59,006 nt of DNA from Pseudonocardiales bacterium (GTDB lineage: Bacteria; Actinomycetota; Actinomycetes; Mycobacteriales; Pseudonocardiaceae). The stretch covers positions 1 through 59,006 of the forward strand of contig JAFAWY010000074.1 of NCBI GenBank assembly GCA_019241525.1, read 5' to 3'. Shown piece by piece: positions 1-59,006 of this stretch. The stretch's first letter is position 1. Every line of letters begins with the position of its first letter. The notes beneath the pieces were generated by a model. That model did no database searches, had not been told where the DNA came from, and saw only the letters and a program-made list of their open reading frames with translations. The position numbers were made by a program, and so were the translations under genes.

Positions 1-1
1 C

Positions 2-133
2 GCGTCTTCCGTGGACCTGGTGGGCCCGCACGGCCAGGCCATCCGGACCCGGTTCCAGCCCGGAGCGGTGGGTGATGAGAACACCGTGGTTGTCTCGGGC
101 CTGTCGGCGGGTCAGCGCGTGCTGCTGCCCTGA
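2..133 (+). CDS. C-terminus of a probable efflux membrane-fusion (HlyD/RND adaptor-like) protein, partial
   Basis: The first 43 codons are an open frame that ends at a TGA. The tail residues VVVSGLSAGQRVLLP match the usual end of HlyD/MacA-type periplasmic adaptor proteins, where a beta-strand is followed by a G-L-x-x-G-x-x-V turn. Such proteins link an inner-membrane ABC or RND pump to the outside. The gene starts left of the window, so the assignment rests on this short tail only and is tentative. Confidence 0.5.
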   Translation, partial: ASSVDLVGPHGQAIRTRFQPGAVGDENTVVVSGLSAGQRVLLP

Positions 134-188
134 CCTCGCAGTCGGCCAACAGCTCTGACTACCGCACAGCGGACGAAGGTGGACACTG

Positions 189-728
189 ATGGCAGAAGGT
201 AGGCAGTTCGACCCGGACCGGCCCCGAGTGGAGCTGGACCACGGTGACGTGGTGGAGCTAGACGGCGGCACTGTCGCGGTCAACGGTGAGCAAGACCCAT
301 CAGTGGTCGTGCGGTTGACCCCGTGGCGCGCTCGGTCACTGGCACGAGCGCTGGAAGAATGGTCGGCCATTTCGCGTCTGTTTGCCCAGGGCCGCCGCCC
401 GGTTGCCGACGAATGGGCTTTGTCCCGCACGCTGAAGATGGCCGCTGCCGCGCTCGATGACGATGGCGGCCCACCGTTGCGGTCTTCTCGTGATGACAAC
501 ACCGCGTCGAACAGTCAACGATTGGCAGCGGTGGCGGTGCTGGCCGAACGAGAACCCCGGCTCTCGGCGGTGCAGCGATTAGCGCTGGTGGACGCGGCGG
601 CCTGGTGGATGACCGATCCGAACGGCGGCCATGAGCTGGCCCACGCGCTAATCGACGGAGGATGTTCTGATCCGGTGACAACTCAGCATGTGTATCTTGC
701 ATTGATCACTCCGCCTCAATCTGACTGA
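189..728 (+). CDS. Hypothetical protein, 179 aa
   Basis: This frame starts with ATG behind an AAGGTGG ribosome-binding site about six bases upstream and has actinomycete-like codon use. The protein is soluble, with no signal peptide or membrane segment. Residues about 35-60 form an arginine/alanine-rich helix (LTPWRARSLARALEEW), and the C-terminal third is predicted helical. I do not recognise a family. It follows the adaptor-protein end by about 55 bases, so it may be the last gene of that operon. Confidence 0.6.
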   Translation: MAEGRQFDPDRPRVELDHGDVVELDGGTVAVNGEQDPSVVVRLTPWRARSLARALEEWSAISRLFAQGRRPVADEWALSRTLKMAAAALDDDGGPPLRSSRDDNTASNSQRLAAVAVLAEREPRLSAVQRLALVDAAAWWMTDPNGGHELAHALIDGGCSDPVTTQHVYLALITPPQSD

Positions 729-783
729 CCGCCCAAACCGGTTACGGCCACGCAGCCAGATCACACGCAGGCACGCGGGCAGG

Positions 784-975
784 ATGTCCATCATGAGCGA
801 ATCCCGTCAGCAGCGCCGTGCACGTGGGGCGGAACGGAAGAGGGGCACCTGTATCCGACTGAGCGGGTCCGGCGGACTTCTCGCGGCGGGCGTACCGGAA
901 GTGTTTGAACCCACAAGCCAGATTCAAGATGACTGGGTCGGTCATTACGCAATGATCCGCGATACGTGCCGCTAA
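784..975 (+). CDS. Doubtful small ORF, 63 aa
   Basis: An ATG with a weak purine-rich upstream stretch opens a 63-residue frame whose N-terminus is rich in Arg and Gln. The second methionine (MSESRQQRRARGAER) would also be a reasonable start. No family is recognisable and the composition is not decisive, so it may be chance coding. Confidence 0.22.
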   Translation: MSIMSESRQQRRARGAERKRGTCIRLSGSGGLLAAGVPEVFEPTSQIQDDWVGHYAMIRDTCR

Positions 976-1103
976 CTGAGTACTACGCGTGGTAACTATT
1001 GGTGGATGGGGCTGCATCAGTGGACAGTGACGAGCAGCCGAAGCAACGGTGGGGTAATCCGCCGACGCCGCCGATATTGAGTCCAGCCAGTCATCCTGCG
1101 GGA

Positions 1104-1119
1104 GTTACCTTGAGGTAAC
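1104..1119. promoter_or_regulatory. Near-perfect 7+2+7 palindrome (GTTACCT-TG-AGGTAAC)
   Basis: Two perfect 7-base arms flank a central TG, in the otherwise empty stretch 976-1371. Short palindromes of this sort are typical dimeric repressor sites, but no cognate regulator can be named and no promoter is clear beside it. Apart from this and the inverted repeat at 1296-1326, I see nothing coding in 976-1371. Confidence 0.35.
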
Positions 1120-1295
1120 ACAGTTGACCGTAGCTACGACATAACAATGGAACTGGCGCTGCAAGTGGTCACTGCTCCTGACTCTCTGGCCACGGATAGT
1201 AATGGAGCTAACGGAAGAGGTGCCTACCAGCGTGAGAGTTGCCGGGCATCATCCTGGTTCTGATGGGCCCCGACCTGCCGATCATTGCGACGTTG

Positions 1296-1326
1296 ACAGG
1301 ATTTGTGATGAACTCCTTAATCCTGT
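1296..1326 (+). promoter_or_regulatory. Inverted repeat in the leader of the small secreted peptide gene
   Basis: The arms ACAGGATT (1296-1303) and AATCCTGT (1319-1326) are perfect complements separated by 15 bases. They lie just downstream of a TTGACA-like element at 1293-1298 and about 45 bases before the start of the secreted peptide. They could be an operator or a leader hairpin. The -10 element is not clear. Confidence 0.35.
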
Positions 1327-1371
1327 TCACGGTCTCGAAAAAGGGTCACAGTCAAGAAGGAGAGCGGTACC

Positions 1372-1581
1372 ATGAAAAAGCTGGTCACCACGGTAGCGGT
1401 CATCACCGGAATCCTCGCACCCGGTATGTTGATGACCGGCGTTGCCTTCGCAGACCCGGCTCCCTGCCCACCCGGTTGGCTAGGCGTCGAAATCGGCTGC
1501 GTCAAAAGTGTTCCCGGCAACGGTGGCGGCAACCTTGGAAACGGTTTCAATGTAAAGCCCTACAATGGGCCAGGCGGATAG
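1372..1581 (+). CDS. Small secreted glycine-rich peptide, 69 aa
   Basis: A strong AGGAG site lies ten bases upstream of the ATG. Residues 1-27 form a textbook Sec signal peptide: a KK N-terminus, a hydrophobic core from about 4 to 22, and cleavage near AFA-DPAP. The mature peptide is only about 42 residues, with two cysteines (32 and 43) that could pair, followed by a Gly/Asn-rich tail. No family is recognised. It stands alone, so its function is unknown; a secreted signal, structural or defence peptide are all possible. Confidence 0.65.
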   Translation: MKKLVTTVAVITGILAPGMLMTGVAFADPAPCPPGWLGVEIGCVKSVPGNGGGNLGNGFNVKPYNGPGG

Positions 1582-1741
1582 AAAGCGATTTACGGATTAG
1601 AAGGTTGGGGGGATCGAGTCCTTTTCGTGTGCTGCTCTCAGCTGTGGATATAGCTGTTGCCGCGGTCGGTGATCGCGTCGGGTGTCCGGCTGGCGGCGGT
1701 GACCTGCGATGATCCCTGGCCTGCGACCGGCGTGAGAGGCG

Positions 1742-1990
1742 TTATCGTCTGGCCTTCGCGACTGTGACCCGCATTCGTCGGGCCACAGTCGCGATCTTGT
1801 TGCGTTCGTGGCGGGCGGCGTCGAGTACGAGCCGGGCGGTGGCTTCGGCCGCTTTGTACTGGGCTGCGGGTAGCACGCTGGTGTAGGTGTCGGCGGTGAG
1901 CACGATGCTGGAATGCCCGAGTTGATCGGAAATGGTCTTCAGATCAGTACCGGCCATCTGGGCCACGGTGAGATCACCGACGGCACGGTC
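1742..1990 (-). pseudogene. Tyrosine recombinase (phage-type integrase), C-terminal remnant
   Basis: The minus-strand frame ends with the catalytic tail of a tyrosine recombinase: GTDLKTISDQLGHSS carries the LGH(S/T) histidine motif, and TADTYTSVLP carries the nucleophile tyrosine. The upstream half of the catalytic domain (the HDLRH-type Arg box) and the DNA-binding domain are absent from all frames I checked. It is therefore a broken C-terminal fragment. It marks a former mobile element; no attachment site or partner repeat was found next to it. Confidence 0.7.
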
Positions 1991-2358
1991 GGTGTCGACT
2001 CGCGCTACCGGCAGACCCGCACGCTTCCCACCCCAAGCGAGAAGACCTTCGAAGTCACCGAGTTCGAGCTGGACCGCAGACTCTCGATCCCAGATGCCCT
2101 CGGGCCCGTGCGCACTGAGGTTGCTTACCTGCTCGCACCGGCGGAAAACGGCACCATCTTCGTCAACACCATGAGCCTCCAGCCCTCGCATCCGTTGGGG
2201 TTTGTTTGCACCGTTGGCGGTCTCCTGCGTCAAGTCGGCGGTGGCCGCCAACTTCGGTATTCTCAGACAGATCCTCAAAACAGCGGGCGGCCGACCTGAC
2301 GACCGATAAACGTTAACCGCACCTTCTGCCGTTGACCGCGCGCAGGTGCTGGTGATTA

Positions 2359-3546
2359 CTAAAGCGTCGGGAGGTTTAGCGGTACGGTGTGTGGATATTT
2401 GATGCCGGTGCCAGTGTTGAGTACCACGACTTCTTCATCTCCGGTAAGCCAGCCCTTGTTGTGTAACTGGTGCACGGCAGCGAAGCAGCCGGCGCCTTCG
2501 GGGCAGACAAAGGTACCTTCGGCCCGCGCTAATGCGCTTTGTGCTGCCAGTAGTTCCTCATCGGTGACGGCCACCGCGGTGCCTTGGGTGTGTTCGAGGG
2601 CCTGCAGCACCAGGAAGTCTCCCAGCGCTTTGGGCACGGTGATCCCGAAGGCCACACTCCCTGCATCAGCGAAGGGCTCACTCTCGGCGGCGCCTTGCTC
2701 AAAAGCCCTGACGATGGGGGCACAGCCAGCCGCCTGCACGGCCACCAGGCGCGGTAATTCGCCGCAGATCCAGCCAAGCTGCCGCAGCTCGGACAACGCC
2801 TTGTAGATGCCGATGATCCCGACTCCACCGCCGGTGGGATAGACGATCACATCAGGTGTTCGCCAGCCGAGCTGCTCGACGATCTCGTAGCCCATCGTCT
2901 TTTTGCCCTCCACCCGATAGGGCTCCATCAAGGTGGACACGTTCTGGTAGCCCTCCCGTTCGTGGACCGAGGCGGTGATCAGCTTGCCGGCGTCACCGAT
3001 CAGCCCATCCACCAGATACAGCTCAGCCCCACTGATCTGACATTCCGCGCGGGTGATGCTCGGCGCGCCGAGGGGCATCGCGATCAAGCTGCGGATCCCC
3101 GCACGGGCGGCATAGACCGCCCAGGCGGCACCGGCGTTGCCGTTGGTCGGCAACGCGACACCAGCCACCCCTAGCTCCGCCGCCCGCGACACGCCGACAG
3201 CTGCCCCACGGGCTTTGAACGTGCCGGTTGGGAGCAGCCCTTCGTCTTTCATGCACAATCCAGGCACACCGAGTTGCCTGCCCATCCTCGGCAACTTCAG
3301 CAGCGGGGTCATCCCCTCACCCAGGCTGACCACGCGGTCTGCGGAACGGACCGGCAGCAGCTCGTGATACCGCCACAGCGTCGGCGCCCGACAGGCAATC
3401 TCTTCCCGGGTCACCGACGCCGCGACCCGCTCAAGGTCGTAACGGGCCAGCAGCGGCGCACCGACCTCCGATGTGCCCTGAACCTGCTCGGCATCGTAAC
3501 GGGCGCCAGTGCGTGAGCACTCAAGATGAGTCAAAGCCGAGAACAT
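2359..3546 (-). CDS. thrC: Threonine synthase (PLP-dependent)
   Basis: Threonine synthase converts O-phosphohomoserine to threonine. The 395-aa protein has the fold type II PLP signature: TGTFKARG with Lys111 as the Schiff-base lysine, the SLGEGMTPL substrate loop near 74-83, and the glycine loop PTGGGVGIIG that holds the cofactor phosphate. The reading frame stays open for 129 further codons upstream, but that part does not resemble the family. I chose ATG 3546, which has a GAGGGG site. The gene stands alone. A related PLP enzyme such as cysteate synthase cannot be excluded from the sequence alone. Confidence 0.82.
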   Translation of the reverse strand: MFSALTHLECSRTGARYDAEQVQGTSEVGAPLLARYDLERVAASVTREEIACRAPTLWRYHELLPVRSADRVVSLGEGMTPLLKLPRMGRQLGVPGLCMKDEGLLPTGTFKARGAAVGVSRAAELGVAGVALPTNGNAGAAWAVYAARAGIRSLIAMPLGAPSITRAECQISGAELYLVDGLIGDAGKLITASVHEREGYQNVSTLMEPYRVEGKKTMGYEIVEQLGWRTPDVIVYPTGGGVGIIGIYKALSELRQLGWICGELPRLVAVQAAGCAPIVRAFEQGAAESEPFADAGSVAFGITVPKALGDFLVLQALEHTQGTAVAVTDEELLAAQSALARAEGTFVCPEGAGCFAAVHQLHNKGWLTGDEEVVVLNTGTGIKYPHTVPLNLPTL

Positions 3547-4075
3547 CACACCAAGTCCCCTCACGCTAGTACGCGATCGAGCCGCTACGCACGCGTCCGT
3601 ACCCGCCAACGCATCTGCGGTGCCCGGCCTGATCATTGCGATCACGCTGACTCTTGCGGAGCACTGGTCATGCCTTGCCTGCCGAGGGTGCGCAACCACA
3701 GTGCGATGACACCGGAGAGCACCATGAATCCGGCGACAATCCACAAGCGGCAAGCCCGATGTGTGCTTAAAGAAGTTGCGGGTAACGGGTAGGTCGGTGA
3801 TAGTTCGGGGCGGGTTGGCCGTGCGTGTCTGAGTCCCTGTCCGGCGACGGGACTCCGCATGGCAGGACACTCCAGCCCCTGGAGCCTGCTCGAGCTGGGA
3901 AAGCGCAAGGCCTCCACTCCTTCGGGCCGTCATGTGCCGGCGACACTGGTGGATCCGGCTACCGAATTGACGGCTAGCTCGATCTTGCCCGGCAGGAGGT
4001 GGTGTTGTCGTGATCGAGCTGATTTCGGGTGCATCAGGTAGGTCCTTCGTCGTGGGAAAGAAAAGAGGTCTGTTG
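3547..4075. other. Intergenic stretch without a supported gene
   Basis: Several overlapping frames are open here but none has a convincing start or family. One minus-strand tail around 3642-3740 encodes a hydrophobic helix (LWIVAGFMVLSGVIALWL) that could be the remnant of a membrane protein. I could not extend or identify it. Confidence 0.3.
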
Positions 4076-4182
4076 GTGAAGCGCTATATCCTGACCGGCG
4101 CGCCGGGGGCTGGAAAACCATGATCCTGCGTGGTTTACGGGAGCGGGGCTGGGCCGTCGTTGAAGAAGCTGCGACATGTTAA
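4076..4182 (+). pseudogene. AAA-family ATPase (NadR/AAA_28-like), N-terminal remnant with frameshift
   Basis: From GTG 4076 the frame reads VKRYILTGAPGAGK, a Walker A P-loop. One missing base directly after the lysine codon then shifts the frame. In the next frame the protein continues as MILRGLRERGWAVVEEAAT, the usual continuation of small AAA_28 kinases and ATPases, and then ends at a TAA. Only about 35 residues survive, so the gene is both frameshifted and truncated. The following receiver-like gene starts four bases later. Confidence 0.65.
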
Positions 4183-4186
4183 AAAA

Positions 4187-4516
4187 ATGAGTGAAAAGTC
4201 TATTCGAGTGCTCATCATTGCCCGCGAGCCAACTGTGTTGGAGCACATGCAGTCCCTGCTCCAGCAGTGCGACGTCGAGTCGATGATCACTACCAGCGAC
4301 GAGGCGGTGCGGCGGTTGGAGTCAGTCGAGGTCTCTGCCGTGGTGATTGGCAGCGGCGTCCCAGAGCCATCGCGGCGGCAGATCTACGCGGTCGCGGTCC
4401 GTCACGGCGTGCCGATCGTGGCGGGTGCGCTGTGCGGCAAGGACCCTGCAACCTATGTCCGCGAGGAACTGCTACCGGCCTTGCGAAGCGCCGTGGCCCG
4501 ATCGGACTCGGACTAG
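4187..4516 (+). CDS. Receiver-like (response-regulator fold) small protein, 109 aa
   Basis: The start at ATG 4187 (MSEKSIRVLIIAREP) matches the beta-1 strand of a receiver domain and lies after an A-tract. Alternating hydrophobic strands and amphipathic helices follow. The acidic cluster and the phospho-acceptor Asp expected after strands 1 and 3 are not evident: VVIGSG stands where VVxDxxMP would be. It may therefore be a pseudo-receiver or another Rossmann-like domain that signals without phosphorylation. No kinase lies next to it. The family assignment is tentative. Confidence 0.5.
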   Translation: MSEKSIRVLIIAREPTVLEHMQSLLQQCDVESMITTSDEAVRRLESVEVSAVVIGSGVPEPSRRQIYAVAVRHGVPIVAGALCGKDPATYVREELLPALRSAVARSDSD

Positions 4517-4675
4517 AACAGTCTCGGCGCATCGCGGGAAACAGCGCACTGCCGAGCCCTGTCCAGCAATCCGCGAAGCGTGTTCCTGTCCGGATCTGTG
4601 CTGAGGCAGGTGCGGCGTTGTGGTGCTCAGTGGATTGGGACGGTCTGTGTTCGCTCGTTCACGTACCCTCGGGTG

Positions 4676-6133
<1,458 letters not shown>

Positions 6134-6238
6134 CACGTAACTTCCCTGGAGACAGTCTGCGTCGCCACCAGGCCAAGATGAAATGGCTGTACCCGGCCAG
6201 CGGAGCACAGATACCCACAGCATCGGCCGGATTCATGT

Positions 6239-7042
6239 TTGACCGGCCTGACTACCGGGGACAGACAGGGACAAGGTAGTGATGCTTACGCCGTGGCGGT
6301 GATCTCTTTTCCAGACCACATCGATTACGTGGTATTCCAGCCGCGTGGAGACCTTTCTCTACGCACCCTTCCTCGGATCCGTGACGCCGTGGTCACCTGC
6401 CTGCTCAAGACCGGCCGCGCCCTGATCGACCTGTCCTCTTTGCACTGTGGCCAAGCTGAGCTTCTCACCGTCTTCCCGACTGCGCTGGTCCGCGCCGGTG
6501 GTTGGCCCGCAGCGCGGCTGGTTGTCTTCGGCGCCGACGCCACCCTGCGCCTGATGATTGACTCTGCTGACATCACCGACCTCGTGCCCGTGGCCAACGA
6601 CCTGACCTCGGCCCGTGCGCTGCTATCCCAGCGTCCTGTTCGGGTCGAACACGAGCGGCACCTGCCGCTGCACCACAGCGCACCAGCAACTGCACGACTA
6701 TCCCTCCGCCAAACCTGCACTGCCTGGTCACTTCCCGAGGCTGTGAGGGACACAGCTGAACTTGTAGTCAGCGAGTTGGTGACCAACGCCGTTGAACACG
6801 CCCACAGCCGCAGCCTGCTCACCCTGAGCCATACCGGATCAGCGTTACGCATTGCCGTGCGGGACTACCGTCTTACCCCGATCCCCCGACCATGGCCCCT
6901 CGACATCGCCGCACCCCGCGGCCGTGGGCTGCATCTAATCACCACACTGACTGACACCTGGGCAGTAGACCAGCACCCCGACGGCAAAACAGTCTGGGCA
7001 CTCCTGGCCTGTACTCCGATCACGAAACAGCCAGGCCAGTAA
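6239..7042 (+). CDS. Fused STAS and HATPase_c anti-sigma regulatory protein
   Basis: Residues about 20-125 form a STAS-like domain (anti-sigma antagonist fold). Residues about 145-260 form an RsbW/SpoIIAB-type HATPase with the N-box ELVVSELVTNAVEHA, the G1 box VRDYR and the G2 box PRGRGLHLI. Such kinases bind and inactivate a sigma factor or phosphorylate a STAS partner. Having antagonist and kinase in one chain is unusual. The furthest start is TTG 6239; GTG 6293 is an alternative. A separate STAS gene lies 250 bases downstream on the other strand and may be its partner. Confidence 0.8.
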   Translation: MTGLTTGDRQGQGSDAYAVAVISFPDHIDYVVFQPRGDLSLRTLPRIRDAVVTCLLKTGRALIDLSSLHCGQAELLTVFPTALVRAGGWPAARLVVFGADATLRLMIDSADITDLVPVANDLTSARALLSQRPVRVEHERHLPLHHSAPATARLSLRQTCTAWSLPEAVRDTAELVVSELVTNAVEHAHSRSLLTLSHTGSALRIAVRDYRLTPIPRPWPLDIAAPRGRGLHLITTLTDTWAVDQHPDGKTVWALLACTPITKQPGQ

Positions 7043-7291
7043 CGGTCAATCAAGTCATTTACTGAACACAGCAGGTCGCAGGTCAGGCTTGGACGCGAGC
7101 ATCATGACAGATCCTCAACATCAAAACGCGGGGGTCGACTTTGCGTAACCCAAGCCCACATAAAACCGAGAGCGCCCTGCCTGTTGCGAAAGTCAATAGA
7201 ACCATCGTCGAGTCGGGCTCAAATCTACCGGCTGGGCAACCGCGGCCGACCTACGTAAAATGCTGAGGCCGCAGCCGCGGCACGCAAACCA

Positions 7292-7699
7292 TTATTTTTC
7301 CAGGTCCCCATTACAGCCCGCCATTGCCTGAACAACGCTGTCATACCGTGGTAAACACGGCATGAGGTTACCCTGCTCGAGCACATCAAGCACCAGCGTC
7401 ACCCGGTGGCTGGCGCCCACTAAGACCATCTCACAACGGTCTTGTTGAGCCCTCCACGTTTCCAGCAGCACCCCCACGCCGCCTACCGACAAAAAGCTGA
7501 CGTCTGACAGATTCACTATCAGATGCCGCGGTCCGGCCATGACCGCTTGCTGGAGTTGCTCACGCAACAGTGATTCGGTGGCCAAGTCCACCTCGCCCAC
7601 CAGGGTGCACACTACCGTCCCCACGCGCGGACAGCTCACCGTGATGGCCAGCTCCGACACGGTGAGACCGTGCCCCACTTCCCATTCTGACGTTGCCAT
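7292..7699 (-). CDS. STAS-domain anti-sigma factor antagonist
   Basis: The 135-aa protein has the RsbV/SpoIIAA pattern: a strand pair (VGTVVCTLVGEVDLATE), a buried strand (HLIVNLSDVSFLSVGGVGVL) with a serine where the family is phosphorylated, and the terminal amphipathic helix. These proteins release sigma factors from RsbW-type kinases when unphosphorylated. ATG 7699 (MATSEWEV) was preferred over the longer frame that reaches 7735. It converges on the STAS-HATPase gene and probably works in the same partner-switch family. Confidence 0.8.
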   Translation of the reverse strand: MATSEWEVGHGLTVSELAITVSCPRVGTVVCTLVGEVDLATESLLREQLQQAVMAGPRHLIVNLSDVSFLSVGGVGVLLETWRAQQDRCEMVLVGASHRVTLVLDVLEQGNLMPCLPRYDSVVQAMAGCNGDLEK

Positions 7700-8138
7700 G
7701 GCGGTCGCTTTCCCGCGACCCCGTCGACTGCACACCCGACCCGTTAACTCACCGCGAGCCTGACGCCCAACCCCACCGGGTACGTTGTCGTCTTCGCTGC
7801 CCGCCGCTCACTAACTAGAGACGTGCCTGCGCTGCCACTGACCACGCTACCGCCTCGTGCCGCCACGTCAACGCAGCTGCTTCGGGGACCTACAACCACT
7901 GCTGCGGTTCGGATCAGGTTGGTGAATGTGGCATTTGCTCGATCTCCGCAGGGCTACCACCCGCCAACCCGGGGGCGGAGCCAGACGACGACGCGCACCC
8001 CCGGAGCCGTCGACGGCTACCCTCAGGGCTGCCGCGTGGTCGGACTACATCAAATCAACAGGATGCCTACAAGAACCCCACCACACAAGATCGACTCTTG
8101 AGACCGTCGCTGACCATCGTTCACAATTCCTGATTCGT
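7700..8138. other. Intergenic stretch without a supported gene
   Basis: Frames here are short, Arg/Pro/Thr-rich and unlike any family I know. The missing C-terminal half of the neighbouring alkB remnant is not found in any frame, so the deletion that truncated it probably ended here. Confidence 0.3.
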
Positions 8139-8452
8139 TCACGACTCGTCCTTGTCCTGGTGCATCCCGAGACGTGCGTTGCTGTCGTAGAAGTTGACGA
8201 ACGTGATGTCGGCGTGCCAGCGGCCGGATCGTAGGCATCCGCGAGTGCGGCCCGGCCCAAGGTGATGAGCCAGTCGGGCAGCGGCAGTACCGGTGGGCCT
8301 TCACGTCGTCCGCGGTCCGGGTGTATTAAGGCTGCCAGTGCCAGCGAGGCAGACAGTCTTGACCGACAGCTGGTGTCCTCGGGGCAGTGACGCGCCTTCG
8401 TGCTCCCGCGCCCGGTTGGGCCGAGACGTCGGGTTCGGCGCCGCCCGGTGCG
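8139..8452 (-). pseudogene. alkB: AlkB (2OG-Fe(II) DNA dealkylase) pseudogene with several frameshifts
   Basis: AlkB motifs appear in order on the minus strand but in three frames. LSVKTVCL is followed, after a shift, by GWHWQP; YTRTADDV is preceded by a TAA codon where Tyr is expected; LPLPDWLITLGRAALADAYDP follows; and ITFVNFYDSNARLGMHQDKDES, with the HxD iron site, comes last. The frame then stops at 8139, before the distal histidine and the 2-oxoglutarate arginines. It directly follows the oxygenase gene ending at 8453, the usual operon position of alkB in actinomycetes. Repair of 1-methyladenine and 3-methylcytosine by this copy must be lost. Confidence 0.8.
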
Positions 8453-9181
8453 TCAGGCGGCGTCGTGGAACACCAGACCCAAGGTGTAGCGCTGTCCGGA
8501 GCGGATCACCGAGACCCCGTGTCGGACGGGTCCGACCGACCATCCCCGCGCGGAGCGAACCGGTCGGTCGCGCGTGGTGAACACGAGGCCGTGGCCGTGT
8601 GGGATGAGGGTGGCGGTGGCACGTGACTGGGCTCGGGGCCGCTGCTCGTAGAGTAGAAACTCCCCGCCGGTGTGGTCGACGCCGGGGTTGTTGAGGTTGA
8701 TGACCACCTGTAGCGGGAACACGAGTTCGCCGTAGAGGTCACGGTGCAGCGCGTTCCAGTTCCCCTCGCCGTACTTGAGCAGGATGGGCGTCGACTTGGT
8801 CTGGCCGGCGGCGTGGCACATGTCCAGCCACTCGTCGAGGGTGCCCGGCCAGGGGGTCTCGCGTCCCAGTTTGGTCCACCAGTCCCGGGCGATCGGCAGC
8901 AGCCGCGGGTAGAGCTCCTGCTTGAGCGCGACGACCGCGTCGGGAAACGGCTCGGCGAAGTAGCGGTATTCGCCTTCGCCGAAGCGGTGCCGGCCCATGT
9001 TGACCGTGGACCGGAATCGGGAGTCGTCGGGGTAGAGCGCGGCAATCTGCGCGGCTTCGTCCGGCGATAGCAGCGGCCCGGTCAGGGCGCAGCCATACCG
9101 CTCGAGCTCGGTGCTGACGCTGTCCCAGTCGACGGCGTTGACCCGGTCCGCCCAGGGGGTGTCCTTCATTTTGCGGATCAT
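8453..9181 (-). CDS. 2OG-Fe(II) oxygenase of the alkylation-repair operon, 242 aa
   Basis: This is a cupin-fold dioxygenase. LHRDLYGE supplies His146 and Asp148, and VRHGVSVIRSG supplies the distal His221, with a following RYTLGLVFH strand as the likely 2-oxoglutarate site. The gene overlaps the ogt stop codon by four bases (ATGA), so it is translationally coupled to it. In actinomycetes this family sits with ogt, an ECF sigma factor and alkB and is presumed to act in alkylation damage repair. Its exact substrate is not known to me. Confidence 0.82.
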   Translation of the reverse strand: MIRKMKDTPWADRVNAVDWDSVSTELERYGCALTGPLLSPDEAAQIAALYPDDSRFRSTVNMGRHRFGEGEYRYFAEPFPDAVVALKQELYPRLLPIARDWWTKLGRETPWPGTLDEWLDMCHAAGQTKSTPILLKYGEGNWNALHRDLYGELVFPLQVVINLNNPGVDHTGGEFLLYEQRPRAQSRATATLIPHGHGLVFTTRDRPVRSARGWSVGPVRHGVSVIRSGQRYTLGLVFHDAA

Positions 9182-9804
9182 GCTGCTGTCTCCAGCGTGA
9201 GCAGGATGCGTTTGGCTTCGAGGCCGCCGAGGTAGCCGCCCAGGGAGCCGTCCGATCGCACGACGCGGTGGCAGGGGACGACGACTGGCAGCGGGTTGGT
9301 GGCGCAGGCGGTGCCGACGGCGCGGATCGCTTTGGGGTTGCCGGCGAGCCGGGCGACGGTGCCGTAGCTCGCGGTCTGCCCGTAACCGAGGTCGGTGGCC
9401 AGGTGGTGCAGCACGGTGGACCGGAACCCGCCGGTGAGACGCCAGTCCAGCGGGATGTCGAAGGCGCGTCGCTGCCCGGCGAAGTACTCCTCGAGTTCGA
9501 CGGCAGCGGCATCGAGGCGTGCCGGGGTGTGCAGGATCCGGGGGCTGATCCGTTCCGCGAGCGTCTGCAGCACCGCATCGTGGTCCTCGCTGGCGTAGGC
9601 GACCCGGACGAGTCCGCGCTCGGTGGCAGCCAGCAGCAACCGCCCGACGGGCGTATCTACGGTGCGGTAGGCAATGTCCAGGACGCCCTCGGCGTCGGCG
9701 GCTGCGGCCAGGCGGCCGTGCAGCATCGCGAGGTGCTTGTCCGCGGCGGGCAGGTTGCGCCGCAGGTCACGGGCCAGGTCAGAGGCCTCGTCGCTGGTGG
9801 TCAT
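9178..9804 (-). CDS. ogt: Methylated-DNA--[protein]-cysteine S-methyltransferase
   Basis: The protein moves the methyl group from O6-methylguanine to its own active-site cysteine. The C-terminal domain carries VVVPCHRVV (acceptor Cys178), the preceding winged-helix residues (SYGTVARLAGNPKAIRAVG) and the loop GSLGGYLGGLEAKR. The length of 208 aa is slightly longer than usual because of an N-terminal extension. It overlaps the upstream sigma gene and the downstream oxygenase gene by four bases each, so the three are one operon. Confidence 0.92.
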   Translation of the reverse strand: MTTSDEASDLARDLRRNLPAADKHLAMLHGRLAAAADAEGVLDIAYRTVDTPVGRLLLAATERGLVRVAYASEDHDAVLQTLAERISPRILHTPARLDAAAVELEEYFAGQRRAFDIPLDWRLTGGFRSTVLHHLATDLGYGQTASYGTVARLAGNPKAIRAVGTACATNPLPVVVPCHRVVRSDGSLGGYLGGLEAKRILLTLETAA

Positions 9805-10370
9805 CGGGATACTCCTACCGTGCTGGATCGTGCAGTGCTGGACCCGCGCTTGCGGGCTGCACGGTCGTCAGCGGCGGCGTCCCCGACACCGTCGTGGTCT
9901 GCGACCGTTGGATAGGTGCGTCGCAGCGCGGCTATGCCGTCGGCGGCGGCGCGGCGCGCCGCATCTGTGGTGCCGCCGACGATGGCGGCGACCTCGTCGT
10001 ACGGCAGGCCGGCCAGGTAGTGATAAGCGACGGCCTGCCTCTGCTTCGGCGGCAACCGCCCCATCGCGGTGACGAGATCCAGATCGCGGGACTCAGCGCT
10101 CGGCACAGGCGCAGTGTCCGGTACCTGATCGACTGGCAGTGCCCGACGGGCGGCGGCTCGGGTGACATCGATGGCCTTGCGGTGAGCGATCGTCACCAGC
10201 CAGGCCTCGACGTTCGCGTCGACCGGCAGGTCGGGATACGCCTTCATCGCCGACAAGAACGTTTCAGACCACGCGTCGTCGGCGTCGGTCGGGCCGAGCA
10301 CGGCGAGACATACCCGCAGCACCGTAGCGCCGTGGTCGGTGACCACCGTCTCGAACGGTCGTTTCTGCAT
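9801..10370 (-). CDS. ECF-type RNA polymerase sigma factor of the alkylation-repair operon
   Basis: Region 2 is visible in ETVVTDHGATVLRVCLAVLG...DDAWSETFLSAMK, and region 4 in AMGRLPPKQRQAVAYHYLAGLPYDEVAAIVGG. I set the start at ATG 10370 (MQKRPFETVV), giving 189 aa with the family N-terminus. The longer frame to 10520 adds non-conserved sequence. The stop overlaps ogt (ATGA). Its place as first gene suggests it switches on the repair genes behind it, and it may autoregulate. No anti-sigma gene is adjacent. Confidence 0.85.
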   Translation of the reverse strand: MQKRPFETVVTDHGATVLRVCLAVLGPTDADDAWSETFLSAMKAYPDLPVDANVEAWLVTIAHRKAIDVTRAAARRALPVDQVPDTAPVPSAESRDLDLVTAMGRLPPKQRQAVAYHYLAGLPYDEVAAIVGGTTDAARRAAADGIAALRRTYPTVADHDGVGDAAADDRAARKRGSSTARSSTVGVSR

Positions 10371-10495
10371 CACACCTAGTAGACGTCGAGATCGGGCGTT
10401 CCGTGAGCCGGTCACCGACGATTCTTTCGACGACGGGCGCCACCGCGATCCACGTCGTACGACCGCCGCCAACCGCGCACCGACGCAGCAAGCGG

Positions 10496-10522
10496 CCATG
10501 ACGGATGTGGATTCCGTCATGG
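10496..10522. promoter_or_regulatory. 10-bp perfect inverted repeat upstream of the ECF sigma gene
   Basis: CCATGACGGA (10496-10505) and TCCGTCATGG (10513-10522) are perfect complements around a 7-base loop. The element lies about 125 bases upstream of the sigma-factor start, between it and the SnoaL-like remnant. It could be an operator or a terminator for the remnant. There is no T-tract. Confidence 0.4.
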
Positions 10523-10580
10523 ACCGCTCGTTTACCAGGGAAAGCCGTGTGCAGGCGGCTCACGGTGTGGGCGAGGCCCG

Positions 10581-10990
10581 TCAGCCCTCGTCGATCAACC
10601 CGAGCTGACGCACACCGACACGCCGTCGTCGAGGCCGACCTCCTCGGTGATCAGGCCGTTCTCGACCTTGAGGATGGTGGTGCCGGTGAACCGCATCGTC
10701 TTGCCGGTATTCGCCTCCGGCAGGCCACCGAGCGGCAGGTCGATCATAGGCTCGCCGGTATGCGTGCCACCGCCGATCCACTGCCCGACGGCGTAGTCGC
10801 CCCCAGCGATCAGATCTGCCGTGCCACCGAACGTCAAATCCGGGAACGCGGCGCGGAACTTGGTCGCGAAGTCACGCACGGCGTCACGACCGCGCAGCGG
10901 CGCGTGCAGCGAGTGTGATGGAACGAATTTCGCCGGTGGCTTCCAATAAACGGTAGTTATAACGCTGGAATTGTTCGTGCGTGGAATACA
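10581..10990 (-). pseudogene. SnoaL-like / ester cyclase family protein, decayed
   Basis: The core reads LRGRDAVRDFATKFRAAFPDL, GTHTGEPMIDLPLG and MRFTGTTILKVENGLITEEVG, a typical SnoaL-fold (NTF2-like) sequence. Near 10610 a missing base moves the natural ending (RQLGLIDEG) into the neighbouring frame, so the original frame ends early. At the N-terminus, family-like residues (NYRLLEATGEI) appear in a different frame and the strand that should follow is missing. I therefore call it a pseudogene. The ancestral reaction is not known. Confidence 0.6.
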
Positions 10991-11143
10991 GTGACCAGGA
11001 GCGAAGTCGAAACCACAATACCGCTGAAGCGTCGTCGTTTCTCTATAGGATTGCCCTCGCTTCCCTATGGCATGCCGATCAGTGCCAACATGATGATTAG
11101 GGCCACACGCATGCGGGGCACCTTCCCACGTCGCTCCTCGCAC

Positions 11144-11516
11144 ACCGTTAACCTCTGTTCCCTTGCTCCGTCGTGACCGAGACCCACCGGCGTTGCGTCG
11201 GCCGAGACACGCTCAAACAGACATCCAGATCTGGTTGCCTCGGGCGCGCCCGGCGGGTTCTGCGCGGCCAGACCCCGCCACAGGTCCGCGGCAGTGCGTT
11301 CTAATACCGCCCCGGTTCCCACACGGCCACGGTGTGCCGGTCTAGGGCGGCGTGCGTATGCTCGGCGCCGATTTCGGTGGGCTCTCGAAAATCTGGTAGC
11401 CGGTAGTGGTGGTCCTTACTTAAATGATCACGGTGGTCGAGGTCGAGGCGGCTCAGCGCAGTCCGGCCGGCTCGCCACGCGATTTGCAGAGCTGGGCAGC
11501 GGCAGCGCGGCTGGAC
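11144..11516. other. Intergenic stretch without a supported gene
   Basis: I see no gene or RNA structure here. Just to the left, a 15-codon minus-strand frame (11065-11109, MRVALIIMLALIGMP) follows a GGAAGG site. It could be a leader peptide or the start of a lost secreted protein, but this is weak. Confidence 0.25.
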
Positions 11517-12104
11517 CTAAAGCGTGTTGTGTTTGTCGAGTTTTTCTCGTAGCTGCTGGAGTGCTCGGTTTCGTGTGGGTCCGATTCCGCCGGGTGGAAT
11601 TCCAGTGGCGGTGGCGATTTGGGCGTAGGGTGGGGGATTGTCGGTGAATAGTGCTCGCAGGACGGCGCGTCGGCGGGGCGGCAGCTCGTCAATGTGTTCC
11701 CATAACCACTGTGTTGTCTCGGTTTCGATGACGATGTGCTCTGGCCCGGTTGATGGGTCAGTAGCAGCTTCTTGTACTGTTTGCGAAGGGTGGGGAATGG
11801 ATGTGATGTGGCGCAGGATGCGTAGGCATTCGCGGCGCGCAGTGGTCGCAAGCCATGCACCCAGCCGTTGAGGATGCCGTATTTGGTGAGCGTTTTCGGC
11901 CAACCGCAGCCAGGTGGTTTGCACTGCATCGCGGGTGTCGGCGTCTTGCAGGCGAAATGATCACACCGTCGCCCAGATAAGAGTACTGTAGCGGTGAAGT
12001 ATTTCTTCCCAGGCTCTGGGGTCTCCGTCCGCAGCGCGTGGTAACAGGTCGGCTATGTCGTTGGTGGCATCGGTGGAGGAATCGTTGATGGTGGTGACTG
12101 CCAT
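11517..12104 (-). pseudogene. ECF sigma factor gene interrupted by an in-frame TGA codon
   Basis: From ATG 12104, behind an AAAGGAGG site, the frame encodes AADGDPRAWEEILHRYSTLIWATV and then TGA (11961-11963). It continues in the same frame as SFRLQDADTRDAVQTTWLRLAENA (region 2) and later LPPRRRAVLRALFTDNPPPY and a region-4 helix. The family has Arg at the stop position (ATVRSFRL), so a single CGA-to-TGA change explains the break. Apart from this codon the gene of 195 sense codons appears intact. A GTG at 11924 could restart translation but would omit half of region 2. Confidence 0.78.
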
Positions 12105-12469
12105 TGGTATCGTGGTCCTCCTTTCGAGCTATAGAAACGAGTGCGTGCCGAGGCCGGACAGTGGGATTAGGGGGTCGGTGTCAGACCGCGGCCGGCCCAT
12201 TTGGTTATAGGTTCGGTGTTTATGGCGGCTGCGGTGACTCTCTCAGGTTGGATGCTTCGCGCCGGCCAGTCGCGGTAAGGCGCCAGTCGCTTATGGACAC
12301 TGCTTGTGCTGGCTAGCGTTTCTCCCCGGGCCGGTGATTCGCGTGTTGACCAGGAGTCAGTCGGCTTTGATACGCATCCCGGGTGGTTGCTGCGAGTTGC
12401 GTATCAATCCGACGCGGCGCTGACGCCACATCCGCATACCTGGCAACCTCATGTTGCGGTTGCCAGTAA
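12105..12469. other. Intergenic stretch without a supported gene
   Basis: No coding frame with a ribosome-binding site or family resemblance was found. The sequence has lower GC than the surrounding genes in places, and no repeat or hairpin stands out. Confidence 0.25.
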
Positions 12470-12685
12470 TTACTCACCGTAAGACCCAGGAGACGGACGG
12501 CTGCTGCTTGCCAGGACGGGGATCTCGTTCTGGTTCGCAAGGACCTCTTGGAGCTCGTGGAGCTCTCGCACGCGTTCGGCTATCCGCCGGTACTCCCGGT
12601 GGACGGCGTGAGTTTGCAACACCGAGCCGATCAACACACCGAAGGCAAACATCAGAGCTGCCAACAGCACGACGATGTTGGTCAT
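12470..12685 (-). CDS. Small single-pass membrane protein with coiled coil, 71 aa
   Basis: The start codon is decided by GGAGG, which lies eight bases before ATG 12685 (MTNIVVLLAALMF) but only two before the ATG at 12691. Residues about 3-22 are one hydrophobic transmembrane helix. Residues about 28-55 (HREYRRIAERVRELHELQEV) form a charged amphipathic coiled-coil helix. No family is recognised. Its promoter carries the same 16-base element as that of the RHH gene 300 bases away, which suggests shared control. Confidence 0.6.
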   Translation of the reverse strand: MTNIVVLLAALMFAFGVLIGSVLQTHAVHREYRRIAERVRELHELQEVLANQNEIPVLASSSRPSPGSYGE

Positions 12686-12707
12686 CTCCATCACCTCCTC
12701 GACACAC

Positions 12708-12735
12708 TGTATATGTATAACATATACGTAGACAA
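12708..12735 (-). promoter_or_regulatory. Promoter of the small membrane protein gene with embedded palindromic operator
   Basis: On the minus strand, TTGTCT (-35; 12735-12730) and TATACA (-10; 12713-12708) are separated by exactly 16 bases. The spacer (12714-12729) reads ACGTATATGTTATACA. The surrounding sequence forms the palindrome GTATATG-n5-CATATAC (12709-12727), so a dimeric regulator bound here would block the promoter. The same 16-mer occurs in the second promoter at 12911-12926. Confidence 0.6.
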
Positions 12736-12907
12736 GGCGAGGTATCGGTGAGCTTGCCTCGGCGGTAGCGTCGCGGCCTGCGTTGATGGGAGGCTTCGCG
12801 CCGGCGGGTCAGGCTCCACTCAATCGCGATCTTGGTGGTAGACGACCGGGCTCAAAGATCGCTACTCGACGGGAGCGGGAATCGGTCTGCAACGTTGAAC
12901 AGTGGCG

Positions 12908-12936
12908 TTGACGTATATGTTATACAGTGATAGGCT
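12908..12936 (+). promoter_or_regulatory. Promoter of the RHH gene with the same operator
   Basis: TTGACG (12908-12913) and TAGGCT (12931-12936) are separated by 17 bases, a good actinobacterial promoter. The spacer region carries ACGTATATGTTATACA (12911-12926), identical to the element in the opposing promoter, with the core palindrome GTATA-TGT-TATAC. RHH proteins commonly repress their own genes through such AT-rich palindromes, so autoregulation by the gene at 12996 is likely. Confidence 0.6.
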
Positions 12937-12995
12937 GCTACGCGATCAGCAGGCATGTAGTCACGGTCATCTCGGTTAGGTAGAGGGGAGATCCA

Positions 12996-13268
12996 ATGGC
13001 CAGTGAGTCGTCTCCCATCTGCTTTCGCGTGCCCCCTGACGAGCGATCCCTGCTGGAGGTAGTCGCCCGACACCAGGGACAGACACTGTCGGCGTTCGTC
13101 CGAGATGCTGCAATCCGTGTCGCCCAAGGCCTGATCGATGAGTATGGGGCCGAGGCGATATTCAAGACGTTCGAGACCACAGAGACTCAACGCGCTGAAC
13201 AGGCCAGGGCGAGAGTAAATGAGTTTCGCACTCGTTTGCTCTCCCAGTACCGTGGCTCATCCGGCTGA
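12996..13268 (+). CDS. Ribbon-helix-helix (CopG/DUF1778-like) DNA-binding protein, 90 aa
   Basis: Residues 8-40 (ICFRVPPDERSLLEVVARHQ, then TLSAFVRDAAIRVA) match the RHH strand and two helices. The remaining 45 residues are a helical extension rich in Glu and Arg. A GAGGGGAG site lies just upstream of the ATG. Proteins like this are antitoxins or plasmid-type repressors, usually autoregulated. No GNAT or RelE toxin follows, so it may be an orphan repressor that controls itself and the small membrane protein. Confidence 0.75.
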   Translation: MASESSPICFRVPPDERSLLEVVARHQGQTLSAFVRDAAIRVAQGLIDEYGAEAIFKTFETTETQRAEQARARVNEFRTRLLSQYRGSSG

Positions 13269-13292
13269 ATTGGGCAGTGCCCGGAGGCGATA

Positions 13293-13838
13293 ATGATCAA
13301 CAGCGGCGAAGCCGAGTCCCGTGCAGTCGCGGGGGCGGTCAGGGGCGCTATTGGTCAGGCTCGCCTCGACGCGGGTGTGAACATCACGGGTCTGTTGGTC
13401 GACATGGGCAGCGCTGAGAGCGCGGACTTCCGTCGACATTTTATGTGTTGGCAGCTCACCAGGGTTCTTCGACCTTCTCTGGGCGAGAAAGTGGCACCTG
13501 CGGTGGTTCGCAGCGTGGTTAAGGGAGATACGGCGCGGTCGCGCACCGGGTTCCTGAGCGATCGGTCGTGGCGTGCGGGGTCGCCATCATCGGACCTTTT
13601 CTGGACGCACATCCAGGGAGGCGTCTGCGCAGCTTCCGCGGGGAGCGGTGATGAGACTGGCGTGGTCGGAGATATCGCCGGTGCGGGAGTCCCGCACCCA
13701 CGACCAGGTCAGGTAACGTCCGAAAACCGCCGGTGTGATTACGCACCTGACTGCACTATTCCGAGTGGGTTCGCGGACACGACGAACGCGTCACCCCACC
13801 AGGAACCGTGCCGGATCACGCAACGCGCTTGTGTCTAG
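13293..13838 (+). CDS. Hypothetical protein downstream of the RHH gene (doubtful beyond the first half)
   Basis: A GGAGG site precedes the ATG by about seven bases, and the gene follows the RHH gene by 24 bases. The first 80 residues (AVAGAVRGAIGQARLDAGV) resemble a helical, perhaps HTH-like, segment. The second half is Ser/Gly/Arg-rich low-complexity sequence and may be read-through into decayed DNA. No family is recognised. If real, it would be co-transcribed with the RHH gene. Confidence 0.35.
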   Translation: MINSGEAESRAVAGAVRGAIGQARLDAGVNITGLLVDMGSAESADFRRHFMCWQLTRVLRPSLGEKVAPAVVRSVVKGDTARSRTGFLSDRSWRAGSPSSDLFWTHIQGGVCAASAGSGDETGVVGDIAGAGVPHPRPGQVTSENRRCDYAPDCTIPSGFADTTNASPHQEPCRITQRACV

Positions 13839-13876
13839 CAATCCTTGAGCGATGAAGAAACGTCAATTAAATAAGA

Positions 13877-14281
13877 TCACCGTAGCCGGGTAATGCTGCC
13901 ATCGCCGCCGGCGTACCGGGCAGCGACCACAACTTGATACTTAAACTTCGTCAGCGAGTCAGCGCTAGCTTGATCGTTACAGTACTTCACCAAGTGATCA
14001 AGAGCTCGTAACAAGTCCGCGGCAAGAGCAACTACAACATCGTTGGTGGTCTCAACGCCAGGCTTAGCTACCCAGCGCAAAGCTTGTATCTTCCGCATCG
14101 CGATCGCAGCGATGTCAACAGTATTGGTCAAGCACAACTCCGCGGCATCCACATGGTCCAATGCCAGTTCATAGGTATCAGGAACCTGAAATTCCTCTTT
14201 AAGCGTCTTGAACGCCGCTGAGGTCGCAGCGTAGAGATTGACCAGTTCCGGCGGTTTCGCACGATCTTCCTCGATAATCAT
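13877..14281 (-). CDS. Hypothetical helical protein, 134 aa
   Basis: A GAGGAA site precedes tandem ATG codons; the second (14281, MIIEEDRAKPPELV) has the better spacing. The protein is all-helical and soluble, with a run of aliphatic and charged residues (DHVDAAELCLTNTVDIAAIAMRKIQAL). Its codon use is less GC-rich than that of most neighbours, which hints at horizontal origin. I do not recognise a family. Confidence 0.55.
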   Translation of the reverse strand: MIIEEDRAKPPELVNLYAATSAAFKTLKEEFQVPDTYELALDHVDAAELCLTNTVDIAAIAMRKIQALRWVAKPGVETTNDVVVALAADLLRALDHLVKYCNDQASADSLTKFKYQVVVAARYAGGDGSITRLR

Positions 14282-14688
14282 CATCGTTCCTCGCGCCCGA
14301 TTCCCGCAACTTGACGACCCAGCCGAGGGCCGTCCGGTCGTACCACGCCTCGACGCCCACCTCACCTCACCAGCACCGAGTTACAAGATTCCCCGACAGC
14401 CCCGCGTATCGGCACCGTACCCGGCCACACCATGTCCCTCCACCGTTGGCTGCTGTCCAAGCCCGCTGCCGCCCACTCGCGAGATCCCGGCAACCGCACC
14501 GCTTGAAGATCACCCTGGCTGCTCACGACAACTTCTTCGCACTGGTAAGTCGTGATCTTCACGCAGATCGCCCTCACGCTCGCCTTGCCTGCGCCCCTGC
14601 CGTCCGATTCGTCGCCTGTCAGCTGGGTTCAGGTTCTGGACCATCGCGCTCGGGTGTTAATTGCAGGCCAGGCGGGGATCCTGGGGTC
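14282..14688. other. Leader region of the CDF transporter gene, no supported gene
   Basis: A plus-strand frame continuous with the CDF gene is open through this stretch, but it encodes Pro/Arg-rich sequence unlike the family and is probably untranslated. No riboswitch or clear metal-responsive operator was recognised. Confidence 0.3.
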
Positions 14689-15615
14689 GTGCATGAGATC
14701 ACTGGATTGCGCGCGCCCACCGGCGTTGTCAGTGGCCGTGTCGATGACACCGACGAGCGTCGACAAGCGAATCGGGCAATTGCATTCAGCGCGTTTGGTC
14801 TGGCCGTCACCGGCCTGGTCGAGCTGGTCATCGCGCTGATTACCGGCTCGGTTGGTCTGCTCGGTGATGCGCTGCACAACCTGTCGGATGTCTCCACCAG
14901 CCTGGCGGTGTTTCTCGGTTTTCGTGTCAGCCGCCGCGCCGCCTGCGAGCGGTATCCCTACGGTCTGGAGCGCGCCGAGGACCTGGCTGGGCTCGGTGTT
15001 GCCGTGGTGATCTGGGCCAGCGCCGTGTTCGCCGGCATCGAAAGCTTCCACAAACTGCTGAGCCACCAAGGCACCAACCACATCGCAGCTGGTATCACCG
15101 CCGCCGCGCTCGGCATCGTGGGTAACCAACTCGTTGCGCGCTACAAGTTGCGCGTCGGTCGGCGTATCCAATCGGCCACGCTGATCAGTGATGCCAAACA
15201 TTCCTGGTTGGACGCGTTGTCCTCGGCAGGAGCCCTTGTCGGGCTCATCGCGGTCGCGCTGGGCCAACGTTGGGGCGACCCAATCGCCGGACTGGCCGTC
15301 ACCTTGTTTATCTGCCACGTCGGCTATGAAGTCACCATCGACGTCTCCCGCCGTCTACTCGACGGCGTCGAGGAGCGGATGGTGGTGGCCGCCGAAAATG
15401 CCGCGGCCAGCATCCCGGGCATCGGACATGCCCATGCCTATGCGCGCTGGACCGGACGCACGCTGCGCATCGAGATTGAAGGATGGGTCGATCCCACGCT
15501 GTCCGTTCACCACGCCGACGAACTGAGCTGCCGTGTCAGTAACGCGATTCACCAGGCTGTTCCCGAAGCGCGCATCATCACCTTCATTCCGCGCGCTATG
15601 CCCTCACCACTCTGA
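14689..15615 (+). CDS. Cation diffusion facilitator (metal efflux) transporter, 308 aa
   Basis: The protein exports divalent metals (zinc, iron, manganese or similar) in exchange for protons. The two metal-site motifs of transmembrane helices 2 and 5 are complete: LGDALHNLSD (Asp60, His63, Asp67) and SDAKHSWLD (Asp168, His171, Asp175). Six hydrophobic helices are followed by a C-terminal cytosolic ferredoxin-like domain (HAHAYARWTGRTLRIEIEG). I chose GTG 14689 because it gives the usual length; the frame is open 126 codons further upstream. The metal cannot be told from sequence. Confidence 0.9.
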   Translation: MHEITGLRAPTGVVSGRVDDTDERRQANRAIAFSAFGLAVTGLVELVIALITGSVGLLGDALHNLSDVSTSLAVFLGFRVSRRAACERYPYGLERAEDLAGLGVAVVIWASAVFAGIESFHKLLSHQGTNHIAAGITAAALGIVGNQLVARYKLRVGRRIQSATLISDAKHSWLDALSSAGALVGLIAVALGQRWGDPIAGLAVTLFICHVGYEVTIDVSRRLLDGVEERMVVAAENAAASIPGIGHAHAYARWTGRTLRIEIEGWVDPTLSVHHADELSCRVSNAIHQAVPEARIITFIPRAMPSPL

Positions 15616-15624
15616 CCCCAGCCA

Positions 15625-15834
15625 TTAGCGACGCGGATGCGCCTTGCAGGGCCCGCAGTCGCACAACTCGGCCAGCGTCGCTATCGGTGGGCCGGCCGCT
15701 GCGGCCATCAACTTCAGGTTGGTGGTCACCCCAGCCACGAAGCCCAGGTCCCTCGACGCCGCCGCATCGCTGGGTAGCGCGCTATGGCGACGGGGCAGTT
15801 TCCCTCGGTGGCCCACTGTTCGAATGTTCGCCAA
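15625..15834 (-). CDS. Doubtful small protein with CDCGPC tail, 69 aa
   Basis: The frame ends with AELCDCGPCKAHPRR, a cluster of three cysteines that might bind metal, and begins only with a TTG. It converges on the CDF gene with ten bases between the stop codons. The C-terminal half reads like real coding sequence, but I cannot place it in a family and the start is uncertain. Confidence 0.28.
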   Translation of the reverse strand: MANIRTVGHRGKLPRRHSALPSDAAASRDLGFVAGVTTNLKLMAAAAGPPIATLAELCDCGPCKAHPRR

Positions 15835-15989
15835 GACTAGCTGGCCTATGATGGCTTTAAGAATATTCTAAGCGAAGGCCCAAGTGGTGTCGGTAGTATT
15901 GCGCTTCTGACGGGCAAGGACCCCCGTATCCTCTCCGGCCGTCACCATGCGGCAGGCAAGAGCCCTTACCCGGGGACTCTTCATCCGAG

Positions 15990-16017
15990 GCTGACGTCAG
16001 CGCGGTAAGACGTCAGC
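15990..16017. repeat. Perfect 9-bp inverted repeat
   Basis: GCTGACGTC (15990-15998) and GACGTCAGC (16009-16017) flank a 10-base spacer, and the left part is itself a 12-base palindrome (15990-16001). It lies in the gene-free stretch 15835-16257, where nothing else was recognised. It may be a terminator or an operator for an unseen transcript. Confidence 0.4.
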
Positions 16018-16257
16018 TGCCGAGCATGACCGGACGATCGCGCACGGCGAAGAACTCCTGTGAACAAACAGCTGTTACCAATCATGAAAGCGGCCATCAG
16101 CCGTTATTTGCCGACGAAAAACGGGTGATACGCGTCATGGCCGGTATATCCATCTATGTGACTGGTTGATCTAAGAGCTAGGGACCTGAAGACCCTAGAG
16201 AACTTACAGGCGGTTTTTGGGTATGGTCCTAAGCCGCCTGGTCTTGGAGGGCGTGTT

Positions 16258-16401
16258 ATGACTTCCCCGTCCGTTCCTGCGCTGTCCGACCTGGAGGCGA
16301 TCCGGTTGCAGCGAGCATTAAAAGACGTGCGATTCTGCCTGGAGCGGGGCGACTGGCAAACCGCGTTGGCAATGGCCCGTGCTGCATTGATCCGCGACTA
16401 A
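16258..16401 (+). CDS. Small helical protein, 47 aa
   Basis: A clean GGAGG site lies seven bases before the ATG. The peptide begins MTSPSVPALSDLEAIRLQRA and continues as two amphipathic helices (LKDVRFCLERGDWQTALAMA), ending RAALIRD. Codon use is strongly GC-biased at third positions, which supports coding. There is no signal peptide. I do not recognise a family. A 7-bp inverted repeat (CAGGCGG and CCGCCTG) lies in its leader about 25-50 bases upstream. Confidence 0.6.
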   Translation: MTSPSVPALSDLEAIRLQRALKDVRFCLERGDWQTALAMARAALIRD

Positions 16402-16423
16402 AAGGGCACGTCCGTGGTCACCC

Positions 16424-16447
16424 CCCGGGGCCCGTAGCCCGGGTTTT
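16424..16447. terminator. Probable intrinsic terminator between the 47-aa gene and the DHFR-fold gene
   Basis: CCCGGG (16424-16429) and CCCGGG (16438-16443) can form a six-pair stem and are followed by TTTT (16444-16447). It lies between two convergent genes and would end transcription of the plus-strand small gene. Confidence 0.4.
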
Positions 16448-17063
16448 ACTGCTCGGCCTGGGACAGGTGGACTTTGGCGTCCTGATAGCCGGCGTTGCCG
16501 GCCGACTCGGCCGGGGCGTAGACGAGGTTCAGCACACCGGTCTCGAAGGTCTGCGACGAGATCAGTGTGAACGGGATCGGGGGCTCGCCCTCGTCGAACA
16601 GCCGCATGCCCTTGCGGACAGCGATCGGATGCACCAGCAGGTGCAGCTCGTCCAGCAGCCCCGCGGCCAGCAGCTGACGAACAATGGAGACTGAGCCGCT
16701 TATGCCGATGGTGCCGTCACCGGGCTCGCTCTTCAATGCGGTGACTGCCTCGATGAGGTCGCCCCGCAGCTGTTCTGAGTTCCGCCAGGTGAATGCAAGC
16801 TGCTGGTTCGATACGACGATCTTGCGGGTGTCACCGAGTACCTTTGCAAAGGGGGCGTCCTCTCCACCGGCCGCTTCCCGCTCGGGCCAGGCCCCAGCGA
16901 AGCTGTCATAGGTCTTGCGGCCGAACAGGAAAGTCTCGGCCGCGCCTAGGGTGGCGTTCACGGCAGCACCCATCTCGTCGTTGAAGTACGGGAAGTGCCA
17001 TTGGTGGGGCGCCTCGACGACACCGTCGAGCGAGATGAACAGGCCAGCGGTGATCTTCCTCAT
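16446..17063 (-). CDS. Dihydrofolate reductase/RibD C-terminal family protein, 205 aa
   Basis: The sequence has the YyaP/RibD_C pattern: MRKITAGLFISLDGVVEAP at the N-terminus, ETFLFGRKTYDSFAGAWP, GTIGISGSVSIVRQLLAAGLLDELHLLVHP and a C-terminal strand. These are NADPH-dependent reductase-like proteins of poorly defined substrate; it is unlikely to be the essential folate DHFR. The gene is monocistronic. Confidence 0.85.
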   Translation of the reverse strand: MRKITAGLFISLDGVVEAPHQWHFPYFNDEMGAAVNATLGAAETFLFGRKTYDSFAGAWPEREAAGGEDAPFAKVLGDTRKIVVSNQQLAFTWRNSEQLRGDLIEAVTALKSEPGDGTIGISGSVSIVRQLLAAGLLDELHLLVHPIAVRKGMRLFDEGEPPIPFTLISSQTFETGVLNLVYAPAESAGNAGYQDAKVHLSQAEQ

Positions 17064-17444
17064 GATGCGTCTCCCACGTAGTCACTGAACGGTCCGTCAT
17101 CCACTAGGACGACGGATGCCCGACCAACTCGTCGGTCACGTCCCGATCGGCTACCGCCAGCGCCCAGACAAGTGACTTGTCCAGGCTAGGGCGGCGCGTG
17201 GAAGTTGATCAGAACGGGAGAGAGGGCACAGATGGTTCGTGCGAAGAGGCCTCGGTACCCGCCGACGGCGGCGTTTCGGCAGCCTCGCTGGCATTCGATG
17301 GTCGATCGGCTCACCATGCCGACTGGTACGTCCGCACGGTCTTCGCCCATGCCGCTCTACGCCGATGCCACCACTGCCGGCGTCGCCAACTGCCACACAG
17401 GGGATCACCCCGGCTTTCCGACCACGCCTTCACACGCAGGTCGG
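17064..17444. other. Intergenic stretch without a supported gene
   Basis: Several plus-strand frames are open but they look like shadows, rich in Arg, Pro and Ser without family resemblance. No RNA structure is evident. Confidence 0.25.
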
Positions 17445-17690
17445 TCATTCCATCGAGAGCTCGAGAAGGACGATGTCCCAACCGCAGGCGGCCACGATGC
17501 CGCCTGCGGGGGTGCCGGTAACGGCGTTGACGTCGCTCGACAGGCCGATTCGGTTGGTGTGACGGCCCATCCGGAGATCCCAGACTCGCACCGTGCGATC
17601 CGAGCCTCCGGTGACGGCGATGGGGCTGCCGTCGAGCTGGGTGCAGACCACTGCGGTGATCCGGCCAGTGTGGCCGGACCAGGTTCCGGC
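17445..17690 (-). pseudogene. WD40-repeat protein, C-terminal remnant
   Basis: The minus-strand frame has one full WD40 blade, GHTGRITAVVCTQLDGSPIA continuing TGGSDRTVRVWDL, and a final partial blade ending at 17445. A normal propeller needs about seven blades, and none lies upstream in any frame. The preceding sequence in a different frame (VRQVAAEHGEHVADIHGYFLG) resembles the end of an SGNH-type hydrolase, so two unrelated remnants seem to be joined here. Confidence 0.6.
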
Positions 17691-17802
17691 CCGCAGCCGT
17701 GACCGAGGAAGTAGCCGTGAATGTCGGCGACGTGCTCCCCATGCTCCGCAGCGACCTGGCGAACCCCGGCGTAGTCGATGGCGGCGACACCCCCTCGGCG
17801 CG

Positions 17803-17882
17803 GACGCGGCACGCGGGTAAAGCAACGCGACCGGATCCCGGACGCCGACAGCGCCTTGCTGCGGACACGTTACTGGCCGGAC
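17803..17882. repeat. Dispersed repeat fragment, copy A
   Basis: About 80 bases running from the GGCACGC stretch through TGGCCGGA are clearly similar to 40005-40084, by eye roughly four in five positions. In the second copy this stretch is followed directly by the VOC duplication, whereas here the VOC gene lies 1.1 kb further right. Confidence 0.6.
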
Positions 17883-18165
17883 CCCACGGGAGAGGGCCCG
17901 GCCAGTGTGCCGATGACGAGCTCGAACGGAGGTGCATTTTCCTCATCGAGACGGTATGAGCTGCCGTTATCCTTCCGCGCGGTGACCCGTGTCACCTTCG
18001 GGTTGACCCGGTCTGTGATGGAGCAGCAGCACGGATTGCTGACCGGACTGGTGGCAGCGGTGAAGACCGGCCGTCGCGGCGGACCAGTGATCGTCTCCAG
18101 GAGGGATTCGGAGCCAGCTGCCGGTCGCGGCGTGAGCTTGCTCTTCGATGCAAGCCAACGACGGG
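17870..18165 (-). pseudogene. Unidentified minus-strand reading frame, probably a gene remnant
   Basis: The frame is open for about 99 codons from an upstream stop to TAA 17870-17872 and contains no ATG. Its last part, VTRVTARKDNGSSYRLDEEN and then APPFELVIGTLAGP, has the look of real protein. The family is unknown. It is probably the C-terminal end of a degraded protein, continuous with the other remnants in this segment. The sequence 18166-18286 holds nothing I can identify. Confidence 0.4.
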
Positions 18166-18286
18166 TGCCTGCAGTTCATTACCACGTTCGACGGCCCATG
18201 AGAGGGACCGCCTGGATGCGGGCAGGCATGACCCGTAGAGCTGCCGACCTTGACCTCAACCGTGCTTCAGCTTCTATGGTCGGGTT

Positions 18287-18934
18287 ATGGCCTTCACACC
18301 GGAACAGCTGACCCCTTCGCTGTCGGTATTCGACGAGGCATACACATCGCACACGGCGCCCTGGGTGATCGGCCAGCCACAGCCGGCCATCGTCACCCTG
18401 GAACGTCAGGGCTGGATACGAGGCAAGGTGCTCGACGCCGGATGCGGTACCGGCGAGCACACGATTTACCTCGCGGCGCGGGGCTATGACGTGTGCGGCC
18501 TTGACCTTTCGTCCCGGGCCATCGAACAAGCCCGTGCCAACGCGGCTGCGCACGATGTCCTGGCGCATTTTGAGGTTGCCGATGCGCGCGCGCTGCGCGA
18601 TGACCCGACTTACGGCACTGTCATCGACAGCGCGTTATTCCACATCTTTGACGCCGGCGACCGTGCCCAGTACGTGGCTAGCCTGCACCGCGCCTGCCGA
18701 CCTGGTGCTTTGGTGCACCTTCTCGCGCTGGCGAATACCGGCCCCCGTTTCGGACCGCAAGTCAGCGACACTGCGATCCGCGATGCCTTCGGCCAAGGAT
18801 GGCTCATGGAGGACTTGCGCACAGCGCAGTATCGAGGCGTCATCGTTCGGGACGAGCATGCCCTGGCACTCGACCGTCGCATCGGCGAGCTGGTTGACCT
18901 GCCCGCTTGGCTGGCCCGGGTCCGTCGACTCTGA
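18287..18934 (+). CDS. Class I SAM-dependent methyltransferase, 215 aa
   Basis: The Rossmann-type SAM site is complete: motif I KVLDAGCGTGEHTIYLA, the acidic end of strand 2 (VCGLDLSSRAIEQARANA), the motif around VADARAL, and DSALFHIF after strand 4. The family resembles small-molecule or thiol methyltransferases. The start is the ATG at 18287, with no strong Shine-Dalgarno, so it may be leaderless. It precedes the VOC gene by 66 bases and the two may form an operon. The substrate is unknown. Confidence 0.85.
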   Translation: MAFTPEQLTPSLSVFDEAYTSHTAPWVIGQPQPAIVTLERQGWIRGKVLDAGCGTGEHTIYLAARGYDVCGLDLSSRAIEQARANAAAHDVLAHFEVADARALRDDPTYGTVIDSALFHIFDAGDRAQYVASLHRACRPGALVHLLALANTGPRFGPQVSDTAIRDAFGQGWLMEDLRTAQYRGVIVRDEHALALDRRIGELVDLPAWLARVRRL

Positions 18935-19000
18935 CGCCCGCCAGGCGGAACCGCGGTCATCTGAAAGCGCCGGGATGCCAGCTGGAGACAGGAGAACGTC

Positions 19001-19411
19001 ATGTTGCTCGACGGGATCAATCACATTGCGTGGATCTCCAAGGACGTTGACCGCTTGGGCCGGTTCTACGCCGAGGTCTTCGACGCTGACGTCGGGCCGA
19101 CGCGCCCGCACGGGCAAGACGGGAAGGAGACGATGACCGTCATCCGCGTCGGCCCACACACCGAGCTGAATATCTTCGTCATCGACGGCAACACCGAAGC
19201 CGAGCGCCAAACCCCGATGTGGGGACGGGGCCGCATCGATCACTTCGGCTTGCAGGCTGCCTCGCCCGAGGCGTTCGCCACGATCCGGCAACGGCTGATC
19301 GACAAGGGCGCCAGCGACGGCACCGTCAACGACTTCGGCGCAGTCCACAGCATCTTTTTCCGCGACCCCGACGGACTCGAGGGGGAAGTATTGATCGCCC
19401 AGACATCCTGA
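19001..19411 (+). CDS. VOC (glyoxalase/bleomycin-resistance fold) protein, 136 aa
   Basis: An AGGAG site lies seven bases before the ATG. The protein has the paired beta-alpha-beta-beta-beta modules of the VOC superfamily: INHIAWISKDVDRLGRFYAE at the N-terminus, GRGRIDHFGLQAASPEAFA in the middle and VHSIFFRDPDGLEGEVLIA at the end, with metal-ligand-type His, His and Glu positions. The reaction is unknown. The 3' part of this gene, from 19211, is duplicated at 40084-40281, on the far side of the CoM island. Confidence 0.85.
   Translation: MLLDGINHIAWISKDVDRLGRFYAEVFDADVGPTRPHGQDGKETMTVIRVGPHTELNIFVIDGNTEAERQTPMWGRGRIDHFGLQAASPEAFATIRQRLIDKGASDGTVNDFGAVHSIFFRDPDGLEGEVLIAQTS
19211..19411 (+). 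repeat. Direct repeat flanking the CoM island, left copy (inside the VOC gene)
   Basis: From ACCCCGATGTGG to the VOC stop codon this segment is almost identical to 40084-40281. Both copies are on the plus strand and both end at the VOC TGA. After the stop the two flanks are unrelated, so the shared block ends there. Confidence 0.85.
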
Positions 19412-19508
19412 GTCCGAGGGACCTATGACGCCTCGGTGACTTTGATGCGGCGGGGCCTGGCGGTTTCCCGCTTCGGAACCCGTACGGTCAGTATCGCACC
19501 GCGGACAA

Positions 19509-19566
19509 CTTACCGTTGTCCGAGCATGCACGATCAGCTTACCGTTGTCCGAGCATGCACGATCAG
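19509..19566. repeat. Tandem duplication of a 29-base unit
   Basis: Two perfect copies (19509-19537 and 19538-19566), each beginning CTTACCGTTG and ending CACGATCAG, lie head to tail. The second copy covers the stop codon of the PucR-type gene. The position is just inside the left boundary of the CoM island. Each unit contains GCATGC. The cause is unknown. Confidence 0.85.
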
Positions 19567-21302
19567 CTGCGCAAGCCCATCAATGTCTGCCAGGCGCGGG
19601 TGGCGAGCTGCAGGTTGAAACGGATCTCCGGGCAGGACAGATCATGGCCGGAGATTTCGCGGATGCGCTGCAGTCGATACTTGAGCGTATTGCGGTGCAC
19701 TGACAATGACTGTGCGGCAGCGTCGTAGCTTCCACCACACTTGAGATATTCGGTCAGTGTCTCGACCAGCTCGGCATTCCTGCGAGAATCGTAGTCGAGT
19801 AATGCGCCCAGCCACGACCGGACGAACCGCTCCACTCCCGCCGTGTCCGGGACCTCAGACAATAGCCGGTACACACCGAGGGTATCGAATTGGACGACCT
19901 GCGTGACGCCCTTCGCGATGGCGTGCATTTTGAGAGCAAACTGAGCCTCCCGGTACGAGCGAGGAAACTCGCCCGGACGCTCGCACACTCCACCAACCCC
20001 GATTCGGCATGCGCCGCCACCGAGTTCCGCCAGGACGGCGCAGCGCAGCCGGTCAAACGGTGCCCCCGCCGGAGAAAGCACGACGATGGCACGCCCCCGG
20101 GCAACCAGCAGGACGCCGGCTCCGACATCGCGGGCTGCCCGGCGTACTGCGTGAAAGAAGGCGTCCTCATCCCGCCGCCTGCCACGGCCTTCCACGACCA
20201 GCACCTGGTGGGGCCGTTCGAGGTCGTAGTCCAGCATCTGGGCAAGCGCGAGAGCACCCTCGTCGTCGCCGCCGCCCAGGAGGTGGTCAACGAGCTCACG
20301 GCGAACGCGCAGTTCGGTGTCGGCCAGGCTGCGTAACCGAGCCAGCTCCATGGCTAGCACCGTGGCACCGTGCTCAAGTGCAACGAGTTCCTGCTCACCG
20401 GCGGTACCGCCCGGGTCGACGAGGACGAGCACGCCCAGTACGTCTTCCCGCGGCCGGGCGATGGCGAGCAACCTGCCGGCCTCGCGGATCGGGCGGCCCT
20501 CGCGCAGCGCCCGGCGAAGCATCTGCTCGCGACGGGCCTGCGGGTCCTTGGGATACGGCTCTGGCCGGTTGGGGCCAGCCCAGGCCCGGAGGTTGCCGTA
20601 CCGGTCCTCGACGGCGACCGGCAAGCCGGTCAGCTTGTGCACTGCCCGGGCGATGCCCTCCTGACCCTCGCCGCTGACCGCGACCCGGGTCAACTGGTCA
20701 TGGATGGCGGTGGAGCGCTCCAACGCTCGGATCGTTTGCGCCAGCGCGGTGTTTGCCGCGGCAAGCTGCTCAGCCGTGGCCCGCTCCTTGGCATGGAGCC
20801 AGGCATTGGCCAACGCGACGCCGGTCTGCTGGGCAAGGACCCGGAGCAGAAATTGCTCAGATCCCGACGGCTCTCCCGGTGCCCCGACTACCAGGTGGCC
20901 GAGGGGACCTTCGAGACCGAGCAACGGGAAGGCCCATGCCCACGGCTGGTCCTGGATGGCCAGCAGGCCACCGCCTCCACCCAATTGGCGGAGCTGGGCC
21001 TCGATTGCGGCGCGGACGTCTGGGTCGGCGCAGGGCGGTAAAGCCGCGTGCCAGCCACTGTTGGCCAGGCGAACACCGGCCACATGACAGCGTCCCAACG
21101 ACGGTACCGCTCTGGTCGCCATGTCGAGAATCTGCCGCTCGTCTGCGCTTTCGGTCATCACCATGGAGAGCACCAGCAGTCCCCGCAAGTTGGAAAGCTG
21201 GTCGCGCAGCAGAGGATCGACCTTCGTAGCCGCGTCAGCAACAGGGACGTCGGTTGCGAGGCGGTTCCCCTCGATATCGACTGACCACGCTGCGGAACTC
21301 AT
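19563..21302 (-). CDS. PucR/CdaR-type transcriptional regulator with GAF-like sensor, 579 aa
   Basis: The C-terminal 55 residues hold the PucR helix-turn-helix (GGSYDAAAQSLSVHRNTLKY, RLQRIREISG). Before it is the GGDEF-like CdaR linker region, and residues about 30-190 look like a GAF sensor (LGRCHVAGVRLANSGWH). These regulators activate catabolic genes in response to a small molecule. ATG 21302 was taken; TTG 21308 is the alternative. It lies ten bases before the MEDS gene's stop on the same strand and is the closest regulator to the CoM island, so control of that island is a reasonable inference. Confidence 0.85.
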   Translation of the reverse strand: MSSAAWSVDIEGNRLATDVPVADAATKVDPLLRDQLSNLRGLLVLSMVMTESADERQILDMATRAVPSLGRCHVAGVRLANSGWHAALPPCADPDVRAAIEAQLRQLGGGGGLLAIQDQPWAWAFPLLGLEGPLGHLVVGAPGEPSGSEQFLLRVLAQQTGVALANAWLHAKERATAEQLAAANTALAQTIRALERSTAIHDQLTRVAVSGEGQEGIARAVHKLTGLPVAVEDRYGNLRAWAGPNRPEPYPKDPQARREQMLRRALREGRPIREAGRLLAIARPREDVLGVLVLVDPGGTAGEQELVALEHGATVLAMELARLRSLADTELRVRRELVDHLLGGGDDEGALALAQMLDYDLERPHQVLVVEGRGRRRDEDAFFHAVRRAARDVGAGVLLVARGRAIVVLSPAGAPFDRLRCAVLAELGGGACRIGVGGVCERPGEFPRSYREAQFALKMHAIAKGVTQVVQFDTLGVYRLLSEVPDTAGVERFVRSWLGALLDYDSRRNAELVETLTEYLKCGGSYDAAAQSLSVHRNTLKYRLQRIREISGHDLSCPEIRFNLQLATRAWQTLMGLRS

Positions 21303-21312
21303 CGGCAATAGT

Positions 21313-21957
21313 TCACCCCGCGCCGCGATGGGTGTTTACCGGAACTGACCGCGAGCGGACCGCAAGGAACTCATCAGGCTCAAGGTAGTTGGGGTTATCC
21401 ACCACCATTCCGCCAAGCAGTATCCGCGGGTGAGTCTTCACGACGTCGATAATGATCTCACCACCGAACCGCTCTAAATCGTATAGGCAGAGAATTACCT
21501 GGGGATAGCGGGGTAGAAAACGGTTGAGCTCGGATTCGTAGCCCACGAGCTCCTCCACTCCGGGGACCTGTCGCAACGCCCAGGTCATCTCGCCTACCGA
21601 GCGAGCGAAGCGGAACCTGCCGGTCACTGCTGGACCGACGAAATTTTCCCAGAATTCGAGCATCTCCTCCGTGCAGAACCGTCCCGAACGCAGATAGGCC
21701 TCAGTGGACGCCCGTAATTCCAGCTGCGTGTCACTGATCCACTCATCGACCTCGGTCTCGCTGCCCAGCGCTGCCAGCACCTCCCGTGGATCGACCGCAT
21801 CCACCACGCAGATGCACTTGTCCCCGGTGAGCAGCCCGGTCCGCAAGTACGGAATAAGAATTTCGTCACGCTCGCCAGCACCCCGGTAAAACGCGCAGAC
21901 GTGATCTCCCGCGGTCAGTCGCAAGCCGGGAATGCCGAGTTCCAGTGTGTGAGTCAC
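21313..21957 (-). CDS. MEDS-domain (DcmR-type) sensory protein, 214 aa
   Basis: The domain is recognisable from AGDHVCAFYRGAGERDEILI, YLRTGLLTGDKCICVVD and RFRFARSVGEMTWALRQVPG. MEDS stands for methanogen/methylotroph DcmR sensory domain; in DcmR it senses chlorinated C1 substrates. An AGGAGG site seven bases before GTG 21957 decides the start over the longer frame to 22011. No HTH or kinase domain is fused. It directly precedes the PucR-type gene, so the two probably form a sensing pair at the edge of the island. Confidence 0.82.
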   Translation of the reverse strand: MTHTLELGIPGLRLTAGDHVCAFYRGAGERDEILIPYLRTGLLTGDKCICVVDAVDPREVLAALGSETEVDEWISDTQLELRASTEAYLRSGRFCTEEMLEFWENFVGPAVTGRFRFARSVGEMTWALRQVPGVEELVGYESELNRFLPRYPQVILCLYDLERFGGEIIIDVVKTHPRILLGGMVVDNPNYLEPDEFLAVRSRSVPVNTHRGAG

Positions 21958-22082
21958 GCTGTACTCCTCCTCGCGCAGCGCCGCGCGGGCCATCCCTGGT
22001 GACTTCATCACGTTACGCGTCGGTTACCTACCAGGGCTAGCGGCGACCACCGGATTGTGTCTTGATCCATGCAGGGCTCCGG

Positions 22083-23504
22083 CTACTTGCCGTAGCGGGC
22101 CCAATGTGCGGCGAATAGTTCCTCCTCTTCAGCCGGCCGGGGCGGCACCGGGCGAGATACCCAGGTGATATTGACGAAATGGCGAGCGTTGACGTTCTCG
22201 GTGGTGATGTTGCCGCCCCAGGTGCCACAGCTGAGGCTCAGCGTGAACGGTAGTCCGTTGCGGGGGCTGCCGGCTCCCTCGTTGAGGTTCTGGTTAACCA
22301 GCACCCTGGCGGTTCGGGTACCCATCGCCATCGCATCGACGTGTTCGTCGCTGCTCGTGTGGATGCCGCAGGTGTGCCCGGCACCCTGGTATTCGGTGAT
22401 CCTGTTGACCAGCTCAACGGCTCGCCTGATTCCGCCCGAGTAGCGATACAGAGCCAGCACGACCGACAGCTTTTCACCAGAGAACGGGTGCTGCGGCCCA
22501 ACCCCGTCCTCACTGACAATCAGGAAAGTTCGATCCGCGGCGATGGTGAACCCGGCCAGCTCAGCAATCCGAGTAGCCGGCTTGGCGATCACCTCAAGCG
22601 CCGGAATGCCGGCACCGTTGGGCCACATCAGCTGTTGCAGTGCGCAGCGTTGCGCGTCGGAGCAGAGATGGCCACCGGACGCTACCAACCGGTCGACCAA
22701 TGCATCGTAGATGGTCGTCTCGGCCAACACGGCGTTGTCCGCCAGGCAGCTGGTGGCGTAATCAAAGGTCTTCGCCGTGGCGATCGCGCTCGCCGCGTCG
22801 TCGAGATCGGCAGTCTCGTCGACCACGTGTACGGCGTTGCCGACGCCGACCCCGTAGGCGGGCGTACCTGAGCTGTAGGCGGCATGCACCATTGCGTGGC
22901 CACCAGTAGCGACGATCAAGTCTGCCTGGCGCATCAGCTCCTGGGTCGCCGACAGCGACGGTGCTGAGATCACCTGCACCAAGTCGGCGGGTGCGCCAAC
23001 TTGTTCGCAGGCCTCGCGCATGTAGCCGACGACGGCCGCGGTGGTGCGTTTGGTGCGCGGATGCGGGGCCACGATGATCGCGTTACGTCCCTTGAGGGCA
23101 AACAGGGCCTTCACCGGCGGGGTGGCATCCGGTCCGGTCGTCGGAATCAGTGCTGCGACCACCCCTACCGGCTTCGCGATCAACACCAAGCCGCGCTCGG
23201 GATCTTCGGAGACCACTCCCGCAGTGCGCAGCGAGCGCATATCCCTGAGTACGCCAAGCACCCGTTTGTTGATCTTGATTACTTTATCGGCGTAGTTGCC
23301 GAACCCGCCCTCCTCGACGGCAAGCTGCGCCAGCGCCTCTGCGCGGTCCTTACGGGCCACTGCCCACGCCACGGCGGTCACCAGCTCGTCGACCTGTTCC
23401 TGGCTGTAGTCGGCGATCGCGCCTTGCGCTATTCGCGCCCGCGTGACCATTGACGGCACGTCATCGCTCATGGCGTCAACAGTCTCGCGTAGTGACATCC
23501 TCAT
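22083..23504 (-). CDS. Acylating (CoA-dependent) aldehyde dehydrogenase, sulfoacetaldehyde-dehydrogenase-like
   Basis: The enzyme oxidises an aldehyde with NAD(P)+ and CoA to an acyl-CoA. Its 473 residues follow the acylating subfamily: AKPVGVVAALIPTTGPDATP, GGHAMVHAAYSSGTPAYGVG, and FDYATSCLADNAV with the nucleophile Cys253 where non-acylating enzymes have a different context. The closest pattern I know is sulfoacetaldehyde dehydrogenase (SauS type). In this setting its aldehyde may carry a sulfonate, for example an oxoethyl-CoM, or be a simple short aldehyde. It is divergent from the 2-KPCC gene. ATG 23471 is a possible shorter start. Confidence 0.82.
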   Translation of the reverse strand: MRMSLRETVDAMSDDVPSMVTRARIAQGAIADYSQEQVDELVTAVAWAVARKDRAEALAQLAVEEGGFGNYADKVIKINKRVLGVLRDMRSLRTAGVVSEDPERGLVLIAKPVGVVAALIPTTGPDATPPVKALFALKGRNAIIVAPHPRTKRTTAAVVGYMREACEQVGAPADLVQVISAPSLSATQELMRQADLIVATGGHAMVHAAYSSGTPAYGVGVGNAVHVVDETADLDDAASAIATAKTFDYATSCLADNAVLAETTIYDALVDRLVASGGHLCSDAQRCALQQLMWPNGAGIPALEVIAKPATRIAELAGFTIAADRTFLIVSEDGVGPQHPFSGEKLSVVLALYRYSGGIRRAVELVNRITEYQGAGHTCGIHTSSDEHVDAMAMGTRTARVLVNQNLNEGAGSPRNGLPFTLSLSCGTWGGNITTENVNARHFVNITWVSRPVPPRPAEEEELFAAHWARYGK

Positions 23505-23622
23505 GATTCGGCACCACAGGACAAACCTAGGAATAGCCCTTGTCCATCAAGGACATCACCGGCCATCTCGGCAGCGCATAAAGTCGGTTCGGGTTGACCG
23601 GCACGACAAGGACGGTGGGTCT
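23505..23622. promoter_or_regulatory. Divergent intergenic region between aldehyde dehydrogenase and 2-KPCC genes
   Basis: About 118 bases separate the two divergent starts and must hold both promoters. No clear palindrome or -35/-10 pair could be assigned. A frame continuous with the 2-KPCC gene is open through it but does not match the family. Confidence 0.4.
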
Positions 23623-25191
23623 GTGGATATCTGGCGCAAGCAGTTCAACCTCGCTGAATGGAACAACCTCATTGAGGCGAGCCTGGCTGATGCCGATTCC
23701 GAGCCGTTGTTCAACCTGGCCGGCGAGGAGGCCATCTACGACGCCGTGTTCGTGGGCGGTGGTGCGGGAGGCCGGTTCGGCGCGGCGTATCTGAAAGCCA
23801 TGGGCGGTCGTCCTTTGATCATCGATGCCTGGCCATTCCTGGGCGGATCGTGCCCACACCAGGCGTGCGTGCCGCACCACCTATTCTCGGATGCTGCCGC
23901 TGAGCTTGATCTCATGCGGTGGTTTTCCGATGAGCTGTTCTTCCCCAAGTTCGATGCTTCCCGCGCGAGCATCCTGCAGATGGTGAAGCTGTTCGTCGCC
24001 GGACGCAGCACTGCGCATGCGTTCATGAACTGGCAGACCAAGGAGCAATTAGAGGTCGAGTACGTCCTGAACGCACGTGCGACCATCGTCGATCGGCACA
24101 CCGTGCGCGCAGGTGGGCGAACGTTCCATGGACGCAATCTCGTGCTCGGCATGGGTGCCCGACCGGTATATCCGGATATTCCCGGTCTCCAGCTGCGCGG
24201 TATCTACGACTTTGTCAGCTTGGTCGAGGAGTTGGACTACGAGCCGACGCGCTGCGTCATCATCGGCGGCAGCAAGGTCGCCATGGAGTACGGGGCGTTT
24301 TTCCACGCAACCGGATGCGACACCACGATCGTGACGCGTTCGCCCCTGATGCGGGCGCGCAGCCTGCACCATGTCGACGAGGATCTGCGGCGCTACGTGG
24401 TAGAAGGCATGCGCAAGCGTGGCATGGTGATTTACGAAGGCGCGGTTCCCCTCTCGGTGAACGGCAAAGATTCAGCAGGCAGCGTCACAGTAAGGTTGGC
24501 CAACGGTGACGTGGTGGACCTGGAGACCGACTTCGTCTTTATCGCCACCGGGGAACGTCCGAACTCCGCGGAAGCGCAAGAGGTTCTCGGTGTCGCGGTT
24601 GGTCCCACCGGGCGGGTGATCGTCGATAAGACAATGCAAACGACCGTTCCGAACGTGTACGCGATCGGGGACATGATCGATGGACCCATGGAGATGTTCA
24701 AAGCGCGCAAATGTGGCGTGACGGCTGCCCGCAACATCATGGGAGATCACATCGAGTTTGACTTCACCGAGTACCCGGATTTCCTGCACACCACTTACGA
24801 GGTTACCTGGGTGGGTTTGACTGAGGCGGAGGCTCGAGCGGAATACGAGGAAGTCGTCATCATCCAGATGCCACCCTATGTCGAAGGGCTGGACACTGAA
24901 AATCTGCCGCTGCCGTGTTCGGACCGGTCAATGCTTTACGCCTTCAGCAAGCCTGAGCTGAGCGGTTTCCAGAAACTGGTGGTGGATGGGACCTCCCGCA
25001 GGGTTCTTGGTGCGCACCACGTCGGTTACGGCGCCAAGGACGCCTTCCAGTACCTGGACTACCTGATCCACCGGCCAGAGGGGCTGACGATTGATGAGCT
25101 TGGCTGGATGAACGAGCTGTTCCTCAATCCCGAGCATTTTATCCAGCTATCCCGTCTGCGGGCCGGGCGCCGTAAGCTCGTCGACCTGTAG
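23623..25191 (+). CDS. xecC: 2-oxopropyl-CoM reductase (carboxylating), 2-KPCC
   Basis: 2-KPCC cleaves 2-ketopropyl-CoM with NADPH and adds CO2 to the enolate, giving acetoacetate and free CoM. The 522-aa flavoprotein matches the Xanthobacter enzyme (523 aa) over its whole length. The redox pair is GGSCPHQACVPHH (Cys77, Cys82). The hallmark substitution of the usual His-Glu dyad is kept: Phe500 and His505 in LFLNPEHF. The sulfonate-binding arginines also seem kept (Arg51 in GGRFG, Arg362 in FKARK). GTG 23623 (VDIWRKQFNLAEW) fits the family start; the frame is open 60 codons upstream. It converges on the F420-type gene. Confidence 0.93.
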   Translation: MDIWRKQFNLAEWNNLIEASLADADSEPLFNLAGEEAIYDAVFVGGGAGGRFGAAYLKAMGGRPLIIDAWPFLGGSCPHQACVPHHLFSDAAAELDLMRWFSDELFFPKFDASRASILQMVKLFVAGRSTAHAFMNWQTKEQLEVEYVLNARATIVDRHTVRAGGRTFHGRNLVLGMGARPVYPDIPGLQLRGIYDFVSLVEELDYEPTRCVIIGGSKVAMEYGAFFHATGCDTTIVTRSPLMRARSLHHVDEDLRRYVVEGMRKRGMVIYEGAVPLSVNGKDSAGSVTVRLANGDVVDLETDFVFIATGERPNSAEAQEVLGVAVGPTGRVIVDKTMQTTVPNVYAIGDMIDGPMEMFKARKCGVTAARNIMGDHIEFDFTEYPDFLHTTYEVTWVGLTEAEARAEYEEVVIIQMPPYVEGLDTENLPLPCSDRSMLYAFSKPELSGFQKLVVDGTSRRVLGAHHVGYGAKDAFQYLDYLIHRPEGLTIDELGWMNELFLNPEHFIQLSRLRAGRRKLVDL

Positions 25192-25231
25192 CTGCTGGGC
25201 TGTCCCTTATATTTGCGATATTTGCGCGCCC

Positions 25232-26155
25232 TCATATTTGCGGACTCAGGCTGGCCAGCAGAGCTCGGGTTCGCCGTAGGCTCGACTCTGGATCGCCTAC
25301 CGGGAACATAACCGCCCACAGCTCTGTGACGCCGATGCCGGCGTAGCGCCGGAGCTGCTGTTCCACATGGGACTCCGGCCCAGCCACGACCAGGGCGCCG
25401 ACTGATGTCACACCCTCACGCTCGAACAGCCTGCGGTAGTTGTCCAACCCCTGGTAGCGAGCGAAGACCTGCTCGGCCGCGGTGCGCGCCAGATCGACGT
25501 CGTCGCAGACCGCCACGGGCAGGGCCGCAACGATCCGGGGCTGCCTGCCAGCTGCCGCCGCCTGGACCCCAGGCACGATGCCGTCTGCCAGGCTGCGTAG
25601 GCCAGCCAGCCAGGTCACGACGCCATCGGCAAATTCCCCGGCTACCCGCACCATTCTCGGCGACAGTGCGCCGACCAGAATCGAGACCGGAGCCGTGCCC
25701 GGCACCGTGAATCCTCCGTCTACCTGGTAGAAGGAGCCCCGGTAGGTCACGCGGCCTTCGCGGAGCAGCGGTCCGAGCACGGAGAGGTACTCCCGCATGT
25801 GCTGGGCCGGGCTGGTGTAGGGAATCCCATGCAGGTCTTCGATCACAGGGCGGTGGGACACGCCGACCCCGAGGGTCAGCCGGCCGCCGCAGATTGCCTG
25901 CGTCGTGGCCGCCTGCTGAGCCAGGGACAGGGGATGGCGCGGATAGGTGGGTACGACGCCCACCCCGAGCTCTATCCGGCTCGTTTGACTGCCCGCTACG
26001 GCCAGGACGCTCAGCGCATCGACGCCGCGTGAGAAGTGAGCGGACCAGGCCGAGGGGAAACCGTCTGCTTCGGCGTGGCGAGCCTCGTGGACGATCTCCC
26101 GTGGTGATGTCGGCGCGCCAACGGGCTCGCCACCGATGCCTATCGCGATGCGCAT
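25232..26155 (-). CDS. LLM-class (probably F420-dependent) oxidoreductase, 307 aa
   Basis: The luciferase-like TIM barrel is indicated by MRIAIGIGGEPVGAPTSPRE, SRIELGVGVVPTYPRHPLSL, AQQAATTQAICGGRLTLGVG and a C-terminal GVTELWAVMFPVG. These match actinobacterial F420-dependent family members rather than FMN monooxygenases. The start at ATG 26155 has a GGAGGTGG site. It follows the second lyase gene by 40 bases on the same strand, so it is probably the last gene of the CoM biosynthesis operon. Its role there is unknown; a reductive step is possible. Confidence 0.8.
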   Translation of the reverse strand: MRIAIGIGGEPVGAPTSPREIVHEARHAEADGFPSAWSAHFSRGVDALSVLAVAGSQTSRIELGVGVVPTYPRHPLSLAQQAATTQAICGGRLTLGVGVSHRPVIEDLHGIPYTSPAQHMREYLSVLGPLLREGRVTYRGSFYQVDGGFTVPGTAPVSILVGALSPRMVRVAGEFADGVVTWLAGLRSLADGIVPGVQAAAAGRQPRIVAALPVAVCDDVDLARTAAEQVFARYQGLDNYRRLFEREGVTSVGALVVAGPESHVEQQLRRYAGIGVTELWAVMFPVGDPESSLRRTRALLASLSPQI

Positions 26156-26195
26156 CTTTAGTCCACCTCCGGCCGTGAGCGCCAACAGCTGTTGT

Positions 26196-27671
26196 CTACG
26201 GCTGCCTCGCATCACCGATCGCTTGCTGGGCAGCCGCGATGAGCGCTTGCTCGGTGGCCTGGAAATGCTCCCGCCGGGTGCGAGCCTCTCGACCGAGATC
26301 GGTGGCATCGGAGGCGCATGCGGCGGCCATCCGGCAGACCTCCGCGGGAGCGGCGCCCCCGGCAGCGGTGCGCGAGCGGACCACCTCCCGCGGATCCAGT
26401 ACCCGTGCCAGCGGGCCGGCATCCAGGCCTAGTGGTTGGCCAAGCACCGCGACGGCAGCTGCATCGAGCGCGGCGGGATCCAGATCGACTCCGCGTAGTC
26501 CTTGCTCCACAGCCGTTCGTACGGCATGACCGACAACGTGGTAGGCGCTGCGGTAATCCAATTTGCACGACTGCAGGAGGTACTCGGCAAGGTCCGAAGC
26601 TTGCGCGAAGCTGCCTACCAGCACCGACCATAGGCGTTCAGGATGAACGTGCAACGTGCGGACCACGCCGCTGGCCAGCCGGGTAGTGCGGACCGCGCCG
26701 GCCAGCGCGCGCGGAACCTCACCGTAGGCGAAGATCAGATTGTCGCTGCGGGCCGACGGACTTTTGTTGAATGCCAGTAGTCCAGAAAGCCGGCCGATCA
26801 TCACCCCCGATGCGCCTCGGATCATGGTGAGCGCATAAGGGTTTCGCTTCTGCGGCATGAGCACGCTTGAGCGGCTGTAAGCATTGTCGACTGTGACATA
26901 GCCAAATTCCGGACTGGCCCAGATCTCCAGATCCTCCGCCAGCTTTCCCTGGGTGATGAGCAGGCTCGAGCAGGCCCCGAGAGCGCTGATAAGACCGTCC
27001 GTCTGCCACATCGCGTCGCGGGTGTGCTCGATAACAGAACTGAAGCCGAGCAGCGCAGCGATGTGAGAGCGGTCGGTGAGCAGCGCTGTCCCGTTCACCC
27101 CGCCCGCGCCGCCTGGGCTGGCGTCTACCCAGGTGAGGGAATCAGTCAAGCGCCGCCCGTCACGCAGCACCGGATAGGCGAAGGACAATACATAGTGACC
27201 GAACGTGCTCGGCTGCGCATGCTGAAGGTAAGTCTGATCCACCATCCACGTCTCGCGGTGCTGGCCGGCTAATCTGGCGAGTTCGGTGGCGAGTTCGCTC
27301 GCTGCCTGAATAAGGTCGGTGAGCAGCTCCCGCAGGTGCAGCCGGAAGGCGATCCGCATGGCCTCCCGACGCGGGCGGCCGGCATGCAACCAGCCCGCAG
27401 CGTCACCTATTCGGTCAGCGAAATAGTGTTCTCGGGAGTTATAGATCTCGCCATGGGACGGGTCGTAAGGGAATTCTTCAGCGGGCACGTCGACAATGTC
27501 GAGCAGCAGCTTGAGCAGCTGGCGCGCAGGTTCCTCGGGCACCACCCTGGCAGCCCACAAGTCAAGTACATGCGCAAGGTCGGCCAAAGTAAGCCCGCGG
27601 TGGACTAGTGGCGCGTCCGCTATCTCTAACGCGTAGCCGGCATCAATCAGCTCCTCGGCCGGTCCAGTCAC
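26196..27671 (-). CDS. Aspartase/fumarase-superfamily lyase, argininosuccinate-lyase-like (CoM biosynthesis XcbC/XcbD type)
   Basis: The superfamily signature is SSVLMPQKRNPYALTMIRG, with TYLQHAQPSTFGHYVLSFAY as the catalytic histidine region and GGAGGVNGTALLTDR before it. The length (491 aa) and order resemble argininosuccinate lyase, but no arginine-biosynthesis genes are near. In Xanthobacter two members of this superfamily serve CoM biosynthesis, one eliminating phosphate from phosphosulfolactate. Which of the two lyases here does that step cannot be decided. The GTG start overlaps the PLP-gene stop (GTGA) and has an AGGAGG site. Confidence 0.82.
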   Translation of the reverse strand: MTGPAEELIDAGYALEIADAPLVHRGLTLADLAHVLDLWAARVVPEEPARQLLKLLLDIVDVPAEEFPYDPSHGEIYNSREHYFADRIGDAAGWLHAGRPRREAMRIAFRLHLRELLTDLIQAASELATELARLAGQHRETWMVDQTYLQHAQPSTFGHYVLSFAYPVLRDGRRLTDSLTWVDASPGGAGGVNGTALLTDRSHIAALLGFSSVIEHTRDAMWQTDGLISALGACSSLLITQGKLAEDLEIWASPEFGYVTVDNAYSRSSVLMPQKRNPYALTMIRGASGVMIGRLSGLLAFNKSPSARSDNLIFAYGEVPRALAGAVRTTRLASGVVRTLHVHPERLWSVLVGSFAQASDLAEYLLQSCKLDYRSAYHVVGHAVRTAVEQGLRGVDLDPAALDAAAVAVLGQPLGLDAGPLARVLDPREVVRSRTAAGGAAPAEVCRMAAACASDATDLGREARTRREHFQATEQALIAAAQQAIGDARQP

Positions 27672-28669
27672 GTCCTGCCTCCTGTGGCCGTGAAGAGGGT
27701 CGGAACACCGCCGGTGACGAGAAAGACGAGGGGACTGATCGCGCGGGAGTGGCTGACCACACCGCTTGACGCGCTGATCAGCGCAGCCATCGCCTTCGCT
27801 CCGAATACTGGATCGAGGAAGACGCCTTCGGTACGAGCGACCAGGCGCGCAGCATCGGTGCCCGCCGCGGAGGCAATGCCATAGCCAGGGCCGAGGAACC
27901 CGTCGATCACGGTGACGGCGCGGCTGGTGACGCCGGCCTCACCGTGCGCGCCAGCGCTGAGCAACTTCTCGACCCCTGCTGCCAGCTTGCCGACTTGCTG
28001 AAGGCATTGCGGCGCGGGCCGGCTGACCGTCACCCCTACCACCTCGTAGGGCAGCTGGAGCCACCAAGCCCCTGCCAGTAACCCGCCCTGGGTGCCACCC
28101 GACCCGGTGGCCAGCCATAACTGTCGGGGCCGCAGGCCGGTGGCGAGCAGCTGCTCGGCCAGCTCCAGACTCGCGTGGGCGTAACCAAGCGCACCAATCG
28201 GGGTGGCGCCGCCTCGAGGCAGCACGCACGGGGTGCGCCCGTCACGGCGCAGTTCGTCGGCGAGTGTGGCAATACCTGCGTCGACCGACGCCCGCTCGGG
28301 GCTGCCGGTGAACGTGATTCGCGCTCCGGCCAGTTCCGCAAGCAGCAAGTTGCCGGTGGCCGGCACAGGTGACCCGTAGCAGACCAAGTAGGCGTCCAGG
28401 CCGCACCGGCGGGCGGCGAGTGCCGCAAGCATCGCCCAGTTCGACTGAGGACCGGAACCAGTGACCAGGCAGTCGCTGCCCTGACTCAGCGCATCACCTA
28501 ACAGATACTCCAGCGCCCGTACCTTGTTCCCACCGAGGCCGAAACCAGTGAGGTCGTCACGCTTGAACCAGATTTCGGCGCCGAGCATGGTGGATAGCTC
28601 CGGCGCCGGTCGAAGCGGTGTCGGCACGGTGGCCAGCTCTACCCGTGGCAGGTTCCACAGGCCCGTCAC
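27668..28669 (-). CDS. PLP-dependent D-cysteine desulfhydrase/ACC deaminase-like enzyme (CoM biosynthesis XcbE type)
   Basis: This is a fold type II PLP enzyme: IWFKRDDLTGFGLGGNKVRA carries the Schiff-base lysine, TGSGPQSNWAML is the substrate loop, and ATGSGGTQGGLLAG holds the PLP phosphate. The family includes D-cysteine desulfhydrase and ACC deaminase. In the bacterial CoM pathway a PLP enzyme brings in the thiol sulfur, which fits this gene. GTG 28669 gives a four-base overlap with the upstream stop and good spacing to GGAG; GTG 28678 is the alternative. It is coupled to both neighbours. Confidence 0.85.
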   Translation of the reverse strand: MTGLWNLPRVELATVPTPLRPAPELSTMLGAEIWFKRDDLTGFGLGGNKVRALEYLLGDALSQGSDCLVTGSGPQSNWAMLAALAARRCGLDAYLVCYGSPVPATGNLLLAELAGARITFTGSPERASVDAGIATLADELRRDGRTPCVLPRGGATPIGALGYAHASLELAEQLLATGLRPRQLWLATGSGGTQGGLLAGAWWLQLPYEVVGVTVSRPAPQCLQQVGKLAAGVEKLLSAGAHGEAGVTSRAVTVIDGFLGPGYGIASAAGTDAARLVARTEGVFLDPVFGAKAMAALISASSGVVSHSRAISPLVFLVTGGVPTLFTATGGRT

Positions 28670-30021
28670 AGCGGGCACTCCGCTGCCGCTAACACCCGAT
28701 CAATGAAAGCGGTCGTCGCTCCGAGTGCCCGCTGCGGATCCACACATTGGGCGATCTCCGCCGAATTCAGGTGGTTGCTTACCAATGGATCTGTGACCAG
28801 TGCTTCTGTCAAGGTGATGCCGCGTTCGAGGCCGGCCATCGTGGCGTCGTACACCGCTCGCTGTGCCGCATGCTTGCCGATCCGGTCGGCTAATGCGCGC
28901 ATCACGGGCTCGGACAGCACGTAGCCGCCGCCTGCTTCCACGTTGGCCCGCATCCTGCCGGCGTGTACCACCAGGCCTTCCAGCAGCTGCGACGCCAGCT
29001 GCAACGAGACTCCAGTAAGCAGGCACGCTTCCGGTAGTACCACCCATTCGGCCTTCCAGGAACGGCCATCGCGCTCGTGGTCGCTTACCAGGCCCTCGAG
29101 GGTGACGCCTGCATCGGCCCGCACCACCCGCGCCAGCGTGACCAAATGTTCGGACAGCTCGGGATTGCGTTTATGCGGCATGGTGATACTGCCGACTTGC
29201 CCGGGCGTGAACGGCTCGGATACTTCACCGATTTCTGGTCGCTGTAGCTGGTAAATCTCGTTGCCGATCTTCCCTAGCGTGCCGGTCACCAGCGCCAGCA
29301 ACCCGGTGAACTCAGCAATCCGATCCCGTGCGGTGATCCAGGCGATATCCGGAACACCTAACCCGAGCCGCCGCGCGAAGGCGTCGAGCAGTGGCAGCGC
29401 CGCCGCACCCCAAAACTCCATAGTGCCCAATGCGCCACCGAGTTGAACGACCTCCCAACGGCGCCGGCCCTGGGCCAGCCGAGCCCGGTGACGGCGTAGC
29501 TCAGAGGCCCACACTGCTGCCTTGAAGCCGAAGGTGATCGGTAGGCCAGGCTGACCGTGAGTGCGCCCACACATGATCTCATTGCGATACCTGCGAGCTA
29601 GTGAGAGCGTGGCGGCTTCCACCCGGCGCAGGTCACGCTCCAACACGTCACCGACGCGTCGGGCGATCACCGCGGTCCACGTGTCGGAAAGATCTTGGAC
29701 TGTGGCGCCGTAGTAGACCCACTCCCGGGCGTGCGGCGGCAGCACCTCGGTCAGGCACTGGATCAAGCCGAGGGTGGAGTGCCCGGTCGCCCTGGTGGCC
29801 GCGCCGACCAGGTCCAGGTCGAGCAGGGTGACATCCGCGTGGTCTCGGATTGCGCGTGCCGCGTCGGCGGGCACCAGGCCGACGTCAGCTTGGGCCTCAG
29901 CGAGCGCAGCGAGAATATCGAGCCAGGATTGGAAGCGTCCGTGGTCATCAAAAAGCCGGCGCAGCTCGCCAGTCGCCCACAGATGACCGTAGACAGCGGA
30001 ATCGATGAGGTGGGCTCCCAT
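28666..30021 (-). CDS. Aspartase/fumarase-superfamily lyase, adenylosuccinate-lyase/CMLE-like (CoM biosynthesis XcbC/XcbD type)
   Basis: The signature GSITMPHKRNPELSEHLVTL is present. Upstream are YYGATVQDLSDTW and CGRTHGQPGLPITFGFK, the latter with the catalytic-region histidine of adenylosuccinate lyase and carboxymuconate cycloisomerase. The length is 451 aa, as expected. An AGGTGA site nine bases before the ATG overlaps the stop of the preceding gene. By its place in the operon it is one of two candidates for phosphate elimination from phosphosulfolactate to sulfoacrylate. No purine or protocatechuate genes are nearby to suggest the classical roles. Confidence 0.83.
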   Translation of the reverse strand: MGAHLIDSAVYGHLWATGELRRLFDDHGRFQSWLDILAALAEAQADVGLVPADAARAIRDHADVTLLDLDLVGAATRATGHSTLGLIQCLTEVLPPHAREWVYYGATVQDLSDTWTAVIARRVGDVLERDLRRVEAATLSLARRYRNEIMCGRTHGQPGLPITFGFKAAVWASELRRHRARLAQGRRRWEVVQLGGALGTMEFWGAAALPLLDAFARRLGLGVPDIAWITARDRIAEFTGLLALVTGTLGKIGNEIYQLQRPEIGEVSEPFTPGQVGSITMPHKRNPELSEHLVTLARVVRADAGVTLEGLVSDHERDGRSWKAEWVVLPEACLLTGVSLQLASQLLEGLVVHAGRMRANVEAGGGYVLSEPVMRALADRIGKHAAQRAVYDATMAGLERGITLTEALVTDPLVSNHLNSAEIAQCVDPQRALGATTAFIDRVLAAAECPL

Positions 30022-30030
30022 CTACGCCGG

Positions 30031-30957
30031 TCACCTACTCGTGGCTTCGGCCGCCACGCTGGCGTCCACCCCGGCTACCGGGCCTGTCCCGGTCAGCCAG
30101 CGCAGGGCGGCGCGGATCTCGTCGAGGTTGGAGCCCCACGGCACGACTGCACGGCTGCCCTCATACTCGACGCCACGCTCGAGCAGGCAGCACTTTGCCA
30201 GCGTGAGCTCCTGGGGATGGACGCTTCGGCGACGTGGGCACAGCTCGATGCGGGGTGGCTCGTCACCGTAGAAGTGGCGGTGGAACTGCACCGAGCGTTC
30301 GCATCCGATCATCAGCCAGTCGGTCCGATCGGCAGGCCGGGTGTCCAGGTAGGACACCGGCGCGCCGAGTTTGGTGCCGGCACCGCGGCACGGCAGCAGG
30401 TAGCTCGGGGCAGGGTGGGAAGCTGCCAGTTCAGGGATGTCTACCGCCTCAAGTACCAGCTCGATCGGAGGTAGATCCTCGTCGTAGGCGACCACCTGCT
30501 GAGCCATCGCGAGGAGCTTGGGCGGAGTCGGCGGCACTACCTCGGTCACCCGAATCTGCACCGGGTCTGGTTGCCAGATGAAGTTGACGTGCTCGTAGCG
30601 CCCGGTGACCACGTAGGCCAGCGCATTTTTCCGGGGGTGTGCCAGCGCCGCTTGGGCCAGCGCGGTGGCGTTGCCCACGTCGACCTCGGGTGCCTCGATG
30701 CACACCACCTGGTCGGGACCGGCGAGTACCCGAGCTTCGACTACGGGCGAGAACAGTGGTGCTTCGGACTGCTTCCGAACCGCTACGAGCGCGGTCTGCC
30801 CTCTGTTGCGCAGCACGAGATACTCGCTGCGCCGGTAAACCTCGCGGCCGAGCAGGAAGGCCAGGAGAGCGTGCTCAGTAAGTGGGACATCAACTTCCTG
30901 CACTGACAATCCACGATAGGGACGAGTGATGGTGTTCGGCGCGGGGTCGCAGATCAT
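30031..30957 (-). CDS. Unidentified protein of the CoM biosynthesis operon, 308 aa
   Basis: I do not recognise this family with confidence. The ATG overlaps the stop of the phosphosulfolactate synthase gene (ATGA), and the next lyase gene starts nine bases after its stop, so it is locked into the operon. The protein is soluble, with no signal peptide, no nucleotide-binding loop and no obvious Cys/His metal cluster. Notable stretches are NALAYVVTGRYEHVNFIWQP, the His/Arg-rich CERSVQFHRHFYGDEPPRIE and an ending VVPWGSNLDEIRAALRWLTG. Position suggests a role in CoM synthesis, as enzyme, scaffold or sulfite/PEP handler. Confidence 0.7.
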   Translation of the reverse strand: MICDPAPNTITRPYRGLSVQEVDVPLTEHALLAFLLGREVYRRSEYLVLRNRGQTALVAVRKQSEAPLFSPVVEARVLAGPDQVVCIEAPEVDVGNATALAQAALAHPRKNALAYVVTGRYEHVNFIWQPDPVQIRVTEVVPPTPPKLLAMAQQVVAYDEDLPPIELVLEAVDIPELAASHPAPSYLLPCRGAGTKLGAPVSYLDTRPADRTDWLMIGCERSVQFHRHFYGDEPPRIELCPRRRSVHPQELTLAKCCLLERGVEYEGSRAVVPWGSNLDEIRAALRWLTGTGPVAGVDASVAAEATSR

Positions 30958-31739
30958 TGCCGTGCCGCCGTCGGGCCGTGGCGCGGTAGCCGTGCGGTGT
31001 CGGCCCGCAAACCGAGTCGCAGCGTCTCCAGCGGCAGCACCTCCTCGGGTGGGATGTTCCCGACGTTGACGTCAGCACCGAGGTGGCGCACCATCCACGA
31101 TTGCTGAATACGCCGCGGCGCTTCGAAGATGATCCGTTCGCAGGGCAGGTGCGCAGCGATCCTGTCCACCAGCGCGGCACGCACGGTCCCGTCGGGCTCA
31201 TACAGGCCCACTGTCCCGCTTTCCCGGCCCTCCGCAATAAGCCAACGAGCGCCGGCAGTGAGATCAGCCTCCATTTCGGCGAGCCAGGCATCGGCCATCA
31301 CCGGCATGTTGCTGTCCTTGATCCCGGTCTCGGCAAGGACGATAAATTCGTCGGACAGCTCACGAATAAGCGTGGTCTTGCGCTGCCGGGTTAGCGCTCC
31401 AAGGCCGTTGGAGACCTCAAGGGCATTGACTCCGATGTCGGCAGCCCATCGGCGAAACTCGCTAAGCCGGCCCTGTGCGTCCGCCACTTCGAGCAGCGTG
31501 CCGCCGAGTGAAACCACCACTCCTGCTGCACGGCACAGCGCAACCCGTTCCTTGACCACCGGGTCGATGTAAGCAATCCCCCAACCGATCTTAAGGATGT
31601 CGACGAGGTGTCCGGCTTGAACCAGCAGCGCGTCCAATGCCGTGATGGTGGTCCCTTTGTCCAACACATGGGTCAGTCCGCGGCGGCGTGGTTTGCCAGC
31701 CCGGTCTGAAAGGTTCAGAAAGTCCGGGGAGTTCCACAC
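30954..31739 (-). CDS. comA: Phosphosulfolactate synthase (ComA/XcbB type), first step of CoM biosynthesis
   Basis: ComA adds sulfite to phosphoenolpyruvate to give phosphosulfolactate. The 261-aa TIM-barrel protein has the family landmarks KPRRRGLTHVLDKGTTI, VDILKIGWGIAYIDP, GVVVSLGGTLLE, NALEVSNGLG, VLAETGIKDSNM and a late GADVNVGNIPPEEVLPLETL. The frame is open further upstream, but GTG 31739 (VWNSPDFLNLSDRAGKPRR) matches the family N-terminus. No strong Shine-Dalgarno is seen. It is the first gene of the minus-strand CoM operon and diverges from the flavoprotein gene at 31879. Confidence 0.92.
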   Translation of the reverse strand: MWNSPDFLNLSDRAGKPRRRGLTHVLDKGTTITALDALLVQAGHLVDILKIGWGIAYIDPVVKERVALCRAAGVVVSLGGTLLEVADAQGRLSEFRRWAADIGVNALEVSNGLGALTRQRKTTLIRELSDEFIVLAETGIKDSNMPVMADAWLAEMEADLTAGARWLIAEGRESGTVGLYEPDGTVRAALVDRIAAHLPCERIIFEAPRRIQQSWMVRHLGADVNVGNIPPEEVLPLETLRLGLRADTARLPRHGPTAARQ

Positions 31740-31878
31740 GCCGTGACCATACGATCTAGGCGCCGGCTGGTCTGTGTCCTTCGAGCACCAACACCAGAGT
31801 TTCCTTCGTCCCAGGCGAACGTGGGAAGTGCGGTGATCGCTGCTTAGCGTCAGCACCTAGGGACTAAGGAGGCCGTCC
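31740..31878. promoter_or_regulatory. Divergent promoter region between CoM biosynthesis and epoxide-metabolism operons
   Basis: These 139 bases separate the first genes of the two main operons, so regulation of CoM supply and CoM use probably meets here. AGGAGG lies seven bases before the GTG at 31879. I could not assign -35/-10 hexamers or an operator with confidence. Confidence 0.5.
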
Positions 31879-33237
31879 GTGGTCCAGCAGGTGGTTGTCA
31901 TCGGCGGTGGTGCGGCTGGGATGTCCGCAGCGTCTGCGGCTCGCAGGGCCGATCCGGCATGCGACGTTACCGTGTTAGAGGCCACCGGGCACGCTGCGTA
32001 CGGGGTCTGTGGCATCCCTTATTACTTGGCCGGCTTAGTGGACCGAGCCGATGACCTGGTGGCGTACCCGGCGTCCTATTTTCGGGAACGGCGCCGGATC
32101 GACCTGCGACTGCATACCCGGGCATTGGCGCTGGATCCAGAGCGGCGGGTGGTCCATTGCCGTGAGCTGGAGCGTGGTGTACGGCTTCGATACGACCGTC
32201 TCGTCGTAGCGGCGGGGGGCGCTGCGGTGTTGCCGCCGTTACCGGGACTGGACGACGACCGCGTGGTGACAGTCCGAACCCTTGAGGATGCCATCGCGCT
32301 ACGCAGCTTGCTCGACGCCGGGAGGATCGCCCGGGCGCTTGTGGTCGGCGCCGGCTACGTGGGTCTGGAAATGGCTGAGGCCCTGCATGCTCGCCGCGTG
32401 GCGGTCACGGCGGTCGAGGCCATGCCGGCGGTGATGCCGACCCTCGACGAGCCGATCGCCGCACTGGTCGCCGACGAGGTTCGCCGGCACGGAGTCGACC
32501 TGCGGCTTGGGGCACGGTTCAACGGGGTGACCCGCGACGAAGATCAGCTGCTTGCCCTCGTTGACGGCGAGGCACTGCCGGTGGATGTCGTGGTGCTGGC
32601 GATCGGCGTGCGGCCTTCGGCGGACGTGGCCGCTGCTTGCGGTGCGCGGACAGGGCCTGGCGGTGCGTTGCTCGTGGATGAGGAGATGCGCACCAGCCTG
32701 GAGCACGTCTACGCCGCCGGTGATTGCATCGCGCCTCAGCACTTGGTGCTCGGTCGGCCCGCCTTCGTGCCGCTGGGTCCAGCAGGGAACAAGACCGGCC
32801 GGGTGGCCGGCACCGTGGCAGCCGGCGGGCGGGCCCGGTTTCGCGGCGTGGTGGGGACCGCAGTGGTCAAGGTGTTCGATCTCGGGGTGGCGCGCACCGG
32901 CCTCACGCTGGCGCAGGCACAGGACGAGTTCGGCCCCGACGTCATCGCCACCGACATCGTCGGCCGGTCCCGGGCCAAGTACTACCCGGGTGCCGAATCA
33001 GTCACCGTGCGGCTGGTGCATGAACCCGGTGGCCGGCTGTTCGGTGCACAGATGGTGTCGACAGCAGACGTCGCGAAGCGGATCGACGTCGTCGCCGCCG
33101 CTCTGCAAGCCGGCTTTGATGTCGACGACGTGCTGGCACTGGACTTGTCCTACGCGCCGCCTTACGCGCCGGTGTACGAGCCGCTGCTCCTTGCGGCGCA
33201 GGCCGCGGCCACGCATTCGAGCAGGGTGGCGGTGTGA
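31879..33237 (+). CDS. CoA-disulfide-reductase-like FAD/NAD(P)H oxidoreductase, 452 aa
   Basis: The flavoprotein has an N-terminal FAD loop (VVVIGGGAAGMSAASAARRA), the single redox cysteine of the CoADR/NADH-oxidase subgroup (Cys44 in YGVCGIPYYLAG), an NAD(P)H loop (ALVVGAGYVGLEMAEAL) and VYAAGDCIA. The C-terminal dimer domain keeps tyrosine-rich SYAPPYAPVYEP, as in CoA disulfide reductase. Next to CoM genes it could keep CoM reduced or reduce a CoM persulfide or mixed disulfide, the last step described for bacterial CoM synthesis. That substrate is my inference. It overlaps the next gene by four bases. Confidence 0.85.
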   Translation: MVQQVVVIGGGAAGMSAASAARRADPACDVTVLEATGHAAYGVCGIPYYLAGLVDRADDLVAYPASYFRERRRIDLRLHTRALALDPERRVVHCRELERGVRLRYDRLVVAAGGAAVLPPLPGLDDDRVVTVRTLEDAIALRSLLDAGRIARALVVGAGYVGLEMAEALHARRVAVTAVEAMPAVMPTLDEPIAALVADEVRRHGVDLRLGARFNGVTRDEDQLLALVDGEALPVDVVVLAIGVRPSADVAAACGARTGPGGALLVDEEMRTSLEHVYAAGDCIAPQHLVLGRPAFVPLGPAGNKTGRVAGTVAAGGRARFRGVVGTAVVKVFDLGVARTGLTLAQAQDEFGPDVIATDIVGRSRAKYYPGAESVTVRLVHEPGGRLFGAQMVSTADVAKRIDVVAAALQAGFDVDDVLALDLSYAPPYAPVYEPLLLAAQAAATHSSRVAV

Positions 33238-33953
33238 GCCAGCGGGTGGCAGTGGTGACCGGCGGAGCGTCGGGTATCGGTCGGGCGACGGTCGCCCGGC
33301 TCCTGGATGACGGTTTCCAACTCGCTGTGTTTGATCTGTCACCGGACCCTGTTGCGTCGGTGCTCGCCATCAATGTCGACGTGTCTGACGCGACCGGCGT
33401 TGAGCGCGCTACGAATAAGGTGATCGCCGAGTTCGGGCGGATTGACGTGCTGGTGAATAACGCCGGTATCAGTGGCTCGCCACAAGCCACCACCTGCCAC
33501 GAGACACCGATCCTAGAATGGGACCGGGTGTTTGCGATCAATGTCCGCGGTCCGTTCCTTTGCGCACGTGCCGCATTGCCGGTAATGATCCGTCAGGGTA
33601 CCGGGCACGTCATCACGGTGGCGTCGGTTGCTGGGATGGTCGCATTTCCTGGCCGTTGTGCCTACACCGCCTCGAAGGGCGCCGCGTTGCAGTTCGCCAA
33701 GTCGATCGCGGTGGATTATGCCGCTGCGGGCATCCGTTCCAATGCCGTCTGCCCGGGAATGGTGCAGACACCGATGACCCAGTGGAGGTTGGATATTCCC
33801 GAGCTTCGGGCAGCGGTTGAGGCCCGCGTCCCGCTTGGCCGGGTTGCGCAACCGGATGAGATCGCTGATGCGATCGCCGTCCTGGCCTCCAACCGGCTCA
33901 GCTACGTCACCGGTGCCGCTTTCGTGATTGACGGCGGTTGGACCGCACTGTAG
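33234..33953 (+). CDS. xecD: 2-(R)-hydroxypropyl-CoM dehydrogenase-like SDR
   Basis: This short-chain dehydrogenase oxidises the (R)-hydroxyalkyl-CoM made from an epoxide to the ketoalkyl-CoM. TGGASGIGRATVARL binds NAD and YTASKG is the catalytic Tyr-Lys pair. The two arginines that bind the CoM sulfonate in the Xanthobacter R-enzyme appear conserved (Arg141 in FPGRCAY, Arg185 in TQWRLD), and the region from AFPGR to NAVCPGMVQTPMTQW is very close to it. The GTG overlaps the upstream stop (GTGA), so it is translationally coupled to the flavoprotein gene. Confidence 0.9.
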   Translation: MSQRVAVVTGGASGIGRATVARLLDDGFQLAVFDLSPDPVASVLAINVDVSDATGVERATNKVIAEFGRIDVLVNNAGISGSPQATTCHETPILEWDRVFAINVRGPFLCARAALPVMIRQGTGHVITVASVAGMVAFPGRCAYTASKGAALQFAKSIAVDYAAAGIRSNAVCPGMVQTPMTQWRLDIPELRAAVEARVPLGRVAQPDEIADAIAVLASNRLSYVTGAAFVIDGGWTAL

Positions 33954-34008
33954 CCGACCTGAAATAGCCCTGGGATAGCTCTATCACGAGAGAGGAAGAA
34001 CGAACCCT

Positions 34009-34782
34009 ATGACCGGACAGCTCGAAGGACGGGTCGCGCTGATCACCGGAGCCGGCTCAGGGATCGGTCGGGCGGCGGCCCAACGCTTCGCCGCCGAGGG
34101 CTGCGCGGTGGCGGTAGTGGACCTGGTGGCGGCTGCTGCGCAGGACACAGTCGACAAGATCATCGCTAATGGTGGCCGGGCGATCGCGTGCCCAGCCAAC
34201 GTCACTGCTGATGCCGAGGTGCGCTCAGCGGTGGAACGCACTGTGGAGGCGTTCGGGCGCCTCGACGTCCTCTACAACAACGCCGGAGTGAACAGCAGCG
34301 GCTCGGTCGTCGACGCCACCGAAGATGACTGGGACCGCTGCATGGGAGTCAACGTTAAAGGCACGTTCCTCTGTTCTCGGGCAGCCGTTTCACACCTGGC
34401 GGCAAGTGGATCGGGTGCGATAGTCAACCAGGCCTCGGTCGCAGCATTGGTCGGGATACCCAACTTCGCCGCCTACTGCGCCGCCAAGGGAGCGGTGGTG
34501 GCGCTGACCCGCTCCATGGCGGTCGACCTTGCGCCGCGCGGGATCCGAGTGAACGTGATCTGCCCCGGCACCGTGTTCACTCCTCTGATGGAACCACTGC
34601 TGAGGGCCCGGGGGGACGGCGATCTCGAGGCTGGTTTGGCCAAGACTACGGTCAAGTACCCGATCGGCCGGCTGGGCAGCCCCGAGGAGATTGCTTCGGC
34701 CGCGCTGTTCCTGGCCAGCGATCAAGCTTCTTTCCTGACCGGGTCGGTCCTGACGGCCGATGGCGGCATGACCGCCCAATGA
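34009..34782 (+). CDS. xecE: 2-(S)-hydroxypropyl-CoM dehydrogenase-like SDR
   Basis: A second short-chain dehydrogenase of 257 aa with TGAGSGIGRAAAQRF, YCAAKG, and the stretches ASVAALVGIPNFAAYC and VKYPIGRLGSPEEIASAALF that resemble the S-specific enzyme. The lysine before YPIG, a sulfonate ligand in the Xanthobacter S-enzyme, is kept. The arginine three residues earlier appears replaced by threonine, with a lysine at the position before. It may therefore bind CoM slightly differently or prefer another adduct. A GAGAGGAAG site precedes the ATG. Having both isoforms would allow conversion of both epoxide enantiomers. Confidence 0.82.
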   Translation: MTGQLEGRVALITGAGSGIGRAAAQRFAAEGCAVAVVDLVAAAAQDTVDKIIANGGRAIACPANVTADAEVRSAVERTVEAFGRLDVLYNNAGVNSSGSVVDATEDDWDRCMGVNVKGTFLCSRAAVSHLAASGSGAIVNQASVAALVGIPNFAAYCAAKGAVVALTRSMAVDLAPRGIRVNVICPGTVFTPLMEPLLRARGDGDLEAGLAKTTVKYPIGRLGSPEEIASAALFLASDQASFLTGSVLTADGGMTAQ

Positions 34783-34808
34783 CGTGACGGCACAGTGAGA
34801 GGTCTGTC

Positions 34809-35729
34809 ATGGGGTTTCATCTAGATCCCGACAAACGGGTACCTCTTGACCGGGCAGCCACGCTGGTCGCCGACGGAGCCCTGGTGGCGTTGGGCGGGGG
34901 CCTGTCCGCTCGGCTGCCGATGGCGCTGGTCCGGGAGCTGATCCGGCAGGGCCGGCGACGGCTGCATGTCGTGGGGTCGGCCCACGGGATTGATGTAGAC
35001 CTGCTCGTGGCCGCCGGTGCCATCGCGGTGTGCGAGGAGAGCTATGTCGGTTTCGAGCAGGACCTCGGCCTGGCGCCGGCGTTCCGGCGGGCTGCCGAGC
35101 GCGGCACCATCGAAGTCCGGGAGAGCTGCTGCGACACCATCCTCATGCAGCTGCGGGCAGCCGAATTCGGGCTGCCTTTCCTGCCGGTGCGGGGAGTCCG
35201 GGGCTCCGACATCCTTCGGCTGCACCCGGAGTACGGCGAGGTGCGGTGCCCCTTTACCGCCGAAACTCTGGTTGCCGTACCTCCGTTGCGGCCAGACATC
35301 GTCCTGATCCACGCTCTGCTTGCCGACCGCCAGGGCAACCTTCATCTAGAGCAGCCCTACGTGCTCGACGAGCGCTTCGCTGCTGCTTCCCGGAATGTGG
35401 TCGCAACCGCAGAACGGATCGTCGGCACCGAGGAAGTCGCCGCCGCCGGGATCACCATTCCAGGCCACCTCGTTGCAGCCGTGAGCGAGGTGCCCTTCGG
35501 CGCGCACCCGTCATCCTGCTACCCCGCGTACGCCTATGACCGGCCGCATCTAGCCGACTATGTCCGAGCTGCGGCGGCCGGAGACGGCGAGCTGGCGTGC
35601 TACCTGGATCGGTTCGTCACCGGGGTACCCAATGAAGAGGGCTACCGCAAGGTCGTCGGCGAGGAGCAACTCAGCGCGCTGGGCCGCTGGTCAGACTCCA
35701 CCAAGGTATGGAAAGGGCTGTTTACGTGA
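34809..35729 (+). CDS. CoA-transferase family I, alpha subunit (glutaconate CoA-transferase-like)
   Basis: The subunit has VADGALVALGGGLSARLPMA near the N-terminus and PDIVLIHALLADRQGNLHLE later, the pattern of glutaconate/3-oxoacid CoA-transferase alpha chains. With the next gene it would move CoA from a donor thioester to the acid released in this pathway, such as acetoacetate or a CoM-linked acid. A GAGAGG site precedes the ATG. The beta subunit follows with a four-base overlap. Confidence 0.87.
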   Translation: MGFHLDPDKRVPLDRAATLVADGALVALGGGLSARLPMALVRELIRQGRRRLHVVGSAHGIDVDLLVAAGAIAVCEESYVGFEQDLGLAPAFRRAAERGTIEVRESCCDTILMQLRAAEFGLPFLPVRGVRGSDILRLHPEYGEVRCPFTAETLVAVPPLRPDIVLIHALLADRQGNLHLEQPYVLDERFAAASRNVVATAERIVGTEEVAAAGITIPGHLVAAVSEVPFGAHPSSCYPAYAYDRPHLADYVRAAAAGDGELACYLDRFVTGVPNEEGYRKVVGEEQLSALGRWSDSTKVWKGLFT

Positions 35730-36592
35730 GCAGGGCTGGCAGCTTTTCCCTTGATGAGTGGTTCGTGGTGGCACTCGCGCGCACGATCCGGGACGAAGAG
35801 GTCACGTTTCACGGCTTCGGCAGCCCCTGCGCGCAAGTCGCCATGCATGTCGCCAAGCGCACTCACGCGCGGCGCATGTTGCTGGTGGAGGGAGCGACCT
35901 ACGCCTGTAACCCCGACCCGCCGTTTATCCCCCCCACTGGCAACGATGCCAGCCTGCAACGTGGCGCGGCTTACCGGATGCGGTTTGAGGAGTTCTTCGA
36001 CGCGGCCATCCGGGGTGACGTCGACCGGATGTTCCTGTCCGGAGGCCAGATCGACGGCTACGGCAACACCAACGTCACCGCGATCGGTACCGATGACTAT
36101 CCGACCACCTCGCCGAAGGTCAAGCTCGGCGGCGGTGGTGGAGGGTGCAACCTGGCCGCCACGATTGGCCACCTCACACTGTGGACAACCCGGCACCGTT
36201 CCGGGCGTGCGTTGGTGCAGCACTGCGACTTCATCACCGACATGGGTCACCGCACGCCTGCGGGCAGCCGCTCCGAGCTGGGCTACTCCGGCGGCGGTCC
36301 CCAGTGGCTGGTCACTGAACTCGGCATTTTCGACTTTGATACCGAGGGGGACAGCCAAGGCGCAGCCCGGCTGCGCCAGCTTTTCCCGGACGTCGACGTG
36401 GAGACGGTGCGTGCGGCAACCGGCTTCGAATTGCGGGTTGCCCCCGACCTGAGCTCGGTGCGGCCGCCCAGTGCGGCGGAGTTAGCGGTGCTACGCGGCA
36501 TCGACCCACTCGGGGTGCGTCGTTCAGAATTCTCCGCAGCGGAGTTGCGGCGCACCTTCAGCTATTCCGCCAGTGGCCGATGCCAATGCTGA
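35726..36592 (+). CDS. CoA-transferase family I, beta subunit
   Basis: The beta chain begins at GTG 35726, which overlaps the alpha stop (GTGA) and has a GGAAAGGG site; the six extra codons upstream are probably not used. Landmarks are RMLLVEGATYACNP, which may hold the catalytic glutamate, MFLSGGQIDGYGNTN, KVKLGGGGGGCNLAATIGH and LVTELGIFDFD. All are typical of glutaconate-type beta subunits. It works as a heteromer with the alpha chain. Confidence 0.87.
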   Translation: MSRAGSFSLDEWFVVALARTIRDEEVTFHGFGSPCAQVAMHVAKRTHARRMLLVEGATYACNPDPPFIPPTGNDASLQRGAAYRMRFEEFFDAAIRGDVDRMFLSGGQIDGYGNTNVTAIGTDDYPTTSPKVKLGGGGGGCNLAATIGHLTLWTTRHRSGRALVQHCDFITDMGHRTPAGSRSELGYSGGGPQWLVTELGIFDFDTEGDSQGAARLRQLFPDVDVETVRAATGFELRVAPDLSSVRPPSAAELAVLRGIDPLGVRRSEFSAAELRRTFSYSASGRCQC

Positions 36593-38652
36593 GCGGCCTC
36601 GAGGCGGTATTCGCGCCCCGCCGGGTCGCCCTGGTGGGGGCGTCGGAACGACCCGGCACGATGGGGGAGCTGTTCTGGCGCAACCTCGCCAGCTTTCCCG
36701 GTGAAGTCGTCCCCGTGACGCCGTCCAGACGCAGCCTTGGAGGGGTCAAGGCATACCCGAGCCTGGCATCGGTCGACGGCGAAGTGGACCTCGCCGTCGT
36801 TGTGGTGCGCGCCGCCGAGGTTCCGGGCGTGATCCGTGATGCCGGTGTCAAAGGCGTGCCAGCCGCGCTCGTGATCAGCGGTGGCTTCGCCGAGACAGGG
36901 CCGGACGGAGCCGCCCTGCAGTCCGAGGTGGTGGCGATAGCCCGGGCTGGTGGGGTGCGGATCGTCGGACCCAACTGCTTCGGGGTCCAGAACTGCGATC
37001 TCCCGCTGAACGCGTCGATGGCTACCGGGTTGCCGCCCGGGGGTGGCGGGATCACACTGGCGACCCAATCGGGGTCGTACGGCATGGCGATCCACACGCT
37101 GGGCCTTGACGAGCGCACCCGATTCGCCAAGGTGTACGCGATTGGCAACAAGGCCGACATTGGCGACGCCGAGGTCTTGCGTTACCTCGCCACCGACCCA
37201 GCCAGCCGCACGCTGTGCTTCTTTCTGGAATCGCTGCCCGATGGCCGGGAGTTCTGCGATGCGGCCCGAATGGCCGGGGCTGCGGGCAAGCCGGTGATCG
37301 TTGCTCGAACCGGGCGCACACCGGCGGGGATTCGTGCCGCACAGTCGCACACCGCGGCACTCGCGGGCAGTGCACGGATCTGGCGAGCCGCCTTACAGCA
37401 GGCCGGTGTATTGGTGGCCCGATCTGGCCTGGAGATGCTCGACGCGGCCCGTGCGCTGGATGCGCAGCCACCACCTGCAGGCAACCGTATCGCGGTGGTG
37501 ACCAATTCTGGTGGAACCGGTGTCGAGCTTGCCGACTTGCTCGCCGATGAGGGACTGGCTGTACCCGAGCTGTCCGCAGCGTTGCAGGATAAACTTCGGC
37601 CCGTCCTACCGAAGTTCGCCAGCGCAGCCAACCCGGTCGACATCACGCCGGTGTGGCGACGTTTTGCCGAGTTATACCCGCGGGTGGTCGACGAGTTGGC
37701 CCATTCCGGCGAGGTGGACGCGATCGTCCCTGTGCTGCTCCAGCGGGCGGCCGTCGACGAGACCGTAGCGGCAGGTCTGCGTGACGCGGTTACCCGGCTT
37801 CGCAGCGCTGGCGTGGGCATTCCGGTGTACGTGTGCTGGGTGGCGCCTCGTAGCGCCCGAGCCAACGCTGACTTGCTGCAGGAGGCCGGTGTGCCTTGTT
37901 TCGAATGGCCGGAGCGCACCGCCCGTGCGGTGGGGCATGCGGTCCGCTTCGGCGTGGCCAGTCCGCGGCCGGCGGCACCGTTGCCCGCCCTGCCGGGGCC
38001 TATCGCCAGCGATGACCTGCCCGCCAGGCACCTCGATCCCGACCAGGGTGCCAACCTGCTGCGCACCGTCGGCATAGCCACGGTCGAATCAATCACCTGC
38101 ACCGGTGCATCCGGTGCGGTCGCGGCGGCCCAGCGAATCGGCTATCCGGTGGTGTGCAAAGTGGTGCACCCAGATCTGGTGCACCGCAGCAACGCCGGGG
38201 GAGTCCGTCTCAACCTCAATGGCCCGGATGCTGTTCGAGCGGCGGCGCAGGCCCTGCTGGGCCTCGCCGAGGGCGCTTGTGTGCAGGTCCAACCTCAGCT
38301 CGTCGGTGTGGAGGTCGCCGTAGGTGGTTTACGCGACGCCCAATTCGGGCCGATCGTCATGATCGGCCTGGGTGGTATCTGGATCGAGGTTATCGGTGAT
38401 GTCGTCTTCGGCCTGGCCCCGCTGGCGCCTGATGAGGCGCATCGCCTGATCGCCGGCTTACGGGGCCACGCCGTGCTCACCGGGGCCCGCGGCCGTGAGC
38501 CCGTCAATCTCGATGCGCTGGCCGCCACGGTATCCGCGGTAGGAAACCTGCTGGTAGCCAGGCCAGAAGTGGTGGACCTTGATCTCAACCCCCTGCTGGC
38601 CACCTCGAGAGCTGCCGTGGCGGTGGACTGGCGAATCACGGTTCGCGGGTAG
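36580..38652 (+). CDS. ADP-forming acyl-CoA synthetase (acetate-CoA ligase family), 690 aa
   Basis: The single chain fuses the alpha and beta parts of NDP-forming acyl-CoA synthetases. A CoA-binding domain (PRRVALVGASERPGTMGELF, VRIVGPNCFG) is followed by a ligase domain with the phosphohistidine loop AAQSHTAALAGS and a C-terminal ATP-grasp domain (GYPVVCKVVHPDLVHRSNAG, GPIVMIGLGGIWIEVIGD). It makes an acyl-CoA from the free acid, CoA and ATP. It overlaps the beta-subunit gene by 13 bases. Its presence beside a CoA-transferase gives two ways to activate the product acid. Confidence 0.88.
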   Translation: MPMLSGLEAVFAPRRVALVGASERPGTMGELFWRNLASFPGEVVPVTPSRRSLGGVKAYPSLASVDGEVDLAVVVVRAAEVPGVIRDAGVKGVPAALVISGGFAETGPDGAALQSEVVAIARAGGVRIVGPNCFGVQNCDLPLNASMATGLPPGGGGITLATQSGSYGMAIHTLGLDERTRFAKVYAIGNKADIGDAEVLRYLATDPASRTLCFFLESLPDGREFCDAARMAGAAGKPVIVARTGRTPAGIRAAQSHTAALAGSARIWRAALQQAGVLVARSGLEMLDAARALDAQPPPAGNRIAVVTNSGGTGVELADLLADEGLAVPELSAALQDKLRPVLPKFASAANPVDITPVWRRFAELYPRVVDELAHSGEVDAIVPVLLQRAAVDETVAAGLRDAVTRLRSAGVGIPVYVCWVAPRSARANADLLQEAGVPCFEWPERTARAVGHAVRFGVASPRPAAPLPALPGPIASDDLPARHLDPDQGANLLRTVGIATVESITCTGASGAVAAAQRIGYPVVCKVVHPDLVHRSNAGGVRLNLNGPDAVRAAAQALLGLAEGACVQVQPQLVGVEVAVGGLRDAQFGPIVMIGLGGIWIEVIGDVVFGLAPLAPDEAHRLIAGLRGHAVLTGARGREPVNLDALAATVSAVGNLLVARPEVVDLDLNPLLATSRAAVAVDWRITVRG

Positions 38653-38812
38653 CCGACGCCGGCGGATCGGTCCTGCGAGGACGAGTTTCAAGATTTCGAT
38701 TTGGCCCTGCGTTACGGAGCATTGACGCTGCTGTGTCTTTACTGTGGTCCCCGTCACATTTGGGCTGGGCCTCCGCGTGCCCAGCACCGCTAGCGACAGG
38801 AGGACAGAAGGT

Positions 38813-39922
38813 ATGCGCATCGGATCACAAGATGTACTGCTACCCACGACCATGGTGGGTAACTACCCCAATCCACGCTGGTATGACGGGCAAGCATATG
38901 CCGTCTATCCCAAGGGCGAATTCATCTATGACGCGATTAGTCGAGAGGCCCACGAGGACGCCATTGGGGCGATTGTCCGCGACCAGGAAGCCGCCGGTCT
39001 GGACATTATCTGCGACGGCCGCATCAACGGCGGCGACTCGCCATACGGACAGATCCTCTACCACTACGTGGAGCGGATGACCGGCTATAAGCTGTCCGGT
39101 CCACCGATCGGGCTCCCGATCTATTCGACGCTGTTCGCGCCTACTTGTGTGGGTGAGGTGACTCGGGAGCATCCGTTCCACATGGCGACTCTCCGAGCCG
39201 CCCGCAAGGCAACCAAGAAGCCGATCAAGATTTCCTACACTGGCATCCAAGTGCTCGCGGCGGCCACGAACAATCAATACTACTCGGAGACCAAAGAATT
39301 GGCGATGGCGATCGCCAAGGCTTTCAACGAAGACTTCAAGGAGCTCGCCGACAACGGTTGCGATATTATCCAGCTCGATGAGTTTGTTTGGCCCTATGGG
39401 ATGGGCGACTGGGAGATTGAAGTCCTCAACGCTGCGGTAGAAGGCGCGGGATGCCAGTTCTGGGTACACACGTGCTGGGGAAACTACTCGGGAACGCCCG
39501 GCTACTTCCCTGATGAGGAGGAGCGCGAGTTCGGTGCCTGGGTGCTCGACCGCAGGCCGGCGGCGGCTCCCGCACCTGCCCGTGCCCAAGCGATCTTCCC
39601 CCAGGTGCTCGACGCTAACATCGACGTGTTGAATTACGAGGTAGGCCGGACCGGTCCGGACGACCTCAAACCGCTACGCGATCACAACTGGTCAAAGGAC
39701 TTCACGGCTGGAATCATCGACGTGAAGTCGACCGTGACCGAGACTGCCGAAGAAGTTGCCGACCGGATCCGGCAGGTGCTGGAATACGTTCCCGCCGAGC
39801 GGCTCGGGCTGTCCACCGACTGCGGCTTGATCAACTTGCCACGCATGCTTGCGGCGAGCAAGCTCCGTGCACTCGCTGACGGTGCTGCTCTGGTACGCGA
39901 GGAGTTAGCCGGCAATCAGTAA
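38813..39922 (+). CDS. xecA: Epoxyalkane:coenzyme M transferase (MetE-like zinc enzyme)
   Basis: EaCoMT opens an epoxide with the CoM thiolate to form a hydroxyalkyl-CoM. The 369-aa protein is a short MetE-type barrel with three zinc ligands at the expected places: His219 and Cys221 in FWVHTCWGN and Cys337 in LSTDCGLI. Other close stretches are TTMVGNYPNPRWYDGQ, CDGRINGGDSPYGQILYHY and DVKSTVTETAEEVADRI. AGGAGG nine bases before ATG 38813 decides the start. A gap of 160 bases separates it from the synthetase gene, so it may have its own promoter. It is the last gene of the island. Confidence 0.92.
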   Translation: MRIGSQDVLLPTTMVGNYPNPRWYDGQAYAVYPKGEFIYDAISREAHEDAIGAIVRDQEAAGLDIICDGRINGGDSPYGQILYHYVERMTGYKLSGPPIGLPIYSTLFAPTCVGEVTREHPFHMATLRAARKATKKPIKISYTGIQVLAAATNNQYYSETKELAMAIAKAFNEDFKELADNGCDIIQLDEFVWPYGMGDWEIEVLNAAVEGAGCQFWVHTCWGNYSGTPGYFPDEEEREFGAWVLDRRPAAAPAPARAQAIFPQVLDANIDVLNYEVGRTGPDDLKPLRDHNWSKDFTAGIIDVKSTVTETAEEVADRIRQVLEYVPAERLGLSTDCGLINLPRMLAASKLRALADGAALVREELAGNQ

Positions 39923-39979
39923 CCGTGGGTTCTCGCGCTCGGCAGTATTGAGCGGCGACCCCGCAGTGAAGTAGCCGCG

Positions 39980-40015
39980 TAGCGTGCCGCGGGCCTGGGT
40001 ATCCGCGGCACGCTA
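39980..40015 (+). terminator. Strong hairpin terminator after the epoxyalkane:CoM transferase gene
   Basis: TAGCGTGCCGCG (39980-39991) and CGCGGCACGCTA (40004-40015) are perfect 12-base complements with a 12-base loop. There is no long T-tract, as is common for actinomycete terminators. It lies 58 bases after the stop codon and marks the right end of the island. Its right arm merges with the start of the dispersed repeat copy B. Confidence 0.75.
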
Positions 40016-40084
40016 GTAAAGCAATGCGACCGGACAGTCCAGGACGCGAACAATGCCTTGCCGTGGATACGCCACTGGCCGGAC
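40005..40084. repeat. Dispersed repeat fragment, copy B
   Basis: This stretch is similar to 17803-17882, with scattered substitutions and a short insertion. It runs directly into the duplicated VOC segment, whereas in copy A 1.3 kb lies between the two. The simplest reading is an internal deletion after duplication. Confidence 0.6.
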
Positions 40085-40281
40085 GCCGATGTGGGGACGG
40101 GGCCGCATCGATCACTTCGGCTTGCAGGCTGCCTCACCCGAGGCGTTCGCCACGATCCGGCAACGGCTGATCGACAAGGGCGCCAGCGACGGCACTGTCA
40201 ACGACTTCGGCGCAGTTCACACTTTTCCGTGACTCCGACGGGCTCGAAGGGGAAGTGCTGATCGCCAAGGCGTCAACCTGA
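40084..40281 (+). pseudogene. Truncated duplicate of the VOC gene (direct repeat, right copy)
   Basis: From GCCGATGTGGGG to the TGA at 40279 this repeats the last 67 codons of the VOC gene at 19001. Only a few point differences and one small deletion, near the sequence for VHSIFFRD, are seen. The deletion breaks the frame and the first half of the gene is missing, so it is a pseudogene. It lies just right of the CoM island and in the same orientation as the intact copy. The 250 bases after it (40282-40534) hold no supported gene. Confidence 0.85.
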
Positions 40282-40534
40282 ACCTGGCGGGGGCTCGGGG
40301 CCGGCTGATGAACGTCGCTGCTAGGCAACGGCGTCGAAAGCTGTCCGGCGATGCTGTGGTGCGAGAAGCGGGCGATCAGCGCCCGGGCGTTGGCTGCCAT
40401 ACTCGGGGGATGCAAGCCGGGTTCTTGCGCTGTGTCGAGCCGAGGTACGGGTTGCTTTACCAGCTCACTGCTGCCGGGATCACCGTGCCGTCTGCTGGGA
40501 CGAATGAGTGTTTTGTCGCCTCGTTCGGCCTGGC

Positions 40535-41269
40535 ATGACGCGCGTCGCTCGTGAGGCGTCGGAGCACGGCGGTATGCCGGCCGGTGCGGCGACTGCTGTG
40601 GTGGTGACCATGCTGGCGGTGGCGAACGTCGCCGGGCATTTTCTGCGCGACGCGCTGTGGTGGGGGCCTGTTGTGGTCATGGCACTCGTCTGTTTTGCAC
40701 GCTGGACGGGATTGAGCTGGTCGCAACTCGGGCTGAGCAGAGACCAGCTCGGGTCGGGATCCCGATGGGGGCTTGGTGCGATCGCTGTTGTGGCCACTGC
40801 CTACCTTGCCGGGGTGCTGTTCCCGCTGACCCGGTCTGCCTTTTTGGATGCGCGGTACCACCTGGCCGTGCCCGGCGCTCTGCTGTCGGCCTTCGTGATC
40901 ATCCCGATAGGCACGATCTTGGTTGAGGAGATCGCCTTCCGGTCGGTGCTGTGGGGGATGCTGGCCCGGCAGTTCACTACCTGGCGGGTACTTGTGGCCT
41001 CGTCGGTTCTGTTCGGCCTGTGGCACATTCTGCCGTCGCTGCATCTTGCCTCGGCTAACCAGGGGGTGGGGCACGCAGTTCGCGGCGTGGGTGGCTGGGC
41101 GACCGTGGTGGTGGTCGTGGCGACAGTGGCGATTACCGCGGCCGGTGGGGCGGTGGCTGGTGTGCTGAGACACCGCAGCGGCAGCGTGCTGGCCAGTGCC
41201 GGGATGCACTGGGCGACCAATGCGCTGGGCGTGTTGTTCGCCCTCCTTGCCTGGCGCCTGGCGAGCTGA
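40535..41269 (+). CDS. CPBP-family intramembrane glutamic protease, 244 aa
   Basis: The polytopic membrane protein has about seven hydrophobic helices and the three CPBP (Rce1/Abi) motifs: EEIAFRSVLWG with the catalytic glutamates, FGLWHILPS, and GMHWATNALGV with the second histidine site. Bacterial members cleave or scaffold membrane peptides, often in bacteriocin self-protection, but the substrate here is unknown. ATG 40535 (MTRVAREAS) is preferred to the start of the open frame at 40508. The hydrolase gene follows 13 bases after the stop, so they are probably co-transcribed. Confidence 0.85.
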   Translation: MTRVAREASEHGGMPAGAATAVVVTMLAVANVAGHFLRDALWWGPVVVMALVCFARWTGLSWSQLGLSRDQLGSGSRWGLGAIAVVATAYLAGVLFPLTRSAFLDARYHLAVPGALLSAFVIIPIGTILVEEIAFRSVLWGMLARQFTTWRVLVASSVLFGLWHILPSLHLASANQGVGHAVRGVGGWATVVVVVATVAITAAGGAVAGVLRHRSGSVLASAGMHWATNALGVLFALLAWRLAS

Positions 41270-41282
41270 GCTGGCACTGGTT

Positions 41283-42980
41283 GTGAACGCATCAGGTGCT
41301 GAGGTGCCCATCGGGGAAGTTCCCGGCGCAACCCGGCCTACCGGCACGCTTTCTGCGAAGCCGATCGATGCTGGTGGCAGGCACGTCGGCTACCCGCGCT
41401 TTCGCCGTTACCTGCGCCGTCCGCACCAGGTCGGCGTGGTGTTGGCGTTGCTGGCGTTTCTGTGTTCGCTGACCCCCTCGCTGCTGCCCCGGTCTTGGGA
41501 GGTGCAGGGGATCATCTCCGGTATCGAGGGCGCTGCTGCGCATGCCACGGGAGTGGTGATCTCCTGGCTGGCCTGCCGCACTGGGGCCACACCGCTGAGT
41601 CCGCAGATGCAGCGGCGCCTGTGGTACGGCATCGCAGCCGTAGCGGCAGTGGCGGTACCGACCACGCTGTGGCTGAGCGCGCGCTGGCAGGCCGACGTCC
41701 GGCACGCGGTGGACATGCCGGCCGAAGGCCACTACTCGTATCTGGGGATGTTCGCCATCGCTGTGGCGGTGGCTGCCGGGCTGGTCGGTCTGGCCCGGTT
41801 GGTCCGTGACGTCTACCTCGTGGTGATGCGTCACCTGCTGCGGTTGATCCCGTTGGCGGCTGCCAGGATCATGGTCTCGATCCTGGTGACCGCCCTGGTT
41901 GCCGGCGTAGCCACCGGTGCGGTCTACCGCGGGTTGATCCATTTCGCAGACACCGCGTTCTCCACGGTCGACCTCGGCACCGACCCCGGCGTCGTCCAGC
42001 CTGCCTCGTCACTGCGATCGGGTAGTGTTGCCTCCTCGGCGCCGTGGACCTCGCTGGGCCGCCAAGGGCGCGGGTTCGTGTCGTCGGGGCCCGCGGTCGT
42101 CGATATCCAGCACGTGACCGGCCGACCCGTGATCGAACCGATTCGCGTCTACGCCGGCCTGTCTTCTGCACCGGCGCCGCAGGGCCAGGCCGACTTGGTG
42201 CTCGCGGAGTTGAAGCGGACGGGCGCATTTGACCGGGCGGTGCTGGCTGTTGCGACCACAACAGGGACCGGCTGGGTCGACCCGACGTTGGCTGATCCCC
42301 TTGAGTACCTCTACGCCGGGAACACCGCGATTGCTGCGATGCAGTACTCCTACCTGCCGAGTTGGATCTCCTTCCTGGTCGACAAGGACCGGGCCCGCCA
42401 GGCCGGCCGCACGCTGTTCACCACGGTCTACGGCTACTGGTCGACCCTGCCCCCCATACACCGGCCACGGCTGGTCGTATTTGGCGAAAGCCTCGGGGCG
42501 TTCGGTGGCAGCGCGGCCTTCTCCGACCTTGCCGACCTCACCGCGCACACCGACGGCGCGCTGTTCGCCGGCCCGCCAAACGGCACCACATTGTGGCGCA
42601 CGCTCACCAACGAGCGTGCCATCGGCAGCCCGGAACGGCTGCCCCTCTACGGTGACGGGCAGACGGTGCGTTTCGCTGCCTCGGCCGCGGATCTCCAGGC
42701 ATCCCACGGCTCGCTGCGCCACCCCCGCGTCGTGTTCCTGCAGCATGCGTCGGACCCGATCGTGTGGTGGTCACCGGAGCTCATCTGGCGCGAGCCTGAC
42801 TGGCTGCGCGAGCCACGCGGCTCCGACGTGGTGCGGCAGATCCAGTGGTACCCGTTCCTGACCTTCTGGCAGGTCACCTGCGACATGATCGTTGGCGTCA
42901 AGCCCCCGCCCGGGCACGGGCACCACTACGGCCCCGAGATACCTCCCGCATGGGCGGCCGTCCTCCACCCACCGCCCTAG
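41283..42980 (+). CDS. Membrane-anchored alpha/beta hydrolase (Abhydrolase_9 family), 565 aa
   Basis: The N-terminal half has about four transmembrane helices (VGVVLALLAFLCSLTPSLLP, YLGMFAIAVAVAAGLVGLA, MVSILVTALVAGVATGAVYR). The C-terminal half is an alpha/beta hydrolase with the nucleophile elbow VVFGESLGAFGG and later FLQHASDPIVWW and a final histidine-containing region (PPPGHGHHYG). The family is typical of actinobacteria, and the substrate is not established. GTG 41283 is the most likely start. Confidence 0.83.
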   Translation: MNASGAEVPIGEVPGATRPTGTLSAKPIDAGGRHVGYPRFRRYLRRPHQVGVVLALLAFLCSLTPSLLPRSWEVQGIISGIEGAAAHATGVVISWLACRTGATPLSPQMQRRLWYGIAAVAAVAVPTTLWLSARWQADVRHAVDMPAEGHYSYLGMFAIAVAVAAGLVGLARLVRDVYLVVMRHLLRLIPLAAARIMVSILVTALVAGVATGAVYRGLIHFADTAFSTVDLGTDPGVVQPASSLRSGSVASSAPWTSLGRQGRGFVSSGPAVVDIQHVTGRPVIEPIRVYAGLSSAPAPQGQADLVLAELKRTGAFDRAVLAVATTTGTGWVDPTLADPLEYLYAGNTAIAAMQYSYLPSWISFLVDKDRARQAGRTLFTTVYGYWSTLPPIHRPRLVVFGESLGAFGGSAAFSDLADLTAHTDGALFAGPPNGTTLWRTLTNERAIGSPERLPLYGDGQTVRFAASAADLQASHGSLRHPRVVFLQHASDPIVWWSPELIWREPDWLREPRGSDVVRQIQWYPFLTFWQVTCDMIVGVKPPPGHGHHYGPEIPPAWAAVLHPPP

Positions 42981-43135
42981 GGATTGTCGCCTGGAGCGCG
43001 TGGCGATGACGCGGCCCGGCGCGACCTCGCCGAACCGGTCCTGCACCCGGTCGCAAGAGACACCTCACACGCGATCCATCCGCGACGTCTGGCCTGGTGA
43101 AATCCATCATCTAGGCTGGGTTTGCGGAGCATGAC

Positions 43136-44260
43136 ATGACTGATGACATCAGCCTCGATGACTCGTACACGGTGCCGACCAAGTACTGGCATCAGCTTGA
43201 GGATGGTCGGGTCCAATGTGACGTGTGCCCGCGCGCATGCCGCTTACACGAGGGCCAACGAGGGCTGTGTTTTGTGCGGGGTCGAATCGATGACCAAGTG
43301 GTGATGACTTCCTACGGCCGGTCCAGCGGCTTTTGCATCGACCTCATCGAAAAGAAGCCGCTCAACCACTTCCTGCCCGGCAGCGCCGTGCTGTCTTTCG
43401 GCACTGCCGGTTGCAACCTGGCGTGCCGGTTCTGCCAGAACTGGGATATTTCCAAGTCTCGCGAGATCGACCGCCTCACCGCGGCGGCCACGCCTGAGGG
43501 CATCGCGCAAGCTGCGCAACAGCTCGGCTGCCGTAGCGTTGCCATGACGTACAACGACCCGGTGATCTTCCTTGAGTACGCAATCGACGTAGCCGATGCC
43601 TGCCGCGCCCGCGGTGTCAAGGCCGTCGCGGTCACCGCCGGCTATGTCGCCGACAAGCCTCGCCGCGAGCTGTTCGCACACCTCGACGCCGCCAACGTGG
43701 ATCTCAAAGCGTTTACCGATTCCTTCTACCGGCGCACCTGCGCAAGTCGCCTGCAGCCGGTCCTGGACACCCTGCTGTACCTGCGGCACTGCACCGACGT
43801 CTGGTTTGAGATCACCACGTTGCTCATCCCGGGACGCAACGACTCGGACACGGAGATCGACGCGGAGTGCGCCTGGATCGCCCGCCATTTAGGTACCGAC
43901 GTGCCGGTGCACTTCACCGCCTTTCACCCTGACTTCAAGATGCGCGATGTGCCGCCGACTCCGCCGGCCACGCTAACGCGAGCACGCCGGATCGCGCTCC
44001 AACACGGGCTGCGGTTCGTCTACACCGGCAACGTCCATGACCCGGAGGGCGGGCGCACAACGTGCCCTGGCTGCGGGGCAGCTGCCGTCGACCGTGACTG
44101 GTACGCCATCGGCCGCTACGAGCTAACTGACGACGGGAAGTGCACACGCTGTGGCACCGCCATTCCTGGCCGGTTCGATGGACCGGCGGACCGCTGGGGG
44201 CGCCGCCGGCTGCCGGTGTCGCACGCTATTTCGGCTGACCCGCCAGGTGGGCAGAGTTGA
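43136..44260 (+). CDS. amrS: AmmeMemoRadiSam system radical SAM enzyme AmrS, 374 aa
   Basis: The radical SAM cluster motif is GCNLACRFCQNWDISKS (CxxxCxxC). Before it is the small zinc-like motif CDVCPRACRLHEGQRGLC, and the C-terminus has CPGCGAAAVD and CTRCGTAI, which may bind another metal. This arrangement is that of AmrS, related to pyruvate-formate-lyase activating enzymes. Its partners AmrA and AmrB (AMMECR1 and Memo) are not in the window. The reaction is not established. Its last 35 bases overlap the convergent secreted-protein gene. Confidence 0.87.
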   Translation: MTDDISLDDSYTVPTKYWHQLEDGRVQCDVCPRACRLHEGQRGLCFVRGRIDDQVVMTSYGRSSGFCIDLIEKKPLNHFLPGSAVLSFGTAGCNLACRFCQNWDISKSREIDRLTAAATPEGIAQAAQQLGCRSVAMTYNDPVIFLEYAIDVADACRARGVKAVAVTAGYVADKPRRELFAHLDAANVDLKAFTDSFYRRTCASRLQPVLDTLLYLRHCTDVWFEITTLLIPGRNDSDTEIDAECAWIARHLGTDVPVHFTAFHPDFKMRDVPPTPPATLTRARRIALQHGLRFVYTGNVHDPEGGRTTCPGCGAAAVDRDWYAIGRYELTDDGKCTRCGTAIPGRFDGPADRWGRRRLPVSHAISADPPGGQS

Positions 44261-44825
44261 TGATCTGATCAGCGACGCTTGCTGGTGGGGCCCCTGCCGC
44301 ATTGGTCACGGCCACGAAGATCAGCGATGTGGGGACCGTTCCCGAGGCGGCGGGACCGGTCTCGACGGCCGCGGTGGCAGCTTGGAACTTCATGTTGGCG
44401 TGGGTGTAGGCGAAGTGCACCTGGTAGCCACTGTGACCAGCGATCTGCATGGGTCCCTCGCTGGTGATGCTGGCACCTTGGACGCCGGGCAAGGTAGCGA
44501 CCGTCTGTTCGGCACCCGACGCTGCTTCGTGGGCGCTGGCGGCCTGGCCACTGGCAAGGCGCGCGATCCCGGTTGCGCACTGAGGTCCTTGCGAGCAGCT
44601 CACGGGATACACCATCTGGGGCATTTCGGGGTGGCTTTGATCGGTCAGCTGGTGCCAGCCCGCGGGGATGGCCACGGAAATGGCGACTGCTGAGCCAGCT
44701 AGTTCAGATTCACCGGCCAGGCTGCTCGACGGTGCTGCCTGAGCACCGCTGGCTGTGCTGGTGAACAACATGGCTGAGCAGGCGACGCCGCCAATGACGG
44801 TAATGCGGCGGTGTGTAAGACGCAT
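44226..44825 (-). CDS. Secreted hypothetical protein, 199 aa
   Basis: Residues 1-30 are a Sec signal peptide (MRLTHRRITVIGGVACSAML) with likely cleavage near AQA-AP. There is no lipobox cysteine at the cleavage site. The mature domain (AISVAIPAGWHQL, GHSGYQVHFAYTHANMKFQA) resembles the small beta-rich LpqN/LpqT-like lipid-binding fold of actinobacteria, but this is only a resemblance. It overlaps the convergent amrS gene by 35 bases at its 3' end. Confidence 0.65.
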   Translation of the reverse strand: MRLTHRRITVIGGVACSAMLFTSTASGAQAAPSSSLAGESELAGSAVAISVAIPAGWHQLTDQSHPEMPQMVYPVSCSQGPQCATGIARLASGQAASAHEAASGAEQTVATLPGVQGASITSEGPMQIAGHSGYQVHFAYTHANMKFQAATAAVETGPAASGTVPTSLIFVAVTNAAGAPPASVADQIINSAHLAGQPK

Positions 44826-45124
44826 CGTTCCCCCCTGCGACTAATTTGTCGCCGATGGTAACTGCATCCGCTGCTCATTTAGATTTGTATGGCATCAAAT
44901 ACGTGGACGAGCGACGAGGATACGTGGCCGCTGACGGAAATATCGGTAGCGGATAACGCACACTACGGTGCGCAGCAGGACCGGCTGCGCGGCCGTATCC
45001 CAGCAAGCCCGCTGGCCTTTGCTGCGGGCGGCGGGGCTGCTACGGAGGTGCACCCCGGTCAGCTCAGCCAGTTCAGTGGGCGGTGGTCGGCGCGGGTTGT
45101 CGGCGCGTCAGTACCGTGTCGTAG
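44826..45124. other. Intergenic stretch with a doubtful coupled ORF
   Basis: A 79-codon frame (44889-45128) ends in an ATGA overlap with the DapA-family start, which could mean translational coupling. Its sequence, however, has no recognisable family and its start lacks a ribosome-binding site. The rest holds no visible element. Confidence 0.25.
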
Positions 45125-45907
45125 ATGACGGAGAATCGCTCTGCTTTGAAAGCTGTTCCTTTTGCCGGTGTCGGTGTTGCCTTGGTGACGTTGTTCGATG
45201 ATGAGCGCAGGATAGATATTTCGGGAACCGTGAGACATGCTGCAAATCTTGTAGATCTTGGCATGCAGGCGGTTCTGGTGGCTGGTAGCACAGGCGAGTG
45301 CAAGGCGTTGACCGACGGGGAACGAACTGCGTTGTCGGCGGAAATAGTTCAGGAAATCCATGGCAAAGCTGTCGTGATTGCATGCGTCGCGGCGTCGTCG
45401 ACCGATGACGCGTGTCGACTAACCGAAGCGGCGGTTGCGGCTGGTGTCGATTGTCTCCTCAGTACGCCGGACTCAGCTGACCTGGCACAGCACTACAAGA
45501 AAGTAAAAGATGTGGCGGGGGACCTCCCCGTTCTCGCATATCACTGGCCGGCGCTGTATCCGCCGGGTGTAGCCGTGCGCGATCTCGACTCCTTGCCGAT
45601 CACGGGCTGCAAGGACAGTACAGGCGATCCGCACCGTTTGTTGGATGAAGTGACGACCAGCAGCCGGGCCATCTATACAGGTTCAAGCAGCCTATTGCTC
45701 ATGTGCTCGGCCGTGGGCGGTGCAGGTGCGCTCGTCGCCATCGCGAACGCTTATCCGGAACTGTCGATTGCGGCATTCGAGGGTGACGCTGCGGCGCAGC
45801 GCGAGTTACACCTCGTTGCGCGCAGCGTCCTAGAGCTGCCGCTGCCGGCAGATGTAAAGCGGCTAACAGCCGACCGTTTCGGCACCTCACCTGTCGTCCG
45901 CGTTTAG
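45125..45907 (+). CDS. DapA/N-acetylneuraminate-lyase family aldolase, 260 aa
   Basis: The Schiff-base TIM-barrel family is indicated by VLVAGSTGECKALTDGERT (the GTTGE-type loop), the tyrosine of LAYHWPALYPPGVA and the catalytic lysine in PITGCKDSTGDPHRLL. It is about 30 residues shorter than true dihydrodipicolinate synthase and lacks lysine-pathway neighbours. It is therefore more likely a member acting on another 2-oxo acid. The ribosome-binding site is weak. Confidence 0.8.
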   Translation: MTENRSALKAVPFAGVGVALVTLFDDERRIDISGTVRHAANLVDLGMQAVLVAGSTGECKALTDGERTALSAEIVQEIHGKAVVIACVAASSTDDACRLTEAAVAAGVDCLLSTPDSADLAQHYKKVKDVAGDLPVLAYHWPALYPPGVAVRDLDSLPITGCKDSTGDPHRLLDEVTTSSRAIYTGSSSLLLMCSAVGGAGALVAIANAYPELSIAAFEGDAAAQRELHLVARSVLELPLPADVKRLTADRFGTSPVVRV

Positions 45908-45987
45908 TCGGCCATGGGTATCGCACCTGCCTGCGTCCATCGCCAGACCCTTTTGGTTCCGGCCGTCAAGACGGCGGTAGGTCAATA

Positions 45988-46875
45988 TCAGGTGTCGCCG
46001 GGGATCGCCTGCCAGTCCACGGGAGCGCGCCACTGGCGGACCGCGATAGTGAACGCTGCGGTGGCGATCAAGATTGCCAGCACGGTGAGCCATGCTGGGA
46101 TAAAGGCGCCCTGGTGGACCACGGTGATGCGGTTGTTGCACACGTCGAATCCGCTGTGGAAGCCGATACCAAGCCACAGCGCGCCGCTGACCGTCCGGCA
46201 GGCCGCCAGCATCAACCCGAACCCGGTCGCTGCCACTGCATAGATCGCGTGCTCCGCGACGGTAGTGGCTCCCTGGCTGGAGACCACGTGCATCGACCCG
46301 AAGATCAATGCACTGCTGACCACTGTGGCCCACAGCGGCAGCGTCGCGCCAAGGTTGGCGTACATGTAGCCACGAAAGACCAATTCCTCCGGGAATGCCT
46401 GCACCAAAACGGTGGACAGGGCGATCAGGATGATGGTCACCGCCAAGCCTTTCGTCGCCACGTCCTGCGTTGTGTCGGTCGACCAGCCCCAATCGGCGAA
46501 CCCGAGCTGCACCGTTGCTGCGGCGGCGACCATGCTGACCACGCCCGCGAGCACGATGCCGAACAGCAGGTGGGGGATCGCTGCTCGGTCCAGGTTAAGA
46601 CGGATGCCGGACCACGTCCGCCGGTCGACGTGCCGCCGCAGCAGCCATACCAGGCCAAGTGCACTGGCCGCGATGCCCACGCTGGCCGCTGCGTTGGAGA
46701 TCACCGCAGGCAACCAGGAAGTCACCACCTTGACCGCCACGCCGACGACCAGCAGGCAAGCGAAAAACCCCATCCAGGCCAGAACAATCCGCCAGGCCAA
46801 CCTCAGGCGGCGGTCGTGGCCGACGAACACGCGCGAAGTTCCGCTGCCCGGCATGATGTCCATGCCGGGAAACAT
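45988..46875 (-). CDS. CPBP-family intramembrane protease, 295 aa
   Basis: About eight hydrophobic helices surround the CPBP motifs EELVFRGYMYANL, FGSMHVV and GIGFHSGFDVCNN. It is only distantly similar to the CPBP protein at 40535. The protein has a soluble N-terminus (HDRRLRLAWRI) before the first helix. It converges on the DapA-family gene, with 80 bases between stops. The substrate is unknown. Confidence 0.85.
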   Translation of the reverse strand: MFPGMDIMPGSGTSRVFVGHDRRLRLAWRIVLAWMGFFACLLVVGVAVKVVTSWLPAVISNAAASVGIAASALGLVWLLRRHVDRRTWSGIRLNLDRAAIPHLLFGIVLAGVVSMVAAAATVQLGFADWGWSTDTTQDVATKGLAVTIILIALSTVLVQAFPEELVFRGYMYANLGATLPLWATVVSSALIFGSMHVVSSQGATTVAEHAIYAVAATGFGLMLAACRTVSGALWLGIGFHSGFDVCNNRITVVHQGAFIPAWLTVLAILIATAAFTIAVRQWRAPVDWQAIPGDT

Positions 46876-47622
46876 AGAACACCGGCATTACTCGCCGTGG
46901 TCACCGGGCTCCGCGGTGTGGCCTGGAGCGTTGACCGGTCAACGCGCTAGCTGGGTGCTCCTTGCTGGACAGCTGGACAGCATTGAGGTGCCGCGCTGGC
47001 GGCCCGCCCATGCTCAGGCGGCGTTTCGGGTCAGCGTGCCTTTTCCTTCCGGTCGCATCAGTTCAGTTCGTGACAAGGTTGTGTTCATCAAGCGGGCTGC
47101 GATTAGTGGTATCGGCCACCTCAATTGTCGTCACCATTGTCGGGTGTATATTTATCGGGAAATGCCGACGTGGCCATTGTGCCGATTTGCGCTGCCGTTT
47201 GGTCGGCGCTTGGATGGACTCATTTCTGGCGATCCTTACCACGACGCGCCGCAGCCGTACACACCGCTCACCTCCTTGAGTGATTCAACCATTGTGTAGC
47301 TCGCCTTCACCATAATGGCCTAGCCTGTGCTCTATTCGGGTGTCGCGCTTCTGAGCCACCGGATGTCTGATGTGGATCCGTATTACTGACCGTTATTAGG
47401 CTGCTCTAACACCGTAGAGCTACTTCTCGTTGGGACCAGCAATGAGCGTCGCTACCGAGTGGCCGCTGGAGTGTACGTACAGGTGTTCTGCTCTTTTATT
47501 GCGCTTCGGCTACGAAGGCTGGGACGGTACTTCGGGCATCCGATCGGCAACAACGAGGGCTCGAGGCCGCCAGTTTGATCACACTGCTGGCGGCCGGCCC
47601 CCCAAAAGACACGGAGGGTGGC
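46876..47622. other. Long intergenic stretch without a supported gene
   Basis: No frame has both a ribosome-binding site and family resemblance. A plus-strand frame at 46962-47279 contains one hydrophobic segment (LRLVVSATSIVVTIVGCIF), and another near 47442 begins MSVATEWPLECTYR; neither could be identified. The AT content rises around 47090-47400, which suggests foreign or non-coding DNA. Confidence 0.3.
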
Positions 47623-47934
47623 GTGGTGAAGCTCGCTGGATCAGCTTATGCGGCATCGTCATTCACCTGCACCGTGGATGGGCTTGACCACTTGGTCAGC
47701 GATGACGCCGCGGCGCGGGGTATTGCTGCCCGGCAGGGAACCTATACCGCGATGTGTGGACACCTGGTCTATGTCGCCGCGCTGGTGACTTGCGCCGGTC
47801 CGTTGTGCCCCCGTTGCGCTCAGCTGGCACAGGAAGTTCCCGCACCTGCCTCCGTGCCGCTTGACCAAGATTCTGGCCGCGGGCGTGCCCGGCTAGCCCG
47901 CCTGTTCAATTTGCTGTCAACCCCTCCTTTTTAA
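47623..47934 (+). CDS. Hypothetical protein with zinc-ribbon-like CGH...CPRC motif, 103 aa
   Basis: A GGAGG site precedes tandem GTG codons at 47623 and 47626. The core GTYTAMCGHLVYVAALVTCA followed by GPLCPRC has the Cys-His and Cys-x-x-Cys spacing of a small zinc ribbon. Similar short proteins are common in Pseudonocardiaceae, but I know no function. The frame is open to 47575, and the sensor gene starts 270 bases downstream. Confidence 0.55.
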   Translation: MVKLAGSAYAASSFTCTVDGLDHLVSDDAAARGIAARQGTYTAMCGHLVYVAALVTCAGPLCPRCAQLAQEVPAPASVPLDQDSGRGRARLARLFNLLSTPPF

Positions 47935-48200
47935 ACGCGTCCAAGCGGTGGACACGAACGCGGTTGGGCACATTTGGTAATGCTTGCCGGCGTCCGCAGC
48001 TATACCCCGTGCATCGGAGATTCGCGCTACAGTCCAGGCCATGCGGATCGGGTGCCGGTGCGTCTTTAGCCGTGATCAACAGCCGAAACCGAGTACGGCG
48101 CGAGGCGCGCAGCGGCTTGTGTGTCCCGCGTGACCGTCCCCACCACGTACTGCACTGGTCAACCCTGCACCGAGTCGGCACTGCCGGACGGGGCAGCCGG

Positions 48201-51200
48201 GTGAGCGACCTGAGCTGGCCGCGCGCAACCTTGCCGTTTGTCGGCGAGGGCGAACTGGCCAGGCGGATGCGGGCCTTGGACTGGTCGGCGACGCCACTGG
48301 GGCCACTGGAGGATTGGTCGGCGAGCCTGCGCAGCGTGGTGCGCATCCTGCTGACGTCACGATTCCCGATGTGGCTGGGCTGGGGCCCCGAGCTGACCTT
48401 TTTCTATAACGACGCCTACTGGCGTGACACCTTGCGGGCCAAGCATCCCTGGGCGCTCGGGCAGCCGGCCCGTGAGGTGTGGGCGGAGATCTGGCATGAC
48501 ATCGGTCCCCGGATCGAGTCTGTGCTGGCATCCGGGGTGGCCACTTGGGATGAAAGCTTGCTGCTTTTTTTGGAGCGTTCCGGTTACCCGGAGGAGACCT
48601 ACCACACGTTTTCCTACAGCCCATTGGCCGGCGAGGACGGTCAGGTCGAAGGGATGTTGTGCGTCGTCAGCGAAGACACCGACCGGGTGTTGAGCGAGCG
48701 CCGGATGGCGACCTTGCGGGATCTGGCTGCGGCGATAGCAGCCGCCCGAACCCGAGACGACGTGCTTGCTGCCGTGCGTGAGCAACTCGGCGCCAACCTC
48801 CGCAGCCTGCCCTTCAGCCTGACTTATCTCTTTGATGACCGGGGAATTGCCCATCTGGCGTGCACGACAGGCATCGAGGCCGGTGCTGCCGGAGCGCCGA
48901 GCAAGATCGAGCCCGGTGACGAGACGAGTTGGCCGGTTGTCGGGATGCGCGCCGGGCAGGCCGTGCTCGTCGAGGATCTCGCGACCCGGTTCGGGCAGCT
49001 GCCGACAGGCGCCTGGGCCCAGCCGCCGAGCCGCGCCGCCGCGGTTCCGCTGGCGGCAACGCCGGGTCAGGACCCGGTGGCAGGCTTTGTTGTTGTAGGG
49101 CTGAATCCACACCGCCCGTACGACGACCGGTACCGGGGTTTTATCGAACTGGTGGCCAGTCAGATCGCCGCAGGCTTGGTCAATGCGCGAGCGTATGAGG
49201 CCGAATGCCGCCGCGCCGAGGCACTGGCCGAGCTGGACCGGGCCAAAACCGAGTTCTTCTCCAATGTCAGCCACGAGTTCCGCACCCCGCTGACGCTGAT
49301 CATGGGGCCGGTCGCTGAGCTTCGTGCCACCGAACATCCCGACCCCGCCTGGCTGCGGACCGAGCTGGACATGGTCCACCGCAATGGGTTGCGGCTGGGC
49401 AAGTTGGTCAACACGCTGCTGGACTTCTCCCGGCTGCAGGCGGGCCGCATCCAAGCCAGGTTCGAGCCGGTCGACCTAGGGGCGGTCACCGTCGAACTGG
49501 CCAGCGTGTTCCGCTCTGCGATCCAACGCGCTGGGCTTCGGTTCGAGCTGGACTGGGCCGACCTGGGAGAGCCGGTCTACGTCGACCGCGAGATGTGGGA
49601 GAAGGTAGTCCTCAACCTGCTGTCCAACGCGCTGAAATTCACCTTCGACGGCCACATCAGTGTCACGGTGCGCCGCAGCGGCGATGTGGCGGTGGTGACG
49701 GTGGCTGACACCGGTACCGGAATCCCGGCTCAGGAACTACCCCGGCTATTCGACCGCTTCCACCGCGTCCGCGGCGCCCGCGCCCGCAGTCACGAAGGCA
49801 GCGGTATCGGGCTGGCGCTGGCGGCTGAGCTGGTTGCCCTCCACGGCGGGCAGATCACCGCCGACTCGTCTCCGGGACAGGGGACAGCATTTACCGTCAC
49901 GCTGTCGCTGGGCTGCGCGCATCTACCTGCCGAACAGATCGTGCCGGCTTCGACGGCGACCGGAGCCAGTGAAGGCGCAGTGCCGTTTGTGGAAGAAGCG
50001 CTGCGGTGGTTACCAGACGGCACCGACGTGCATGAAGAGGCCACGGAACTGCGGCCGGCCGGCGCGGAGCCGCTCGGGACGGCCGCGGGACGGGTGCTGG
50101 TGGCGGATGACAACGCCGACATGCGCGAATACCTTGCGCGGCTGCTCGGTGCCCGCTATCGCGTGCGCACTGTCCCGGATGGCGTGGCGGCGCTGGCGGC
50201 GGCTACCGCTGACCCCCCAGACCTGATCGTCAGCGATGTGATGATGCCCGGTATAGGCGGCCTGCAACTGGTCGCAGCGCTGCGGGCCGACCCGGGCACC
50301 GCGCGGGTGCCCGTGCTGTTGCTGTCCGCGCGCGCCGGGCAGGAGGCCGCCGCCGAGGGCCTGACCACCGGTGCGGATGACTACCTGGTCAAACCTTTCA
50401 CCGCCGGTGAGTTGCTCGCCCGGGTCGGCGCTCACCTTCAGTTGGGCCAGCTGCGCCGGGAAGCCGAACACCGGTTGGAGTTACTGGCGCAGGCCGCCGC
50501 CGCGCTGTCCGCAGCGGTGACGCCCGCCGACGTGGCTCAGGTTGCGGTCACCCATCTCATACAGCTGCTGGATGCCCCAGCGGCCGCGCTCTACGAGGTG
50601 CGTGATGGCTCGCTGGACTGGGTAGCTGGACTCGGCTGGACGCCGGAAATAGAAAATACTTGGTCAACAGCGCCGCTGAGTGCGCCGACACCCGCTGCCG
50701 ACGCAGCCCGCCAACGCCGTCCGGTGTGGCTGGAATCGCTGGCCGATTGCGAGGCGGCGTATCCAGGACTGGTCCCGCTGCTCGTGGAGTACGGCTACCC
50801 AGCGCACGTTGACCTGCCGCTGGTGATCAACGACCGCTGTCTGGGCGTCCTGGCCGCCGCGTTCCGCGGGACGCGCCGGTTTGCCGAGGCGGAACGCACC
50901 GCGGTGATGTCCCTGGCCGACCAGTGCGCCCAAGCCCTGCACCGGGCTCAATTGTTGACCTCGGAAACCGCCGCGCGGCGCGCTGCGGAGCGGTTTCATC
51001 GCATCCTCTCCGCATTGTCGGGCGCTACCCGCGTCGGCGAGGTCGCGCAGGTGATCATCAGTTATGCCGCCGAGCTCGGTGCTGTCGCCGCGGTGGTGAT
51101 GTGGCGGGGCATGCACGATCAGCTGGCCGTGCTGGCCGCCCGGGGCTACCTCAAGGCCGATGTCCGGCTGGCGATCGACGCGGCGCACCCCCTGGCGCAC

Positions 51201-52928
51201 GCTGTGCGCACTGCTCAAGCGGTATGGCTGGGACATCGCTCCGCGCAGGCGTGGCAGGGCGAGGCGTTCGACGCTGATCTGCCCCTGGCAGTGCAGGTGG
51301 CAGTGCCACTGGTTGCCGGTGACAGCGTGATCGGCGCTCTCGGGTTGCATTTCGGCGAGCCGGCGCCCGCGTTCACTCCTCAGGAGCGCGCCACGATCCT
51401 CACCCTCAGCGGGCAGTGCGGGCAGGCACTGGACCGGGCCCGGCTGTATCAAGCTGAGCACAGCATTGCTGACACCTTGCAGCGCAGCCTGCTGCCGCGC
51501 CGGTTGCCCGAGTTCGAGCGGCTGGAATTGGCCGCGCGTTACCGGCCCGGTGCGCCCGAAGTGGCAGCCGGTGGCGACTGGTATGACGTGCTGGCTCTCG
51601 ACGGGCAGCAAGTGGCCATCGTGGTGGGCGACGTCGTCGGGCAAGGGGCCGCGGCGGCCGCGGTGATGGGGCAGCTGCGCACCGCGCTGGCCACCGCGCT
51701 GCTGCACGGCGACTCCCCGGCCGACGCGCTGGAGCACCTGGATCGCTTGGCTGCGCGCATCCCCGGCGCGCTGGCTTCTACCGCTGCGGTGATGATCCTG
51801 GACCTCGACAGCGGCCAGCTGAGCTGGGCCCGCGCCGGGCACCCGCTGCCGTTGCTGATCGAGCCGGATGACGTCCGTTATCTCACCGGTGGTGCCGGTG
51901 GCCCGCTGGGCTTGCCACACCGCCCGCCCTACCGCGGCGCCACCACCCGCGTCGAGCCTGGGACGTGCCTGCTGCTCTACACCGACGGGCTCATCGAGCG
52001 CCGCGGCCAGGTCATCGACGAGGGCCTCGATCACCTGGCCGCGACCGCTGCCCAGCTGCGTGGCCGGCCGCCGGCTACGGTGCTGGATGGGCTGCTGGCC
52101 GCTGCGCTGCCCGACACCGGTCCGGCTGACGACATCGCCCTGATCGCGGCTCACTACCGGCCGGCGGCGCTACACCAGCGGCTACCCGCCGATCCTGTCC
52201 AGCTGACCGGCCTGCGCCGCGCGGTCGGCGCCTGGACCCGCGCCAGTGCGTTACCCGCCGAGCTGAGTGACGATCTGCAGATCACCTTGGGGGAAGCCGC
52301 GGCTAACGCGGTGGAACACGCCTATGCCGCGACGAGCGACCCGGGGGAATTCGCCTACCGAGTCACCCATCGCTGCGACGGTGCCATTGACGTCGAGGTG
52401 CGCGACTTCGGCGCTTGGCGGCCCACACCCCCGAACAACCATCACCGTGGGCGCGGCCTGCTCATCGTGCGGGAGATCGCCACCGACGTCACCGTCAACC
52501 CGAGCCCACACGGCACCCATGTCCAGTTCCGGTTACCGGCTCCGCTTCCCAACTCTCCGCCGCCTGAACCGATCCTGTCGGTTTCCCGTGTCCCAGCGCT
52601 GTCGCCAGCGCCCGCCCAGCTGCACGTCCACCCCGAATCTGACCGGGGGCGACGCCTGGAACTGCGCGGCGAGCTTGACTTGACCGCCGCCACGACCCTG
52701 CGTGATCCCCTCTTCAGGGCGCTCACCGGCGCCGGATCGGCAACGCTTGACCTGTGCCAGCTCGACTACCTCAGCAGCGCCGGCATCGGGTTGCTCATCC
52801 AAGCTGCCCAGCATGCCGTCGACCACGACGTCCAGCTGCTGGTCCAGCTGGCCCCGGACAGTCTCCCGGCCCGCATCCTCGCCCTGACCAGCCTAGGCAC
52901 CATCGTCCCCGTCACCACCGACTACTGA
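48201..52928 (+). CDS. Giant hybrid sensor kinase / SpoIIE phosphatase / anti-sigma / STAS protein, 1575 aa
   Basis: Domains in order: PAS (about 25-150), GAF (165-325), HisKA with SHEFRTPLTL (phospho-His near 358), HATPase (N-box LNLLSNALKF near 470, DTGTGIP near 503), receiver (VADDNADM near 632, phospho-Asp in SDVMMPG near 678, Lys in VKPF near 729), two GAF domains (760-912 and 930-1085), PP2C/SpoIIE phosphatase (AGGDWYDV, VVGDVVGQG, YTDGLIE; 1093-1317), RsbW-type HATPase (GEAAANAVEHAY; 1333-1447) and STAS (YLSSAGIGLLIQ; 1471-1575). It would link a two-component input to partner-switch sigma control. GTG 48201 is the chosen start; the frame opens at 47964. Confidence 0.9.
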   Translation: MSDLSWPRATLPFVGEGELARRMRALDWSATPLGPLEDWSASLRSVVRILLTSRFPMWLGWGPELTFFYNDAYWRDTLRAKHPWALGQPAREVWAEIWHDIGPRIESVLASGVATWDESLLLFLERSGYPEETYHTFSYSPLAGEDGQVEGMLCVVSEDTDRVLSERRMATLRDLAAAIAAARTRDDVLAAVREQLGANLRSLPFSLTYLFDDRGIAHLACTTGIEAGAAGAPSKIEPGDETSWPVVGMRAGQAVLVEDLATRFGQLPTGAWAQPPSRAAAVPLAATPGQDPVAGFVVVGLNPHRPYDDRYRGFIELVASQIAAGLVNARAYEAECRRAEALAELDRAKTEFFSNVSHEFRTPLTLIMGPVAELRATEHPDPAWLRTELDMVHRNGLRLGKLVNTLLDFSRLQAGRIQARFEPVDLGAVTVELASVFRSAIQRAGLRFELDWADLGEPVYVDREMWEKVVLNLLSNALKFTFDGHISVTVRRSGDVAVVTVADTGTGIPAQELPRLFDRFHRVRGARARSHEGSGIGLALAAELVALHGGQITADSSPGQGTAFTVTLSLGCAHLPAEQIVPASTATGASEGAVPFVEEALRWLPDGTDVHEEATELRPAGAEPLGTAAGRVLVADDNADMREYLARLLGARYRVRTVPDGVAALAAATADPPDLIVSDVMMPGIGGLQLVAALRADPGTARVPVLLLSARAGQEAAAEGLTTGADDYLVKPFTAGELLARVGAHLQLGQLRREAEHRLELLAQAAAALSAAVTPADVAQVAVTHLIQLLDAPAAALYEVRDGSLDWVAGLGWTPEIENTWSTAPLSAPTPAADAARQRRPVWLESLADCEAAYPGLVPLLVEYGYPAHVDLPLVINDRCLGVLAAAFRGTRRFAEAERTAVMSLADQCAQALHRAQLLTSETAARRAAERFHRILSALSGATRVGEVAQVIISYAAELGAVAAVVMWRGMHDQLAVLAARGYLKADVRLAIDAAHPLAHAVRTAQAVWLGHRSAQAWQGEAFDADLPLAVQVAVPLVAGDSVIGALGLHFGEPAPAFTPQERATILTLSGQCGQALDRARLYQAEHSIADTLQRSLLPRRLPEFERLELAARYRPGAPEVAAGGDWYDVLALDGQQVAIVVGDVVGQGAAAAAVMGQLRTALATALLHGDSPADALEHLDRLAARIPGALASTAAVMILDLDSGQLSWARAGHPLPLLIEPDDVRYLTGGAGGPLGLPHRPPYRGATTRVEPGTCLLLYTDGLIERRGQVIDEGLDHLAATAAQLRGRPPATVLDGLLAAALPDTGPADDIALIAAHYRPAALHQRLPADPVQLTGLRRAVGAWTRASALPAELSDDLQITLGEAAANAVEHAYAATSDPGEFAYRVTHRCDGAIDVEVRDFGAWRPTPPNNHHRGRGLLIVREIATDVTVNPSPHGTHVQFRLPAPLPNSPPPEPILSVSRVPALSPAPAQLHVHPESDRGRRLELRGELDLTAATTLRDPLFRALTGAGSATLDLCQLDYLSSAGIGLLIQAAQHAVDHDVQLLVQLAPDSLPARILALTSLGTIVPVTTDY

Positions 52929-52976
52929 CCCCCTTAGTGCAGTCTGCATCCAGACCGCGGGTTTGGCTGGTTGCTT

Positions 52977-53288
52977 TCAGGTGTCGACAGATCGTTGTGG
53001 TGGCACGGCTGGGGCGTCGAGATCCTGCCAGCGGACTGTGGCCATCACCACGTTGAGATCATGATGCGGGGGACCTGATGCGGAAATGCCGCGGGCCGAG
53101 TCAGTGGCGGTGACCTTCCATCCGGAGTCGCGGTTGAACATGATCTCGACCTCAACGGTCTGGCGCTGGGCATCAGAATGCCGGTAGCGGTGCATGCGGT
53201 AGCACCGCGTGATCTCCCAGACCTCGGAGCCCTCCACCAGCTCTTCGAGTCTCCGGAGAACATTCGTGTCGTTGGTTGGAGCCCCCAT
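52977..53288 (-). CDS. Hypothetical protein, 103 aa
   Basis: From ATG 53288 (MGAPTNDTNVLRRLEELVEG) the protein has the stretch WEITRCYRMHRYRHSDAQRQ, then VEVEIMFNRDSGWKVTATDS, a beta-rich pattern. The longer frame upstream to 53954 is antisense to the SIMPL gene and is not used. The start codon lies in a 14-base palindrome (53281-53294), which could occlude it or bind a regulator. No family is recognised. Confidence 0.6.
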   Translation of the reverse strand: MGAPTNDTNVLRRLEELVEGSEVWEITRCYRMHRYRHSDAQRQTVEVEIMFNRDSGWKVTATDSARGISASGPPHHDLNVVMATVRWQDLDAPAVPPQRSVDT

Positions 53289-53429
53289 GGGGGCACGATA
53301 GCGCCGACCAGGGAAACTACGGATCCTCCAAACCATGCCACGATCGTGCGCTCCCCTGGGGCTGCGCACCGGGGAACCGCTGGCCTTCGGGATGCTGATG
53401 CACCTTCGAAGCCGTGAACGGAGATCGAG

Positions 53430-54143
53430 ATGAGGCGTGGCTTGGGCAGTGTGCTGGTCGTCGCGCTCAGCGCGCTGGCACTGGCTGGTTGTGGCGGCAA
53501 CGGGCCAACCGCGGCGACCAGCACCGCACCGATGGGCATTACCACCCGTGGTGTCGGAACGGTCACCACGACCCCGGATACCGTGACCCTCGTGGTCGGA
53601 GTCCAAACCCGGGGTCCGAGCGCGAAGGCTGCTCTCGACGACAACAGCGGCAAGGCAACCGCGTTGATCAACATGTTCAAGAGCAGGGGCGTCGCCGCGG
53701 CGGACCTGCACACCAGCCAGCTGTCGGTCAACCCGACCTACGAGCCAGCGAGCGGCCGGATCACCGGCTACGAAGTCACGAACCAGGTCACCGCCACCCT
53801 GCATGACGTGAATGCCGCCGGGGGACTCATCGACGCCGCCGGCGAGGCAGCGGGTGACGCGGTGCGAATACAGCAACTGAGCTTCTCCAGCGTTGACGAC
53901 AGCGCCTCGCGGGCCCGGGCCCGGGCCGACGCGGTGCGGCAGGCGCAGGCACATGCCAGGCAGTTGGCCGACGCGGCGGGGATCCGGCTAGGTCGGATGT
54001 ACTCGATGACCGAGGTGCCGGTCACCCCGCCGGGCCCACTGGGCCGGGAAGCTGCACCGACCCCGGTTGCCCCTGTCCCCGTCGAGCCCGGCAGCCAGCA
54101 GCTCACAGTCACGGTGGAGCTGGTGTACGCCATCGACCAATAG
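53430..54143 (+). CDS. SIMPL-domain (DUF541) lipoprotein, 237 aa
   Basis: A lipoprotein signal peptide ends at the lipobox LALAGC, with Cys21 as the lipid-bearing residue. The mature protein has the SIMPL pattern GVGTVTTTPDTVTLVVGVQT, then RARARADAVRQAQAHARQLA and VTVELVYAID at the end. These envelope proteins have no settled function. A GGAG site precedes the ATG. Confidence 0.88.
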   Translation: MRRGLGSVLVVALSALALAGCGGNGPTAATSTAPMGITTRGVGTVTTTPDTVTLVVGVQTRGPSAKAALDDNSGKATALINMFKSRGVAAADLHTSQLSVNPTYEPASGRITGYEVTNQVTATLHDVNAAGGLIDAAGEAAGDAVRIQQLSFSSVDDSASRARARADAVRQAQAHARQLADAAGIRLGRMYSMTEVPVTPPGPLGREAAPTPVAPVPVEPGSQQLTVTVELVYAIDQ

Positions 54144-54314
54144 ACGATCTGCTTGGCCACGTTACGGATATTGAGCTACGTCCACACCACAAGCGGCCGG
54201 CAAGTGACCGTCATGATCGCCGTGGGCAACGTGCCGATCTCCACACCGGCAGACGTCCTCACCCTCACAGCCGACCAGGCGCGCATGGTCGAAGCCATCC
54301 AACTGGCGCTGTAA
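54144..54314 (+). pseudogene. C-terminal remnant, possibly of a serine hydrolase/beta-lactamase-family protein
   Basis: In frame with TAA 54312 the sequence reads LSYVHTTSGRQVTVMIAVGN, then PADVLTLTADQARMVEAIQLAL, which looks like the last strand and helix of a D-Ala-D-Ala carboxypeptidase-like or beta-lactamase-like protein. It has no ribosome-binding site or start and only about 50 codons, so it must be a fragment. The assignment is tentative. Confidence 0.4.
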
Positions 54315-54343
54315 CAGCGAGCAACACCTTCACCGGCGGTGGG

Positions 54344-54610
54344 TCAGGGCTCGCTCGGCCGTCCGATGATCAAGCGGTACCCGCCCAGGATGATCAGCGC
54401 ACCGAGGATGGCCAGTATCCACGTGCGCAGGTCGAAGAAGGTGCCGAGCTGGACATGGAACAGCGTCTTGCCGATCCAGCCGCCGACAAAAGCTCCCGCC
54501 ACACCGAGCAGCATGGTGATGATGCATCCGCCCGGGTCCCGACCTGGCATGAGCAGCTTCGCGATGGCACCTGCGATGAGACCAAGCACGATCCAACTGA
54601 TGATGCCCAC
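54344..54610 (-). CDS. GlsB/YeaQ/YmgE-family stress-response membrane protein, 88 aa
   Basis: The small protein has three glycine-rich hydrophobic helices: GIISWIVLGLIAGAIAKLLM, GCIITMLLGVAGAFVGGWIG and RTWILAILGALIILGGYRLI. The loop LLMPGRDPGG between the first two is the family signature. GTG 54610 with a GGAAGGA site is the start; the longer frame adds non-family sequence. The family is associated with general stress, though its action is unclear. It is divergent from the GGT-like gene. Confidence 0.88.
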   Translation of the reverse strand: MGIISWIVLGLIAGAIAKLLMPGRDPGGCIITMLLGVAGAFVGGWIGKTLFHVQLGTFFDLRTWILAILGALIILGGYRLIIGRPSEP

Positions 54611-54744
54611 TGATCTTCCTTCCGTTGCGGTCGACGCACTGGTTTTGATCATGGCGGCAACATCATCCATTGCCAACTCCATAGTGCCGCTGGGGTTATC
54701 CATGGCTGGACTGGTTAGCAGCGGTAACGGTTACGGTTTGGGGC

Positions 54745-56535
54745 ATGTTTACCACGCGTCCGGAGCTTGTCGGGACTTTCGGGATGGTGGCATCGACGCA
54801 CTGGCTGGCCTCCGCGGTGGGGATGGCGGTGTTGGAGGATGGTGGCAACGCCTTCGATGCGGTGGTTGCTGCCGGATTTGTGTTGCAGGTTGTTGAGCCG
54901 CATCTCAACGGTCCCGGTGGCGAGGTCCCAGCGGTGTTTGCCACCGCCACGGATCCCGCACCGCAGGTGTTATGCGGGCAGGGGGTGGCCCCAGCGGAGG
55001 CGACGTTGGAGCATTTCGCCGCGCTCGGGCTGGACTGCGTGCCGGGTAGTGGATTGTTGGCGGCCACCGTGCCGGGGGCATGGGATGCGTGGCTGATCCT
55101 GTTGCGTGATCACGGCACGAAGTCACTGCGGGACGTGCTTGGTTACGGGATCTCCTATGCCCGCAGTGGCTTCCCCGTGGTGGAGCGGATCAGTGCGACA
55201 GTGGCCGCGGTGGCGGATTTCTTCGTCGAGCATTGGCCAACCTCGGCGGCGCTGTGGTTGCCCGGCGGCCGGCCGCCGGCGGTCAAATTCGCCAACCCGG
55301 CGCTGGCCGGCACCTGGGAGCGGCTGCTGGCCGAGGCTGAGTCAGTCACCGGCCGCGAGGCGCAGATCGATGCCGCCCGCCGCGCGTGGTCGCAGGGATT
55401 TGTCGCTGAGGCAGTGGACGGGTTTTGCCGGGCAGCGGTGCGGGACGACTCGGGACGCGATCACGCCGGTGTCTTGACTGGTGACGATATGGCCGAGTGG
55501 TCGGCGAGCTACGAACCGGCGGTCACTGTAGAACTCGGCGCGTGGACATTGGCCAAGTGCGCAGCCTGGTCGCAGGGGCCGGTGCTCGCCCAGCAGCTGC
55601 TGTTGCTCAGTGGGTTCGCTGACCAGTTGCGCTACGTGGCGGGTGTGCCCACGGCTGACACCGTGCATCTGGCCACCGAGTGCGCCAAGCTGGCCTTCGC
55701 CGACCGCGAGGCCTGGTATGGCGACAGCGCGGATGTGCCGCTGGAGGCACTGCTGTCCCGGGCCTACGCCGATGAGCGCCGCCCCCTGATCGGCGAGTGC
55801 GCGTCGATGGAGTTACGGCCGGGCTCACCGGGTGGCCGTAGCCCACGGCTGCCGTCGTTCGACGCGCAGCGCCGCGAGTTCGGCGCGGGCCTGCCGGACA
55901 TCATCAGCGTACTTGGTGATATCCCGATACCCCGCCCTGGCGCCAGTCCTGGTGACACCGTCCACGTGGACGTCGTCGACCGGTGGGGCAACATGATCTC
56001 AGCGACACCTTCTGGTGGGTGGTTGCAGTCATCCCCGGCAATTCCCGAGCTGGGCTTTTGTCTCGGTACCCGCGCGCAGATGTTCTGGCTTGAGCCGGGG
56101 CTGCCCAGTTCCCTGGTGCCCGGGCGGCGCCCGCGGACGACGCTGTCGCCGTCCCTGGCGCTGCGCGACGGCCTGCCAAGTCTGGCGTTCGGCACCCCGG
56201 GTGGTGACCAGCAGGACGCCTGGCAGCTGTGTTTCTGGCTGGCGCATACGGTTGGTCAGGCAAACCTGCAAGCAGCCATCGACGCACCGGTGTGGCACAC
56301 CACTGCGTTTCCGCGCTCCTTTTATCCTCGTGGCTGGCAGCCGGGTGAGCTTGTGGTCGAATCACGTCTGGGCGAGCCCATCATCGACGAGCTCACAGCG
56401 CGCGGCCATCTGGTACTGGACGCCGGGCCATGGGCGCTGAGCCGGGTCTCGGCGGTGGCACGCGATCCAGTCACCGGCCTACTGCGGGCCGGAGCAAACG
56501 CGCGGGGCATGCAGGGATACGCGGTCGGCCGATGA
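54745..56535 (+). CDS. Gamma-glutamyltransferase-like N-terminal-nucleophile hydrolase, 596 aa
   Basis: The protein follows the GGT fold: ASTHWLASAVGMAVLEDGGN near the N-terminus, PHLNGPGGEVPAV, and the autocleavage/nucleophile region GDTVHVDVVDRWGNMISATP, where the threonine after Asp would become the new N-terminus. PRTTLSPSLALRDGLPSLAF and GTPGGDQQDAWQL follow. The family cleaves gamma-glutamyl bonds of glutathione-like compounds or related amides. There is no clear signal peptide, so this may be a cytoplasmic subfamily member. Confidence 0.85.
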   Translation: MFTTRPELVGTFGMVASTHWLASAVGMAVLEDGGNAFDAVVAAGFVLQVVEPHLNGPGGEVPAVFATATDPAPQVLCGQGVAPAEATLEHFAALGLDCVPGSGLLAATVPGAWDAWLILLRDHGTKSLRDVLGYGISYARSGFPVVERISATVAAVADFFVEHWPTSAALWLPGGRPPAVKFANPALAGTWERLLAEAESVTGREAQIDAARRAWSQGFVAEAVDGFCRAAVRDDSGRDHAGVLTGDDMAEWSASYEPAVTVELGAWTLAKCAAWSQGPVLAQQLLLLSGFADQLRYVAGVPTADTVHLATECAKLAFADREAWYGDSADVPLEALLSRAYADERRPLIGECASMELRPGSPGGRSPRLPSFDAQRREFGAGLPDIISVLGDIPIPRPGASPGDTVHVDVVDRWGNMISATPSGGWLQSSPAIPELGFCLGTRAQMFWLEPGLPSSLVPGRRPRTTLSPSLALRDGLPSLAFGTPGGDQQDAWQLCFWLAHTVGQANLQAAIDAPVWHTTAFPRSFYPRGWQPGELVVESRLGEPIIDELTARGHLVLDAGPWALSRVSAVARDPVTGLLRAGANARGMQGYAVGR

Positions 56536-56678
56536 GATCAGCTAACAAAGCTGGCGATACCGGCGAGGGACGTGACGTGTACTGCCGTGCCGGCAAGTTG
56601 ATCGCTGTCCGGCTGAAAGACTGATGGCGAGGTGCATTATTGGGTGATGCGGGCAAGCCGCTTAAGGATTCCCCATCC

Positions 56679-57221
56679 ATGGTTGCCGTGCTGCGGAGAC
56701 CGGGCGTGACCGCAGATACCCGTTTGTACGGCAAGCGGGTGACGCTGGTGCCCCTCACCGCCGAGCACGTGCCGAGGTTACGGCAGATCCTGCACGCACC
56801 GGCCGTGCGGCTGCGCTGGGGGAACGAGGCGGCGTCACCGCAGTGGCCATTCGACGACCCGTCAGCCACCCGGTTCACCGTCTTGCTCGCTGCGACGGTC
56901 ATCGGAATGGTGCAATACGCGGAGGAAGACGAGCCCGCATACCGGCATGCCTCGATCGACATCTTCCTTGATCCCGAGGTGCACGGGCAGGGTCTAGGCC
57001 GCGATGCGGTGGGTACCCTGGCTCGCCACCTCGTCCACGATCGGGGTCATCACCGTCTGGTGATCGATCCGGCGGCGGACAACGAGCCAGCCATCAGGTG
57101 CTACGCGGCGGTAGGTTTTCGTCCGGTAGGGGTGATGCGCCGCTACGAACGCGACGCCGACGGTGCGGGCTGGCATGACGGGTTGCTCATGGATCTTCTG
57201 GCCGAGGAGCTAGACCGCTGA
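56679..57221 (+). CDS. GNAT-family N-acetyltransferase, about 180 aa
   Basis: The GNAT core is YGKRVTLVPLTAEHVPRLRQ at the start, the acetyl-CoA loop VHGQGLGRDAVGTLARHLV and NEPAIRCYAAVGFRPVGVMR at the end, which resembles aminoglycoside 6'-acetyltransferases and RimJ-like enzymes. The start is uncertain: TTG 56640, ATG 56679 and GTG 56706 are possible. I list ATG 56679. The acceptor substrate is unknown, and resistance should not be assumed. Confidence 0.8.
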   Translation: MVAVLRRPGVTADTRLYGKRVTLVPLTAEHVPRLRQILHAPAVRLRWGNEAASPQWPFDDPSATRFTVLLAATVIGMVQYAEEDEPAYRHASIDIFLDPEVHGQGLGRDAVGTLARHLVHDRGHHRLVIDPAADNEPAIRCYAAVGFRPVGVMRRYERDADGAGWHDGLLMDLLAEELDR

Positions 57222-57460
57222 ACGCCAACGTGACTGGCCTGGACCGCGTCCGAACTCGTCAATGGAGACGGGAACCCGGTCTGAGCCTCGACCCCTATAC
57301 CGATGTGCCATTGCGGAGCAAACTTGTCGGATATGTGGCCGGGCTACAAGTACGCGCAGGACAACTTCGTGTTCGCGCCCGATTGCTTCGTGCGTGAGCT
57401 CGCTTTTCACTAAATGGCGCGGTCCTCGCAGGTGCGGACAGTCGGCGACAGGAGAACCTC
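57222..57460. other. Intergenic leader before the MTHFR gene
   Basis: A 26-codon frame at 57333-57413 (MWPGYKYAQDNFVFAPDCFV) reads like protein and may be a remnant or a leader peptide. No ribosome-binding site of note precedes it. Nothing else was recognised. Confidence 0.25.
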
Positions 57461-58354
57461 GTGGCACTCAACACCATTGCACTGGAGCTTGTCCCGCCGA
57501 ACGTGGAGCACGGCCCGCAGCGTGCCCTCGATGAGGCGCACAAGGTGGTCGAACTATCCCAAGAGTTCGGCATCGAAAAGCGGATCAGGCATGTGATGAT
57601 CCCGGGGCTGATCGAGGAGGAGGACGATCGCCCGGTCGAGATGAAGCCGAAGCTCGATGTGCTGGAGTACTGGTCGGCCATCAATCCCGAGCTGCCGGGC
57701 GTAAAGGGCCTGTGCACGCAGGTCACCGCTTTCATGGACGAGTCAGTGTTGCGCCAGCGGCTCGCCGATCTGCGGACTGCCGGGATCGAGGGGATCATCT
57801 TCGTCGGTGTTCCCCGCACGATGAACGACGGTGAAGGCTCAGGTGTCGCACCGACCGACGCCTTGTCGCTTTACCAGCAGCTGGTGGAACACCGTGGTGT
57901 CATCTTGATCCCTACCCGGGACAGCGAGTTGGGCCGGTTTACCTTCAAGTGCAACCAAGGCGCCACCTTCGGGATGACCCAACTGCTGTACTCGGATGCG
58001 ATCGTCGGTTTCTTGACGAACTTCGCCCGAGAAAGTGAGCACCGGCCGGAAATCCTGCTGTCGTTCGGATTCGTGCCGAAGTACGAGAACAGAGTCGGTT
58101 TAATCAACTGGTTGATTCAGGACCCGGGCAACGAAGTTGTCGCCGACGAGCAGGCCACGGTCAGGAAGTTGGCCGACAGCGATCCCGACCAGAAGCGCAA
58201 GCTTATGGTGGACCTGTACAAGCGTGTGATCGACGGTGTCGCCGATCTGGGCTACCCGCTGAGCGTCCATCTGGAAGCTCCGTACGGCATTTCGGCGGCG
58301 GCATTCGAGACTTTCGCCGAGATGCTCGCCTACTGGGCTCCGGACAAGAGCTGA
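57461..58354 (+). CDS. Mycobacterial-type methylenetetrahydrofolate reductase, 297 aa
   Basis: The protein matches the Rv2172c-type, non-MetF methylenetetrahydrofolate reductase of actinobacteria along its whole length: LNTIALELVPPNVEHG, RHVMIPGLIEEE, GVKGLCTQVTAFMDE, VGVPRTMNDGEGSGVAPTDA, CNQGATFGMTQLLYSDAIV and LSFGFVPKYENRVGL. It makes 5-methyl-tetrahydrofolate for methionine synthesis. GTG 57461 has a GGAG site. The formate-tetrahydrofolate ligase gene follows 550 bases later, a one-carbon theme. Confidence 0.88.
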   Translation: MALNTIALELVPPNVEHGPQRALDEAHKVVELSQEFGIEKRIRHVMIPGLIEEEDDRPVEMKPKLDVLEYWSAINPELPGVKGLCTQVTAFMDESVLRQRLADLRTAGIEGIIFVGVPRTMNDGEGSGVAPTDALSLYQQLVEHRGVILIPTRDSELGRFTFKCNQGATFGMTQLLYSDAIVGFLTNFARESEHRPEILLSFGFVPKYENRVGLINWLIQDPGNEVVADEQATVRKLADSDPDQKRKLMVDLYKRVIDGVADLGYPLSVHLEAPYGISAAAFETFAEMLAYWAPDKS

Positions 58355-58904
58355 ATCGAGGCCGCGCTGGCCGACCACCTGAGATGGTCCACGTTGCTAT
58401 GTAAGGGCTGTTGAGCTGGGCCCGGCATCCGCTGGGTGCGTCACCGATGGTACTGCGCGGACACTGATCGGAATCCGTATGCACAACGCCGTAACCGGCA
58501 GCCGCTCGCGTGGGCTCGGTGCTGTCACGTGAACCAGCTCTGCCCAGAATTCCACTCGGCAGGTTCCTGCCTCGAAAGCCTCGGGTCATCCCGCCCGGCG
58601 TGTTTGTGGTGCGGCTATAAATAGGTGGTAAGTGATTTCGTGCTGATATCCAATTGTTCTACCTGGGGGTTCAGCCGTTCACTACTGCTGTGTTCCTGTG
58701 CACGCCAGGGCTACTGCGGCGCAACCGACCTAATCGCCGCCGGCAGCTTGAAATCCTGCTCGAGCTTGAATTGCCGCAAGGGGCTGACATGCTACGAGTC
58801 GTATCCGGTGGTCAAGCGCTTGGAGAGGTTTGAAACCAACTACGGCCCCTGGGCGCGGAGCGGCCTTTACCGGCGTTGAACCGGATTGTTGAAGGGAGTC
58901 GGTT
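58355..58904. other. Leader region of the fhs gene without a supported gene
   Basis: A TATAAAT stretch near 58616 may be a -10 element for the downstream gene. Plus-strand frames here (for example 58625-58879) are Cys/Ser-rich and unlike any family. The length of the leader leaves room for an RNA regulator, but I could not match a known riboswitch. Confidence 0.3.
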
Positions 58905-59006
58905 ATGGCTTTTCCTAGTGATTTGGAGATTTCTCGTGCGGCGGCTTTGACGCCGTTGGGGGATATTGCGGCGATGATGGGGTTGGGGGGGCATCTGCTG
59001 GAGCCC
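58905..59006 (+). CDS. fhs: Formate--tetrahydrofolate ligase, N-terminus only
   Basis: The last 34 codons of the window encode MAFPSDLEISRAAALTPLGD followed by IAAMMGLGGHLLEP, the conserved start of formate-tetrahydrofolate ligase. The enzyme makes 10-formyl-tetrahydrofolate from formate and ATP. A GGGAG site lies six bases before the ATG. The gene continues beyond the window. Confidence 0.82.
   Translation, partial: MAFPSDLEISRAAALTPLGDIAAMMGLGGHLLEP

Follow-up and report, generated by a model that had tools for sequence, protein, structure and literature searches.

A probable etn-type island for coenzyme M synthesis and CoM-dependent epoxide assimilation in a Pseudonocardiales genome

Introduction

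What is the function of an actinobacterial gene block that encodes both the synthesis of coenzyme M (CoM) and the CoM-dependent metabolism of epoxides? The block lies in a stretch of 59,006 nucleotides from a Pseudonocardiales bacterium (contig JAFAWY010000074.1), here called the window. The first-pass annotation had placed both sets of genes in one island, and this claim is well supported by protein families, key residues and the gene neighbourhoods of Nocardioides JS614 and M. chubuense NBB4. It is confirmed that the observation is real and the gene block intact. The island is very probably an actinobacterial etn-type system for CoM-dependent epoxide assimilation, in which CoM would be made from phosphoenolpyruvate (PEP) and the epoxide opened, oxidized and CoA-activated. 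The island type is already known, its layout being that of the ethene clusters of JS614 and NBB4. The full CoM epoxide route is thereby placed in an actinobacterial lineage, and its EtnE relatives span several families.

Gene content and extent of the island

All named island genes are present in the window where they had been placed, without internal stops. The genes of the block first delimited (22083-39922) were thus retained, but its boundary was not: the true start of the unit is 19563, because the PucR/CdaR and MEDS regulators found there match those of the known clusters. The earlier inventory, otherwise correct in the genes it named, had omitted these regulators, a CoA-disulfide-reductase-like (CoADR-like) flavoprotein, an F420-dependent LLM oxidoreductase and a DUF7714 protein. 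The genes are as follows (percentages are identities).

19563..21308, minus strand: PucR/CdaR-family regulator, EtnR1-like; Pfam HTH_30 and GGDEF_2; 54% to NBB4 MYCCH_RS29055, named EtnR1 (PMC8784404)
21313..22011, minus strand: MEDS-domain protein, EtnR2-like; Pfam MEDS 154 bits; 56% to JS614, 48% to NBB4 EtnR2
22083..23504 (start may be 23471), minus strand: CoA-acylating aldehyde dehydrogenase (ALDH), SauS-like; NCBIfam NF047625 545 bits, cut-off 600; 76% to JS614
23623..25191 (start probably 23623), plus strand: 2-KPCC; 588 bits to PDB 1mo9; 52% to Py2, 63% to NBB4; key positions kept
25232..26155 (start probably 26155), minus strand: F420-dependent LLM-class oxidoreductase; TIGR03564 299 bits, cut-off 234; 70% to the JS614 neighbour gene
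26196..27671, minus strand: XcbC, phosphosulfolactate lyase of CoM synthesis; NF052535 439 bits, cut-off 575; loop SSVLMPQKRNP
27668..28678, minus strand: XcbE, PLP enzyme of CoM synthesis; best family NF052537 with 322 bits against a cut-off of 450; 57% to JS614, 45% to Py2
28666..30021, minus strand: XcbD, 3-sulfopropionylcysteine synthase (NCBIfam name); NF052536 724 bits, cut-off 600; 65% to JS614
30031..30957, minus strand: XcbA-family protein, DUF7714; NF052538 446 bits, cut-off 150; 66% to NBB4
30954..31856 (start perhaps 31739), minus strand: ComA/XcbB, phosphosulfolactate synthase; Pfam ComA 247 bits, TIGR03849 218 bits, cut-off 280; 63% to JS614, 36% to Py2
31879..33237, plus strand: CoADR-like flavoprotein; TIGR03385 374 bits, cut-off 579; 58% to JS614 and NBB4; PDB 6ruz 343 bits
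33234..33953, plus strand: SDR1, (R)-2-hydroxypropyl-CoM dehydrogenase (R-HPCDH) type; PDB 2cfc 240 bits; 51% to Py2 XecD, 61% to NBB4; R141/R185
34009..34782, plus strand: SDR2, etn-type hydroxyalkyl-CoM dehydrogenase; 73% to JS614, 68% to NBB4, 50% to Py2 XecE
34809..35729, plus strand: CoA-transferase subunit a; Pfam PF01144 90 bits; 71% to JS614
35708..36592, plus strand: CoA-transferase subunit b; PF01144 19 bits, under the cut-off of 23; 70% to JS614
36580..38652, plus strand: ADP-forming acyl-CoA synthetase; NF045494 414 bits, cut-off 1200; ATP-grasp and CoA-binding domains; 56% to JS614
38813..39922 (start probably 38813, an ATG with GGAGGA upstream), plus strand: EtnE, epoxyalkane:CoM transferase (EaCoMT); 84% to JS614, 71% to NBB4, 48% to Py2 XecA; clade support 100/99

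Intact genes, family memberships, key residues and shared neighbourhoods were observed directly. The accessory set of etn clusters is present with etnE (CoM genes, CoADR, SDR, CoA-transferase pair, acyl-CoA synthetase and MEDS/CdaR regulators), and nearly the same gene set surrounds EtnE at two other loci (L014 and L017). L017 belongs to the cultured Amycolatopsis alkalitolerans, and another cultured relative, Nocardioides pocheonensis (L013), has largely this set too. Scans of the window for Rfam families and tRNAs gave no match. The window is one contig of a draft genome and carries some residual chance of mis-binning, but another MAG of the genus has the EtnE side of the island at 93-98%.

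Identification of the island enzymes

The genes for ComA, XcbC, XcbD, XcbE and the XcbA-family protein are all adjacent on one strand. The first-pass assignment of ComA, two aspartase/fumarase lyases (XcbC and XcbD) and the PLP enzyme (XcbE) agrees with the family profiles and with identity to JS614 and NBB4. XcbD and the XcbA-family protein pass their NCBIfam cut-offs, and XcbC, XcbE, ComA and the SauS-type ALDH fall under theirs. The JS614 and NBB4 homologues likewise score under these cut-offs (XcbC 378 and 399 bits, XcbE 315 and 310, ComA 217 and 230, respectively; JS614 ALDH 542), and for the three Xcb proteins tested only the versions of Xanthobacter autotrophicus Py2 reach them. The XcbA-family protein is the sole match in the genome and is probably the 308-aa XcbF1 of PMC8727900.

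The EtnE protein lies inside a 27-row EaCoMT clade (100/99) with NBB4 and Py2, apart from the 13 MetE-like rows (chosen from 53; midpoint root, long branches). Thus the EaCoMT identity survived the refutation set for it, a grouping with MetE-like paralogues. The zinc ligands reported earlier (His219, Cys221 and Cys337) were found at those positions by alignment to Py2. However, they cannot separate EaCoMT from MetE-like proteins, because all 53 MetE-like rows read have the same His/Cys/Cys set.

The 2-KPCC scored 588 bits to PDB 1mo9, against 112 for the next different enzyme; these scores and the residues, rather than a tree, distinguish it from an ordinary disulfide reductase. Alignment to Py2 places R51, C77, C82, H132, M135, R362, F500 and H505 at the key positions, in agreement with the six residues named in the first-pass annotation (Cys77/Cys82, Phe500/His505 and Arg51/Arg362). 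We take the CX4C pair C77/C82 to be the redox pair, F500/H505 to be the Phe-His that replaces His-Glu, and R51/R362 to be the CoM-site arginine pair. Each of the 20 full-length loci retains all eight checked positions, and 2-KPCC is present in 20 of the 25 genomes with an EtnE of at least 60% identity.

SDR1 is likewise assigned by scores and residues, not by a tree, as an R-HPCDH rather than an ordinary SDR (PDB 2cfc 240 bits, next 167). By alignment to Py2, its R141 and R185, as claimed earlier, fall at R-HPCDH Arg152 and Arg196, presumably the sulfonate site, and S131-Y144-K148 form the SDR Ser-Tyr-Lys set. Both arginines are kept at 10 of 10 loci where SDR1 was read. The call of SDR2 as an S-type dehydrogenase proved weak, and SDR2 is better described as etn-type: at the position of the XecE arginine it has threonine, with the lysine kept, as do 10 of 10 actinobacterial SDR2 rows read. 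We take the Arg/Lys of Py2 XecE (R211/K214 in 4gh5) to be the (S)-HPCDH sulfonate site.

Proposed pathway and regulation

From these genes we infer the activities, substrates, C2 branch and regulation of the island. ComA, XcbC, XcbD, XcbE and the XcbA-family protein would make CoM from PEP, sulfite and cysteine; cysteine is the proposed precursor because of the NCBIfam name of XcbD. EtnE would open a short epoxide with CoM, and SDR1 and SDR2 would oxidize the hydroxyalkyl-CoM. For C3 and longer substrates, 2-KPCC would cleave the ketoalkyl-CoM reductively and add CO2, and the resulting beta-keto acid would then be activated by the CoA-transferase and ADP-forming ligase. For C2 substrates, 2-KPCC may also carboxylate, via malonate semialdehyde, a route proposed for etn clusters in PMC8727900 and PMC11507031. 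Alternatively, and speculatively, acetyl-CoA could be formed by the acylating ALDH together with the CoADR-like flavoprotein. The latter protein keeps Cys44; any role for it or for the LLM protein is a guess. In this lineage 2-KPCC and the CoA-activation genes travel together, though PMC6440738 treats CoA activation as ethene-only.

The MEDS/PucR pair would control the island. A search for a shared operator motif in five intergenic stretches (ten pairs) gave best 14-base matches with 2-4 mismatches. Only the comA/CoADR and MEDS-ALDH pair, with 2 mismatches, had fewer than the best of 20 shuffles.

Source of the epoxide and alternative explanations

The window contains no SDIMO monooxygenase, so the block by itself gives no evidence of alkene oxidation. 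The two SDIMOs of the genome are on other contigs (C90 and C96), EtnABCD is absent beside etnE, and in the two SDIMO regions no match to EtnC exceeds 35%. The epoxide must then come from elsewhere, the likeliest source within the class searched, SDIMOs, being the unlinked group-1-like SDIMO (C90) or the PrmA-like SDIMO (C96). An SDIMO occurs in 16 of the 25 EtnE genomes versus 58 of 396 genomes of the order (Fisher p 1e-7), two unmatched sets: the 396 were limited to 90% completeness, the 25 are unfiltered and from several orders, and Thermocrispum agreste DSM 44070 is counted in both (L031/G426 and G242). The nine EtnE genomes in which an SDIMO is absent include this strain. Relatives of the C90 SDIMO were found in five of the 25 (four by the alpha subunit, at no less than 74%, and one by the beta subunit, at 97%) versus two of 396 by alpha (p 1e-5). 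Pseudonocardia OFTM178 has one 2.3 kb beyond 2-KPCC, beside EtnE and 2-KPCC. A monooxygenase other than EtnABCD is thereby a candidate partner of the island.

The island may instead serve detoxification, removing epoxides that the PrmA-like or group-1-like SDIMO, serving a different substrate, forms by side reaction, with no growth on alkenes. We consider this possible but less probable than assimilation. It is consistent with the lack of a linked SDIMO, not only in the window but at 12 of 13 EtnE loci with at least 5 kb of DNA on both sides, with a PrmA-like SDIMO in at least nine of the 25 EtnE genomes, and with a precedent proposed for Methylohalobius in PMC11507031. However, detoxification would not need a complete route that takes the carbon to CoA esters, and the MEDS/PucR pair is like that of ethene growers. 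Also, N. pocheonensis has by coordinates an EtnC-type SDIMO about 13 kb from etnE, and therefore at least one relative is linked.

Within assimilation, a C2 epoxide as the sole natural substrate, with no part for SDR1 or for 2-KPCC acting on C3 compounds, appears unlikely. Among EtnE proteins from organisms of known physiology, the nearest (84%) is from JS614, a grower on ethene and vinyl chloride that also has the ALDH, CoADR, CoA-transferase and ligase, and 2-KPCC does not prove C3 use because the published ethene route includes a CoM reductase/carboxylase. Against this restriction, SDR1 keeps both R-HPCDH arginines at every locus where it was read and is also found in NBB4, with an etn system for which C2-C8 alkenes are given as substrates (PMC8784404). 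Ordinary paralogues with no CoM role (MetE-like, disulfide reductase, SDR and ArgH/PurB) were rejected on the EtnE tree and the 2-KPCC signature. The shared zinc ligands and the three Xcb scores under curated cut-offs would fit such paralogues, but XcbD and XcbA over cut-off and the conserved neighbourhood also oppose them, and this reading is extremely improbable.

CoM-synthesis operons without a close EtnE

A conserved CoM-synthesis operon was observed in two congeners (G008 and G010) and two genomes of two other families (G028 and G074), all of which have no EtnE close to that of the window. Its order is comA-xcbF-xcbD-xcbE-xcbC-allG-like. An AIR-synthase-like gene, a relative of sll0787 and of methanogenesis marker 2, is divergently oriented to it; AllH-like and CoADR-like genes occur in three of the four operons. 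Among the three genomes of its family, G028 alone has it. The XcbC of the window groups with that of three of the four genomes. We tentatively suggest, without favoring it, that CoM is not solely an alkene cofactor here, that this operon makes CoM or a near analogue for a use other than epoxides, and that the XcbC of the window was drawn from that lineage. The operon makes testable the question of what else bacteria use CoM for. Literature searches by title and start of abstract gave nothing fitting on this operon or on actinobacterial etnE, with subscription journals mostly outside their scope, which does not establish that nothing has been published; nothing relevant was found on the physiology of Mycobacterium sp. 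SM1.

Comparison with known systems

The first-pass annotation had contrasted the layout with that of Xanthobacter, citing the CoA-transferase, ADP-forming synthetase and acylating ALDH. The genes are as described, but actinobacterial clusters for ethene and vinyl chloride are known to have this layout (PMC8727900 and PMC11507031), and the latter paper places Py2 homologues of several such genes in other clusters. The Py2 xec/xcb stretch on pXAUT01 (L008) shares EaCoMT, 2-KPCC, R-HPCDH and CoM synthesis with the window, at 48-52% identity for the first three, and the XecE arginine is not kept in SDR2. Unlike the window, it lacks the CoA-transferase, ligase and CoADR, and its xecA has monooxygenase genes within a few kb. 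The epoxyethane cluster of Methylohalobius crimeensis, likened by its description in PMC11507031, resembles the window in having EtnE, CoM synthesis and a MEDS regulator with no alkene monooxygenase. That organism is a methanotroph in which pMMO presumably forms the epoxide, and its SauS-type dehydrogenase is taken by the authors as a stand-in for XcbA, whereas the window has both.

The records of JS614 and NBB4 have the same CoA-transferase/ligase layout as the window, JS614 also with the acylating ALDH. NBB4 pMYCCH.02 (L007) has in common with the window the CoM genes, CoADR, SDR, CoA-transferase, ligase, EtnE and MEDS/PucR and also, within 20 kb in NBB4, 2-KPCC and an SDR of the R-HPCDH type. 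However, etnABCD directly follows etnE in NBB4, and the SauS-like ALDH and LLM genes were not seen in the 41 kb read. The JS614 etn cluster on pNOCA01 (L006) has the same genes in similar order: 2-KPCC, MEDS, PucR, LLM, ALDH and xcbC-E-D-F-comA, with divergent CoADR-SDR-CoATa-CoATb-ACS-etnE. In that record etnE is spread over two frames and an IS3 transposase interrupts the PucR gene, and the plasmid carries an EtnC alkene monooxygenase at a distance of about 43 kb. The window differs from the JS614 stretch in its additional SDR1 and in having no PAPS-reductase or IS genes among its island genes.

Composition of the epoxide island

The window is the whole of contig C49 in a 4.7 Mb draft genome that is 98% complete. 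A coenzyme M (CoM) synthesis and epoxide island was correctly recognized there by the first-pass annotation, and it consists of 17 genes at positions 19563-39922:

Left part, in order: PucR regulator, MEDS regulator, acylating aldehyde dehydrogenase (ALDH), ketopropyl-CoM carboxylase (2-KPCC), F420 LLM oxidoreductase, xcbC, xcbE, xcbD, XcbA-family/DUF7714 gene, comA
Right part, running rightward: CoA-disulfide-reductase-like (CoADR-like) flavoprotein, R-type dehydrogenase SDR1, second CoM dehydrogenase SDR2, CoATa, CoATb, ADP-forming ligase, etnE (epoxyalkane:CoM transferase)

The GC content of the island is 0.652 and that of the flanks 0.635 and 0.657. Among the open reading frames scanned, the flanks encode SelO, a methylguanine-DNA methyltransferase, a cation-efflux protein, AmmeMemoRadiSam and GGT. 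Congener G007, of the same genus as the window's genome, has a locus (L154) identical to L011 (Centralia_MAG_342). The family is probably Pseudonocardiaceae, to which G242 belongs; EtnE of G242 and that of L031 (Thermocrispum agreste) share one contig coordinate, 67579.

Several neighboring features were also observed. A 298-aa protein at 18635-19531 matched no Pfam or NCBIfam family; on the congener's contig a 71% relative (L011:10995-11807) follows etnE on its downstream side. The F420-dependent LLM oxidoreductase (TIGR03564; 25232-26155) repeatedly adjoins epoxide genes (L006:4956-5891 of Nocardioides sp. JS614, L014, L021 and L022). By eye, the divergent comA/CoADR spacer (31740-31878) and the matching parts of L006, L013 and L014 contain a similar stretch, CTTCGTCC, followed some bases later by ATGG or GTGG; this stretch is a possible regulator site.

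Residues and family assignment

Alignment to the Xanthobacter autotrophicus Py2 proteins verified the key residues named previously, which differ in weight. The EtnE zinc ligands carry no weight alone: each of the 53 MetE-like rows read, out of 54 loci of this kind (none came from L058), has them as well. The 2-KPCC signature, judged from these alignments, does carry weight: R56, C82, C87, H137, M140, R365, F501 and H506 (Py2 numbers) are all present in the window and in Mycolicibacterium chubuense NBB4, all eight are intact in 20 of 20 full-length relatives, and two truncated relatives conserve all five positions covered. Both arginines of SDR1 occur at 10 of 10 loci, even though in Nocardioides pocheonensis (L013) the column of the catalytic Tyr is occupied by Arg. 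SDR2 had been labeled S-type, but it and its 10 relatives (picked at >60% identity) have Thr where XecE has Arg, so it is named etn-type here. XcbC, XcbE, ComA and ALDH of the window score below the NCBIfam cut-offs, as do the JS614 and NBB4 homologues (for ALDH, JS614 only). ComA of the window scores 218, slightly under the 230 of NBB4.

Distribution of EtnE

Species genomes were scanned with patterns built from the window's EtnE, which reach close relatives only, and yielded 88 relatives, of which 80 were kept; 26 are EtnE at 60-95% identity and the remainder are MetE-like at 27-33%. The 26 loci, from 25 genomes, are actinobacterial wherever named (L019 is an uncultured bacterium). In an even sample of 397 genomes from the order, only two carry EtnE, the window's own and G242. 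Near EtnE, within flanks that are often short, the ligase was seen at 20 of the 26 loci, ComA at 17, CoATa at 13 and SDR1 at nine, and 2-KPCC is present in 20 of the 25 genomes. At L015, L023, L028 and L030 a second EtnE/MetE-like gene (about 30%) adjoins etnE or the MEDS gene.

Source of the epoxide

The four matches to monooxygenase (SDIMO) subunits in the window's genome all lie on contigs C90 and C96. The "group 1" label of the C90 enzyme is based on TmoB, a Rieske protein and 49% identity to XamoA, together with the general SDIMO classification; the "PrmA-like" label of the C96 enzyme comes from gene order and, likewise, from the general classification. Within the fetched flanks, one of 26 EtnE loci (L036) has an SDIMO subunit, and none was found at 12 of the 13 loci having at least 5 kb on both sides. 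SDIMOs are carried by 16 of 25 EtnE genomes and by 58 of 396 genomes of the order excluding the window's own (p 1e-7); nine EtnE genomes have none. Among the 30 of 48 matches in EtnE genomes that were compared, PrmA-like enzymes occur in nine genomes, C90-like in five (G407 through its beta subunit) and EtnC-type in one, N. pocheonensis, where etnE would be some 13 kb away, assuming that C45 is the contig in question. Additional alpha subunits of other types are found in G408 and G415.

According to a review (PMC8784404), actinobacteria whose EtnR homologues are divergent almost always have etnABCD homologues nearby, and Amycolatopsis SYSUP0005 is given as an instance. Our result disagrees: in this strain the only alpha subunits found are 77% and 91% identical to the C96 enzyme and 36% to EtnC, on contigs other than that of EtnE.

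C90-like alpha subunits at 74% or more were found in two of 396 background genomes, and eight others have one at 46-47%. In the comparison with EtnE genomes (5 of 25; p 1e-5), the criteria were not quite identical and the genomes are related. Pseudonocardia OFTM178 has EtnE (60%; 31.7-32.8 kb), 2-KPCC (79%; 35.5-37.1 kb) and a full C90-like operon (39.4-47.8 kb) together on G431:C8, judged by length to be one contig. On these grounds taken together, the C90 enzyme is tentatively picked as the likeliest partner monooxygenase of the island. Its best plasmid relative, from Rhodococcus koreensis (alpha subunit, 73%), is annotated as a toluene monooxygenase, so an aromatic substrate is possible. 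The OFTM178 region (G431:C8:20001-60000; L148, L149) also holds five more EtnE/MetE-like genes (28-47%), and its SDIMO operon is surrounded by PucR-like stretches, four in number, and two that are MEDS-like; the region forms an array of possible epoxide transferases.

A CoM-synthesis operon without EtnE

The island led to a second CoM-synthesis operon. XcbA-family matches occur in four of 11 genomes of the genus: the window's genome and G007 (in the island) and G008 and G010 (in the other operon). In the order, XcbA was found in four of 397 genomes, the window's own, G242, G028 and G074, the last two having the same operon as G008 and G010.

EtnE-less operon: L153:9248-18936, L152, L162 and L163 (genomes G008, G010, G028 and G074); comA-xcbF-xcbD-xcbE-xcbC, then an AllG-like and, in three of the four, an AllH-like gene (the L163 contig stops about 1 kb past AllG)

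An AIR-synthase-like gene, oriented divergently, adjoins the operon (168 bits to methanogenesis marker 2 and 254 to sll0787, each below cut-off). G008 and G010 also have a CoADR-like gene there (32-33%). These two genomes have no EtnE close to that of the window, the best matches being fragments at 29-43% that are perhaps MetE-like, and G028 and G074, members of the 397-genome set, have none at E 1e-80.

The window's XcbC (26196-27671) is 61% identical to that of the G008 operon, 49% to JS614 and 45% to NBB4. It separates from 12 epoxide-island XcbCs (support 100/100) and groups with three of four EtnE-less XcbCs (86/92), the fourth, L162, lying outside (82/68). XcbD of the window falls outside the clade of four EtnE-less XcbDs (99/100). 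These trees suggest, with moderate support, that the CoM-gene set of the window, XcbC in particular, is a mosaic.

The EtnE-less operon could make CoM, or a near analogue, for a non-epoxide use, a reading we consider less likely than not: all four carriers have an SDIMO, making a divergent epoxide transferase possible, and only three of the four XcbCs join that of the window.

Comparison with known clusters

The earlier interpretation was right in outline, but the gene layout it contrasted with Xanthobacter was already known, as most of the gene set is present in the JS614 and NBB4 clusters. This cluster type has also been described for vinyl-chloride mycobacteria (PMC8727900) and methanotrophs (PMC11507031). 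In the JS614 plasmid record, etnE (L006:20001-21100) is spread over two overlapping frames, a PucR-like gene (L006:1871-4939) is interrupted by an IS3 transposase, and there is a second EtnE-like place. The Py2 plasmid has a two-piece XcbA-family match between xecE and comA (L008:24792-25636), where no gene is annotated.

For Methylohalobius, a SauS-type dehydrogenase has been proposed as a substitute for XcbA (PMC11507031). The window encodes both, which disfavors that role here. A published C2 scheme proceeds by carboxylation via malonate semialdehyde (PMC8727900); as a guess, an alternative C2 branch might run through the ALDH/CoADR-like enzyme. One paper (PMC6440738) links CoA-transferase/synthetase with growth on ethene, for which it also lists a CoM reductase/carboxylase, and regards 2-KPCC and R/S-HPCDH as propene enzymes. 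Both the ethene-type (CoA-transferase/synthetase) and propene-type (2-KPCC, HPCDH) sets are found in the window, L014 and L017 (Amycolatopsis SYSUP0005), and likewise within 20 kb in NBB4. Therefore, the mixture belongs to the actinobacterial family and not to the window alone.
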